This document shows positions 1 through 64,000 of a DNA stretch of 64,000 nt, piece by piece. The translations under genes and the position numbers were made by a program. The notes beneath the pieces are model-generated. The model had not been told where the DNA came from. It saw only the letters and a list, made by a program, of their open reading frames with translations, and searched no databases. The stretch is taken from NCBI GenBank assembly GCA_029964075.1, contig CM057140.1, positions 12,914,643 through 12,978,642 of the forward strand. The letters are read 5' to 3'. The DNA is from Patiria pectinifera. Its lineage: Eukaryota > Echinodermata > Asteroidea > Valvatida > Asterinidae. Position 1 is the stretch's first letter. Each line of letters starts with the position of its first letter.

Positions 1-1980
1 TGTCCGGAATACTTCAAATAAATCAGCTATGTCGAATTGTTCTTGCTGTCGCCAAATTCATCGCTTGGGCTATTGATCGGACGAGGCGCCTGCACAATCG
101 ACGTATGAAGAAGAAAAACCTGGGGCAGTGTGCGCTGCAAAATGGACTCTATCCAATTCATTCATTCACAAACTGTGCGGCACCTGGGGAGTTCATATTT
201 TGCGTTTATGTTACCAGACAACGAGGTGCACTGCGCATGTCAAATCGACGCCGGGGAGGGGAAACTAAACTACCCGGGACACAAGGACAATTCGTGCCCC
301 TATGCTGATGTGGTCACGTGATGTTGTGGTCACGTGATGCTGGGCTCACGTGATGCCAACTTTTAGCGAATTGTTATCGTCTGCCCTGTATGTATATCTC
401 TGGAAAATACGAGTGCATATAGTAGTATTAATTTTAAAAAAATATGTTGGTTGCCATCTGTCGGTACTGATGTCTGTTTCTTTGTGTGTCAGGTTGTTAG
501 GGTTGATTGTTTGTTTGTTTGTTTGTTGAGTTGTTTGTTTGTTTGTGACATTTTAAGATACCAGTTTCATTACTCATATAGGTTTGTGTATCATTCATAC
601 CCATGATGCAATGCGAATGTCCAAAAGGTTTGTCCATGAATAATTATGAACAATTACTATGCCAGTCGCATTTCGAAGGACAAACTTATTTAAGGTAGTT
701 GAAACGTAGTCACAGACTCACGTGATCACCTAGATCATAGATGAAACAGCCACGATTTGATTTTACTGACAGGAGAGAGAAAAATTCTACAATTTTATAG
801 ACGGCCTGCTGCATAGAAGTGCCTCTACTCTCTTGAGGGCGCTATTTAGGATTGCTGTAGATAACGGCCTTCAATGACCTAATTCATAACACTAAACGAC
901 TATACTCTGGACAATTGTGACCAACAGACCAACCATTCAAAACAGATTTCAAATTCGCCACTGCCATGAAATTCGATTAGGTTTATTGAAGCCTTCAACC
1001 TGAATCAAATTTCGGATTATTCGAAGAACTCGGGACGCTAATGACTCCTTTGTCTAGTTCTCTTAATTTCTGCGGGATCTATTCTATACGAGTACAGATT
1101 AAGAACAAATTACAGTATACGCTGGGATTAAATTCCGTAATCCAATCTTAAAACCTATTTTCAAATTTTGTTGGGGCGTTGTAATTTGTCCTTGCCCTTT
1201 GTGAGATGAACCAAAAAGAACAAAAACGGTGAACGATTGAAAGACGGGAACAATTTCAACTCGCAGTAATAGCGACCGATGCCCAAATCTGTTTGACGGT
1301 CTGCGTTTGAGGCAGTGACCGCACACCAGGAATTCTTGCAACTCATGAGCTCAATTTATTATAAACCTTGTCCCAAATTCTCTTGCAAAACTTGGTGATG
1401 CAAGGTCTTAAACTTTTTTCCCGTCGGTATAAACTGTAAAGGTAAGTTTACTAGTGAAAACTTCTGAAGACTAGTAGCTTTGACATCGACGAATACGACT
1501 GGGTTCAACAGAGGGCGGTATTCATTCAAGCTGCTGACGATGCCGGACCGTGTATTCATAGCAATAACATTTTTGTCCCCATTCCGACGTTTCACATGAT
1601 CAGAACTCACTTTTTCTCCTGTGGGGTGGGGTGCACATATCCACCATGTGGTGGAGCTCTTCATTACAATAAATTAAATGTGAATTTAATCTTCTCTCCC
1701 TTTAAATTCTGAGTAAAATTCGTTCATTCTTAATGACGCACAAACAATTTTTTGAAGCCATGCAAGTGCTTTGTTCACCAATCAACTCCGTCTCCAGTTA
1801 CAGGCGTTGTCAGGAAAGTTGTCAGTCTTACTTTCCCATGCATCAGATGCCGTAGATAGATAAAAAAAAAAAAAAAAAGATACAGAGACGATCTTGCGAA
1901 GAACTATTAAACATTCCTCGCTGCTTTTTGTTTCGATTCGGAAGTCAGCCATTCACTTTTCGTATACTCAGCCTAGAGCC
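1..1980. other. Upstream flank, no gene seen
   Basis: AT-rich DNA with no convincing exon. It holds three close CACGTG sites (about 312-350, another near 720), a (GTTT)n run at about 508-545 and a poly(A) run near 1861. Confidence 0.5.
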
Positions 1981-2305
1981 AGTGGACGAGAAAACAACTC
2001 TCCACGCGCGCGCGTTTTTGTCCACATCACGTGGCAAACGAAGCGTAGCAATTCAAGTGAAGCATCAATAAAGGGGGGAGGGGGATCTTCGAGTGCAGTG
2101 CTCGTCAGCGGAACGACCGGCGCCCGCTACCGAGCAGCTCACCGCGCACACACGGCAGCCGGAACCGCTACCAGCGACATGGCCTGGGGTCTTTTCCGTG
2201 TCGAGTCCCGTCCATTCACTCAACTCCGTAACAGGGAACAAAGCTTGCTTCCCCTTTCTACTAGCCCGGCCTTGGAATAAAAGGACACCGCCGACGCAGA
2301 CAACT

Positions 2306-2344
2306 TATATAAAGCTGAGACTCCGGGCGGATTCTTCTCAAATT
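2306..2344 (+). promoter_or_regulatory. Candidate TATA and initiator promoter for receptor exon 1A
   Basis: TATATAAA at 2306-2313 is followed by an initiator match (TCAAATT, 2338-2344, presumed +1 at 2340) at the normal TATA spacing. The surrounding 1.98-2.56 kb is CpG-rich compared with its flanks. It lies about 1.1 kb before exon 1A on the same strand. Transcription from it is an inference. Confidence 0.5.
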
Positions 2345-2593
2345 TACCCAGTGATTGCCGAGAATGTACAGCCGAGTTAACATTACAGTTTCTACCAAGC
2401 AGATCGCAACAAAATAAAATCTGAACTTTAAGCCGAAAGTTTCGATCTTGTGGTTAATGATTACACGCCCAACGACGTTGAACGTGGTTTTCTGCTGCGG
2501 TGATTTTGTTGTTATCACCAGTGACGTAAAAATACAGCCTTGCTAGCACCGGGGCGGCGGGCAGGTTCCCGACCACATGTAAACAGCAAACTG
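2340..2593 (+). other. Candidate 5'UTR exon of the exon 1A transcript
   Basis: Runs from the proposed start site to a strong donor (tgg|gtaagta at 2594). A matching acceptor with a pyrimidine tract (ctccgcag, ending 3299) lies shortly before the exon 1A ATG. This would make a 706-bp 5'UTR intron and extend exon 1A upstream to 3300. It is a prediction from splice-site appearance only. Confidence 0.4.
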
Positions 2594-3299
2594 GGTAAGT
2601 ACACACTTAAATCATACCCTCCAAATGACTATAAGAGGTTGTCCCCTGTGTGTGCACGCTACGGGACCGTTTGTAATCAGAGCTGGTTATCATAAAAATG
2701 GACCAAAGTTCAGGCCACGTTATTAGATGTGTTAGCTGGACAAACTCCTTATTTGTATTTGCATAGGCAAAGCTTAATGGCCGGTACAACCATGGTACAG
2801 CACAGCACATTATCACGTCACCATTATATTAAAGCATACCTTTCCGATTAGTGTGGTCATATCATGTGGTATAATTATGCCACATTGGCCGTGGTATATT
2901 TTGACTGACAACTTGTTTTTGGGTACACATTAATGGCGTCAGATAGGTGTGGAATAACATGGGTGAGGAGATATGCTATTCCCCTCTCTCCTTGACAAGA
3001 CTGAGTTAATTGGTCACGGACAAGTGTCTCCCGTGATTGTCTCTGTAACACGTCTCGCGAACGATCGATTGAGAACAGTGTGTGTTCCCTCGTCACTTAC
3101 AGTGTGCCCATCAACGTACGACCATACCGCTGTGCAACCCTTAATGTAACTGCACTGACTACCTCGGACAGAGGGCAAATCCATTTTCTAACTATCTCTC
3201 GATAATTGTATAAGAACGTCAACGCACGGTGAGCTATGCCGGATGTGACATGATTGATTGAACGGCCGTATATATTTTCTTTTATCTGAAACTCCGCAG
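2594..3299 (+). other. Candidate 5'UTR intron of the exon 1A transcript
   Basis: Bounded by gtaagta and ctccgcag. No coding or repeat signal was recognised inside. Confidence 0.35.
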
Positions 3300-3430
3300 G
3301 AGGTGCCAATGATGATCCTGATGACTTCGATGATGAGTTATTCTCAGCTTGAGATCCGCAGGTATACGGTGAGATGACGGTGAAACCATCAGTTGTTGGT
3401 ACTTGACCACCAAGGGTAGCTTTGATCAAG

Positions 3431-4400
3431 ATGGTGCAGGGAGCAGCTGTCATCAACTTCCCCTGTCGCTGTTTGTTCGTCATCCTCGTCTTGGTGTTTC
3501 TCATCAGCGAGGTGGGGACGTACAGCGGTGTCCACTACACCCAGCGCGGGGACCTCAACCTCGGGGGCTTGGTGCCTCTCCACGACTACGACGAGAAGAA
3601 CCAAGAGTGCGGCAAGCTTCGCAACATCGGGGCCCTGAAGCGGCAAGAAGCTATGGTCTACGCCGTCGAAACCATCAACCGGAACACCAGCTTACTTCCC
3701 GGAGTCGTCCTGGGCTTCGAGATCTACGACACCTGCTCCTCCAACGCCGTGACGCTCCGTGACTGCTTGAATTTCATCCCGCCCCAGCGGTGGAATGGCA
3801 ACTGCTCTCTCTTCAAGTCCAGCGAGCACTGCCCTGAGACCACACCGCCCATAGTCGGTGTGGTTGGGGCGCAGAGAAGCGGCTCCAGCGTCCAAGCGGC
3901 CATCCTACTCGGTCTTTACCAAATCCCACAAGTCAGCTACCTGTCCACGAGCGACGAGCTGTCCAACATCTACCGCTATCCGTACTTCCTGCGGACCGTT
4001 GGACCCGACAGCTACCAGGTAGCGGCCATAGCGGACCTGATTGTGGAGTATGGTTGGAATTACGTCTCGTTCATCAACTCCGACGACACGTACGGGAAGA
4101 GCGCACAGCAGGCCTTCCGTACGACTGCGCAAAAGCTGGAAGTCTGCATCGCCATCACTCGCACGGTGTCCTTATACGCCACGGACGAGACATTTGACGA
4201 GCTCGTAACCGAGTTGGTAACTCTACAAACGAACAGTCATGCAGCGGTAGTTATTCTCTTTGTTCAACTCGAGATGGCAAAGGACATCTTTGCAGCGGCC
4301 ACCAGAGCTGGGGTCAACCGGAGGTTCATCTGGATCGGGAGCGATGGCTGGGGCAACTATGGGAACAGTGCTGTGGAGGGAAATATTAACGCTACAGTTG
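3431..4400 (+). CDS. mGluR-like receptor, first coding exon 1A (signal peptide and lobe 1)
   Basis: Encodes 323 residues plus one base. The ATG at 3431 (context caagATGg) is the first ATG after an in-frame TGA at 3404. Residues about 12-28 form a hydrophobic signal peptide. The remainder is lobe 1 of the ligand-binding domain, with RYPYFLRTV, GWNYVSF and WIGSDGWGNYG. Compared with mammalian mGluR1 (alignment from memory), the alpha-amino-acid contacts are kept: S150, T173, D193, Y221, D305. R71 matches the glutamate gamma-carboxylate arginine (R78), but G67 replaces Y74. C60 and C102 match the lobe 1 disulfide pair. A longer loop with C125 and C134 sits where mGluRs carry the inter-subunit cysteine. 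The exon ends at donor gtaagt (4401). No matching lobe 2 exon follows before 21.7 kb, so its only visible partner is exon 2 at 29.25 kb. Confidence 0.92.
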
Positions 4401-7400
4401 GTAAGTTTAAAGTTTGTACTTCATTCCTCATGTTCATGAATCTATCATTTCAAGGGATAATTACGTTGTTCTGCTGAAACAAATATTTATGACGTGATAT
4501 TTAGGGGATACACGACGAAGTGATTTCCCCTCCATCGTGATTTGACAGCTATTATAGACAGCTCCTCACAATGTTCATTCGTACTTCACTCGAACATCAC
4601 ACTCAGACACTCTCCGAAAGTACAATGCCAACTTGCCACACTACAAACATTTCCTGCTGTTACGAGCTAAACTGTACTCGTTGAAATGATTCTCACACTT
4701 TCACGATTCGATACGAACACGGATGCTCTCCTAATGAGCACTCTAACACCATACTCTCAGAAATTCAACATTATTCATACACACATCCAAGCACCGCTTC
4801 AAGAGCGCCATATATTTGAAAATATATGGTCGGTATATTTAAGAATACCACGGCTATCTGATGAATACATTTTTGATTAATATATTTTTGACCAACACAG
4901 ATGCACTCCCAATGAGAACTCGAACACCATACGCTCAAATTTCAAACATTACAGCCTAAACATGTATGCCTCCAAGCACCGCTTCAAGAGCGCCGTATAT
5001 TTGAAATGGTCGGTATATCTAAATATACCACGGCTATCTGATTAATATATTTTTGATTAATATATTTTCTTCCTACATCTATTTTTAAATTGAAGGCTTA
5101 TCTTTAAAGTATCACCAAATTAGATAACTGTCCAAAGATTGTAATGTGAAACGAAACAGAAAGACTGGACACGGCAGACAAGAAAGTATACCCACAGTCG
5201 TCGCTAGAAGCCAAAGAAAAGGAAAGATGATTCTAAAGTTTTGGTTTCCCCGATAACCATTTCCCCCCATCCCGAGCCGTCTTTCACGTATTTCGCAAGC
5301 TTCACATTATTCGAAAATGTCATAATCACGAAGCGTTTGCTTTGTCGTCAGAACGGATATTTACACTCAAAATACCCAATCGACATTTATAAACAGACGT
5401 CTGTGGCGAGCTTCCTATGACCATTGGCAACATGACAGACCTAACTGGAAGCAATTTATTTCAGTCATTTCATCAAATAAGTTAACCTTTCAGGCAAAAA
5501 TGAAATTGCCATTTCACGCGAATAGCGTGCCTCGACTGACAATTAATGCTGTAAAATACTAAAAGGACCCCAAAATAACAAAGGATGAGACAGGATCTAA
5601 CAAAAAAGGCAAATACCAACACAAATAAACCTCTTAACAATATAAGAATTTATGTTTTATTTAATTGGCCGACAATGACGTTTTTGAGGTGAAGGATCCC
5701 AGCGGGGCGTGCTCTCGCTAATAGCTTTGAGATTGGTAAGCGGTTTCAAATTTGATTTAAAAATGTGCAAAGCAGGTGCGACTTCTTTGAGAGCGTTGGC
5801 GCGAACCGTGACACCAGGGAAACGGAGCCCCGAGGCAAGGCCCGTTATACGGTTGGAGGGAAATCGATAAATTGACCCTGTCGAGTATCCCTTCCCTTCC
5901 TCTGTTGGCGGGAGGGGGTGTAATTGAGCGAGAAACCAGCTGAATTGTGGTGAAATCAGGGATGAATATACAAATCCTGTAAACAGTTTCCCGTTATATA
6001 CCGAGCCGTATGCTTGCAAATAAGCAAGGGCATCTCTCTAATAAAAACGAAATAGATTTCAGAAAACCGAATGGAATTCAGACAAAGCGGTAATTTGTGC
6101 CACGCGTGATGTTCATATCAATTTTACGGAATGGTAGTCAACGTACGTCGACAACCACTTAGGTATTGGTTCGTTCAAGGACAGATACGGATACAGAATT
6201 ATATACATTTGTGTGTTGTTCCTTGCTTTCATACATCTTTGGTTTATGGTATGAACCTTGTTAGGTGCATCAGACGCCACATCGTCACTTTTTTCTGTTC
6301 CCAGAATCCTTGAACCCACTTGAAGTTGTCAACACAATGCTATCAGTTTGCTTGCGAAGGTTTGATGATAAGGGCAAAAAAGATTAAACAAAGGGTACAT
6401 CGCCTGATAGTCGTAAATCCCTTGTGTGTGAAGATGGCCGTTGGGATCCTCGTCTTCATCCACGCGTTTAAAATGATGTTTGGTACAGGTACCAGTGGTT
6501 CTTACTGGCAAAATTGTTCAGGTCATCTACATGATAAAAAAAGAAAAGAAGGTTGACGTCATGCACACGATAAAACAAAGAAGACACTGTTGCCATCATC
6601 TGCATGGAATTTAAAAAAAAAACCAAGAAAATCTTTTTTTTTTTTTTGAAGTAACCTTTTTGTGAAGACAAGGTTCCTTTAATACGGTGACAGACTTGGA
6701 CAACAGTGACTTATAGGTCCAGACGAAGACCTTAACGATCTCAGAGTCCCGGGTTTGGGACTCCTTTCAGACCTGGGGCAGACCGACCTATGCATTGGGT
6801 ATTTTGTTCTTATCTGATATTTTTTTAGGTTTCCTGCAAAATGTTCAGGGATTTTTTTTCTCCCACCCCAAAACCTCAACATTTCTTTATCATCTACTGG
6901 CTTCCGAGGTACAGTGCGTGTACACTTTGAGGAACCCTTCATGTCAATACCACAAAGAATTAAAATAATTAAAAATGACGTGTTCAATGGAAGTTAAAAA
7001 ATAACAGTAAAAAGACAATCTCAGTCAACCTTGAGACAAGCTTCACATAGCCGTAGCCAAGTTCCGGCGTCTAAAGTATTACTACAAAATATGGACATGA
7101 CTTCTTCTCTTTTTTTAGGCACGCCATTCTGCGGGAACAAAGTAAGTTGCGTGTGAATTCGGGCTTTTGATTAATTGCATTTTATGAATGGACTCCTAAA
7201 CCTGTACCAATAAAACCTACGCATTAGTCAATGGCAATGTAATGACAAGCTATTTAAAATCAGTAGCAAGGAAAGTACAACATGGACGGGGCAATGTCAT
7301 GGAGCGGCTATAAGCACAGAAACTTGCTAAGCACGGACAACATCTGCTTAGCAAAAACAGGTTAACAGCCAAAATGTCATGTAAAAGATACTGATTGTGA

Positions 7401-10400
7401 CTGGTGCTCTGCCGATTTGAGCTAATCGCACAAATCTGCTTAGCAATATTAAGCTTTGAATCAAGACGACGGATGCCGGGGAGAGGGTATCCCCCACTTA
7501 AACATGACTTTGGCCCCACCCACATTTGTTTGACCGCAAGCTATATATAGAGACTGACTCCCTACTAAAAAGTTTCACATTATGGTTATTGCCTTTCCGT
7601 TTTACAGTGTTTTGTGTAATGTTCCCTTTAATGTGGCGAGAGTAAACATTAAAGTCTCCATGTGCTTCAATTAACGCCTGCATAAATTGTCCTCATGAAA
7701 TGTCAGCCGCACAGTAGAGTGTTTTATGGTGTTGATTGTACCTGCCTTGCCAAAGTACAAGCGTCGTTAGCATTTTCAAGTGCCGGATTTCTGCATAAAC
7801 CGAAACATATACGCCGAGGAGAATCTGAGAGATTCAATATCGGAGCAATATTGAATTTCATGCAGATTTTATCAAATACACTGAAATTGAGACTACGATT
7901 GTTATTTTTGGCTATGTTGGGATCAACCTTTAACTTATCCGTTTCCTGCAGTAGTCTGTTTCAATTATGATAATTTTAATTGGTGATGCACTTGATTTCG
8001 TACGCAAGTCAGATTTGGGAAGCTGAAAATTGCTTTTATCGAACTCAAATATGAGTTTTGCTTGTTTGCTTGTCGGTTTGTTTATTTTGCTGTTCTGTTT
8101 TAACGACGAAATGAATTAAATTTCACACGGTTTGTTAACTGTCACACTCGCGCAGTGGTCCCTTAAATTCGGTGATGTAGTGCTTGATACTCGATCAGCC
8201 TTGGCCTTAAGGCCACTTTAAGGCTGGATTTTAAGGCATTGACCTTGAGGGTCAACCCGTGTTCTTGGCCCTGACAGAGCCTTTGCTCCAATACCGCTCG
8301 AATTTACACAGCTAGCTGGGTTTAAAATAGAGTCTACAGTTGCACGCATTACTTACTTCAAATGACTTCTTAAATAAGTACAACAGCGCAGCACACAATG
8401 ACAGTCTTATCTTGACTGCATAGCCTCACTCTGCTTTCAATACAGGAAGAGTCAAGAAGAAAGTGACCAGGATTAGAGATTGTATTCTCTTCAAGCAATC
8501 AAATTGATACACAAATGAAACATGTCTTAAAAGACCATGTTACTGAAATTGACCCATGCCATCAGAATTTATGCCTGTTTTACTAAAAGGAGCCATTTTT
8601 TTAGCTGTCCGCGGAATGCCATTGGAAGCTATTGAGCTGAGTGAGAATTACAGATTACACACAAGAATTCAATTACAAATGGGATTTAAATAATTGAAAT
8701 CAAGACTGAAACATTATTTTTAACGTCAAATTTGGTGTTTTAAGTATGAGGAACAAGTCAACTCTTTTTTCAAATAATGACGGCGATTTTTTGTATGTTT
8801 TCCCTTGCAAGTTCTCGTTCATTCATCGACGTGGGAAAACGTCCATGTTTCATTGTATTTAATGGGTATTCATCAGTTCGTAGAACGGTGAATGATCAGT
8901 GGTGGACAGCCGAGTTGTGTGATCTGTTGATTAAAATAAATGTAGACACAATTCTCATAGGGATGCATGTGAATTGTTTTCGTTTTGTTGAAAAAACACT
9001 TACCATATTTGGGGATCCGTGGACAGAACTTTAAAACGGTGTTTGTGTTCAAAATTCCGCAACTTGAAAAGTACATGATTGATTTGAATGATTCTTGTAC
9101 TAAAAGAAAGCTCATTGGTTGGGCTTTCATATCTTATATTTTTAAAGTGCTACAGGCAAATCTTCATTAAAGAATTGGTCCTGCCATTTGGGTTTCGGGT
9201 GTTTTTTTTTTACTCACCCTGTACTGCAAAACTACTGCACAGTTGACATTGCCATTGTGGCCAAGATTATTAGCCACCTCATGGTGTACGTGTTCGAGTG
9301 AATTGTACAGAGGCAATTAACTAATGAGATGGGCTGCACCATAGCTCATGCCAAGCAAGGCCAACGCTTTAATTTGCGAGCATCAGAATAATTATTTCGC
9401 GATAAAAATTATTGCATAGTTGAGGCTAACTTCATTGTTTGAATTTCCGTCGCAGTGCGTGGAGCGCCTTGTTGGCCTCGTGGTCTGGAGTGAACTCGTA
9501 GACTGCGGGTAATTTTCTGCAGGTTGTGGGTTCGAGTCCAGCCTGGGGTCATGGTGCGTGTAATTGGGCATTGCTTCTCCCCACCCAGGAGTAAATATGT
9601 ATACATGTGAGGGCAGAGATGGCTATTGTGATGAAATTTGAGCTGCTTTGAGCCGAAATGGCTGCATCGAGCTCTACACTCCCAAGGGAGCTGAGATTGT
9701 CTTTGGAAGGTTTCACTGGCCCGGTGATCAGGGGTAATAATAATGTGACGCGCTTTGATCGTAATTAAAAGCGCCATATAAGTAAACAGTATCTATCAGT
9801 ATTATTAAATGTGTTAATAAAAAGGAGTCATACAGAACTAACGACAGATAACGTATGACTCTCCCCTCTTGTAATGTAACTTTCTCACGTCAATGTGAAT
9901 AACTAATCTCTAGTTTCCAAATAGTGAATATTTACCCTAGTTTAGTAAAAACTAACTTTATCCGAGGGACAAGCCGATTCAGTTTAAATTCCATTCAATA
10001 TCAGTCAAGTTTTCACTCGAGTTTTGGCAGTGATCCTTTTTTCAAGTATTTTACCTAAAATTAAAATGGTTTCCGTCTGGTCCCCAAATCGGCCAGTCTA
10101 AATCTTTGGTATTTGGAAAAAAAGGTAGACTTTGTGCCAAATTGAAATTTGACGAATGAAAAATGAAATCTTAAAAATCACACACACACACCAACCCACG
10201 CATCAACTGCTTGTTATTCATCCAGTTCACAATGTAACACGCATACTGAACGAGGTCTTTCGAACGAAATTGGAACAGAGAAACTCTGATGATGTTGAGA
10301 CTGAAAATCGATAGTCAATTTGGAGTAGGCCTACTCTATATTTAAACAAAACAAAAAAGGGAAGAAAAGGTCTTCAATAATATAAACGATTGTCGTACGG

Positions 10401-13400
10401 CTTGGAGCATTTCAGTATTCAATTGCTGCCAGTTACTGAATCCATCAATAAGACCGCAGTTTATTTAGAGTCGACAGAAATCGACTCGACAAACGCCCTC
10501 GGAATTGTGAAGTAGTAACTGATTGACCGTGTGTAGTTGACGCGGCCGTGGTATTATGCAGGGCCGTGTTTTGATTCAATAATCGGCCGGGAATGCAGAC
10601 GGAAGGACGGCCGATAATTCGGTCGCAACGCGCTCGGGCTGCGTGTCCAGCACGTGGCGGGCATTTTAGCCGAGATCTGTAATTGGATTATAGCGACAAT
10701 TACGGGCTCAGGAAACACGGATCGTCGGCGAATAATATGCGTTAAAATACCGACTGAATGGCTAACTGCATTATACAGACAACGCTAACGTCGATGCGCC
10801 GTTCACCGGCCTTGGTTGAGTGACTTTGATGTGAATATCGATCATCAGATGTCGATAGTGGCAGCCGCGCCGAGACCTTGCTGTGAAAATACCGAAGAAT
10901 CTGTTTCTTCACTTACATTGGGTACGACAATAGAAAAAGAATACATTTTTATTGAAAAATAAATTTCTTTCTATGATATGAGCTACACTCTTTTATGGGA
11001 CTCAAAATTGAAGGCCGAGGTTTTTTTTTTGGGGGGGGGGGGTTGTGGGTTTTGGGGGTTTGGCTACGTGCGAAAATTGATAATTACGTTATGATATGGA
11101 GTTGGACGCCGATTCAAATTTGAAATTAACTAAATATTGAATACCTATCATGACACAGTGTCTGTGTGATATGTCATTGAAAAGCTCGTATATTATTTAA
11201 TTCTGAAACCTTTCAATGTAACAATTTATAATTCGGGGTACATCAAAAACACTAATATACGAATGTTACAAAACAGGAGAATCGCATTGGTTTAAAAAAA
11301 AACTCCAATCTGCGACAAAATGGCGAAGAAATTTTAAAATTTAAGTTTCTCCATTCCGGTGTTTACGAATGCGGTGTGCTCCTCCCTGAACGGTGCGAGG
11401 GAGCGCAGTTTCAGAATCTGACTCCTGAGCAAGAAAAAGAGACATACTTTTTTCTCCCAATGTTTTGATAAGCTTCAGTTTAGGCTAGCTCTCTTGAAGA
11501 TGAGCAGCAACATTGATTTATGGGGCTATTTTTAAGATGACGGATAAACATGCGTGTCTGTCACTGCCCAGTCATCCAGATGGAGAAATTCTTCTCCTAA
11601 GTGTCGAAGGAGTTATATACGACGATGATATGATTATTAAAATGGCCGTTTACTTGACCAAGCCGGAGTTTATTTGTACAAATCTCGTGGGTGACAGCTC
11701 AGTGAATTTGTCAAAGTGTATGTTGCCTTTGGGACGGCTTAGAATGTATGAATACGAGGTGCGTGAGAGGAGCATCCACAGCTCGCAAACGATCTCTTCT
11801 TTTCTTTTTCTCAAGCGAACATTTTACTCGTCTGTCTTGTCAGTTCGTGCCTATGTACTTTACAGTAGTTGTCAAAGCGAACATAACGTGACACTTGCCT
11901 CGCCTGTATAGAGTGTCCTGTCACTTACAAAATCACAATAAGAGGAAAACACCTGAAGTAAAGATGTTTAAGAGATGAATTATTCCCAAAGTCGCAGGTT
12001 CGAATCCACTGCCAGTCCATCTCTCTGTTTAATCTGATATTGATTAAACGTGAACCATGTCAGTTTCCACTGTAATTTTATTAACTTTGACAACGGTTTT
12101 TCGTCGAAACAAACTTTATGTACTTAATAAACAGTAACAATAAGAATCACATGAACACTGCAAAAACTGCCGTTTAGTTTATATGTATTGGTACTGGTTT
12201 TAGTTTATCATCTCATTGTCTTTTGCAGTGCACAGGACAGTGTTGTAAAACGGATTCATCACGCATCCTTTGTCGATATTTTCGGTTCGATGAAACAAAA
12301 GGCCCCATGCCCCTACATATAAAAATGTGGGCCGGGTCGCTATAAAACAAAACAGCTGGCAAATTCAAAACCACTGTGTTCAATGAGACGCACATCATTT
12401 TTGTTTGACTTCATAATTATCGTTGCTCATTCTCCTTGCACCGTTATCATTTTCAGCAAAGAACGAAGGCGTACAGGTCGAGAAATCACAAAATTGAATG
12501 AGAAATTCTAACTGTGGCTCATGCTTGTCTCGTGATTTGACTTGCGTTTGACTTACGACTGACTTGTGATTGATTTCACTTCAATTCTGACTCGCAAACT
12601 GGGAATAATAACCATGAAGAAATGCCTGCAATCGCAAAAATACGGCACAATAATTTTTATTACGGAAAATGGTACCTTTTGAGACATTCCCATAGACTTG
12701 TGCACACACACAAAATCCGAACTTTAATTGACACCTATAAACTTAACTCGTTTTGCATCACGAGGAATAGATATTCGCGACGATAAAATTATGAAATAAA
12801 GGACTTGAGACATTTAGGAAGACACTCAGATGTCTCCCTAACCTTTCTTGTCTCCCCAAGGTGCAATATTTTGCCGCGAGGTAGCAGCTCAACAAATTGT
12901 CATGTCTCTCCGTTGGTCCGTTAGCTATATGGTAACAAACGTTGACATTGTCTATTGCTCCTACTTATTTTGACCGATTTCAACCAAACTTTGTTCAAAG
13001 TAGTAGCCCGGCCCCAACATGTCACATGCCCAAACTGGGGTCAAAGGTCATTATGGGCTCACTGCGGTCAAAATTCTGATTTGTTTTAAACTCAAAACAC
13101 TGTTCCTGCCAGAAATTACATGGCACAATTCCGTGACTTATGCATGAAAACGAATTCGTTGGCCCGCAGTTTCCGAGATATTCCCGATCGAGTTTTTTTT
13201 TTATTTTTTTTTTTAGCAAAACCTGTCTCTAAACTCTAAATAAACGGGCCATTTGCCAGAATTTCACCGAGTGTAAGATATCAGATCTGTCCCTGACAAA
13301 TGTTGACAGCGTGTGATGTTTCATTTCAGCACTGGGCTGTGTGTACCCACTAATGACTTCCACCGGTTGGCTTGGTATACGCTTAATGAGTCCAAACGCA

Positions 13401-16400
13401 CGGGCTTATTTGTGGCGGGACGTTCATTAAGTCTACACGCAATCGATCGTTGCTGCGCGAAACAGTAATCATACCAGACTATGGCGCGAAGGTGATTCTG
13501 ATTAAAACGGGAGGGGGAAAAAGGCGGGAAATAGCACAGTAATCAATAGCTATAAATGCTCCCTGCAACTTGACTTTGTGGGCATTAGTCTTGGCCTCAA
13601 GTCGCATTTTCGTTGTTCTAAGTGGTTTTCTCTGCCTCATTATGGTGGTTCTAAATGGTTTTCTCTGCGCCATTATAGTACGGCGGTCACATACCTAATG
13701 ACCTGATCTGTATGAATAATTGGGTATTTGCTCTACAACTGTGTAATTTATTTAAGCATCGTATAGCCCTACTCAGGTACTGAATGCTGATTGTCAGCTG
13801 AGGAACAGACCACAAGCTTGATCAGACGGGACTCGTACCAACGACCCCATCTCGTATTTTTTATATCATAAGTCGGTTCTATTTTTGTCTACATAATACC
13901 CATCATCTTTTGAAGTTCCTGCGTAACATTTTTTTTCTCAAGATAAGAAGGATTTCTATTGACGAGATAATCCTCGTTATTTTGAGATTTTTATAAAAAA
14001 CATCAATTGATATCGTTAACCGACCCAACAACAATAGCCAGCATTACAAACCACATTGCCTGAGAGAGAATTACTTTCTTTATAAAAAAAATGTTTTTAA
14101 ATTAGCAGTTCCCAACTTAGAAAAAAAATTGTCAGGAAATTTTACAACCATACCGGGCTCGTTTCATACTCCACTCAATAAAATAATTCGATATTCAGAG
14201 GAACGGCTTCCCTATTACGTCAATGATGATTAAGTCACTGGATAATAATATCACCTTGTTATTGTTTGCAAGACTCGTCTTTATCTCCCGCTATCGCGCT
14301 GACGTTTTATAAGTTGTTACACAAGGTGATTGCATTCAGAGGGGACTTTGTACTCTTGTTCGGGTTGTTCCATGAATGTTCATGCGACTGACTGACACAT
14401 TTCTAAAGTGTCCAGCAATCCAACAATGTATGAACATTAATCTGTACTTTAATATTCACATTCAATACCCCCCCCCAAAAAAAAAACCCAAATAAAACTG
14501 CCCAACAAACAAAGTAAATTAAACAAAAGGCAACAAAAAACTGTTCGTTGTCGAGTCGAGTCCACCACAAGTCCATTACAAGTTCGGTCACGAGTAAATC
14601 ACATGTCCATACACAGGTCCAGTAACTAATAACAGTGGATACGCAAAACCCAGTGAAATACATTTCCATGAGTACGAGTACGAGTACAAGTACTTTGCCA
14701 TGAGTACGAGTACATTACTTTGTCATGAGTACGCGGAGTACCAGTACATTTCCATGAGTACGAGTACGAGTACAAGTACTTTGCCATGAGTATGAGTACG
14801 AGTACTTTGTCTTGAGTACGCGGAGTACCAGTACATTTCCATGAGTACGAGTACGAGTACAAGTACTTTGCCATGAGTATGAGTACGAGTACTTTGTCTT
14901 GAGTATGCGGAGTACCAGTACTTTGCCATGAGTACGAGTACAAGTACATTTCCATGAGTACGAGTTTGAGTACAAGTCACTTTGCCATGAGTATGAGTAC
15001 TTTGTAATGAGTACGAGCTTGTACGAGTGTATGTACAAAGCATTTTTTTCCCCCATGACTATGAGTACGAGTACAAGTGCTTTGAACAAGTAGGAGCAAT
15101 TTTCAAAGTGTCACGTGTTCTCAAGGGATTTTTGCTGTCAACGTATAGGCATTAAACAAGTATAGAAGCCTCCTAAACAGTAGAAACTGGTTCTTTCCCT
15201 ATATGTAGGTTTTAGGGTGGTTATTCTTCTGGGAGAACATCTGTGAAGGTACGAATACGAGTACTTTGTCATGAGGACAAGTACGAATACGAGTACGAGT
15301 ACGAGTACTAGCGCGAGTACCAGTACGAGTACGAGTACCAGTACGAGTAGGAGTACCAGTACGAGTACGAGTACAAGTACGAGTACGAGTACCAGTACGA
15401 GTACGAGTACCAGTACGAGCACGAGTACCAGTACGAGCACGAGTACCAGTACGAGCACGAGTACCAGTACGAGTACGAGTATGAGTACAAGTACGAGTAC
15501 CAGTACGAACACGAGTACCAGTACGAGTACGAATACCAATACGAGTACAAGTACGAGTACGGGTGAATTTTTTTCCTGTGAGAACGAGTACATTTTCATG
15601 AGTACGAGTACTGCCACAACACTGGCAAGAACTAAGGAATGCCTTTGTCACAGCTCATTTGAATAGCTTGTGAATTGACTTGAGACTAGAGGACTTGGAA
15701 GACTCGTAAGGACTTGCAGGGACTTGAGATGGACACGACTACATCACTGCTTCATTCTTATTTTCTTTACAAAAACATTAGATAAAGCATGAAGTTATCA
15801 AGACGGTATGGCATTAATGCTATTACGCGCGATTTAATGTGATCCTCGAAGAAGTCTTTCTGTGTGTCGATGGAGCAAACATTCATTTCTTTCAATGCAG
15901 TACATTGTTAATTTGCTAGGTTAGACAGGCTCCATATGCCACCATCGCACACTACTTAGATGTTAAGTAGCTTAAAAAAAAGATCGCTATCACAAAAAAA
16001 TACCCAACGGAATCACAAACAAAGAAGCTTATACATGAGCAAAATTAATAAATAAGTAAATAGTACTGAAACATATTGAAATTATCGTATCTCGTTAAAT
16101 AATTTTCGGAGGCACGAAAATAATTGCAGTGGAGGAAATTTCATATCGAGATTTTGGAAACTATCCAAAATGAATGATGCCATACACGGGAACTTCCATT
16201 TCGATTATAATCTTCGAAATCCTTGCAAAAGAATGCGCTGCTTTCTCTCCGTGACTTCGAAATTAATTTACGGTCTGCGGTACGCAATCTAATAAAACAC
16301 GGTCGTAATACTTAGTATTGGTAATAACAATAGTGGTGCACTTGCACACATCAAAAATGTTCCCTAAGGTAGGTCGTCATCCCCCACATTTTCGTCATTG

Positions 16401-19400
16401 TTCCCAAGGGCCCCGGAACTTATACTCTCGCGAATATCAAGATGATAAATACCAATTGCGATGTGAGTGAACTCCGATAAAATCAAGCGCGCTATTTACA
16501 CGGTCCATGGCGATGCCACGTCGTTCGAGAATGCATACGCATCCTGTCAAGCCACATTTATATATCCTTTCTTCTTGCCACACGATGTATTTTTACAGTA
16601 ACCATTCGTTGCTTGTTTGATAGTTTCGCGCAGGGAAAAATCAAACAATGACTTATATTGATACACACGTCGTATCTGATTCAGGGGGATTGCGTGATTG
16701 CGTTGCACGGCTCAGTCATGTGCGTTTGTTGCTGGACAGCTAGCGCGCGGCAATGGCAACATTATTCACCAGATGAAATCTGTTCTGTCGCTTACATTGA
16801 AACTGGATAAACATAAACAGAGATTTGGCCGGAAATCCTTGAATGGAGATGTGCTGAAAATATATATATATACGAGAGACCCGAAAAACTTAGGCACGAT
16901 CTAGATAGAGCGGAAGGGTATTGCAAATTAGTGGTGTGGAGTGGTGTTGCTAACAAGGCCGAGTGAAGTGCAGTGGCATCGTGGTCTGGAACATTGAATC
17001 CGAGGTCTGCGGGTAATTCTGCAGGTTGTGGGTTCGAGTCCAGCCAGGGGTCATGGTGCGTGTACCCTTGGGAAATGCAGCTTCTCCCCACCCAGGAGAA
17101 AATAGGTACCTGTGAGGGCATGTGGTTGATTTTAGCTGCTTTGATCTGAAATGGCAGCATTGGGCTGTATACTGCCCAGGGAGCTGAGATGGTATTTGGA
17201 ATGTTTCATTGGCCCAATGAGCAGGGTAATAATGATGCAGCGCCTTTTGAGCACCGCAACTTCCCATGTGACTACATTTTGAACACGGGGCATCCGAGAA
17301 CAAGATGGGGTCGCTTGATCACAAACAGTCACGTGGACTCAGGTCACGTGAACGGAACTGGCACCTTGGGTTAAGTAAGTGATTACATGATGACCAAATC
17401 GAAGAGAGGCAAGCCAGGGTACCTAAATACAAAGGTCACATGATCAATTACGGCCACGTGACTATACATGGATATTTTTCATATATTACTTCGACAAAAA
17501 GTACGTCTTCAAAAACCCACATGTCCGCATGCCATGAATCGTATGCGGACCGTAGCGACCATTGTGACTAATACATAGTACAAAGGCCAAAAAAATAATA
17601 TAATTCTGCTTCCGGTTTCCCTACCTACCCTATTTTGACAGCCCCTACCCTAATATTTTTATTGGAAAAATTAGAAAATAACACCCAAAACCATTAATTT
17701 CTACCTTTTACCCTTGATTACACGCAGAAGCCTCGATATGATCGTAAAAAAAAAATAAAAAAATTGCAAAAAAAAAAAAATGTCCCTACCTACCTACCCT
17801 ATTTTCAAATGCCATGTAATCGGAAGCACAACTAATATTTTTTGCCTTATACAATGTAACAAGGACACATCTTTTATGGCCACAAATCTTCACATATTAT
17901 GTCACCCAGACAGAAGGACAATGACACCGTGACTGATAGAAAACAAGGTTATATCTGTGTACTTGGGAATCACTTAAAGGGGCTCCTATCTGTCTCCGTA
18001 TTATGCCATCACTCGATCTCTCCGTGCCTCCCGGATTCCCTCTGCCAGAAGCTGTTGCTAGGCTACGCATCATCGAGCGGTGTATTGCGAAGACGTGCGT
18101 GAAACGATAACGACCTATCAGCTTGCTACATCTGCGCGTTATCGCGGCACGCAGCGCTACGGTTGGGCGGGCATGCAATCGCGCGAGCAAACAATCCGAG
18201 GTTTTCCCTTCATACCGAGGTTACACGCGCCATAATGTGGCCTGGACAAACGTGTGTCACTTATTCTTTGTTTTACAATGCCTAACACTGATGCAAGGCT
18301 TATGTACTGTTAAAAATGTCATGCACGCGTACCTACGATCACACCAGGGGGAAGAAAATCCAACTGAAGTAGAAAATAATTATCACGGGACCCCGTCCAT
18401 TGATCTCATGCGAGTTGGTAATCTATACGCATTAGATAATGAAAGTCAGTGTAAGGTTTAACCAAGGAAGGAAGCACAAAATAATGAGTTTGGACTCGGC
18501 ATGTGACAGTAACGTGATATGAGGAAGGGGAATCTTTTCTAGGTTATGAGGACAGTGTCCTATACTTCAGTTTCTTTAAATGTGATCCCTGATCGAGGAA
18601 ATTAAAAGAGATGACAACTTGCGAGGGGGTTGGGGATTATTCGCACTGCTTGACCAAATACCCCTCGATCCTGTTCAACATCCTTTGATTGATATTCCCA
18701 GCTGAAGCAATTGTGGAAAAGTGTCTTGCTTATGGACACAAGAGGTAACGATCCAGTCGGGACTAAAGCCACACTCTTAAGTATGTCAGTCACGTTTCTG
18801 CTAAATGTAATATACAACATTTTCAAATATCAAAAAACAAAACTACCAAATTATTGTGAAATACCTTACTGGACTATTGTGTGCTGTCATTTTCAAGGAA
18901 AGTGACAATTTCCAACGTTGGCTGGCCGACCAGCGTTGGAAAGAAAATGGCTTTTTTAAAACACGGCCCCCAATTTAAATATTAAGTTAATCCACATTTT
19001 GTTTGCACACCCATGAACGGGTACAAGCCAGCTAGAATGGTTCCCTGACCTTACAATTCCCCGACGTCTATAAACTGCTCCGTTTCATGGGTCAGGGAAC
19101 CAGACAACAGGAACATAATTGTTTTCTCTTGGTTTTCCAGCATCTACGAAAACAAAACTTCAAACAAGTCAGTGTAACATTATTTGCTATAAAATACTAA
19201 ACCCCCAAATCCATTTCTGAAAAACACAGCAAAAGCAAATGTTGTATATTTCCTTTAAAATGAAAAAAAATAAATAAAAAATCATCACATAGTTGAAATG
19301 TTTCCTGGCTGTTCTGTGAAAGCACGAAGTGACAAGTGGTAAACGAACTAATATAATGTCAACATTTCTAGAGCACTGAAAATTTTATAAACTGCAACAT

Positions 19401-22400
19401 CTCCAGGAGGATTGAGTTCGACGCACTAGATAACCAACCCACGGAAACAATGGGTCGCCCTACATCGCTTACCACTTTGATAATGCAAACTCTGTGGTGA
19501 AAGTCAACGAACAGATATCATCAACATCTTCAAGGAGTCACCTCTTTATAGTTAATGCGACGAACCAATCAGTGAAACACGGTACAGTTGACATTTTCTA
19601 GACTTGCAATATTAATACACACGCCCGGAGAGGTACTACATCATAACCGTGACTTTTAGCGAAATTGCTCCCGATGTACCTAATGAGTTTCGCTCGCGCT
19701 CGGCGTATTTGAAATCAAAATCGATGCCTGTTTTACCGATTAACACAGTGGGCCTGATACGTGTACATATCCCATTGCCATTTGTCATTGCCAAGCGCTG
19801 GTGTTTGGGGCAGACTAATTGTTACTGATACATACGGCACGGTTGCTTTGTAGTTTGATATCAACCCAAATGAACCCACGGCCCTTCGCCTACTTTAGAG
19901 AAATCGTTCTATGGTTAAAGGCCTTTCAGCAACGTAACAAAAAAGAACTCAATAAACTCATTCGTTGCTCCCTTGTTCTGGGCTGTTCATGGTGTGTACC
20001 CATGATCACTTTTGAACTGAAATCCATGCGGTTTTATATAAAGGTTTTCCCGGTAATTGTAAAACAACATTTCGTGCGCTCCACTCTTTTTTTTTGTTGT
20101 TGCTCGAACTCATTTCTTGCGCTCGAAATAATAAACTAAAATTATGTTTACAGGTGTGAAATAAATTTTCGAATGTTCCTTTAAAAGCTCCGTATTTCTG
20201 GGCTCCATGTTCTATAGGTGTTTGGAAGGGATCCCACTGCACTGCTTGAGAGTGTGTGTGTCCCCCCCCCCTTAAAAACAAATCCTGGCAACGCCCATGT
20301 ATGGGTTTTATTCACGAGTCGGCCATATTAAATTGAAAGCCAGGTAAAATCTTCATTGTTGGAACTTGCGAGGAGACATGAAAGCAATGGCATTAAGGTA
20401 ATTACAAATTAATTCCAATCGGCTCTGATGAATAATTTAAAATGTGTGATTAGGCCTAAACATACCCTAATGTTTGAAGCCATAAAAAATAATTGACAGT
20501 CAGGCTAGAACGAATAGACTGGTACCATCCCATTCAACAGTTCACAATTTATCAAATACATTCAGGGATCACGACCACAAATGGCTTCATCGTGAATAAG
20601 TTCAATGGTACACAGCAGTCTTCATTATGTATCTCAGGCAGGAAAATCTATAGACATCAGGCCTATTAACGGCCGGGAAAAAAATACCCAAAAAAGCAAA
20701 AAATACGCATGAGGGATTTCCCCATAGGCCTTTGCGTAATGAAAATCGGTCGTTCGACTGGAGAGATAGTGCGGCCGCATGTGTCTTGGGGCACTTTAGC
20801 GAACATTGAGCCGAAAGTATTAAGAGTGACAAGGCCTAGAGGCATCGGTCTACAAAAAAAAGGTGCGGGTATGCCTTCTCTGGAGTGGAAAGCAATCAAC
20901 TACTGATTTATTTTGAAATCCAGGAGAAAAGTGTTTTCAGGCAGGTTGAAAATCAGCGCATGAGGTCAAGAGAAACACTTTACATTTTGCTCAGGTCCAG
21001 CATAGGCCAAAAGCATCAGAAATGCGCGGTCACATCAAACTTGGCAACAATCCAGCGATGTCAAGATTTCTATAAAAAGAAAAACTACTTCTATTACAGG
21101 AGGAATTGCTTCCGAGGAAAAACGTGACTGCATGTTGTTCATAAAACTTCATTATTTATTTTTCAAGGACGCTTCCTTGTTTTAGAGCTAGCTGAACGAC
21201 CCACTCGAAAAGAAAAAAACAAAACAAAAATCAAGGACGAACGCAGCCACATTCTCTTTCGGAATGGTTACTTCCTGGTATATTAAGAACCACTTTCCCA
21301 ATTCAGCATTTTATTACAGTCACACTGGCGCGTGCATGATGCGTTCATCACATGATTCTATCATCATTTCACTTTCGTGCGGTTTGGCAACTTTTCAGCA
21401 TTATCCAGCTTTATAATGGCATTATCTATTATCATACATTAACCAAAGTCCAAACGACTGAGCCATTTGTACAGAGCAAGTGCACCGATAAATTATTCAC
21501 CCAAAACGGGCGGCGATTCGTGAGACGTAGGATGGTTGGCGCGGCTTAACCTGATGAGTGAATTTTTTTTAAGAGTACCTTATTAAAATTGACTCTAATC
21601 GGTAGGGCAAACTGATCAAGTGCTTGTGGTGCCTTTGCGACGACTGGCACACATAAGAGACTTTCTCACGACCAAGGGGAGGTCGATGTATGCATCGGAC
21701 TCGTCGTAGCAAGTGAAGATCATCAACTATGGCGTGTGTTGCGTTTCGCTCACTGGGGTGCTTTCTGGTGGTTCTGCGCCTGTCGAGTTTGAGTCTTTGT
21801 GAAGAGGTGGCGAGTCCCTGTGGTAACCAGGACACTGGTTATATCCAGGAAGGAGATCTGATGATAGGAGGACTTATACCTCTTCATTACTACAACCTGT
21901 CGGAAGATGGTCTCTGCTCCCCGCTTCGGTCCATCAAAGCTCTGCGTGAAGTCGAGGCTATGGTCTACGCTATCAACTGGATCAACAGGAACCAAACGAT
22001 CCTGCCCGGGGTGCGACTTGGATACCACATCCGAGACACCTTCTACTCGGTCTCGGCCACTCTCCGCAGCAGCCTCAATTTCATTCCAGTGAGCGGGTTC
22101 GGTGACCAGGACCGGCCGGTTGTTGGGGTCGTCGGTGCCCGCCGGAGCAGCTGCAGCGAGCAGGCGGCCATCCTTCTAGGTCTCTACCGGATGCCCCAGG
22201 TCAGCTACCTCTCCACCAGCGACGTCCTGAGCAACAAGAACCGCTACCCGTACTTCATGAGGACCGTCAGCCCCGACATCTACCAGGTCGAGGCCATCGT
22301 GGACCTCCTGATGGAGTTCAACTGGTCCTACGTCACCTTCATCAGCTCGGACGAGATCTACGGCCACAACGGGCAGCAGGAGTTTCAACGCCGCAGCACC

Positions 22401-25400
22401 GGGGGCGACATCTGCACCTCCATGTCGAGCTACCGGACCGTGTCGCCCTTCGCCGACCAGGGGGAGTTGGACGCGATGATCCAGGGTTTGCTGGATCTCC
22501 AAGCCGACACCGACTCGGTCGTCGTGGTTCTCTTCGTGGACATCGAGCTTGCCAGAAAGATTTTCCGGGCGGCTCACCGGGTGGGAGCCCAGAGACGGTT
22601 CATCTGGATCGGCAGTGACGGATGGGGAAACTACGGCGAGGCTGCCATCATTGGATTCGAGGAAGCCACTGTCGGTAAATATTACCAACTAAAAAAATAT
22701 CCTTTCACTGAAACAAAAATATTATTTTCAAAATCTATAAAATGTTGGGAAGAAATGTTGAATATTCCAGTTCCATCAATTTTTTTCTGGAAAACTCTCT
22801 TTGCTGAAGACAGTACATAACTGTTCTGAATACTTCAATGATGCAGTATAGTGCGTCCAAACTGCCCGCAACACAAGTGTACACAAAGAGTAATACAATT
22901 CATGGCCCTGTCGTTAGCATTGTGTCATATTTTAATTAGGGATATCTAAATATACAAAAACAATTCTATCAAAAAAAATCTCTTAGCCTTACATGAAGTC
23001 CCTTTATCTATAACAGACCATTTACTCAAAAATAAAAACATGATACACATGTATAGTCATATAGTTCAGTTTTCCTCGTCTATTTATATTATTCTTTCGA
23101 CAAAAACGTTCACTCTACATGGTGAGTCAAACACCGAAACCCTAATGTCGGGACCATTGTTTTAGCGAAGTTCTGCATGTAGCACATTCAAAATCTAGGA
23201 TATGAAAGCCCAATTAATTAGCTTTCTTTTAGTAAAAGAATCATTCAAATCACTCAAGTAATTTTCAAGTAACGGCATTTTAAACACAACCACCGTATTA
23301 AACTTCCGTCCACGGATCACAAAAAAAAGGCTTGTGTTCTTTCAACAAAACGAAAAATATTCACACACATCAATATGTGAATTGTTTTCGTTTTGCTGAA
23401 AGAACACTTACCTTTTTTGTGATTCGTGGACAGAACTTTAAAACGGTGTTTGTGTTCAAAACTTGAAAAGTACATGAGTGATGTGAATGATTCTTGTACT
23501 AAAAGAAAGCTTATTAATTGTGCCTTCATATCCTAGATTTTGAAAGTGATACACGCAGAACTTCATTAAATAATTGGTCCTGTCATTTGGGTTTCCTTTC
23601 TTTTGACTCACCTGTAGAATAAGAGTGAAAGAGAAATTAGCAGGTGGGTTAAATAATTGATAGTTTTTATCCATGGCAGGAGATCATGCGTGTAGTTACT
23701 GTTTACTCTCACATACCACGCTATATTCCCCACGAAGTCGTATCTATAATTATGTTGAAACACGACAAGCATACACTGCGTCACACATCAAACATGTAAT
23801 AGGTAACATGTGGTAACCGCAAAAACAGTCATAGAAATTATCGAGTCTTTTCAATGAAAGTGTTTGATGCGACGTTTTTAATTCAATTCACGTTTTTCAT
23901 CTCAATATTTATTTCCATATTACAAAATGTACATTCAGATAATTATACAAAAGGTCGATATAAGATAGATATTTGATGAAATACAAGAACAATAATTATG
24001 TAAGACACAAATGAAACAGATGCAATTATGAAGGCATATTTAAAAGACGTCTTATATAGAAATGCCTTTTTAAGACCAAAAGAAATGGACAAACAGAACT
24101 TTAAACAGATCGTACAGGAAAGACAGAGAACGGAACAGGGCTGACAAAACAAACAAAACAAAAACGAACCAACAATCTGGGATGTACATGTTTTGAAAAC
24201 GAGAACCTGGAATACTTGAAACTCTTAGAAAAGAAAGCGGATGAAAAAAAATAGAATGATAAAAGAGAAGGACCTACGTTAGATAATCGAAGACAAGGTG
24301 TTTTTTTTAAGAAGTTCTTAAAACATCCCACAGATGAATGCACATGTAATTTAATATTACTATCAATACTATTCCAAAGACGAGGTCCATAGAATCTCAA
24401 TGTGTTTCGGGAATATTTTATTTTGGTGTTTGATTTTGAAAGCAATTTTTGATGTAAACATCACCTGCTGATGAATTTCACATCAGTAAAACAATAATAC
24501 TGTCTATCTAAATTAATCGTTGATGAATTAAGTCAATAACCAAATCGATAACAAAATTGTATCCAGATAGATTCAACCACAGCCAAAGCGATGATTTTAG
24601 GTTTTCATGTCAGATATGGTAGATTGACTAAGTTAAAATTTAACAGCCGGAGGCTACACCGGCTGACAACATATTTTGAAAGGATCTACCGAGTGGTTGA
24701 AAAAGTGACATCAATTATTTGTCAGAAAAAAAAACAATGTCATTAGAGAGACATTCCCATAGACTTGTGCACAATATTGTTTCCAACTTTAATGACCCCT
24801 AACCCCCATTTTACCTTATCCTACCCCCATGAATTTTGGTATGTTTACTAATTGGACCACGAGCGATCGATCTAGCCCATTTGCGACGGTAAAACTTTAC
24901 CTCTTAGGGGCTGAGGCATTAGGGAGACATTGAAATGTCTCCCTAATTCCACATGTCTCCAAAATGTATAATTTATGACGCTAGATTGTCTCCCAAAGGT
25001 CCTATTTTGTGGTTGTAATAATTGTAATAAAAAATTTATAACGCGCCTTAATCATTAACAAAAGGTCGCGCTACAATGATAAATAATTCATTAGAATGAC
25101 AATGAAAACCAAAAAGGACAATGAACTTATGAGCAAAAAAAGACCAAGAAAGCCAAAAAACCTGTACAAATACAAGATAGAAAACACAGACACTATACTA
25201 AAAGAAAGTGCCAACAAGGCACAAACAATAATCGGCTAAACAAAATCGCATGTATGCCTACATTCCAAAAACACAGATGCCACTGGAGTTAATCAAAAAA
25301 AAACATTTTTTAAATATGGAAGGAAAATGAAACTGATCGTCATAAGCTCCGTAAGTGACTGTGGCCAAATGGCCTAAATTTGCTAAACTCATGTTAGATT

Positions 25401-28400
25401 GGCGTAGCGGTACGTTCCTTGCCTTCCACCACTGTTTGCTGGCGGGGATAACATGTGGATTCATTGGGTTTTCAGTCCCTGCCTGATTCCGTGGGTTTTT
25501 CCCAGAATAGTCTTGGGCGTTTCCTCCAACGTCTACAACTGTAATCTCTTCACACTGTCTGCCCTTTACTAGGCCCCATGTGAGACCAGCGGATTCCACT
25601 GAATGGGCTACCCAGTTATAAATTAAGCATGAACTAAAATAAACTATAGTTTTACTGTCAAACGCTGATCTCTTAAGTCACTTTTCCTGTTTCTCTGCAT
25701 TTTCAAGGCTGTCATCCTCTTTATGGTTTCTGTAGCGTTGTTGACCCCACTGCCATACTTCTGAGAACGAGGTGCTCAGACACTGGGGACGATCCCAGAC
25801 TGCGTTCCTCTCTCCTAAACAGGCTTACTATCGACCACTTGATGTTTCTCCCCATTTGTCCTCCAAATCTATCAAAGCCGTACGCGCCGAAAGGTCCCCC
25901 ATTGTTATCCTCCAATATAGCATCGGTTTCCAAGATCAACATCCATTACTGGAAAAAGCAACTGGAGAGTTGACAAATCCATCACTAGGGCCGGTAGCCA
26001 TGGCAACTCCTCTCCAACCACTAGGCAGTTCCGGTTGCTGTGTGTTTTTCCTATTTTTTCCCTTCTTTTTCTTAAAAGCTCTGCATTTAGCCCCTATAAA
26101 TCATCCTTGTTATTGTGAACTACTGCCTACTTGAAATGTTTTAGCAAGATCGGCGGTTCGATCTCCCGCGTTTTTTTCTTTTCCCGCTATTTCCCCCGTG
26201 TACATAATTTATATAGGTGAACTCAATTAATCTCCGTAATGGAATAAAACACTAAGTCAGCTTTCGTACGAACAGAAAGACACACTAACGGTTGAGATAA
26301 CACTGGGTTATTATTGTGCAAATACCACGGGGTCACTGCAAGAAAAAAAAATGATAAAAGTTTGCTATTATAAAGATCACTTACTCACCTGCATTGAACA
26401 ACAGACCGTCAAAACTTTCGTTTTTAGTTCTCGTTATTCACGTTGCCAGGTAAACGAAGTTAAAGCTATATAGACATAGGCCCTATATACAGAATTACAA
26501 CATTTTACATTGAGAGTTAAAATGTTTAGCTGCATGATGGAGTCCGGTTGGTGTAGCGGTACTTCCCTCACCTTCCACCGCCGTGACCCGGGTTCGATTG
26601 CTGCCCTAGTCCACATGTGGATTGGGTTTTCAGTCCCTGCCTGATTCCGTGGGTTTTTCTCACAACTTTCTTCTGGCGTTTTCCTCCCACATCTCTATAT
26701 ACTGGGAACCATGGGAGCCAGTGGATCCCACTGAATGGGCTTCCCAGTTTAAAAAAAAAATTTTTTAATAATAATGACAATAATAAACTGCACAACCTTT
26801 CGTTATAATCACAAACACTCCAAAACAAACTTGGTATTAGCTAATATCTTTACACCATACAGATCCGAACCAGTCAAGTGGTTCATATTATAGACATGAC
26901 ATGGTGTTGAATTTACACGGAGCTGTCTCGCGAGTAAAACATCTGGTTGGAAAAGTTAGTTACGAAAAATACACTAATCAAAAGATGTAAATTTAGGGTG
27001 ACAGGCCTTTAAATACACTGACGTTCATCTTTTGACCTGTTTACCCAGTTTACAGTAATGAGCAATCAAATAAAACAAAACAGCGTGGTGTTTGACATTA
27101 TTAAAATATCCAGGCTAATAGTGTCAATATGTTAGACGGAGTTGCTATTTCTGTGTTACAAATTGCGATAACAAAGCATATTTACGACGACATCATTGGA
27201 ACATTTGAGGAAAATGAAATCTATTAGGTTTGCAAACCATCCAATGCGGTTGCATTCATATATGCATTGGCAGCAATAATTGTGCTAATTATTAGAAACC
27301 ATGTTTGTTAAATGTCAAACGCCCTTGGCTAACGAAAGGAAATTGAAATTAAAACATGGACAAATCCAGGGAACAAAAACATCTGCTGGTTTAACCTTCT
27401 GCGTTCGAACGTATTTCACATTTACAATCGCATTATCACGATCGGCAATGAAGCTAAAGGACATGCTGAATCTGGGTTAAACATTGAATACAGGCATTGA
27501 AAATAGGCATTGAAGTTAGTGACATCACAGGTGAGAGTGGCCCAAGTACACTTTACACCCTTTCACTTAATCGATTGTATTTCTGGATCTAGGGACCCAA
27601 ATGGAATGGGGTAAAATGGAGTGGATTGAGACATAGTCAGGCTCTAATGTAATATATAATTTTTATTGAAGAAAAAAAACCATTAAACAGTTTTAATTAT
27701 TTGTTTTCTGAATGTTGCACATGTTTCGGCACATTCTGTATAGGCCATTGTACCGGGGGCCTTTTATGTTATCGCGACTGCTTTTGCATAAAAATTCTAA
27801 CCGAACTTGGGGTCTATAGGCACGGAAACTAATCAAATTGAATGACAAAATTGACAAGTTATTCATTATGTGACGTCTTTTTTCCCCACACAACCCTTCA
27901 TTTTTTTTCATATCGGTATGTCAAGCAAGGGGAACATCAGATAGCAATGATGTATAGCCAATTCCTAGCAATTTCAAAAGGTACGTGCGAGCCGACCTCA
28001 CAAAGCGAACGAGATTTTGCGAGAATGTAGAAGCGCAAAGGAGCTACAAAGTCTGCGTTCTGATACGGCGTCGCCGTCTCTATACAGCAAATGGACAAAC
28101 TCAGCACTGAAGTCGGAAGAAACTTTATCGAATTTTACAGCACGTACAACACGCTGTCGGGGGCTGTCGTATACATTGCACGCGATTATTGGTTAATGAC
28201 AAAACAGGGCTACTTGCTGTTCACCATCGAAGGTCCTTCTTTTCTGCCAAATTCCCGCCGTCTGGCATCGTCTACTTCAAATTCTTGTTAGAATATTTAC
28301 AGGTGAAATCAACCAGCATGAATTTAATTCATCGCATTTACTGTCACTTAACTTCCAGCATTTTTTCAATGTCCACCAAAAGTGAATTGAGTGTTTCTGT

Positions 28401-31400
28401 AATTTGACAATTTACTTCAGAATGTTTCGACTCCCGTCTAATTCAATATCTTGAGAGACGAAATAATGGACCGATCCAGTAAGCCCCGCCCACTGCGCAC
28501 TGGGCAAATTAACACGTGCTCCTCTCCAATGTCACACTGCATTTTCCTGCCGCGCGCTTCATACGCGCGTGCACGCATGTCGGACTTTTGTGCACGCACG
28601 TCGGACATAAATCGCGGCTGTGATTGGTCAGAACACCATTGGGCGGTGCTTACTGGATCGGTCCATTGTTAAGGGAAGGTTGCTTTCAATTTTGATCAAC
28701 TTAGCAATTACGACAGTTACGGCCCTGCAAATCAGCCATCCGGGGCCATCACGAGTCAAAACAGGTCTATCACAAATCAAATCACGAGTCAAATCACAAG
28801 TCTATCACAAGAAAAGGTAAACGGTAGCAGGGGGAAAAACAGTGACAAAGAAATGTCTTTGTCACAGTTTTGGGACACCTGTTTGTGCTGGAGGTCCAAC
28901 GAGCTTGCGACATGACTCGGTATACTGAATGACTCGTTAGAGACTTGTGATAATAGACATTTATCATGCTGACACCATTTCAGTCATGTTCCCTGTATCC
29001 AATAACAGTACTGAATGACATTTTTTGTGCATAAAGGAACCAGACTATTTTCCCTCCCAGTCTCGCTTTGGTCACGTTGATTTAAATAGGAAAAAATCAA
29101 GATGGCCGCAAACATGATAATGGTCCATGAAGGCATGTTAAGGAATGAGAACACCATAACTACCGACTATGATAATAGTTTTGACTCATTACTTCGCAGG
29201 TCTCTTTCTAAAAAGTTTAAAATATTCTCTTCTTTTTATTCAACGCTGCAGGTGCATTCACATTATCTCCTCTGTCGCGGAGATTGGATGACTTTGACGA
29301 GTATTTCCACTCCCTGAACACGTCCAGCAATAACCCTTGGCTGCGGGAGTTCCTCGAGAAGTACACCGGCTGCTCCTTGGATGGCTGCGACGAGCCGGGC
29401 CTGATCCAACTAGCGGACGACGGTAAAGTCGCCCACGAGACTCTGGTCATGGACTCCGTCTTCACCTTCGCGCACGGCCTAGACCGCATGCGCCGTGACC
29501 TTTGCCCCGAAGCAGAGGAAGGGCTGTGCTCCAACATGACAGACATTGACGGGGACGTCTTGTTGACATATCTGCTTAAGACCGAGTTTGAGAGCCTCGC
29601 CAACGGGTGGATCAGCTTCACAGACAGTGGCAACATGTACGGCAGGTATGCCGTCAACCACTTGGAGATGAACGAGACTACGGGAGAGTACACCTTCCAG
29701 CTGGTGGGCGAATGGAAGCAGTCCACGGACCCAGATGTCCCGAATCTCAAGATAGAATCGGGGTTACCCTGGTACCTCTGGGACGGAGCATCGGTAGATC
29801 CCACCACGGGGATACCGAGGTCGGTTTGCAGCGACCCTTGCAAGCCCGGGGAGAAGATCAACAGCATCCCGGATAACCTATGCTGTTGGACCTGCACCCC
29901 CTGCGAACAGTCCGAGATTGTTGCCGTCAATGGCACCAGCTGCGAGTCCTGCATCGACGTGGACAACAGGAGGTTCGCCTGGCCAAACGCAGACCAGACG
30001 GTCTGCGTGGCCATACCTTCGGACTTCATACTCGGGGAGCAGGCATGGGCCATCGCCATTATCACGGTGGCCTGTGTGTGCGTGGTAGCCACCATCTTCA
30101 TCTTGGCCGTCTACATATACAACCAGGAGATGCCACTCATCAAGGCATCAAGCCGGGAGCTTAGCTACATCATCTTCCTCGGCATCCTCCTCTCTTACAT
30201 CACGGCCATCGTCTTCTCCATCGCTCCTTCTCCTTTTGTCTGCGTCCTCCGACGTCTTGGTCCTAGTATAGCAGCGTCATTCATCTATGCCTCCATAGCT
30301 ACCAAGACGATCCGTCTCTTCCGCATCTTTACAGCATCCAAGAAATCGGCCAAGAGGCCGAACTACATCGGGTCTATGTTCCAGGTGGTCTTATCACTAT
30401 CCGTATCAGCACTAGCGGTAAGTAGACCTTTACCAAATTTAACCTTAAGAGAAAGCCTATTTGAAAGCAAAAATTCTAAAGATGACATGCTTTTAATCTA
30501 CCCTCATGGCTGCCCAGTACACAGCTGCATTGATCAGGACATTGAACCTGGAATGGTGCATGCCTTCAAAAAACGTTGAATGATTCAATTCATTTTCATT
30601 ATTTTGTGAGACATATTATGTTTTGTGAGGATTTGAGTACATCTGTGGGTTGAGTGGCTCCAATATTTGGGGTTTCACTTCACGGGTGGGGAGTTGCTGA
30701 AAATTCTTATATCTCTTTGCAGGTGATTTGGACTGTGGTTTGGCTGATCGTCGACCCTCCCATCGTTATCCTGGAGATGCCCAACGAGAGGGAAAACAAG
30801 CTTCAAGTCACCTGCCAGCTGAACATCGTGGAGACGGTCGGTGTCATGGTCTGGGACGTGGCACTCATCATCGTCTGCTGTATCTTCGCCTTCATGACCC
30901 GGAAGCTTCCAGAGAACTACAATGAGACACGCTTCATCACTTTCTGCAGCTTCTGCACGCTGGTGGTCTACGTCACCTTCTCGCCAATCTACTTCACCTC
31001 CAAGGAGCCGTACTACCAGGCCAGCTACTACTCCGCCGGCCTCATCATCAACGCCACTGTCACCCTGACCTGTCTCTTCGCAGTCAAGATCTACGCCTTG
31101 TACTTCGTGGATGAGGATGAGATGAACATCTTTACGCAGACGCGGCTGCGTGCCAATACCAAGACGTCTTCGGGTCGAGGTATTCAGTTCCCGACGACCT
31201 CCTCCTCAGGTGCGAATGAGGTCCACTTCAACCCGAACTATGTGACCGAGACGGGGAGGTACTTGTCTGCACCCGGAGTGGAGGCTACCACCGATGTCAA
31301 CCTGAATGAGGAGAATCGACTCCGTAGCAGCTCCAACAACAGCAGCAAGAGCAACAACAGCCGGGCGTCCAGCGCCGGCGGTGGCGTCATGGAAAGACTG

Positions 31401-31583
31401 AGGGGGACCAATAAGGTTGACCCATCTGACACTACGTCAGAGTCACGTGACACTGCTCGGCCCAATGGCATCGCGACACTTGATAAGGTTGTCAGGGGTC
31501 CAGGTAAGGCCTCGCCGTCATCCGCAAAAGAAACTAAAGTCTTCTTCAGTCCTGACGTTGTCGAATGTGACACGCACATGTGA
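3431..31583 (+). CDS. mGluR-like class C GPCR gene (whole locus, two alternative first coding exons)
   Basis: This locus encodes a plasma-membrane receptor of the metabotropic glutamate receptor type: signal peptide, bilobed Venus-flytrap domain, cysteine-rich domain, seven membrane helices and a serine-rich tail. Coding exons are 1A (3431-4400) or 1B (21729-22674), then exon 2 (29252-30417) and exon 3 (30723-31583). Both first exons end in phase 1 after ATV plus a G, and exon 2 begins in the matching phase. Exon 2 to exon 3 is phase 0. Spliced lengths are 2997 nt (998 aa) with 1A and 2973 nt (990 aa) with 1B, both without internal stops. Class C receptors signal through G proteins as dimers. 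The ligand is uncertain because the side-chain-binding residues for glutamate are altered. The alternative to shared exons is that 1A is a stranded partial duplication. The family call is sure; use of both first exons is inferred. Confidence 0.9.
4700..5075. repeat. Diverged tandem duplication just after exon 1A
   Basis: Two copies of about 185 bp share CACCGCTTCAAGAGCGCC, ATACCACGGCTATCTGAT and TTTTTGATTAATATATTT. It lies in the long intron, 300 bp after the exon 1A donor. Confidence 0.7.
5080..7280. other. Intron of the receptor gene, nothing recognised
   Basis: No coding similarity, no clear repeat copies. Small open frames here look accidental. Confidence 0.45.
7285..7465. repeat. Partial MITE of the GCTTAGCA family
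   Basis: Contains CTTGCTAAGCAC, CTGCTTAGCAAAAACAGGTT and ACTGATTGTGACTGGT, matching copies near 37.1, 55.6, 56.1 and 57.3 kb. Confidence 0.55.
8944..9223. mobile_element. Truncated MITE with TA-CAGGGTGAGT ends, copy 1
   Basis: The right half of a foldback element that ends ACTCACCCTG-TA at 9223. It shares AATGATTCTTGTACTAAAAG and TGCCATTTGGGTTT with copies at 23.1 and 62.7 kb. The left end is missing. TA flanks suggest a Tc1/mariner-type origin. Confidence 0.7.
9460..9790 (+). mobile_element. tRNA-derived SINE, family A, copy 1
   Basis: The head carries a Pol III box B (GGTTCGAGTCC, 9529-9539) after GTGGTCTGGAG. The body is shared with 16.95-17.26 kb (GGTCATGGTGCGTGTA, GGGAGCTGAGAT). The tail ends GCGCCATATAAGTAAA. 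Confidence 0.8.
9791..12670. other. Receptor intron; CpG-rich patch at 10.53-10.89 kb
   Basis: No exon recognised. The patch at 10530-10890 is unusually GC/CpG-rich for an intron and not seen as a repeat elsewhere in the window. A G run lies at about 11031-11042, and a lone box B-like GGTTCGAATCC near 11998. Confidence 0.4.
12675..12865 (+). repeat. Dispersed repeat with GAGACATT ends, copy 1
   Basis: GAGACATTCCCATAGACTTG at one end and TCTCCCTAACC at the other, shared with copies at 24.74 and (inverted) 36.47 kb. Confidence 0.6.
12866..14660. other. Receptor intron, nothing recognised
   Basis: AT-rich, with homopolymer runs near 13193-13215 and 14468-14488. No gene or repeat copy was identified. 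Confidence 0.4.
14664..15090. repeat. GAGTAC-based minisatellite with a higher-order unit
   Basis: Hexamers GAGTAC/GAGTAT/AAGTAC alternate with TTTGCCATGAG and TTTCCATGAG spacers. A composite unit of roughly 85 bp repeats from 14664, 14748 and 14834, then about 115 bp on at 14949. Confidence 0.9.
15248..15612. repeat. (GAGTAC)n hexanucleotide array
   Basis: About 360 bp of near-pure ACGAGT/ACCAGT hexamers. All frames are open, giving spurious STSTST or LVLVLV peptides. The same motif builds the array 160 bp upstream. Confidence 0.95.
15620..16950. other. Receptor intron, nothing recognised
   Basis: No exon or clear repeat seen. Confidence 0.4.
16955..17262 (+). mobile_element. tRNA-derived SINE, family A, copy 2
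   Basis: Box B GGTTCGAGTCC at 17031-17041, preceded by GTGGTCTGGA. The body matches the copy at 9.46-9.79 kb, including TCTCCCCACCCAGGAG. Confidence 0.8.
17263..18885. other. Receptor intron with a CACGTG cluster
   Basis: CACGTG palindromes at about 17331, 17345 and 17455. CCCTACCTACCCTATTTT-like segments occur at about 17617 and 17783. No exon recognised. Confidence 0.4.
18890..19135. repeat. Dispersed element with palindromic end, copy 1
   Basis: Shares the imperfect palindrome around GGCCGACCAGCGTTGG, ACGGGTACAAGCCAGCTAG and GGTCAGGGAACCAG with an inverted copy at 46.84-47.08 kb. Confidence 0.7.
19140..21728. other. Region upstream of exon 1B, no promoter recognised
   Basis: No repeats or exons identified. 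No convincing TATA box lies just upstream of the exon 1B ATG (only a weak CTTATTAAAA near 21580). The exon 1B promoter or an upstream noncoding exon should lie here if 1B has its own start. Confidence 0.4.
21729..22674 (+). CDS. mGluR-like receptor, alternative first coding exon 1B (signal peptide and lobe 1)
   Basis: Encodes 315 residues plus one base: its own ATG (context aactATGg), a signal peptide of about 24 residues and a complete lobe 1. It is roughly half identical by eye to exon 1A, with blocks such as AAILLGLY and PQVSYLSTSD shared. The donor gtaaat at 22675 cuts at the same protein position and phase as exon 1A. The residues expected to hold the amino-acid backbone are present: S140, T163, D183, Y211, D297. 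At the side-chain end, K70 replaces Y74 and E74 replaces R78 (mGluR1 numbering, aligned from memory). C63 is present, but its usual partner is F105, and the loop carrying the inter-subunit cysteine is short and cysteine-free. The reading frame is intact and GC-rich, so it looks like a functional exon, not a pseudogene. Confidence 0.92.
23116..23616. mobile_element. MITE with TA-CAGGGTGAGT ends, copy 2
   Basis: Starts TA-CATGGTGAGT and ends ACTCACCTG-TA, with inverted halves sharing AAATCTAGGATATGAAAG and its complement. About 500 bp, in the 1B-to-2 intron. Confidence 0.8.
24101..24445 (-). pseudogene. LINE reverse-transcriptase ORF, C-terminal remnant
   Basis: The minus-strand peptide contains YSRNTLRFYGPRLWNSIDSN and FKNFLKKT, the usual end of the ORF2 polyprotein in Jockey/CR1-type non-LTR retrotransposons. 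The upstream polymerase and endonuclease are absent, so it is a 5'-truncated copy. It sits in the receptor intron. Confidence 0.7.
24744..24995 (+). repeat. Dispersed repeat with GAGACATT ends, copy 2
   Basis: GACATTCCCATAGACTTGTG at the start and GGGAGACATTGAAATGTCTC near the end; the middle matches the inverted copy at 36.47 kb (TTAATGACCCCTAACCCC). Confidence 0.65.
25396..25620 (+). mobile_element. tRNA-derived SINE, family B, copy 1
   Basis: GGCGTAGCGGTA head and the body TTTTCAGTCCCTGCCTGATT CCGTGGG, shared with 26.54 and 60.36 kb; ends near ACTGAATGGGCTACCCAGTT. Confidence 0.75.
26541..26755 (+). mobile_element. tRNA-derived SINE, family B, copy 2
   Basis: The head GGTTGGTGTAGCGGTA and box B GGTTCGATTGC (26590-26600) form a Pol III-type promoter. 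The body and end (GAATGGGCTTCCCAGTT) match copy 1. Confidence 0.8.
26760..28460. other. Receptor intron, nothing recognised
   Basis: AT-rich; no exon or repeat copy identified. Confidence 0.4.
28464..28670. mobile_element. Short MITE with 27-bp inverted ends
   Basis: ATGGACCGATCCAGTAAGC and CCCGCCCA at the left end are mirrored as TGGGCGG and GCTTACTGGATCGGTCCAT at the right end (near 28641-28667). The interior is CpG-rich. No coding capacity. Confidence 0.8.
28958..29118 (+). repeat. Dispersed repeat CAGTCATGTTCCCTGTATCC, copy 1
   Basis: Shares CAGTCATGTTCCCTGTATCC, GGAACCAGACTATTTT and AAATCAAGATGGCCGC with copies at 35.29, 45.09 and 58.02 kb. It ends about 130 bp before receptor exon 2. 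Confidence 0.75.
29252..30417 (+). CDS. mGluR-like receptor, shared exon 2 (lobe 2, cysteine-rich domain, helices 1-4)
   Basis: The acceptor ctgcag at 29246-29251 is preceded by a pyrimidine-rich tract and gives a phase 1 join to either first exon (ATV-G-AFTLSPLSRR). It encodes the rest of the flytrap domain (FDEYF, FAHGLDRM, LCPEAEEGLCSNM). The cysteine-rich domain starts near residue 514 of the 1A form with SVCSDPC, followed by CCWTCTPC and SCESC. Membrane helices 1 to 3 and the start of helix 4 follow; KASSRELSYIIFLGI and ATKTIRLFRIF are typical of mGluR helix 2 and the end of helix 3. The cysteine before helix 3 is kept. The mGluR lysine that contacts glutamate (K409) aligns with threonine in NMTDIDG. 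The donor is gtaagt at 30418, phase 0. Reading through the intron gives a stop at 30577. Confidence 0.93.
30723..31583 (+). CDS. mGluR-like receptor, shared exon 3 (helices 4-7 and C-terminal tail)
   Basis: The acceptor atctctttgcag ends at 30722, phase 0, joining VSALA to VIWTVVWLIVDPP inside helix 4. It encodes the extracellular loop 2 cysteine (QVTCQLN), helix 5, the third intracellular loop (MTRKLPENYNETRF, close to the mGluR loop), helix 6 with TFSPIYF, helix 7 and a tail of about 130 residues rich in S, N and T. The class C helix 7 motif, usually xPKxY, reads AVKIY here, so the proline is lost. The tail ends DTHM, only a weak class I PDZ-type ending. The stop TGA is at 31581-31583. A weak poly(A) candidate ATTAAA lies at 31870-31875, after a foldback repeat in the presumed 3'UTR. 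Confidence 0.92.
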   Translation: MIWTVVWLIVDPPIVILEMPNERENKLQVTCQLNIVETVGVMVWDVALIIVCCIFAFMTRKLPENYNETRFITFCSFCTLVVYVTFSPIYFTSKEPYYQASYYSAGLIINATVTLTCLFAVKIYALYFVDEDEMNIFTQTRLRANTKTSSGRGIQFPTTSSSGANEVHFNPNYVTETGRYLSAPGVEATTDVNLNEENRLRSSSNNSSKSNNSRASSAGGGVMERLRGTNKVDPSDTTSESRDTARPNGIATLDKVVRGPGKASPSSAKETKVFFSPDVVECDTHM

Positions 31584-31613
31584 AGAACCCGTCCAAGTTA
31601 TACATCAGTTTCA

Positions 31614-31794
31614 TAAATACGGGCGATTCACAATAGTGCGCCTCCAAGAGTTTGCAACGCGTTGGCCAATCACAATGCGCGAAATCAGTCGACCTTTTCC
31701 AAACGCGCATTGGGTCGACCGATTTTGCGCATTGTAATTGGCCAATGCGTTGCAAACTCTTGGAGGCGCACTATTGCGAAACGACCGTATTATA
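31614..31794. repeat. Foldback element (long inverted repeat) in the presumed receptor 3'UTR
   Basis: Two arms of about 78 bp (31616-31693 and about 31717-31792) are near-perfect reverse complements, including GCGCCTCCAAGAGTTTGCAA and its complement, with a short spacer. It begins 31 bp after the stop codon. It resembles a MITE or foldback transposon; flanking ATA/TATA hints at a short target duplication. If transcribed, it would form a long RNA hairpin. Confidence 0.8.
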
Positions 31795-31869
31795 GGTACA
31801 ATCGTAACCTTTCTAAGTTTTACTATGTGTAAATATTTTAAGAGGCACACTAAGTACAAATGGTGTATA

Positions 31870-31875
31870 ATTAAA
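31870..31875 (+). promoter_or_regulatory. Possible poly(A) signal ATTAAA of the receptor gene
   Basis: The common variant signal ATTAAA lies 287 bp after the stop codon. No canonical AATAAA was noticed close downstream. Weak call. Confidence 0.3.
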
Positions 31876-31879
31876 AAGA

Positions 31880-32090
31880 AAACTGGCATTCATATTTTTG
31901 TTCAGCATGCTTTCAAAGTTTCAAGAGCAAAAATATGCATGCCTCACGCACGAGAGAGTTTATTGCATTGGACATAGAAAACATAAGGCACGACAGCAAG
32001 TAGTATAAGCGACGAAAGTGTACCTTAGTTTAACTACTTTTGATTTTCTTAATCATTGTAATTGATCGATTTATGGGGGAAATCAAATGG
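31880..32090. other. Flank after the receptor gene
   Basis: AT-rich; nothing recognised. Confidence 0.3.
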
Positions 32091-32094
32091 TTTT

Positions 32095-32325
32095 TCAGCT
32101 ACCGGCGCTGTTCAGGTTAAACCGGCATGCACCGGTGACACCCGTACTGTACCGGTTTAACCAGCAGTTTATTAGTTTAGCTAGTTCTGTGCTGGTTAAG
32201 CCGGTACTTAACTGTTCTCACCAGCATTGTACTGGTTTAGCCGACTTTGTAATGGTTAAACATTGGTACTGGTCAGTAAAAGTACCGGTTCAACCAGCAC
32301 TGCACAGGCAAAACCGGCAACCTGG
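32095..32325. repeat. Degenerate minisatellite of ACCGGTTTAACCAGCA type
   Basis: Repeats of roughly 25 bp built on CTGTACCGGTTTAACCAGC and variants, in both orientations (ACCGGTT is partly palindromic). Confidence 0.65.
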
Positions 32326-32329
32326 CGAG

Positions 32330-34150
32330 TCAACTTTCACGAACAACCAACCGTTGCATGAGATGCACATAGCTAGCTTTATTTAGTTAACATAATTATT
32401 TTCAAAAGGATAAGTGGTCAGCTAACACGCAATATTTGACTTCATTGATTGTTTTGGAGGGCCATTGGAAGTAAAGAGGACTGGACGGTAATTATATATT
32501 GCGGCAAACACTCAGAAATATTAATGGAATGAACACTGTACATATTATTCAGAAAGTAATTGAATTGTTAATCAATATATTATTATAGATTTCACAAATG
32601 TGCTGGGTGTATGTTTGTTTATATATTTTCGGGATTTGTATTGAAAACAAACGAAGCATACGGGCTATGCACGTCAAAATTAATATTTTGTATACAACGG
32701 ACCACGAATTTACTAGTACTCATGCTCCATCGGACAACAAACTTGTCACTTTTGAAGTCAAAGGAGGACATAACAGTGAGAAAATAGGCTGAATTTGATA
32801 TATGATTTTACTTTTTTTTTCAAAATGGTTCGTTTTAATAATATTGGGTTACTTTATATACGGACATGCTTCCTCGTCAAACACACGTATAAGGAAAATA
32901 TTAACTACCACTTCTTTTCATTGTTTTAAAAAATGTCAGCATCTTATTTAAACGCAATGTAAATGTGTCAATGTAAATATTTTTTCAACACTAAATTTGT
33001 GAGTGAACACACGAGGGTGCTGTGCGCCCCGAGGGTGTTCAAAACGTCATATCCCACATCACAGCAGTCAACAATTGTTTTGTTATACCTCTGTCTTCGA
33101 TTCTTTGGATTTTGATGTAAAAATCACGAAAACAAACAGCAGTAAACACAACAATCATGACAATCGAACGTCAATTCACATGCATGGTGCGTGCTCGAAA
33201 CAGCTGATTGTCTGCTAGTTCGCTGCTCCAACTCACATGTGAAAACATGGTGAAAATAGCGTGTGTACCAACGATACAGGCGTTTCACACCGTATGCGTA
33301 CCCTGCGTACAAAGCATGTGTAATATCCCAAAGGGAGTGTGCTATGACTTTTTATAAACTTAACACGTGATCGTTCTAGGCAAATGAAAATACAGTATTC
33401 AAGACAGAGATATAACAAAAACCAAATGTGCAAGTTTTGAGGTAATGCATCCGGACATAAGTAACCCATAGACAAACAGAAGTTTACAGAACAATGGGAA
33501 CGACGTCAGTATTCCAGACTCGTGAGACTGTACAGCACGTGCATGAATCCTCGTTTGATTGAAGACGACGTGGTTAACGGTTTCAATGCGGTCCTCCTTG
33601 GACCATTCCGCACACGTGACGAAGTGCTTCATCTGCGCATGCTCTAAGCTCACACTCGTATTTCGTTTGTAGTATTTTTTTTATATACATGTACACGAGG
33701 CAGCATTCTGTTAAGTGGTTGGTATAATGTGATATGTTGAACTTATCTTAAGCTTCTGGTGTTCACGTATACGTGTGCTTTCACAATTTCGTTTATGCAT
33801 TTTATATTGTCTACTGAACACCTTGTATAAAACCGGACTAACTTTTGAACGAGGCAATTGAAAGAGGCATGTACAAAACAAAATTCTAGTTGCTTTTTGG
33901 ATAAATTAGCGGTTGGGGTTATAACGACTGAGTTTTGTTATGGACTCGCGCATTAGTGTTAAAATTCAATAGAATATTAATGAGAGCAAAATCGAATAAT
34001 TTTTTTTTTCCATTGGTTTACAATTTACATATGAATAAGGAACTACTGGTAGTTTTTAAGCAGCTGGTTGTTGTATTATACAATGTTATTTTTCGGTTCA
34101 ATCGTACTTTTAACGCTCTTACAATTAATACAGTTATAAGATTAAATACA
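32330..34150. other. Intergenic, nothing recognised
   Basis: AT-rich DNA between the two genes; no exon or known repeat seen. Confidence 0.4.
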
Positions 34151-34169
34151 AGAAACAAATATGTGGTCA

Positions 34170-34330
34170 ATTTCTTGGAGCCTTTGAGCAAATTGTCTTT
34201 AGCACATGTGAATGTTAGTTGGTCAAGACGGGTTACCAGCCAAATGTCATGCGGTTGTTTACGTCTGGGACTGGTACTCCGCTGACGTTTTACATATAGC
34301 AACATTTTGCAACAGGCAACAGTTTCTGAA
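34170..34330. repeat. Weak, diverged copy of the GCTTAGCA MITE family
   Basis: GGGTTACCAGCCAAATGTCATG and GGGACTGGTACTC resemble the middle of the family. The ends are decayed. Confidence 0.3.
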
Positions 34331-34616
34331 AAGCAACACCGTGACAAAGGGCCCACGCAACATTTCTGTTCCAATAATTGGCATTTTTACTGATGACGGC
34401 CAAATGTACAGATGCTCAAGTCAAGGGGGCGTCATTTCAAGAGAGACGTTTAGCGTTTAAAAACCTTCACCGACAATCATTTAAATGGCAGAGAATCAGC
34501 TGGACTGAGGAAAAAAAACCTTGCATGCTTTTTATTTTCAACCCAAAGATGCTATACTTCAATTCAATCCAAATCACACTGAATTCTAATGTTAAGTAAA
34601 TATTGAAACTAAGTAA

Positions 34617-34815
34617 AGTCTGTCACGAGCCAATGTGGCCCATCAGGCCGGCGTTTATCTCCGGTTTCAGTAGCATGAAACGACTGAGAATATTTCTACT
34701 CCCCCTGGATGGGATGCTAGTCCATCGCAGGTTACTCCCCAGCTAATGCCGGTACCCATTTATACTCCTGGGTGGAGAGAGGCAGGTGGGGATGAAGTGG
34801 CTTGCCCAAGGATTC
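34617..34815 (+). mobile_element. SINE-like dispersed element fragment
   Basis: GGATGGGATGCTAGTCCATC, GGTTACTCCCCAGC, CCTGGGTGGAGAGAGGCA and TTGCCCAAGG form a block found as a SINE-type repeat in many marine invertebrates (from general knowledge). Related CCTTGGGCAAGGCACTTAAC occurs near 63.87 kb. Confidence 0.55.
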
Positions 34816-35289
34816 AACATATGACCAGCAGCTGGTTTTTAATGTTAAATTAAGAGTTAATGTGCATTGCTTTTCCGCTGAACATTTTAAGAGGGGTATA
34901 AAATTCATATCATAAACTTTACTAAGTACCTTAAATTCGAGGATTAATTGCTTGAGGCATGAGTTAAAATATTCCATAGAACTAAAAACATGTGCACGCT
35001 TGTGTGGATGCGATCAAACGTTTTGAATATGAGCGGAAATATTAAAACAACTTATGGTAAAATGACGTTCTCTAATTAATTTGGTTTTCTAATTAAGTCA
35101 CTATTCAAGGATGAATGTTACTGATACTGGACCAATGCATGTACCAGACATAGAATGACAATTATATACGACTTAAACTACACAGACCATCGATCTGTGT
35201 GGCGTGTTTTCGTGACTTTTTACTCGACCCTTGGACCTGACCGGTTCTTGAGATATACTTTGGCCAGAGAACTCCATTTCGTTGGAAAT

Positions 35290-35485
35290 CAAAAGCAAGA
35301 AGTACAGACCTTTATCATGCTGCCACCATTTTCAGTCATGTTCCCTGTATCCAATAGCAGTGCTGAATGACATTTTTTTTGCAAAAAGGAACCAGACTAT
35401 TTTATCTTACAGCCTCGCTTTGGTCACGTTGATTTGAATGGGAAAAAAATCAAGATGGCCGCAACATGATCATGGTCTATAGGGC
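35290..35485 (+). repeat. Dispersed repeat CAGTCATGTTCCCTGTATCC, copy 2
   Basis: Long copy with TTATCATGCTGCCACCATTT at the start and ATCAAGATGGCCGCAACATG at the end. Confidence 0.8.
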
Positions 35486-35489
35486 TGAT

Positions 35490-36350
35490 TTTAGAGCAAA
35501 TCTCATCAGATATACTTCCATTGTATGAAAACCTTCAAAATATACTACGATTTATATGATCTAAAAGCAGACGAAGAAGTTGGATTAAGTTAAAAGTGTC
35601 CAATCAAAGTATTTCGCTTTTATTTCCCGAATTTTCCTCCGATTCAAAAACATCAACTGCTTGCGCGATACCAGTCTTTCATTTTAAGAAAACGGACTCG
35701 AATTGACCGGTCATGTTGGTCGAGTGTCGAGGTTCCTGGCACTGTTAACGCGCAGTAAAGTTGAACAAATTCCCTATTACGTTTACTTGCACACCACTAG
35801 TAAAAAGCATGAAACTTCCAATCACCGATTTGCTTCGCCGACTTATGCATGGTAGAAAAAGCCGTGTTCGTGATGGGCGAGGTTAACAACGTATAAAGCC
35901 GAGATGGTAAAGCAATCTGCAGGTCAAGAGTTGCATGACCTTACAACTTGTATCAGGGGTACCATCGCCTTTTACATCGGCTGCTTGTCATCTCCTTGAA
36001 CTTTTAACCCAACAACACTATAAAAAGAAATGTCACCACTTTACTACTACGCGGGCCCTACGGAGATGAAAGTCTTGGTTTTGGATTACACTTCACTGGT
36101 AGACTTAACTAGCAACTATTGATAATGATACATCGAATGGCGCGCGAACCAGCGAAATACCACCTGCAGACTGCAGGGTACAGGTTTGCTTATATGTATA
36201 TAGCGCCCTCAAAGTTTGTGCACGGGTCCGATAAAAGTATTACCGTACCATTTATGTAGACACATACTGACATGACGTATGACATTAAGTATCTTCGGAC
36301 TGTCATAATCAGACTTTACGCTTGCAACTAGACAAACCGACAAGAGAAAC
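35490..36350. other. Intergenic, nothing recognised
   Basis: No exon or repeat recognised. Confidence 0.4.
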
Positions 36351-36352
36351 CA

Positions 36353-36428
36353 AGGAGTCAATATGTGAACATATTACAGTTATTATCTTGAACATATTAT
36401 GTGAACATATTACAGTTATTATCTTGAA
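36353..36428. repeat. Tandem duplication, about 37-bp unit
   Basis: GTGAACATATTACAGTTATT followed by ATCTTGAACAT occurs twice in direct succession. Confidence 0.8.
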
Positions 36429-36465
36429 CATTTACAGTTAGCCTAATTCCTGTTAATGTACAATT

Positions 36466-36730
36466 AAGGAGACATTGTCGTCATGCGTTATACCTTAGGG
36501 AGACATCGGCCATTAGGGAGACATTTCACTGTCTCCCTTGATAATGTCACAACTCCTATTTAGAGGCAATAATTTTCGCAACTACTCTAGATCGATTGCT
36601 CATGGTCCAAATTATAAATATACCAAAATTCGTGGGGGTAGGATGAGGGAAAATTGGGGTTAGGGGTCACTAAAGTTAGAGGGAAAAATGTGCACCTCCA
36701 GGAATGTCTCTCTAAGGTTCCATTTCCCGT
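36466..36730 (-). repeat. Dispersed repeat with GAGACATT ends, copy 3 (inverted)
   Basis: GGGGTTAGGGGTCACTAAAG and GGGAGACATTTCACTGTCTC are reverse complements of segments in the 24.74-kb copy. Confidence 0.65.
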
Positions 36731-37121
36731 AATAATACATGTAATTGTATTAAGTACTTAGATATGAAGACAACAATATTTCATTATAATTAGGAGATAG
36801 ATTTGAAAAATACTTTAAGCCTATAATATACTGATCAGTCTAGAGGTGATTGAGTGCAATAATAGATCTCTTGGAATGCTAAAAGAAAAATTGGCCTCCA
36901 GAACTTCAGGTCACTCCGCTTGGGTATTTTTCAGACCAGCAGATAAGACACGCCTACACAATAGACTGATTGCGCTCATCAGCCATCATTGAGGTGTGTT
37001 TTGTTATTTAATTCATTAACAATGGATGCCCAAGAGGTCTGCTCATGCGTATCCCTGTTGAACAAAAGCACACACCTCAAATATGGCTGCAGTGAAAACC
37101 GTCTATGAATTTTTTTTCTCC

Positions 37122-37323
37122 TGGGGACAATGTTATGGAGCTGCTTGAGCACAGAATATTTGCTGAGCAGATAAAGCCAAATTAGCTTACCAGTGAAAAT
37201 GCAATGCACATGCAGTGTGTAATATTTTTAACGGGTACTCGGCCGATATTCGCTTAGCGAGTTAAATCCGCTTAAACAAGCACTCATTTCTGCTTATTTA
37301 GCAGCAAGATGAAATTGGGCCCA
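37122..37323. mobile_element. MITE of the GCTTAGCA family
   Basis: Inverted ends: ATGGAGCTGCTTGAGCACAG at left and AAATTGGGCCCA at right, as in the 57.3-kb copy. Confidence 0.65.
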
Positions 37324-37329
37324 TGACTG

Positions 37330-40300
37330 TTTATTTCCTTTTACTGTGTATAGCCTACACACACACGAACAATGCTGTATGATAATTGCAAATAAAAGTT
37401 GAACATTTCCGCACATAATGTGGCAAACTACAACCAACGATTATTGTTTGTTTTTGTCTGTTCACATCTCCTTTCTCGAGTTGTTTACAGTGTGTTTAAT
37501 TTATGACGAGAGCTCTGCGTACTGAGCCAAAGGGTAACGGGGCAGAAGAGTAAATTAACGGACTACTTGAAGATGGGACACAAACGGGTGGACATACGAA
37601 GAATTGTGGCGTAACATGCAGGAAATGGTTTTCACGGTCGGTGCATTGTCGTTATGTGCTGGTAGCACGGCTCGTTCCATGGCAATTTCATGATTTGACC
37701 GGTTGAAATAGAAATCGGTACGGTGTGACATGAAGGCGCGAAGGCATGTTCTACGGGGCAAGGGGGCGTAATGCAACCCATCCAATCGGCGCAGAAGGAA
37801 AACACCCAAAACATGACCAGTGCCGCTTTCAGAGTTTCCCCATCCGTGCATGGTTAGTGACAGGAGGGGTATCTGTGAAGAGGAAACAGGGTATAGCTGG
37901 GGATAAACAGTTTCACAGGTACCCCCAGCCTCGTCCCAAAGGGCCTACTTTATTTTCAACTTTGTTTCCAATGAGAGAGCAGGCAGTAAGGTCGCACTGC
38001 TCGATACCATGGGAACGAGGTTGAGGTACCCCCTCCCCAAAATCTAAGTCTGGACAATGTCACGGAAATCGCCATTTTTGTGGTCACGTGGTAACCCCAA
38101 GGGCATTTCATTGAAAAGATGTCCACCATACCATCGTATCTCCAGTGTTTTCGATGAAACACCCCTCGAGATTACCACGAGGCCACAAAGATAGTGGTAT
38201 CCGTGCAACGGTCTATGTTTTTAAAAAAATGAGTACCCCTAGTTGATAAGGGGAGCACAGGCCACAGCTTGCCAACCTATACTCCTGCTCAGGGCCCGAC
38301 TTCCATTCCCTCTCCTGTACACTTCACATGTGTTGGGAAAATGCTTCATGCTTTTGAAATTATGGCCAAACCCATTCAATGTCCCCCTCAAAGAAAACGA
38401 GGACCCAAATGCTTCCCTCTTCTCGCGCTCTCTGCAAATATTTTACCCTAAAACGGCCAGCGCAAGAAGCGCGCATGGCATGATACTTTGCTCTTCGAAC
38501 AAATTCGTATCGATAAGCAGTATTAAATACCAAGAAATCAACTTTATTGTTGATGTTCCCTAAAGTGGTGCGGCCCCTTATGTGCCGCACTTTTGATTTT
38601 TCGCCTCTAGGTGCCTTGCTATAGAGCAAAATAATGTTTTACCTCAAGTTTCCCAGTAAATGTAATTTCATCGAGCTCTAAACATTCCGTTCATAAATCT
38701 TGAGTTTACCTACCCGTTACGAAGTTAACGTGATTTTGTTCCGATTTTATTTTGAAGTGCACAATGAACTCCCTTGAAAATCAGCCGAAAAATAAGATAA
38801 TTTTCCTAAAAACTTCTAGTTGGGTATGTGAGAAGAGAATGATAATAATGGTTTATCAGAATTTGTCAACTTTAAAGAAATTTATTAAATGTTAACTTGG
38901 GATTTTCCGAGATTTATTCAAGTGCGCCACGTCAGGGAACACTCTGCCGATTTTGCACCCAATTTCCGGACGCCAACGTGTTTGAATTTCAGACTAAATT
39001 TCATGACACTGAAATTGTTCACAAACGTTCAACAGCAAGTATTAGTAAGGTAAAAGTACCAGTATTTGGCTGAACGCATTTAGAGTTCGTCAACAAAGAG
39101 GTTTGGCAACACTGCACGAGGAAAGTCGAGGGAGACGTCGAAGTGCGCCACGTTATAGGAGAATGTTTCAGTCGTCCCGTCGAGGAATTTTTATTTTGTT
39201 CACCACCACTGACACGCAGTCAATTAATACAGTGGCTAGTTTATCTTCGGGCAAACAAGAGTAGTCCAGTGTTTATTTTCCCGAAATTCCTTGCCGATGA
39301 TTTAAATTGAAACGAAAGAAAAATCTTATGAAAGCGGTATGCGAGTGAAGGTCTTAAACGTCACACAGTTTTCATGTGCGCAAAGGGGAAACATTTTGAC
39401 AGATGGAAACATATTTCATTTGATTGTTTTCATAAATCACATGAAGAAAAATATTCGGTTATGATGCTTAATAAAAAATGGCCAAACTGACAAATTCCAC
39501 GAAAAAAAAAAAGCTCCATCGATAGAAAGGACACATTTAGGTCATTAAAACAAACTGTCGTTAGGAAATCAATAATTGTCGGCAAAAAATGTGACTCGAA
39601 TCGCACAGTATTTTATCGCACTACCGGTTGCAGCCACGCCCAACTAGAATATGGCCGATTTCCTCAATGTTGCGTCTACGTACATGTATTGTGACTTGGT
39701 ATATATGCGAAAGTCAGGCACATCTGATGGGTTCAAAAGTCAAAATTGAAGTTTTCAATAATTAATTTCGCCTTTAACACAAACTGAATTACGTTTCAAA
39801 GCACTCAAATCAGGTGAATTACAGTAGTCTATGATTTCTAAATCATTTAACCGAATTCGGCACCGACTTCCTCTGACTCACTATAGCTGTCACGCCAAAT
39901 AACCGACTCAATTTAACAACTTGCGACATTTCTACCTAAAACTAGCTTTTAATTGTGTAACTCTATTAAGGTGCCACGCGCCAGTCATTAGATAACCACA
40001 AATACATACACATCCTTCAAAAACACTGTCTCCGACCTTTCACTGACCGTGTTCATCATCCATCAATTTCCTCGAATGGAGGCCTTCCCGTTGAATATAT
40101 TGCATTAGCAATACGGACTCGGCAATGAAGTAATAAAAGTCATTGTCACAACGGCATTAGGCACCGTCGGGGAAGAATTAAATAAAAACATGACGAGGTT
40201 TGTGGTCTAATCACAGCGCAAGGATATAATGGATCATGGAACGATTCGGAAATCACAAAGAGTAGGTCTCAATCAATAACGTTAATGGAGGTAGCGTGCT

Positions 40301-41480
40301 TATTAGGAGAGCAACATTAAATAGGATAGGGCGAAATAAATGGGATACTTTACTTGAATTAATTCTCAGAAGGCGTATAATGGAATAATGGTACGAGTTC
40401 TGTAGTCTGCATGATAAACTGTCAATCGGCCGTGCGTTGACAGATCCATATATAGAGTATCAACAATGGATTTTAATGGATTGATTACCTTTATAGATAA
40501 CCTATTGCTTTCGTTGTTGTTTTGAGGGTTTTTTGGGGGGGGGTTCGTGAAATGGAAATCACAGACATACGCTGTTTGTCTAGGGGAGGGGAAAGAAGGG
40601 GTGGTAGGATGGAGGTGGGAAATCCAGAAGAAAGGTGACCCTTAAGTTATTCCATTTATTGGGATCTTGTGGGTGCAATTTTTAGTTTATTATTGTTGTT
40701 CGCTTACACGAGTGATTAATCAATAGTATTCAATGATAAAACAAATAGTAATCAATACAATTTAAATAATGCTACACTCCATATATCCACACATTTGACA
40801 AACAGATGAAAACAAAAAGAGTGTTGCGTAAAGAGAGTCTCCAGACCTTTTATTAATCAGCTTCATTTTTTTCTTTTGCAAAGTCCTCATCGATTTGCGA
40901 GGTTATAGACGTGGCTCCACAGCCCCTGCAAAACTATCACTTTCCCATTCGTATAAAGCGGAAATATGTTTCGAGGCAGTTTCGGAATAAACATGACTTA
41001 ATTAAGCTGCTCAAAATGTAGGATAAGAACAATGCCGCAATTACATGTTTTACGACGGAAATTTCACATCTTGGTCAACACAGCCCCACCACTGATAACA
41101 GTTACACCACACTGCGTCAGAAAAAGTCGCAATGCAGTCGTTCTATTCATTAACAAAATTCCACTTCATTATTAAAATGAATATTAAGATACCAAAAGGC
41201 CATGCTTGAGAATGCACGACTAGAATTACGGCCACCATCAACTAGGCCTGTCGGTAAACAGAGCCGCTATCAGCGACCGCGCAAAATACACACAGAAAGC
41301 AAATAGGACGAACGGAATAAGCCGGTACGGCAAGACTCGGCATGTGTACATCCAACATACTGACAGTTTCAAATTACCGAAAGTACTTGAAGCTGGATAG
41401 TATTTGCTTCTTTAAGTTTAGGAGCATCCAGCATATTTGCTATTGGAGGACCCTTGGCACGCCATATTAAAGAGGTGATT
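37330..41480. other. Intergenic, no gene; TAAT-rich unique stretch near 40.0-40.5 kb
   Basis: No exon, SINE or MITE copy recognised. The stretch from about 39990 to 40470 has non-repetitive, TAAT-rich composition of the kind seen in conserved noncoding elements, only a candidate. Confidence 0.35.
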
Positions 41481-41482
41481 TC

Positions 41483-42120
41483 GTGGGAGGGTGGGGTTGA
41501 GGGGTTGAGATTGAGGGGTGGAGGTAAGGGTCTGGATTTTAGGGTGGAGTTGAGGGGTGGAGGTGGGGTTGAGGGGTGGGGTTGAGGGGTAGGGTTGAGG
41601 GTGGGGTTGAAGGTGGGGTTGAGGGACGGGTTTGAGGGACGGGTTTGAGGGGTGGGGTTGAGGGGTCGGCTTGAGGGTTGAGGTTGAGGGGTGGGTTTGA
41701 TGGTTGGGGTTGAGGGGTGGGTTTGAGGGTTGGGGTTGAGGGACGGGTTTAAGGGTTGGGGTTGAGGGGTGGGTGTGTGGGTTGGGTTGAGGGTGGGTTT
41801 GTGGGTTGGGTTGAGGGGTGGGTATGAGGCGTGGGTTTTAAGGGGGGTTTTGAGGGTTGGGGTTGAGGGTTGGGGTTGAGGGTTGGGGTTGAGGGTTGGG
41901 GTTGAGGGACGGGTTTGAGGGACGGGTTTGAGGGGCGGGTTTGAGGGGTGGGGATTGAGGGTGGGGTTGAGGGGGGGGGGTTGGGGGGTGGGGTTGAGGG
42001 TTGGGGTTGAGGGGTGGGGCTGAGGGGTGGGGTTGAGGGGTGGGATTGAGGGGTGGGGATTGACAGGTGGGGTTGGAGGGTGGGGTTGAGGGGTGAGGTT
42101 GAGGGTTGGGTTGATGGTGA
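41483..42120. repeat. G-rich minisatellite (GGGGTTGAGGGGTG family)
   Basis: About 640 bp of 13-16-bp units GGGGTTGAGGGGTGG with GGGTTGAGG and GACGGGTTTGAGG variants; G runs of 3 or more at nearly every unit. The C-rich strand has long open frames that are not genes. Confidence 0.95.
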
Positions 42121-42124
42121 GAGT

Positions 42125-43195
42125 CGATGCTCGACGCCACGTGCGTGATGATCAACCCTCAATTGGACAGTTCAGTTAGCCAATAAAGCTTGGCTCCCCT
42201 GTTCACATAGTATTGACAAAGATAATCAATACATGAGTGAATGTTTCAAGGGACGACTCTTTGACACAAGAAGAAAAAAACACAGTTCAGGAAATTAAAA
42301 AATACGGTACAATGATTATATTTTTCTCTCGTAATTTACAGGCGGCAAACATGTAAATGTCTTTTCATGAAGATATAACATGACTTCTGGTCGGATGTCA
42401 AGTTAGTGGCTACATTGTACTTGTGATTTCCCTTGAGAATATAATACGGCCTTGAAATTCTGGGCATGAAGCGGTTATATTTACATGTTCCTTAGTACAA
42501 CCATGGAGGGTTCCATATAGGGGGCGGATCCAGACACCAAATGGGAGGGGCATATGAAGCTGAATCTTGTCTGCATGCTGGAACCACAAATTTCACACAC
42601 ATTGGCAAGGGGGCCCAAGTAGGGCAATTCAATATAAAATATCACGGGATGTCCTCTTGAATCAAACTGATGCCGTCTTTTCCTCCCACCCCCTGCCACC
42701 AAGCCACGCCCCTTGACAGCCCAGCTCTTGTTCCCCCTCAAAAAAAAGGATTTTTCATCCGACAATTTATACTGCTCAAGTTAAGAGTGAGTGCGGACCT
42801 TGTTTTATTGACACAACAATGACTAAAGGGTTTACTCAGTACGACCCCCCCCCCACTTCAGAGTGTTGTCCTGATGTCCTACGTCCATCGCCAGCTTTTC
42901 TTTAACACACACGGACCCTGGACCCTCTTAGATTTGAAGGCAACTATAGGGTCATTTATTACTGTTTGCTTGGTGGCTACTTTAAACGCACCACGTATTT
43001 GTTTATGGCGTTCAACTTGACGAGAGCACTCGCAAGGAACTTTGGGTTCTATATTGAAAATTCGAGAGAGCAAGCAAAAGGGCAGATATTGTGGCCATTA
43101 TTTGTACACCATCGTATGTTAAGATGGACCAAGTGGAAATATAAACATGGTAAATTTGTAAAGCGATTGTAATATTTAGATTTGGTGACATCAGC
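42125..43195. other. Intergenic, nothing recognised
   Basis: No exon or repeat copy recognised. Confidence 0.4.
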
Positions 43196-43199
43196 TAGT

Positions 43200-44737
43200 T
43201 GTGTTTAGATTGAGAAAAAGTGGCAGCCATCTTCTTTACGGGGAGAGGCCATCTCCTATAAAGACACAAGCCATTGGAAATAAAGGTCTGCAGTTTCTTT
43301 TTCTTTTTGGTGGTACCAGAGGGCCAGGCTAGTGTCATCCTTGTACCTATCACAAACTGACTCACTGACTATCATTTGTGAGCTGGGCAGTGCTATTGTA
43401 TAGGATAACCCTGTAATACCAATTACCCCGTCATGCCAATTACCTGCACCCCATAATGTCAATTACCTTGTAATGGGCATCATTTAGATAGAGAAAAGTG
43501 GCAGCCATCTTCTTTACAGGGAGCGGCCATATTCTATAAAGTCAGAGGCCATCTTGAAAGAAAGGCCCCCTTGCTTTTTTTGGTGGTACCAGAGGGCCAG
43601 GCTAGTGTCATCCTTGTACCTATCACAAACTGACTCACCGACTATCATTTGTGAGCCGGGCAGTGCTATTGTATAGGATTACCCTGTAATACCAAATACC
43701 CGGTAATGTCAATTACCTGTACCCCATAATGCCAACTACCTTGTAATGGGCATCATCCAGTCCATTCTATAGACAACATGCATGAAACATTTGGTGACAT
43801 CTGATTGTCATGTTTAGATAGAGAGAAAAAAAGTGGCAGCCATCTTCTTTACAGGGAGCGGCCATATTCTATAAAGTCAGAGGCCATCTTGAAAGAAAGG
43901 CCCCCTTGCTTTTTTTGGTGGTACCAGAGGGCCAGGCTAGTGTCATCCTTGTACCTATCACAAACTGACGGACTATCATTTGTGAGCCGGGCAGTGCTAT
44001 TGTATAGGATTACCCTGTAATACCAATTACCCCGTAATGCCAATTACCTGTACCCCATAATGCCAATTACCTTGTAATGGGCATCATCCAGCCCATTCTG
44101 TAGACAACATGCATGAAACATTTGGTGACATCTGATTGTCATGTTTAGATTGAGAGGAAAAAAGTGGCAGCCATCTTCTTTACAGGGAGCGGCCATTTTC
44201 TATAAAGTCAGAGGCCATCTTGAAATAAAGGTCTCCCGTTCCTTTTTTTTTTGGTGGTACCAGAGGGCCAGCCTAGTGCCATCCTTGTACCTATCACAAA
44301 AAGACTCACCGACTATCATTTGTGAGCCGGGCAGTGCTATTGTATAGGATTACCCTGTAATACCAATTACCCCATAAAGCCAATTACCTGTACCTCATAA
44401 TGCCAATTACCTTGTAATGGGCATCATCCAGCCCATTCTGTAGACAACATGCATGAAACACTTGGTGACATGTGATTGTCATGTTTAGATTGAGAGAAAA
44501 AAGCAGTGGCCATCTTCTTTAATGGGAGAGGCCATCTCCTGTAAAGTCAAAGGCCATCTTGAAAGAAAGGTCTCCCCTTGCGTGTTTGGTGGTACCAGAG
44601 AGCCAGCCTAGTGTTATCTTTGTACCTATCACAAAAAGACTCACTGACTATCATTTGACAGCCGAGCAGTGCTATTGTATAGGATTCCCCCATAATACCA
44701 ATTACCCCGTAATGCCGATTACCCCATCATGCCAATC
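43200..44737. repeat. Satellite, about 280-340-bp unit, five copies
   Basis: Core GCAGCCATCTTCTTTA recurs at about 43223, 43501, 43837, 44167 and 44505. Each copy also has GGTGGTACCAGAGGGCCAG, TTGTACCTATCACAAA and a TAATRCCAATTACC sub-repeat. The array resumes at 44992 after an inserted MITE. Confidence 0.93.
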
Positions 44738-44991
44738 GGGGACTTTTGAGACGTTGGTGGCAGTGAACACACCGGTCATTTGTTCATTGTTTGCGTCATA
44801 TTGAGCATGCGCGCTTTAGCTTAAACATGGCGTAAACAATGCGAGATTTTGAGACGTTGGTGGCAGCAAACATACGGGACCTTTTTCCATTGTTTGCGTC
44901 ATATGGAGCATTCGCGCTTTAGCTTAAACATGACGTAATAATTGAAAAAGGACCGGTGTGATTGCTGCCACCAACGTCTCAAAAGTCTCCC
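44738..44991. mobile_element. MITE inserted in the satellite
   Basis: GGGACTTTTGAGACGTTGG and TGGCAG at the left are inverted at the right as CTGCCACCAACGTCTCAAAA. The interior holds a direct duplication (GCATGCGCGCTTTAGCTTAA and a close variant). Satellite sequence lies on both sides. Confidence 0.8.
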
Positions 44992-45087
44992 ATGACCGTG
45001 TAATTATGGGCTTCATCCAGCCCATTTTCTCGAGCGAGTAGAATTTTCTGCACTCTGGGACCAGCTTTACTAGGCATGCTTGGTCTT

Positions 45088-45415
45088 ATAGACCTCTATC
45101 GTGCTGCATCCAATTACAATACGGAATGACAATGTACTTTTCTGTGCACAAAGGAACCAAGCTATTTTTCCTTCTAGCCTCACTTTGGTTACACTCTCCT
45201 GAAGACGGTCAGAGCATACTGACCGGAACGTCGAGTTTATACCTCTGGTCCTTTTCAGAACCATTCTCTTAGTTGAGAAATTATTCGCACATGGTGTTTC
45301 CGCAAACCTTTCATTATTTAGTATCTCCACCATGCAAAGCCTCAAATCTTACTTGGTTACATTGATATAAATGGGGAAAAATCAAGATAGCGACAACATG
45401 ATAATGTTTTTTTTT
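45088..45415 (+). repeat. Dispersed repeat CAGTCATGTTCCCTGTATCC family, copy 3, interrupted
   Basis: A diverged copy whose CACTTTGGTTACA is split from TTGATATAAATGGGGAAAAA by a 159-bp insertion (45194-45352). Confidence 0.7.
45194..45352 (+). mobile_element. Short retroelement insertion with hammerhead-like motif
   Basis: Flanked by TTGGTTACA at 45185-45193 and 45353-45361, a target-site duplication. It carries CTGAAGA, a perfect 7-bp stem (CGGTCAG/CTGACCG) and GGAACGTCGAG, resembling the decayed hammerhead found in Penelope-like elements. The same unit ends the element at 60.65 kb. Confidence 0.6.
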
Positions 45416-45419
45416 TGTA

Positions 45420-46840
45420 GGATGCTGCACATGATTTTGTGCAAATGTGGTCCACGGTTCAAATAAACAACAAAAGGTTTTAACCCTTGCTGATGGTTAT
45501 TGATTCAGCTGTACAACGTCTAGGAACGGCCTCACATTACTACACACCTCAGAGTGTGTCTTAGGAAATTACTGGAGAGAGGACAGCTGAGCAAACAGAC
45601 AATCAATGACTACAGAGTAAGAAAACTGAAAATAAAATCCAAAACTGGGGACATTTGCAACATAAGTAGCATGTTTCCTGCGTCTGGGCTAGTGTTGAAA
45701 GGAACCCTTCCGGGAAAAAAAATCTCATAACTTCACGCTTACGTCAAATTTAAACAACATAATAAAAACACTGACTCAGAAGAGGGGCCTTTCAAGGACT
45801 ATAAAATGTATGGTATGCCAAAAGAAACCAGACATTTTTGGTTCTCTAAGATGTTTACGTCGTACCCTGCAGTATGAATGTCTCTAGAATCACAAAAACT
45901 GACAGAGATGTATTGACGGGCAGGACACATTTTGCCTGCTTTGATGGAAATTTGACACTTGAGCCGAAATTGAAGTTATCTCAGCAAGAGGGACAACAGA
46001 CAATATTTGAAGAACACGCCAGTGCTTTTGGCAGGAATGCATGTATTGGGATATGTGCATGAGTGAAAAGTTACTGGTACATTAAAAAACAACAAATACA
46101 ATTTTTTGAAAATCACAAAACCGACGTGTTGGCAACGATGTGTTGGTTGACATAAATGGGCGGACCTCATCATAGAAGTAATAATTTATTTAGTGAGCTT
46201 CAGACACAAATGTTTCATAATTTTCCTATTTTATTTTTTTAAATAATTTTAATCAAAATGTGTACAATGTACCTTCATTACAATTATGATGGGCTAATTA
46301 AAGGGCGTGGTCACGGCAGAATTAACAGGTGTTTTTACAGAGACGATGCGGCCGTGACATTTTTGCACTCGCATTCAAAAATACATTTTGAATTGAATTT
46401 TATGAAAAAAAGGACTATCATCAGAATCTGCGTCTTCTTTTCTTGAAATCTGTATGAGAAAATTCAGTCCCTACGTGTGGGAGATTATCAACATGGTTTG
46501 TCCAGTGTAGACAGTCAACAACTCTCTCTGTAGCATGAAACGTATTGCCCTTTCGTGTAAGAGTGCACCTTGTGCATGCATGCATTATAACCGCTCTTCT
46601 TTCAACTGCGAATCAGCCAATGCCAGCTTGAGCCGGCCAGTGCTCATTGTCAAATTGTACAAACTGTACTTCACTCCGACATTCCATTGACAAGTTAAGG
46701 CTTGTAAAGTTAAAGGGAATATACATCATTTGCTCTTGCTGTAATTTTCAGAAATGGATGGAATTGGGGGGTTGGAAATATATAGCAAATATAGTTACAC
46801 TGACTTTTTTGAGGTTTTGGGTTCGACAATGCTATAAAAA
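45420..46840. other. Intergenic, nothing recognised
   Basis: No exon or repeat copy seen downstream of CDK5RAP1. Confidence 0.4.
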
Positions 46841-46844
46841 CCAA

Positions 46845-47075
46845 GAAAAACAATCATTTTCCTGTAGTCTGGTTCCCCGACTCCATATAAGAAGAAACAG
46901 AGCAGTTTACATACATTGGGGAATTGTAAGGTCAGGGAACCAGTCTAGCTGGCTTGTACCCGTTCATAGGTGTGTTATCGATTGCAAACAAGTGCGATGG
47001 TCAATTGGGGCCAGTATTTGAAAAAAAGCCAGTTTTTTTCCAACGCTGGTCGGCCGACCAGCGTTGGAAATTGAT
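46845..47075. repeat. Dispersed element with a perfect 34-bp palindrome, copy 2
   Basis: Inverted relative to the 18.89-kb copy. Positions 47037-47070 form a perfect palindrome centred on TCGGCCGA. Confidence 0.75.
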
Positions 47076-47353
47076 ACAAAAATATCACTTTTCCTGAAAA
47101 TGACAGTATACCAGGTGCCATGATTTTACAGGATACTTTACACTGTCATTCACAGTCCAGCAAGGTATTTCAAAATGATTTGGTAGTTTTATTTTTTGAT
47201 GTTTGCAAATGTTGTATTTTCCCTTTAAGGCAAGTTAAAGTTTGCATTTATCGACATGTGAACAAAAGTAAAAGCTTGAGAAAATGGCTTGAAAGTTTGG
47301 CCTGTTTCGTGAAAATGAAAGATGCCAATTGTTTTTCCTTAAAAAAAACAACT

Positions 47354-47359
47354 TTTATT
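47354..47359 (-). promoter_or_regulatory. CDK5RAP1: Candidate poly(A) signal of CDK5RAP1
   Basis: AATAAA on the minus strand, about 250 bp after the stop codon, the first canonical signal noticed downstream. Confidence 0.5.
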
Positions 47360-47609
47360 CCAGGATTATTATAGTATTTCTTTTAAACTATGTGTACATG
47401 TAGTAGACGTGACAGATTAAAAATATCAATACATCTGGAAATTGAAAAAAGAAATCGGCTCCATTCGGGTTTTTTTGTTGCATTTCTCTCTACTACAGCC
47501 CGTGCTCAGTTGTGTCTCAGTTTTTTCCAAACGCCTCACATGTATTTTTACTTTTGTGTGCGATGATGATATGAAACAACAACAACTAAACAATATAATA
47601 AAACCCTGG

Positions 47610-47729
47610 CTACCTGTTGGTTTCTGCAGAGTACCAGGCATCAGCCGCTTGCTCAGTGCGGTGGAAATTTTTCAGGGTGGTGTGGTACAGCGCACTTCCC
47701 TTCAGAACCTGAGAATTACAGCTGTCAAT
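47610..47729 (-). CDS. CDK5RAP1: CDK5RAP1 last coding exon
   Basis: 39 codons plus stop TAG (47612-47610). [19 protein letters not shown] aligns with the human ending ITSASSQTLRG...TTL, and a divergent tail ends AETNR. The acceptor is ttgcttggtag, phase 0. The exon is short, but its position, frame and residues fit well. Confidence 0.85.
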   Translation of the reverse strand: MDSCNSQVLKGSALYHTTLKNFHRTEQAADAWYSAETNR

Positions 47730-50700
47730 CTACCAAGCAATAAAAGATTGAAGGAGTATATAAAACCATGCCTACAACTACCAGTATAAATCATAAAAAC
47801 CAGTATAAATCATAAAATGTAACCTGTTTTTATTCGTCCTTCTGTCAATGTTATGAAAGTATCAATTTCACTTTTATTGTACCAGCAAAATGTATATTTG
47901 CACTATTTTTTTTACAAATTTCAATGTTGTTTCAGGCAACAGCATTTGTATTTGTTTATGAGAATTGGGGCTCAAAATCGTTGCTGTGTCTGTGAGTTTG
48001 GCTTCGAAAATTTTAAGATCCTCAAGTTGGGTAGCCCAGCTCAATGTGACCGCACTGACCTGAAATATACAAATAAAACAGTTGGTGGGCATAAGGTTTT
48101 CGAACCTAGAAGGACATTTAAAGGCAATGGCCGGGGTAAGGAAAAAAAACAAATTGGGAACACACAAACTTGCAAGAGTGGAAGGAAAAACAACAGAGGA
48201 GGGATTAGCTAGGGAAGGAGGGTGGCTGGGGGGGAGGGGGGTACTTGCAGCTTTAATGATGCTGGAGCAAATGATACAGCCAAAGTCAGAGACAAGGCCA
48301 TGGCTTGGGAAACACCAGGTTATCACTTACATGGACTGCTACGTAGTCACCAGGTTTCAGTGATGTAGAATAGGATTTATCGCTGATACTGCAGGGAACT
48401 TTAACGTCGGGGAGAACAACTTTAGTGTTTCCGTCGTTCCGTCCGACAAGATCCTTATCTGACCTCTTACTGACCTGAGCAAGAAGAAATGTTAAAGGTT
48501 TTTTTATGAGTGGGATCATGGATGAATTGAACATAGACTAGTTAAAATGTTGCTAATGGTAACTCAGAACTCCCCGAAGTTAAACGCAGCTCAAACAATA
48601 TTGAAAATTCAAAGTAATAATAGTTCACACTAGGAGACATATCATTAATCGCATTATTACAGATGCTCGGCAGAACTGCTAAGCGGATTTCAATCAGCTC
48701 AGGTGATTTCTAGGTTAACTATGAACTGATTCCTAAAACTACTTAGCAGATTTCAGTCAGCTCAGGTGATTTCTAGGTTGATTCCCAAAACTGCTTAGCA
48801 GATTTCGATCAGCTCAGGTGATTTCTAGGTTAACTATGAACTGATTCCCAAAACTGCTTAGCAGATTTCAATCAGCTCAGGTGATTTCTAGGTCAACTAT
48901 GAACTGATTCCTAAAACTGCTTAGCAGATTTCAAGCAGCTCAGGTGATTTCTTGGTTAACTTTGAAGTAATTCCCAAAACTGCTAAGCAGATTTCTAGAT
49001 CTGCTTAGCAGATTTCTAGATCTGCTTAACAGATTTCAAGAACTACTTTAGCTGTCTTCAAATCTGTGAGAATTTTCATATCTGCACAAAACGTTCCCAA
49101 ATCTAAGCATATTTCAAAATCAACTTGGAACACCTGTTTCGCAAAGGTTCCGGGTGTGAGCCAGCACTTCCCCAACAAAGTGTCATGCGTTCTTTCTATC
49201 TTCAATTCAGATAGAGTGTTGAGCTGTCAGGACAAAAGACTGTATGACACAAAATTACCACAGACTTATGTCCGACAATCCAAGTCATGGACCTTTCGTG
49301 ATAGAATCGACCTTTTGCGATAGAATTGCGTCAATGCAGCTTGTGAAATTGTCCAATTACATGGACGCGGAACGTGCAAAATCTGAGACTTGACAAAACT
49401 TGGTGTACAAAACTTTGATGGGTTGTCTAACGGGGAGTGGCTAACTTGCAAAGGGCGATGGGTCGATGCCTGTGACATTTCAAATTTAATCAGGGTTGAC
49501 TTAACAAATTTGAAATGGTCAATTGTCACGTATTGGCTTGATTAAATCTACCTTGCCCCTTGCCTGACAGTCTTACTAGGGCCGGTTCGTACTTGGTGCA
49601 AAAGCGAGTGCGAATGCGAATTCGTGACGGCACGGCAACAAATTTGCAAAAGTTGGACTCATTTCAACTCTGGCAGATTTTGCGGGGAACGTTTACTGAC
49701 CTAAAACTCGCTTAGCACCGGCATGAACCGGCCTTTAGGGCCTATCAAGAAGATTCAACAGAAAATGAATCCTCGTTTAAAACACTTTCCCATAGCTTGG
49801 ACAAAGAAAGAACGTCCCTTTTCAAACAGAAATCAAAAGGATTTTTCACCCAAAACACTAACAAAACCCAAAATGACATTTACGCACTTTCTGCAGCTGT
49901 GTTGCAGAAATGAATGTAGCAACTAAAAACGACATCGCCGCATTGTCCCCTACATTTTATATTAAGTGTATTTACAAATATTAGTCACAATGCACACACA
50001 CAATTAATTAAGTTATGATTAATAAATTAAGGGTCTTTTTGAAATGAAAATTGCCAGTGGGTACACATTTAAGGCCTCGTAAATTGATAGAAAAATAGAC
50101 AACAAAGGGTCATGGCGCAACGTTTGAGGAAACCACACACAAAGGACTTCATAAGAGCATCCATTATAAGAGAGAACAGCCAGTGTGGCTTTTCGACAAT
50201 TCAACACGCTTCCCTTCAGTCTATGGTTACTATTAAAAAAACTTCATATCCTGTTTTGCTTTGACCACAAATATTCTCAAAAACTCGCCCATTGTTGGCT
50301 AGCACTTTCAATCCATTTGAAGAAAAAAAATGCACACACACCTAAAAAATTTAATAGGAAGGTATTCACATGTGCGTTTGTTCATCGCAACCGCGGCTAT
50401 TATGAATTTCTTTTCGGGAAGAGATGTTTAAAAGAGTAAAATCAAGCGTTTTTGGTGCCGCAAGCGCTAACTGCATCTTTTTTGTTTCATTGTGGGATAA
50501 CGACCAAAGTGTTAATCACCTTTTCTCGCTGCAAGGTTTATCATATTTCATTCTTCCCTACTATCAAATTGAAATCCAATACCAATCATCTGCGGACAAT
50601 GGACAATTGCGGCACGGAAGTTCCATTTCAAACGAGCTGACAACATGCAGTCAAATAAAAGTATCGGTAGTTCAGAAATAGAAGCACAAAAGATGTAAAA

Positions 50701-53700
50701 AAAAAAACCATTGGGTTACTTTATTTGTTTAATTAAAACTTCCTCTTTACTGCACAATAAAGGCACTGCCATTTTTTTTCTTCAAGTTCATCTCATTCCA
50801 TGGCCAGAAACTTGATAAATACAATAGCAAGACTGACAGAATTTTTTTCTTTATATTTAAGGCTCCCCCAAAAAAGTCTCCGGTTTCTGGTATGCGCATG
50901 CGTCGCCGTAGCCATGCGCGTTGGCAAAATGAAAAAAAAAAAAAATTTCAATGAAAGATGATGTCTCAAAACCGCCAAAATCACTGGTTTGACTGGAATC
51001 CTGCTGCTGCACAATTTTAACGTGTTTTTGGATGGGGTTATGATCGAGAATAAGCTTTATGTGGCCTCTCTGGACTCCCATATATTTGCACTAAGTTTAG
51101 TCGGGCACCATTTGCAGTCATCAGCCGACATTTGAGGCAAAAAAAATCAGGTAAAAAAAAAAAGCCGCGTCACCGCACCACTTTTTGGGCGAGCTCCATA
51201 CCAGAAACTAGAGACTTTTTTTTTTGGCCTGAGGTCCACATCATATAATTTGTTTTTCTGCTGCAGTAACTTTTGTGGATGGGTTTTTTTTTTTCCAGAA
51301 GAGGGATACAGTTGTGTTTGTGTAAATACACGGTTATAAAAATGTATATAAAATTTTTATAGTTTGGTTGAGGACACTCTGAGGAACAAATATGAATACA
51401 GATATTTGTCCAAAAACATCAAAACTTTTGAGATATGTACAAAGATTGTTTGGCCAGCAAATCAATTTTACAGTCAAAACGGGAACTGAAACGAAAAATT
51501 CATGGAAAGCGAGTTATAAAAAAGCAGAAATTCAATTCGACAATGTTTATGAAACTTATAGTAAAATAGATCGCTAATAATATCGTGTGCACATGCCTGG
51601 GGCTGTGAGACGCAATATCAAGTTCTGATGAATACTATCGAAACATGGCATGTTTGAGCAGTTAATAAGGAACGAGGATACTGTTACCCCCAAACCGAAA
51701 GAGATCTAAAAGCTCGGCATTGCTGAATAAATAGCTGGGACAATTTCCGGCTTAAAGGTACACAGGATCGTTTTCCTTTGTGAATATATATATTTTTTTC
51801 GTTTGAAGCAACAAAATTGCTCAAAGGGTTGATAACAGCTACCTTATTATTATTAAGTTTCAGCTCAGTGGATACTATCTATTTTGAGAAAACAGAGAAA
51901 ACGTTCTGTATGCACAATTTTTTGGGTCTCAAAACTTGTTCCGTTGCTAACGCACATAAAGAAAAAACTGTGACCGCCGGCACACTTTATTAAACCACCG
52001 TCGATGATTGTTTTCTTCCGAACGATACCATTTCAGGCAGAATAATTTCACAGGGTGTTTTCTACACTTTTTAGGCAAGAATTTTCTTGTTAAAATCGGT
52101 AGGTACGTTTTTGGGTAACTGCAAATGTTCCTATGTGTACGTGCCTTTAAAAGTATAATCCCGTTCACCAAATAGGAATATTTATGAGGTTGTAGTGCTC
52201 GTTTTTTTTTCTATTTATTATTTTGTTTTTTGGCCTTAATTCTTTCTGAAATTGAAACCAGAGGTTCCTCAAAAGTGCACAGCCTGCCTTGTAGAAAACA
52301 AGACAATGTTCTTCATGTTAAATGAAGTAGTTAATTGGAAATCGCTACCCCTGCCAGCATTTGTACATTTGTACATTTGTACATGATCCGGACTTACATT
52401 TTTCTCCTTGACCAAAATCTTAAAACAAGGGCCATAATGGCTGAGCGATCACGTCTGTTTGCCTGTGAGGTTGTGATCACCGGAGGTAGCAAGCACTGCT
52501 TATAAATATTCATTTAACGTGACAACAATCTAATGCTAATTTGTTTGACTTAACGCCTGCCCGGGAAAAGATTGTCTTAGGTTCGCACTTGCCCGGTATC
52601 GGGTCCGATTCAAGAAATAGCCTTCAATTCAGTCAGATCTTCTAAAAAGAAATGTTTTAATCTGCAACTCGTAAGCTACAAAATGTCAGCGATGTTCCAG
52701 TTGCATGGATTTTAAAGTGTGTCAAATGCCACACTTTTTCGGTCGAAATCCACTTTCGCGCACCATTAGAGAGCTTCTATGTGTAACATTTGCTCAAATT
52801 TCATCTTAAAAGTTAGTCAAACACCAGCCATTCAGCTGCCTTTTCTTTATATGTGAGGCGTTCTGGCAAAATTGGACGGAACTCGGCAAAAAACCGAAAT
52901 GGGGTAATTTTTTTTCTTTCCATTTATTGATATTTGTAATCTTTGACAAGTCTACTACACATATTCTAAATAGTAATAAGATTTTTTGAATAAAAAGGTT
53001 TTAAGGAAAAGCAATTTGTATCATTCATTTTCACAAATACAAAACTCGAAACTTTAATTAAAGGCTTTTTTCTCAGTATTTTAGTTTTTTGACATGTCGA
53101 TAAATGTGAACTTTAGACAGCTATAACTTGTCAACGGAATGTCTGATTGAAGTGCAACAAACAGTATTGTAAGGAGAGCTTTATTCTCTTTCCTAAGGCC
53201 TGCAAACCCTCATTTCAACCTCTGCCCAGTTCTGTCTCATTTTGCCAGAGCGCCTCACATATGAATTTCATAAGATATTTGTCAATCTTCGACGAAACTA
53301 GATACATATTAAAATCTGGAAAATAAAATTGCACATATCTTGAAAAAAAAAGCCAGACAGTCTTTAGGCTTTTCAATAATATGTCAACAGTCGTTAGAGG
53401 CTCATGGGTAACTAGGCAATATCCCGTCCTATCCATCGTCCCGGGTGATTAAATGTGGTGTTCGGAGCGACAGCTTATTTAATGAAATCCCCATGATAAC
53501 ATTGAAACATCATCCCTCATATCAGCAGGCCCGGCCCAGCCCACACCAACACTCTCCCCTATGGATTCTGGCAATTACTGCAGATCCCATGGGCTTTAGG
53601 GAGGTCGTGTAGCTGCTCTTAGTCGTTTTGCATTGAGATAACCTTATTCTGGTTTTATGTACGCTGCCAGTACGCTTACGGACGGACGCCTGCCCGACTC

Positions 53701-56700
53701 TCTCCTTATTATTTTTTTTCTTCTTTCATTAAAGTATTTCCCTGATGTAAAGGAAAGTCAATCATTATGCGAAAGAAATCTGTGTTGACTGATAAATTGT
53801 GTACGCAGTCCAACTCCAATATTTGCTACTGCTGATGATCTCTTTAGTCTGGGTGGTACATTAAATACGGAACATTTTGTCAAGTCTGAAAATATTAATG
53901 ATAATTCGAAAGTGAAAATCATCAAAAAAGACCCGTGACATTTTAAGACAATCTTTCCTAAAGTAAAGATTTTTAGGGTTAATTGTGTTTAATGAAACAA
54001 GAGTGACAATCGTTTTTTTATACAAGTCTAATATTTCAGGGATTTTTGTTCTTTTGTTTTTGTTGTTGGGGGGGGGACTTTTCAATTACTTTCTCAGAAT
54101 CTCTAAAAATCGTTTTCCAAATTAGCCATTCCCAGGAAATTGATTTTTTGGGGGGTTTGTTTTGAGAGGGGGAGGATAAAAAATGTAAAGTCCAATGTTG
54201 AGCACACCAGCTGATGTGCACAGTTACTGGAAGCAGCTGTTGAACACTTATTGCGCAGCTATCTTCCAAATGGTTCAATATTCTCAATATTTTGGACAAC
54301 TGAAGCCTAACAGCATCACATCACTAGGAAATCTGTCTGCTTGCCGTCGCCCCGTCACATGCCGTAATATGATTACATGTCCGCCTGACATCTGCTAATT
54401 TCATTAAATGTTGCATTTATACAATGGAATAGGAATACAAAATAGTCACAGAAAATGTAAACACGATTGATTTAATGATGGGGGGGGGGCAAACGTAAAC
54501 ATTATCTGCAACATGCCGGTTAAGTGGTTACCATTGTCTCGATGGCTTTCCTGTGCGGACCAAATTTTCTTCCAACCCAATCTCGAACCCCGACAAATCA
54601 GAAACCAACTTATTAAAGACTGAGTATGTGACAGGAAACAAACACGTCCTTGTACTTTGTAAAAGCAAGTGGGTGTCTACGTGTCTTTCCACCACGGTGA
54701 CATTTTGCGAGTGGATCATGATCGACAGTCCAACGCACTTCTACTCCGACCGAGGCAGAGACACTAAGTGAACATTTACACTGTCAATTGGCCTTTTCCT
54801 TCCACGCTAAGCACCCAATAAAACGATGCCATACAAATATATATATGAATGTGTCAGGAAATAAGTGTTCAGGGAAATGGTTTCACTGCTTGTACCCAGC
54901 TTCACCAGGCTATGGATGGAGACTGAAAATTAGTGCCAAATGTACCTAATATTCAATCATCAACCAAACGTCCAAAGTATTTGCTCAATTAAAACACTGG
55001 TCATTCTACTAATTAGGGGTCCACTTTTTTTCCTGTCCCTGTTACATCTGACGTCTATTATTCAGGCATGCAACTTAGAATTAACAAAAAATGAGGAAAT
55101 ACCAAATTTACAGGACTTTGTACAGTGTTTTTTAATTTTAAATTGCAAAAGTCTGAGGTGAAAAATGAGGAAATCAGCTGATCCGAGGAAAAGTTGCATG
55201 CCTGATTATTGTATAATTCTGATGCACTCCTTAATGCAGTCACCCTCCAAGAGTGATTATGAATAGCAAACTTCCTACCCAACAAAATATAAAATTGTTT
55301 GAAGTCATTCTGAATCCTAACCCCTTCAGTGATTTGCTAGGATCCTTCCTCACTCTTGCAAAATCCAACACCATTATGGCAAACTCAAACTGTTGGACTC
55401 TGATTAGGTTAGTGCCTGACCCCATGTAAAGGTTAATCAGTTTACTGTACTCACTCCATCAGATTCCAACAAAAATGCAGTTGGATTTTGAAGGGTTGGG
55501 GTGGTTAAGATTAATGATACTTGAATTGCAACTTGCCAAGCACCAAGATAACAGGGATGGGGAGAAAGGTCACACTTTGGACCCTGAATTTATAGAATGA
55601 CCCATGTTTTGAAAAAAAGTGAGTGGCCTCAAGAATACCAAGAAAAGTTCTGGCTTAGTAAATGCATGTGCAAAGCATAAATCAGCAGAGAACCAGTGAA
55701 AAGCAATATACATTTCATGACATTTTGCCCGGTAACCTGTTTTCGCTAAGCATATATTTTCTGTGCTTAGCAAATTTCGTGAAATTTGGCCCCAAATAAA
55801 ACCTGTAAAGCGCCCTCAATGGATCATGCACGGAGCCATTACACTACACACATGACACCTTGTCCTAATATTGCCAATCCAATTACCCCACATCAATGTC
55901 AAACGCCGACGCATGATTCAATCAAGTTCGATGGGCTGCGCAGCTGAGACGGACAGTCAACTGGTAAGGACGCAGACGGCGAGGCGGGGAAGAGTCGGTC
56001 AAATCAGCAAGGTCGATACCATTAGGCGCACTGATTAGTATCCCAAACACCTGCGGCCAATTTCTTTGGAACAGGAACTTGCTAAGTGCAAGACAACTTT
56101 GCTAAGCAAACACAGTTAACCGGTGAAATTTGCATGCCCTATGTACTGATTGTCACATGGTACTCAGATAATTTGTGCTTAGCTCTTAAAAATGCTGAGC
56201 AATATTTTTCTGCTACTCCAAATAAAATCGGGCCCTGCTACTTGGGGAATTAATCTTGAGGCCCCAAAAGTCTCAAATGCTTACATCCAGTCCTTCATAT
56301 TGTCTGCAAGAACTCAGAGATAAATGGGCCCTGCTACCAATGGAAAATTACTTTAAGTTTTTAACGGCCAACAAGTTTCAAACGTAAGATGCAGTCTTTC
56401 TGACCAAGGACATGATTTCATTTTCTTTTACACTCAAGCTGTTTCTTAAGAATCAGTTTTTCAAAGACCCTTTTCTGGAACGTGCACTATCATTTTTCAA
56501 TTACAGATTTAAAGAGCAAGGTCTTAATTTTCGGATTACATTTTTTTTTTACTTGTAACCATTTTTATTGCCACCTGATCTTGTGTTCGAACATCATGCA
56601 AGCTTATCAAATGAGAAGAGTAAAAATTAAAAAAAGGACAGTTTCAGGATCAAGTTGGCCTATCGCCGTTTGTGAGTTGGCCACGCCCCTTAGACAACCC

Positions 56701-59700
56701 TAGGGAATTTTTGTACGCTAAGTTTTGTTTGCCTCAGATGTTGCGCATTCCGTGCCCATTTATATATCATGTAATTGGACAATATTTCACAAGCTGCGTT
56801 GGCGCAATTCTAACGTGATTCTACCACTATAGGTCAATTACACTCGAGTCCATGTTGGACTTACAGGTATATTTATTACTGGGTTTTTCTCTACATTGAC
56901 ATCATTTTTAAAAGGAGCGTCCAGGAGCTTAGAAGAGAGAGTCAAACAGCTGCTCTTAGGCTGGACTAGAACCCATGACCTTCTGCTTGCTAGTGCAGAA
57001 GTCTTAACCACTGGACCACTGAACTTAACAAGGTCAGCTGGCCGGTTCGAAGCTGCATACGTTTGAAGTCTTATTGTGTAAAGTTGGCCCACTCAGTGGT
57101 CTTATATGAACTTACCCCTTCAATAAGAACTAGCTGCCGCCGGCCCACTTGTTCGGCATTCGCCTCGGCCATGCCCTCCCTGCACAGCGCTATGACTTCA
57201 CGTAGTCGTCTCTGCTTCACCTCTTCTGGGATGTCGTCTTGCATCCGGTGATAGGCATGGGTTTTCTGAGGAGAGCAGAGGATTATGAGGCCAAGGTAGT
57301 TTGGTTTGTGTCGCTTCTGGGGCCACTTTCATAGAGCTGCTTAAGCACAAAATTTGCTTAAGCACAAATAAATCTTGCTTAATATAATCAGGTTACCGGC
57401 CAAAACTCCACTCGATTGTTATGCTAAGTAAACAACAGCTAAATACCAGTCACAAGCAATGTACATTGCATGGAGTTTTGGCGGGTTACGTGATTTTACT
57501 AAGCAACGTTTTTTCGTGCTTAAGCAAATTTTGTGCTTAAGCAGCTCTATGAAATTGGGCCCAGGTTATAGATACAGGTATGGACTCATGTACACGGTTC
57601 CTCATGGGGTACAAAACACAATACCCCGCAAGGAAGTCTTTAGAAATCCTTCTGCCCCATAAGGAAACAAGTTTGAGATTTCAATAGGAACAACGGAGAA
57701 CAAAAGAAGGGAAACAAAGGTCTTCCCCTCAAGTAGAGTGGAATCCGGTGACCAGAATTAGAAGCTTTTACTGCGGTGGTGTCACGCTCACGCGCATGCT
57801 GCACGCGTTCTTAAAGACGAGGCGCATGAGCATTTTGGTATTCCTATTGGTTAACGGAGCCCGGAGTGCGTGCGTACCACCCGAGCGTGACTCGTGCGAG
57901 GCTGGTGCCGCCACAGAGAATGGCTGTCGCCAGACTGTGTAAGGCTGTATTCACTTGTAAGTACCAGTACCTACTCAATGTTGAAAATGACAAAGTGCCG
58001 ATAGTGAAGGACAATAGACCATTATCAGGTAGCGACCGTCTTGATTTTTTCCCCATTTAAATCAACGTTACCAAAGCGAGGCTGGAAGGAAAAATAGTCT
58101 GGTTTCTTTTTGCACAAAAAAATATTATCATTCAGTACTGTTATTGGATACAGGGAACATGACTGAAATGGTGGCAGCATGATAAAGGTCTCTAGACCGT
58201 CATTGTCACTGCGCACTTATAACCATGCGAATAATTTCCGCTACTACGCCTCAAAATTCCACACTAACAGCTCGGGATTTTTTATGAGTTTAATAAGAAA
58301 TGGTGGCTGTTGCTCATCCAAATTTCTTTTGTGGCTGAGGATTCTGTGCTTATGGTTGGCACAGAGTTTGTGTGCTAGCACTCTAAGCAAAATCGAATGG
58401 TTACAGCACCCAATTTCACTAAACGATACGACACGTCGCACCTCGAGTAACGACGTATAACACGTCGCCACTCCCGACGCGTCGTATCTTCCATTTCACG
58501 AAACTTGCGATGTTTGAACCCATCGTAAGTTCCTTGACAATGGCTTAAAACACGTCGCAAGTTACGACGTGTTTAGTGGTCATCATCAAATAAGAAGAGT
58601 CCCTTTTGACGACTCTTTGTTGAATATCAGACGACAATTGACTGTTTGCTGACTTTATACATAAAACAGTCACCGAGTTGTGCTGTAAATACACAAACGA
58701 CGCCTCGCACGTACATACGACGTGTTTTGTGAAATGGATCGCAGGATGCGTTGCAGCGCTGCGACGCATCGTAGGGATACGACGCGTGGCATTGCTGCGA
58801 TGCATCACAAGTTACGATGAGTTGCATGAAATCGGGTGCAGGACATTGAGTGCCGATCCACGAATATAACACAAAATATATAAAGCCCATTTACGCACTG
58901 TGGGGTGGGTTCGGCCCCAAAAAAAATATGGAATTTTGTAAAAGTATATTACACAACACAGTGCACTTCATTTCAGTTTTTGACATGTGCGTGTCACTGT
59001 GTGTTAACATTCAAAATGAAAAGTTTCATGGTCCACTGCACGTGAACAATCAGGATTATTAATTTCTTTATATGACAGAAGTAAAGGACTCTGTGATGGT
59101 TTTGTGCAATGGACACTCCTACTGCCCGATCCGATATCGATTGCAACACTGGAATTTACGCATCACTGCATACCAGCTGTTCATAACCAGATTTATTATT
59201 TTTTTTAATGGAATATTGCAGACAAACGGAACAGCCGCACTGTGTTATTAATTTTTTTGAATGACATTCGGTTCAAAACAAAATCACGGGGCAAAAATAT
59301 TGCAAGATATTGTCAGTGTAAATCTGCATCAAGGTTCGCCTCATACAAAGTGAACTCCACGAGGCAATGCTACCAGCCTAAAAACAGTGAACCTTTTCCA
59401 CTTCACAAATTATTATTTGAAACAAAACTGTAAGGCAGAAAACTGATTTGAAATCAACATTACAGTCATTTAACCCTTACTCCCTCAGCATTTTTGCTAG
59501 GATGCAACCTCAATCCTGCAAAATCCTCCAACTGCCTCCATGTAAAAATTGCATAAAGCCTCAATCCTGTAAAATCCTCTGCTATTTCTTGAATGTGGTC
59601 CTTGGAGGGGTGACCACTGCCTCAATTCCTGCAAAATCCTCCAGCAATCACTGTCAATATGTTGAGGCAGAGCCAGTGACATCCTGGAGCAGTGCAGAAG

Positions 59701-62313
59701 ATTTCAAGTGTAATCCAGGCCTAAATGTATGCACAGCTGAGCATAAACAACACAAGGTCCAGCCCAAGGCCTTGACACAGTGCATCCTCCAAAATCAGCC
59801 ATACATTTTTGCCGTAAAGCCTCAATCCTGCAAAATCCTCCATTTTTTACAAAGAGGGTTTTGGAGGATTTGGGAAGGTTAGGGTTAATCTCTCATGGAA
59901 AGAAGCAAAGTTCATTCTGTATTGAACTGCAATTTTCATTTTTGACGATCAAAATTATCTAACGACAAAGTTGCTTTGCTCTTAAATTTATGCAAAGGAC
60001 AACGAATGTTTCATGATATTCTGTTTACCTTTCTCATGCTGTAGGCGAACAGAAAGGCGTAGTTGTAGCGGACCAAGCGTAGAAGGGACAGGGTGTCTTC
60101 GTGTTCGGATTCTGTCTCGCCGCAGAATCCCGTGATGAAGTCGCTGCTGAGGGATACCTGTGGAATGGTGCTCCGGATGTGGGCCACTAAATCCAGGTAT
60201 GCCTCCCTCGTGTATCTGTAGACATATAATCAAAATATGAAAATATTGACAAGATTTGAGAACAGTGCTATCAAACATATGCCTGCAACAAATGCCATTT
60301 TTAATCGTCATAACATGAAAATATTAATAGGAAGTCAATATTCAGAGCAGTATGTGAATCCAACACGGTGGATTGGGTTTTCAGTCCCTGCCTGATTCTG
60401 TGGGTTTCCCCCCGAATATTCTTCTGGGCTTTTCCTCCCACCTCTAAAACTGTAATTTCTTCTCATTGTCTTCTCTCCACAGGTCTCTTCAGGCTTGCGA
60501 GCTACAGTGCCTCGGGCGCTTTTGAGGAATCCTTGGTTTCATTGCCAGAAATGAAAGCACATCCAGCATCCTACATCCAACACACCCCAGCGCCCAAGCA
60601 TCCAGTCACACCCCATTGCAAACGCACAGCCATAAAACCTCCAGCATCACCCTCCTGAGGAAGGACAGAGCACACTGTCCGAAACGTCGAGTTCTACACT
60701 CAACCAACCTGTTCTTTTCAGAACCACACTTCTTCCAAGCAGAGATTACTTTCCACATGGTGTTACCCGCAAGCTTTCTAATTGATCTCATCCGCCATGC
60801 AAAGCTTCACGTCATATATATCTCAGATAATTGTTAACAATCTGTTCCCCTCAATCAACTATAATGTGCCTCTCTCGGTACCTTTCACCCTTTGTCTCTT
60901 ACCCTCTCCGCATCCTCTTCAGGACCTCCGTGCTTCCGCTCTGCGCCGGCATGTGGACCTGCTTACAGATGTTGTCGCAGTCTCGGATCAGGTGCAACAC
61001 CTCGTCCGGGAAGTCCTTGGGGTGCGGCGAGGTGAACCTCACCCTCATCTCGGGGTCGACTTGGGCGACCTTCTCGAGGAGGTCGGCGAAGCGCCGGCCG
61101 CCCGTCTTGGGCTTGTAGATGGTGCTGAAACCCCTGGCCAGGTGGGTGGAGGGGTCGGCTGTGTCAGGGGCTGTCCCGTGCCCGTAGTAGGTCGCCTCTG
61201 AGGTGTCACGGTAGCTGTTGACGTTCTGGCCGAGCAGCGTCACTTCTTTGACACCCTGTGGGTTGGAAAAAGAACAGTTGATGCGGGTTTGTAATTCTTC
61301 CTCCAAGATACGTGTATCTTAAAATTGGTCTCTCTCTTTTTGGTAAGGGTTCATATTTTTAAAGTGGGTACTTCAAAATCTGGGAACAATGGATTATTTC
61401 TGTCAACTTTTTTTAACTGTAAATTGATTTCATGAAGGAAAAAAAAGTTTTAAATTATTGGGAGGCTAATGTGGCTACAAATGAAGCAATTTTCTACCAT
61501 GCTATAGCAAGATCTGTTAAAAAAATCTGTCCTGACCCTGGACCAAATTTGCATATTAACATCTATCCGGTCCGTAAGTGACTTTGTCCTACACGCGCGC
61601 GCACCACTGATTACAAGCGTCCATTGGCTAAACACTCAAGTTGCGTTAACTTTCGGTTCCATTTGTGGAATGCTATATGTACACTGTGTGCAGTACGCAT
61701 GGTTTAGTTGAGATGACGAACCAGATCTTACAAAGTATATAAGAGTTTGCAACAAAAGTATTTTCAAACTTCTGGTCTGCTGCAGAATGCAAAATGCTGG
61801 AAAATTTTAACAAAATACCAGCAAAGCTGAAAAATTGTGATGCAATCAAGCTAAATGAGTAGTTTGTAGACCCTGGTCAAATTTTTTTTATTACAGATTT
61901 GAAAAGAGCACAATCTCAGCATTACTGCTGTGAAAACCGCATGCTGATACCATCTTTACTTCAAATTTTTTTTATTACAAATTTGAAAAGAGCACAATCT
62001 CAGTATTACTGCTGTGAAAACCGCATGCTGATACCATCTTTAGTTCAAAAATTCTTGAAGTTGGAACACCAAGAGATGTGATGAAGTGATGTGATGAAGT
62101 GGCCCTATTTTGGCCTGTATCTCCAAATGAAAATTCCCGACAAAGACTCACTTAGCTTGATCGCATCACAATTGAGCTTTGCATTCGTCTACCTGATCTG
62201 AAAGAATCCTGACTTCTTCTAGAATTGAAGATATCGGTCGGCTCCGCTCTCTGCCTCGAGTGAAGGGAACGATGCAGTAGCTGCACATGTTATCGCACCC
62301 TCGCATGATGGAG
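47610..62313 (-). CDS. CDK5RAP1: CDK5RAP1 mitochondrial tRNA methylthiotransferase, 3' part (six exons)
   Basis: CDK5RAP1 is the eukaryotic MiaB-family radical-SAM enzyme that converts i6A37 to ms2i6A37 in certain mitochondrial tRNAs, supporting mitochondrial translation. Exons in transcript order are 62193-62313, 60903-61255, 60029-60215, 57116-57265, 48331-48474 and 47610-47729. All junctions keep frame (phases: entry 2, then 0, 2, 0, 0, 0). The joined product runs from the CxxxCxxC cluster motif through the radical-SAM core to the TRAM domain and stop, matching vertebrate CDK5RAP1 closely. The N-terminal methylthiotransferase domain and start codon were not found between 62314 and 64000 and probably lie outside the window. 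The intron between 57116 and 48474 is about 8.6 kb and repeat-rich. The gene converges on the receptor gene. Confidence 0.93.
48331..48474 (-). CDS. CDK5RAP1: CDK5RAP1 TRAM-domain exon
   Basis: 48 codons, phase 0 at both ends: [19 protein letters not shown] through [16 protein letters not shown] and the PGDYV strand are typical of the TRAM domain, which binds tRNA. The acceptor is cttgctcag and the donor GTAAGTG. It is separated from the upstream exon by about 8.6 kb. Confidence 0.92.
48660..49040. repeat. CDK5RAP1: 60-bp tandem repeat in the long CDK5RAP1 intron
   Basis: About five units of CTGCTTAGCAGATTTCAATC, AGCTCAGGTGATTTCTAGGT and TAACTATGAACTGATTCC, breaking down to short TCTGCTTAGCAGATTTCTAGA units at the end. 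It begins about 190 bp upstream of the TRAM exon (transcript sense). Confidence 0.9.
49041..55580. other. CDK5RAP1 intron, no exon seen
   Basis: AT-rich, with homopolymer runs (for example G runs near 54066 and 54481). A tRNA-like GGCTGAGCGATCACG near 52438 is too degraded to name. No exon missing from CDK5RAP1 is expected here. Confidence 0.4.
55590..55798. mobile_element. MITE of the GCTTAGCA family
   Basis: GGTAACCTGTTTTCGCTAAGC, GTGCTTAGCAAATTT and the end AAATTTGGCCCCA match other copies; the left end is diverged. Confidence 0.6.
56063..56236. mobile_element. MITE of the GCTTAGCA family
   Basis: CTTTGCTAAGCAAACACAGT, TGTACTGATTGTCACATGGT and end AAATCGGGCCC. Confidence 0.6.
56870..57035 (-). 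mobile_element. tRNA-like SINE head or tRNA pseudogene
   Basis: On the minus strand, box A-like TGGTCCAGTGGTTAAG (from 57018) and box B-like GGTTCTAGTCC (56973-56963) flank an anticodon-arm-like hairpin (CTTCTGC/GCAGAAG). No matching acceptor stem closes it, so a SINE or pseudogene is more likely than a working tRNA. Confidence 0.45.
57116..57265 (-). CDS. CDK5RAP1: CDK5RAP1 exon linking the core to the TRAM domain
   Basis: Exactly 50 codons, phase 0 at both ends: [20 protein letters not shown] through QLVLIEG. The segment is the charged helix after the barrel and the first TRAM strand. Acceptor ctcctcag and donor GTAAGTT are both strong. Confidence 0.92.
57319..57563. mobile_element. MITE of the GCTTAGCA family, best-preserved copy
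   Basis: Ends GGGGCCACTTTCATAGAGC and GCTCTATGAAATTGGGCCCA are inverted; inner arms TGCTTAAGCACAAAATTTGC and its complement. It lies just upstream of a CDK5RAP1 exon in the intron. Confidence 0.85.
58020..58200 (-). repeat. Dispersed repeat CAGTCATGTTCCCTGTATCC, copy 4 (inverted)
   Basis: GGATACAGGGAACATGACTG and AGTCTGGTTTCTTTTTGCAC are reverse complements of the family blocks. Confidence 0.75.
58404..58843. mobile_element. CpG-rich foldback MITE
   Basis: The left end GCACCCAATTTCACTAAACG is inverted at the right as TGCATGAAATCGGGTGCA. The arms are full of ACGACG/CGTCGT motifs (ACACGTCGCAAGTTACGACG). Confidence 0.75.
59505..59870. repeat. Spaced repeats of CCTCAATCCTGCAAAATCCTC
   Basis: At least four copies of the 21-22-bp motif at about 59508, 59562, 59620 and 59819, with irregular spacing, and an inverted relative (TTTTGGAGGATTTGGG) near 59853. 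It lies in a CDK5RAP1 intron. Confidence 0.7.
60029..60215 (-). CDS. CDK5RAP1: CDK5RAP1 radical-SAM exon ([12 protein letters not shown])
   Basis: The first base completes the glycine codon from the previous exon, then [35 protein letters not shown] and FLFAYSMRK follow. These are hallmark blocks of the MiaB/CDK5RAP1 radical-SAM barrel. The acceptor is ctacag and the donor GTAAAC, phase 0. Confidence 0.93.
60361..60480 (+). mobile_element. tRNA-derived SINE, family B, 3' fragment
   Basis: GTGGATTGGGTTTTCAGTCC onward matches the bodies at 25.4 and 26.5 kb; the tRNA head is missing. Confidence 0.7.
60500..60815 (+). mobile_element. Penelope-like or related retroelement end fragment
   Basis: The segment from 60646 matches the small insertion at 45.2 kb (hammerhead-like CTGAGGA...GAAACGTCGAG, then TTTTCAGAACCA and CCACATGGTGTT, ending CATGCAAAGC). 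It lies between two CDK5RAP1 exons. Confidence 0.5.
60903..61255 (-). CDS. CDK5RAP1: CDK5RAP1 radical-SAM core exon
   Basis: Starts [17 protein letters not shown] and ends KRMRRG in phase 2. It includes the family blocks [20 protein letters not shown] and [13 protein letters not shown]. Between them is an insert of about 35 residues (through [12 protein letters not shown]) that vertebrate CDK5RAP1 also has but bacterial MiaB lacks, which supports the CDK5RAP1 assignment over the related CDKAL1. The acceptor is cccacag and the donor GTAAGAG. Confidence 0.94.
61877..62048. repeat. Tandem duplication, about 80-bp unit
   Basis: AGAGCACAATCTCAGCATTA and ACCGCATGCTGATACCATCT occur twice, in a CDK5RAP1 intron. 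Confidence 0.9.
62193..62313 (-). CDS. CDK5RAP1: CDK5RAP1 exon with the radical-SAM 4Fe-4S motif
   Basis: Encodes [20 protein letters not shown] and onward to ILSDQ. The three cysteines of CxxxCxxC (codons 62297-62295, 62285-62283, 62276-62274) would bind the 4Fe-4S cluster that cleaves SAM. The acceptor cactctag on the minus strand ends at 62314; the first base completes a codon (phase 2). The donor GTAGAC follows 62193 in phase 0. The exon matches the most conserved segment of the family. Confidence 0.93.
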
Positions 62314-62662
62314 CTAGAGTGGGGACAAAAACAAACAAAGAGCAGATTCATATTTCAAAAGTTGAGTTCTGCCAATCTGTTAATCCCTTCGGGTTTTTCT
62401 CAAGGGCAACAATAAATCAAACAGAATCCAACAACAGCCAAGAGCAAAACTTGCTGAATCATACAGTGCCGAAGCCAGGATGTTTTTAGTTGGGGGGGGG
62501 GCAACCTGCGTTTAAATGTTGGGGGAACTATGGGTTTTTTGTGGAAGGCACCTCAGGGGGAAATGGGAATTTGTGGGAGGGGAGGACCCCACGGGCTATA
62601 CCAATAGATCTAACAGACAGGAAGGGTTTTTTGTTCCCGACTTCAATAACATTCAAGTATTC

Positions 62663-63099
62663 TACAGGGTGAGTAAAAAATATTTAAAAAAACGAAACCC
62701 AAATGGCAGGACCAATTTTTGAATGAAGTTTTGCCTGTAGCACTTTCAAAATCTAGGATATGAAAGCTCATTGATTGGGCTTTCTTTTAGTACAAAAATC
62801 ATTCAAATCACTCATGTACTTTTCAAGTTACAGAATTTTGAACACAAACACCGTTTTAAAGTTCTGTCCACAGATCACAAAAAATGGTCAGTGTTATTTC
62901 AGCAAAACGAATACAATTCACATGCATCCCTATGAGAATTGTTTTCGAAAGTACATGTGTGATTTGAATGATTCTTGTACTAAAAGAAAGCTTAATGACT
63001 GGGCTTTCATACCTACGATTCTGAAAGTGCTACAGGCAAAACTTCACTCAAAAATTGTTCCTGCCATTTGGGTTTTGTTTTTTATTTACTCATCCTGTA
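62663..63099. mobile_element. MITE with TA-CAGGGTGAGT ends, copy 3 (complete)
   Basis: Begins TA-CAGGGTGAGTAAAA and ends TTTACTCATCCTG-TA. The two halves are inverted copies (AGTACAAAAATCATTCAAAT and its complement). TA duplication fits Tc1/mariner-type insertion. Confidence 0.85.
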
Positions 63100-64000
63100 T
63101 TCATTTTGCAGGGTTAGGGTAACTTCAGGTCATGGGCTTTTGTGCACATGGATAGTGACCTGAAGACAACAGGAAGTACTTTGACAGTCTAGACTTCAAT
63201 ACTTTCAGCGGTTGTGACTTAATTATTTGCACTTTCACAGGCAGACAGGCTCAGACGTAATCCAGTATTCACAATTCAATTACAAGTCAGTCTCAAGCCG
63301 CTCAGCTTTATAAGTCATGTGCAAATTGACGATTCCAATGAACCGTGTAAAAGACATTCGTTTGTTTTAATATTTTTTCTCCTCTGTTACATATTAGGCC
63401 AAGTTCAAAGAAAACCCAGTTGATTGTCCAGATTTCTTCAAAAAGTGGAGGATGAGGGGATTTTTGTTTTCTATGTTTTATTTTTTCCAAGATGGCTGCC
63501 ATGTACATTGTGTGTATTTAAATTAAAAATGGCCGCCAACTTTTCAGTTCAAAATGACCTCCACCTTTATATTAGCTATCCTACGAGTAAGTAGCGTTAA
63601 ATATGAATAATGTTCTATGTATTTTACCCAATTTATGCATGTTTTATGCATGATAAAAAAAAATAGCTTTTGGAGTTGAGAAAAAAATTAAAAATAAAAG
63701 GATGCGACTTCAAAAAAGGACCCAGGTGGGGACGATCAACTAATGCTATTTTTCAGTAGGCCTGACTAAACTTGTGATTTGACTGTTGAGTGACTAGTGA
63801 ATGATTCCATTATAACTGTAGCTTCGCAAACAGGCATTTGAATCTTACGTATGTATGAAATGCTTAGGTCCTTGGGCAAGGCACTTAACCATACTTGCTT
63901 ATTGGCATATATGTATTTGGTAAGTCTACGGGGGTGGGTTTTTAAATTGTATGCCTGCTTGAGTGCATATGGCTGCCTTAAGTTGCTGTTTACGCTACCA
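63100..64000. other. End of window, CDK5RAP1 5' flank or intron
   Basis: No upstream CDK5RAP1 exon recognised. CCTTGGGCAAGGCACTTAAC near 63873 is a SINE-type tail fragment. Confidence 0.4.

Follow-up and report, generated by a model that had tools for sequence, protein, structure and literature searches.

The 64 kb stretch of Patiria pectinifera DNA analysed here (64,000 nucleotides, hereafter the window) carries on its plus strand a gene with the layout of an mGluR-type class C G protein-coupled receptor, in which Pfam recognises a Venus flytrap, a nine-cysteine domain and a 7tm_3 region. Exon 1A (3431-4400) holds a start codon, a hydrophobic N-terminus and the N-terminal two thirds or so of the flytrap, and ends in the phase-1 donor GTT G/GTAAGT (the slash marks the exon boundary). 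Exon 1B (21729-22674), an alternative first exon laid out like 1A, ends in the phase-1 donor GTC G/GTAAAT. Shared exon 2 (29252-30417) encodes the remaining flytrap, the cysteine-rich domain and the first half of the seven-transmembrane region (7TM), while shared exon 3 (30723-31583) encodes its second half and the cytoplasmic tail, with the stop codon at its end; their acceptors have 12 and 13 pyrimidines out of 16, respectively. The ANF_receptor profile scores 183 bits in 1A and 164 bits in 1B, and in the two body exons NCD3G scores 42 bits and the 7tm_3 halves 92 and 83 bits. Over 307 aligned residues, 1A and 1B share 52.8% identity. In both, a glycine codon is split after its first base and restored at the single exon 2 acceptor (CTGCAG/GT at 29252), and when the exons were joined by script, 1A with the body gave an uninterrupted protein of 998 amino acids and 1B with the body one of 990. 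The earlier note on this DNA had stated that the two first exons stop at the same residue in the same phase, that they join in frame to the only nearby body exons and that no body exon lies in the 17 kb between them, and all of this holds, the last point according to tblastn. It had also given each exon a start codon, a signal peptide and a full lobe 1. The start codon and a signal-peptide-like stretch are indeed there (the label is putative and based on a hydrophobic N-terminal helix), but "lobe 1" has to be abandoned, as each exon encodes about two thirds of the flytrap and most of both lobes.

In a structural model of the homologous Acanthaster planci isoform X2, in which the flytrap aligns over residues 36-496 or so, the exon junction falls at 315/316, and the first exon is predicted from this model to span most of both flytrap lobes and to end just before an internal strand. 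Nine of the ten ligand contacts examined, mapped by alignment, are encoded by the first exon. The four exons have a GC content of 0.735 to 0.765 at third codon positions, compared with 0.41 overall for the sequence between 1A and 1B. In our judgement, a chance origin is excluded for two intact homologous open exons of about 320 codons that end at an equal codon and phase. The locus shows two features of a variable-first-exon gene: homologous first exons stand in tandem and bring a start codon each, and they end in equal phase and can be joined to one constant exon set, a single body having been found near the locus (150 of 254 candidates scored). We considered 1B as an internal exon and rejected this, since the 428 bases upstream of it contain no good splice acceptor (no AG with at least 11 of 16 pyrimidines). 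No common promoter motif was found in the 2 kb upstream of 1A and of 1B, where blastn-short returned only matches of 10-11 bases (E of at least 0.77).

Several other features were noted in the window. One dispersed repeat occurs at 9008-9205, 23134-23324 and 23460-23604, in both long introns and in both orientations. The sequence at 31616-31791 is an inverted repeat whose 79-base arms are 91% complementary; it starts 32 bases past the stop codon of the receptor and could be a 3′ UTR fold or a small mobile element. Further downstream we observed a G-rich minisatellite at 41489-42114 (13-base unit GGGTGGGGTTGAG, about 49 copies) and a tandem array at 43494-44723 (335-base unit, 3.7 copies, 91% matches). 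On the minus strand, an exon of a radical SAM methylthiotransferase of the MiaB/RimO family was found at 60902-61318; its best match is MiaB and by eye it resembles CDK5RAP1, and its score falls below the full-length cut-off of the family, as expected for a single exon.

When both joined proteins were compared with the 64 kb by tblastn, we recovered the four exons, the cross-match between 1A and 1B and a single 21-residue row (E 9.9), and no other receptor sequence was found in the window. The search was then extended to the species' own genome (613,548,705 bp in 1020 contigs, in which the window is C12:12914643-12978642). There, all 88 lobe-1A candidates were scored and gave 60 matches; near the window these are just 1A and 1B, and the next match on the same contig ends at 12511596, that is, 403 kb before the window. 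No third lobe-1 exon was found by this search in those 403 kb, and the longer array of first exons upstream, which the earlier note had thought possible, was rejected. For the body, at least 141 PF00003 matches were obtained from the 150 of 254 candidates that were scored. Besides the two body exons, the nearest one listed on the contig has its end at 12523061, which leaves 392 kb to the start of the window, and no second 7TM body near the locus was found among these matches. We also looked for a second body concealed in the interval from 4400 to 29252, and neither tblastn nor the PF00003 search (150 of 254 candidates scored) detected one; the separate lobe 2/7TM set for 1A that would have undone the earlier note's proposal was not found near the locus among these matches. 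The genome holds a large class C receptor family, with at least 141 exon-level 7tm_3 matches and many stronger ones on contig C5.

The same pair of first exons occurs in other starfish. With 1A as query, the A. planci "metabotropic glutamate receptor 3-like" isoform X1 showed 82% identity and isoform X2 51%; with 1B as query, the best local alignment to isoform X2 reached 77% and the Patiria miniata model P0006 reached 98%. Isoforms X1 and X2 (P0001 and P0005), which NCBI predicts as isoforms of one gene, have identical last 683 residues and differ upstream, where one is of the 1A type and the other of the 1B type. They appear to lie on one contig of 4450310 bases. In P. miniata we found a long model of the 1B type (P0006) and a short model of the 1A type (P0076, 98% identical to 1A), both apparently on one contig of 48504769 bases. 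A third pair, P0078 (1A type) and P0091 (1B type), would share a contig of 21200 bases, which from its place in the tree presumably comes from a starfish. A search of related species had been proposed in the earlier note, and it yielded both exon types in A. planci, in P. miniata and on the 21200-base contig; counting the window, no fewer than four genomes have the 1A type. The central proposal, that two first exons for ligand binding can be exchanged on a common body, is supported by the A. planci isoforms, by the presence of both types in P. miniata and on another contig, and by the consistent pocket difference described below. Between the window and P. miniata, 6 of 323 aligned residues differ in 1A, 7 of 315 in 1B and 12 of 675 in the body (about 98% identity), and between Patiria and Acanthaster 1A is 82.0% identical, 1B 74.0% and the body 84.2%. 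Leaving the NCBI models aside, we recognised none of the 108 distinct matches as a spliced transcript of a starfish that carries 1A or 1B; two "lgn" matches, P0008 and P0012, look spliced from the length of their contigs but group with sea cucumbers in the tree.

The phylogeny of the first exons was built from 42 rows and 276 columns, with ten rows of the 1A or 1B type, P0077, P0078, P0091 and P0096 among them. All ten fall in one clade (98/96), within which the five 1B rows form a group (100/100) whose stem, at 0.72, is long, and the five 1A rows another (80/70). Brittle-star, feather-star and other rows, together with starfish paralogues, lie outside this clade, and the outgroup lobes are nearer to 1A than to 1B (56 versus 48% for Amphiura, 54 versus 44% for Antedon). 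The tree and the outgroup likeness together point to one duplication of the first exon in the starfish line, before the split of Patiria, Acanthaster and the species of the 21200-base contig. Type 1A would so have retained the older type, while 1B appears to have changed fast and then been kept less strictly. Among the short models P0076-P0099, 23 of 24 extend to the junction glycine, one of which, P0086, continues into a body of its own; P0076 is the one model in the 24 that leaves the junction glycine codon by splicing. The residue after the junction glycine, read by eye, is lysine in 13 of the 24, presumably a GGTAAR read through. That related models break at the same point is a stronger argument against chance than the intact exons themselves, and it suggests an old exon unit of which 1B is apparently a copy. 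In Amphiura filiformis, the models P0002, P0086 and P0107, which appear to lie on one contig of 66532044 bases, each continue after the junction into body sequence of their own, which suggests whole-gene tandem copies, not first-exon copies.

In the body tree, the gene belongs to a 20-row invertebrate clade (100/99), outside an 11-row set (90/84) that includes mGluR3. Because vertebrate mGluRs are represented in this tree by a single row and its T1R3 root is long, the receptor class is only loosely settled; with that one row as reference, the gene does not group with mGluR group II (mGluR2/3), and the tree does not support 1A or 1B as an ordinary mGluR3 orthologue. The term "mGluR3-like" is a nearest-name label only.

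The ligand pocket was mapped by alignment and is given in mGluR3 numbering. We take S151, T174, D194, Y222 and D301 to be the contacts with the amino-acid backbone, and mGluR3 Arg68 and Lys389 to be the equivalents of mGluR1 Arg78 and Lys409. The five backbone residues are identical in all ten 1A and 1B rows. At the R68 site, which faces the glutamate side chain, we found Arg in all five 1A rows and Glu in all five 1B rows; the site is Arg or Lys in the closest outgroup rows (Amphiura, Antedon and kin) and variable in more distant ones. The R277 site is Gln in the five 1A rows and Asp in the five 1B rows, and none of the ten keeps R64, which is replaced by Gly in the 1A rows and by Lys, Gln or Thr in the 1B rows. 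Of the 295 columns compared, 18 show a fixed difference that separates the 1A rows from the 1B rows; the charge changes in four of these (positions 68, 149, 177 and 277), with one reversal, at 68. Two of these four are named contacts and two lie near 151 and 174 in the chain. As this charge comparison was made after the sequences had been seen, it is a strong lead and no test. The usual flytrap disulfide pair, which we take to be C57-C99, also differs: Cys99 is replaced by Phe, with Cys57 kept, in 1B of the window, P. miniata and Acanthaster, and is retained in the other two 1B rows, so that this disulfide may be rewired in the 1B forms that lack Cys99. The shared body has His at the Lys389 site (mGluR1 409), and the side-chain pair that binds glutamate, Arg68 with Lys389, is therefore incomplete in both products, the Arg occurring only in 1A. 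In mGluR1, Arg78 and Lys409 are described as critical (PMC6307864). With Gly at R64, Gln at R277 and His at K389, 1A would not form a canonical glutamate site and need not be a glutamate receptor. Both forms should bind an alpha-amino acid backbone and prefer different side chains, and 1B should disfavour glutamate; judging by charge, our guess for the ligand of 1B would be a basic amino acid.

The readings in which 1A does not feed the receptor body have to be weighed against this. One of them, which we regard as unlikely, takes 1A for a gene of its own that makes a short secreted flytrap fragment, leaving the body to 1B. It arises from a possible alternative terminal exon on the plus strand at 5160-5230, which would add a 23-residue tail and then a stop and which matches the end of P0076. 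Indeed, this NCBI model of 346 amino acids, whose prediction may rest on reads, is exactly 1A plus a small terminal exon, its tail is encoded unchanged at 5159-5227 of the window, and an AATAAA stands past the small exon at 5624-5629. However, the window contains 114 copies of AATAAA when its two strands are counted together. The acceptor of the small exon is poor, with 5 pyrimidines out of 16 where the body exons have 12 and 13; 92.5% of the 3469 plus-strand AG sites in the window have 5 or more. The short product would also stop inside the flytrap without its later strands and helices and should not fold as a domain, 1A keeps Cys240, whose presumed partner is a body cysteine, and the A. planci annotation joins 1A to the body. 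A short 1A protein and a 1A-body receptor could both exist.

It is very improbable, in our estimate, that 1A is the decaying relic of a tandem gene duplicate that has lost its body. Its position, farther than 1B from the body and separated from 1B by 17.3 kb in which tblastn found no receptor sequence, is what such a relic would show, but 1A has an open frame and an intact donor, its identity to A. planci is 82.0%, as compared with 84.2% in the body, its type persists in at least four genomes, the window included, and the outgroup lobes are closer to it, not to 1B. Finally, an assembly error that joined two genes, or collapsed copies, and dropped a second body, a possibility raised in the earlier note and allowed by an assembly in 1020 contigs, is effectively ruled out by the same exon pair in A. 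planci, in P. miniata and on the 21200-base contig (contig sharing being presumed), and no second body exon near the locus appears among the at least 141 PF00003 matches from the 150 of 254 candidates scored.

We thus favour, as very likely, one mGluR-like class C gene in which two alternative first exons on a shared body would give two receptors that differ in the ligand pocket. Each first exon would have its own transcription start, and the phase-1 donor of the chosen one would be spliced to the single acceptor at 29252, as the splice sites and the NCBI models indicate. Since a first exon lacks a splice acceptor, a transcript should carry only one of them. The predicted products have in common everything after the junction, from the remaining flytrap and the cysteine-rich domain to the 7TM and the cytoplasmic tail. 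Because of this shared body, both are expected to signal through the same G protein, and they might dimerise with each other. Their pockets would differ by Arg at the side-chain site in 1A as against Glu there and Asp at a second site in 1B, and the gene probably yields two receptors for different ligands. Only tentatively do we go further and suggest opposite charge preferences set by promoter choice, 1A taking an acidic or neutral amino acid and 1B a basic or amine-bearing one, with mixed 1A/1B dimers acting as coincidence detectors in cells that use both exons.

The closest known case is the A. planci pair X1 and X2 itself, which has the same products, a 1A-type and a 1B-type lobe on one identical body, in a different genus and as predictions. 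The logic of the gene is that of UGT1, UGT2A and the clustered protocadherins as outlined in PMC1885805, where human UGT2A has just two variable exons and UGT1 a distinct promoter before each variable exon. However, UGT1 and UGT2A encode enzymes, proteins unrelated to the starfish receptor, for which per-exon promoters are a prediction. Drosophila Gr39a is a chemoreceptor gene whose four alternative 5′ exons give isoform-specific N-terminal parts, according to PMC6307266; in this member of the insect Gr family, the variable part comprises the N-terminus and six transmembrane segments, whereas in the starfish it lies in the extracellular flytrap. We therefore read the locus, by analogy with UGT1, UGT2A or Gr39a, as a candidate for promoter-chosen ligand specificity. 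Vertebrate mGluR2 and mGluR3 share with the starfish receptor the flytrap, the cysteine-rich domain, the 7TM and the backbone contacts, and the A. planci X2 structural model matches mGluR structures. In contrast to them, the starfish body has His for Lys389 and 1B has Glu for Arg68, and in the body tree the gene lies outside the mGluR3 set. In the open-licence papers searched we found no description of alternative first exons of this kind for an mGluR or other flytrap receptor, and no paper on the A. planci isoforms. The novelty claimed in the earlier note stands for that literature and fails for the databases, as the NCBI models already hold the isoforms; as far as we searched (open-licence literature), the anatomy had been recorded by machine and not discussed in print.

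If this reading is true, the ligand specificity of a class C receptor would be set by the choice of first exon while its coupling stays constant. The locus would then be a natural domain-swap experiment, a direct test of what share of the flytrap determines which ligand is bound, and a two-member starting point for the origin of variable-first-exon clusters. An mGluR3 of A. planci, which we do not equate with the gene studied here, is reported as male-biased in sensory tentacles by RNA-seq and RT-PCR (PMC6267866). For ligand switching in the chemosensing of starfish, the gene described here would be a concrete candidate.
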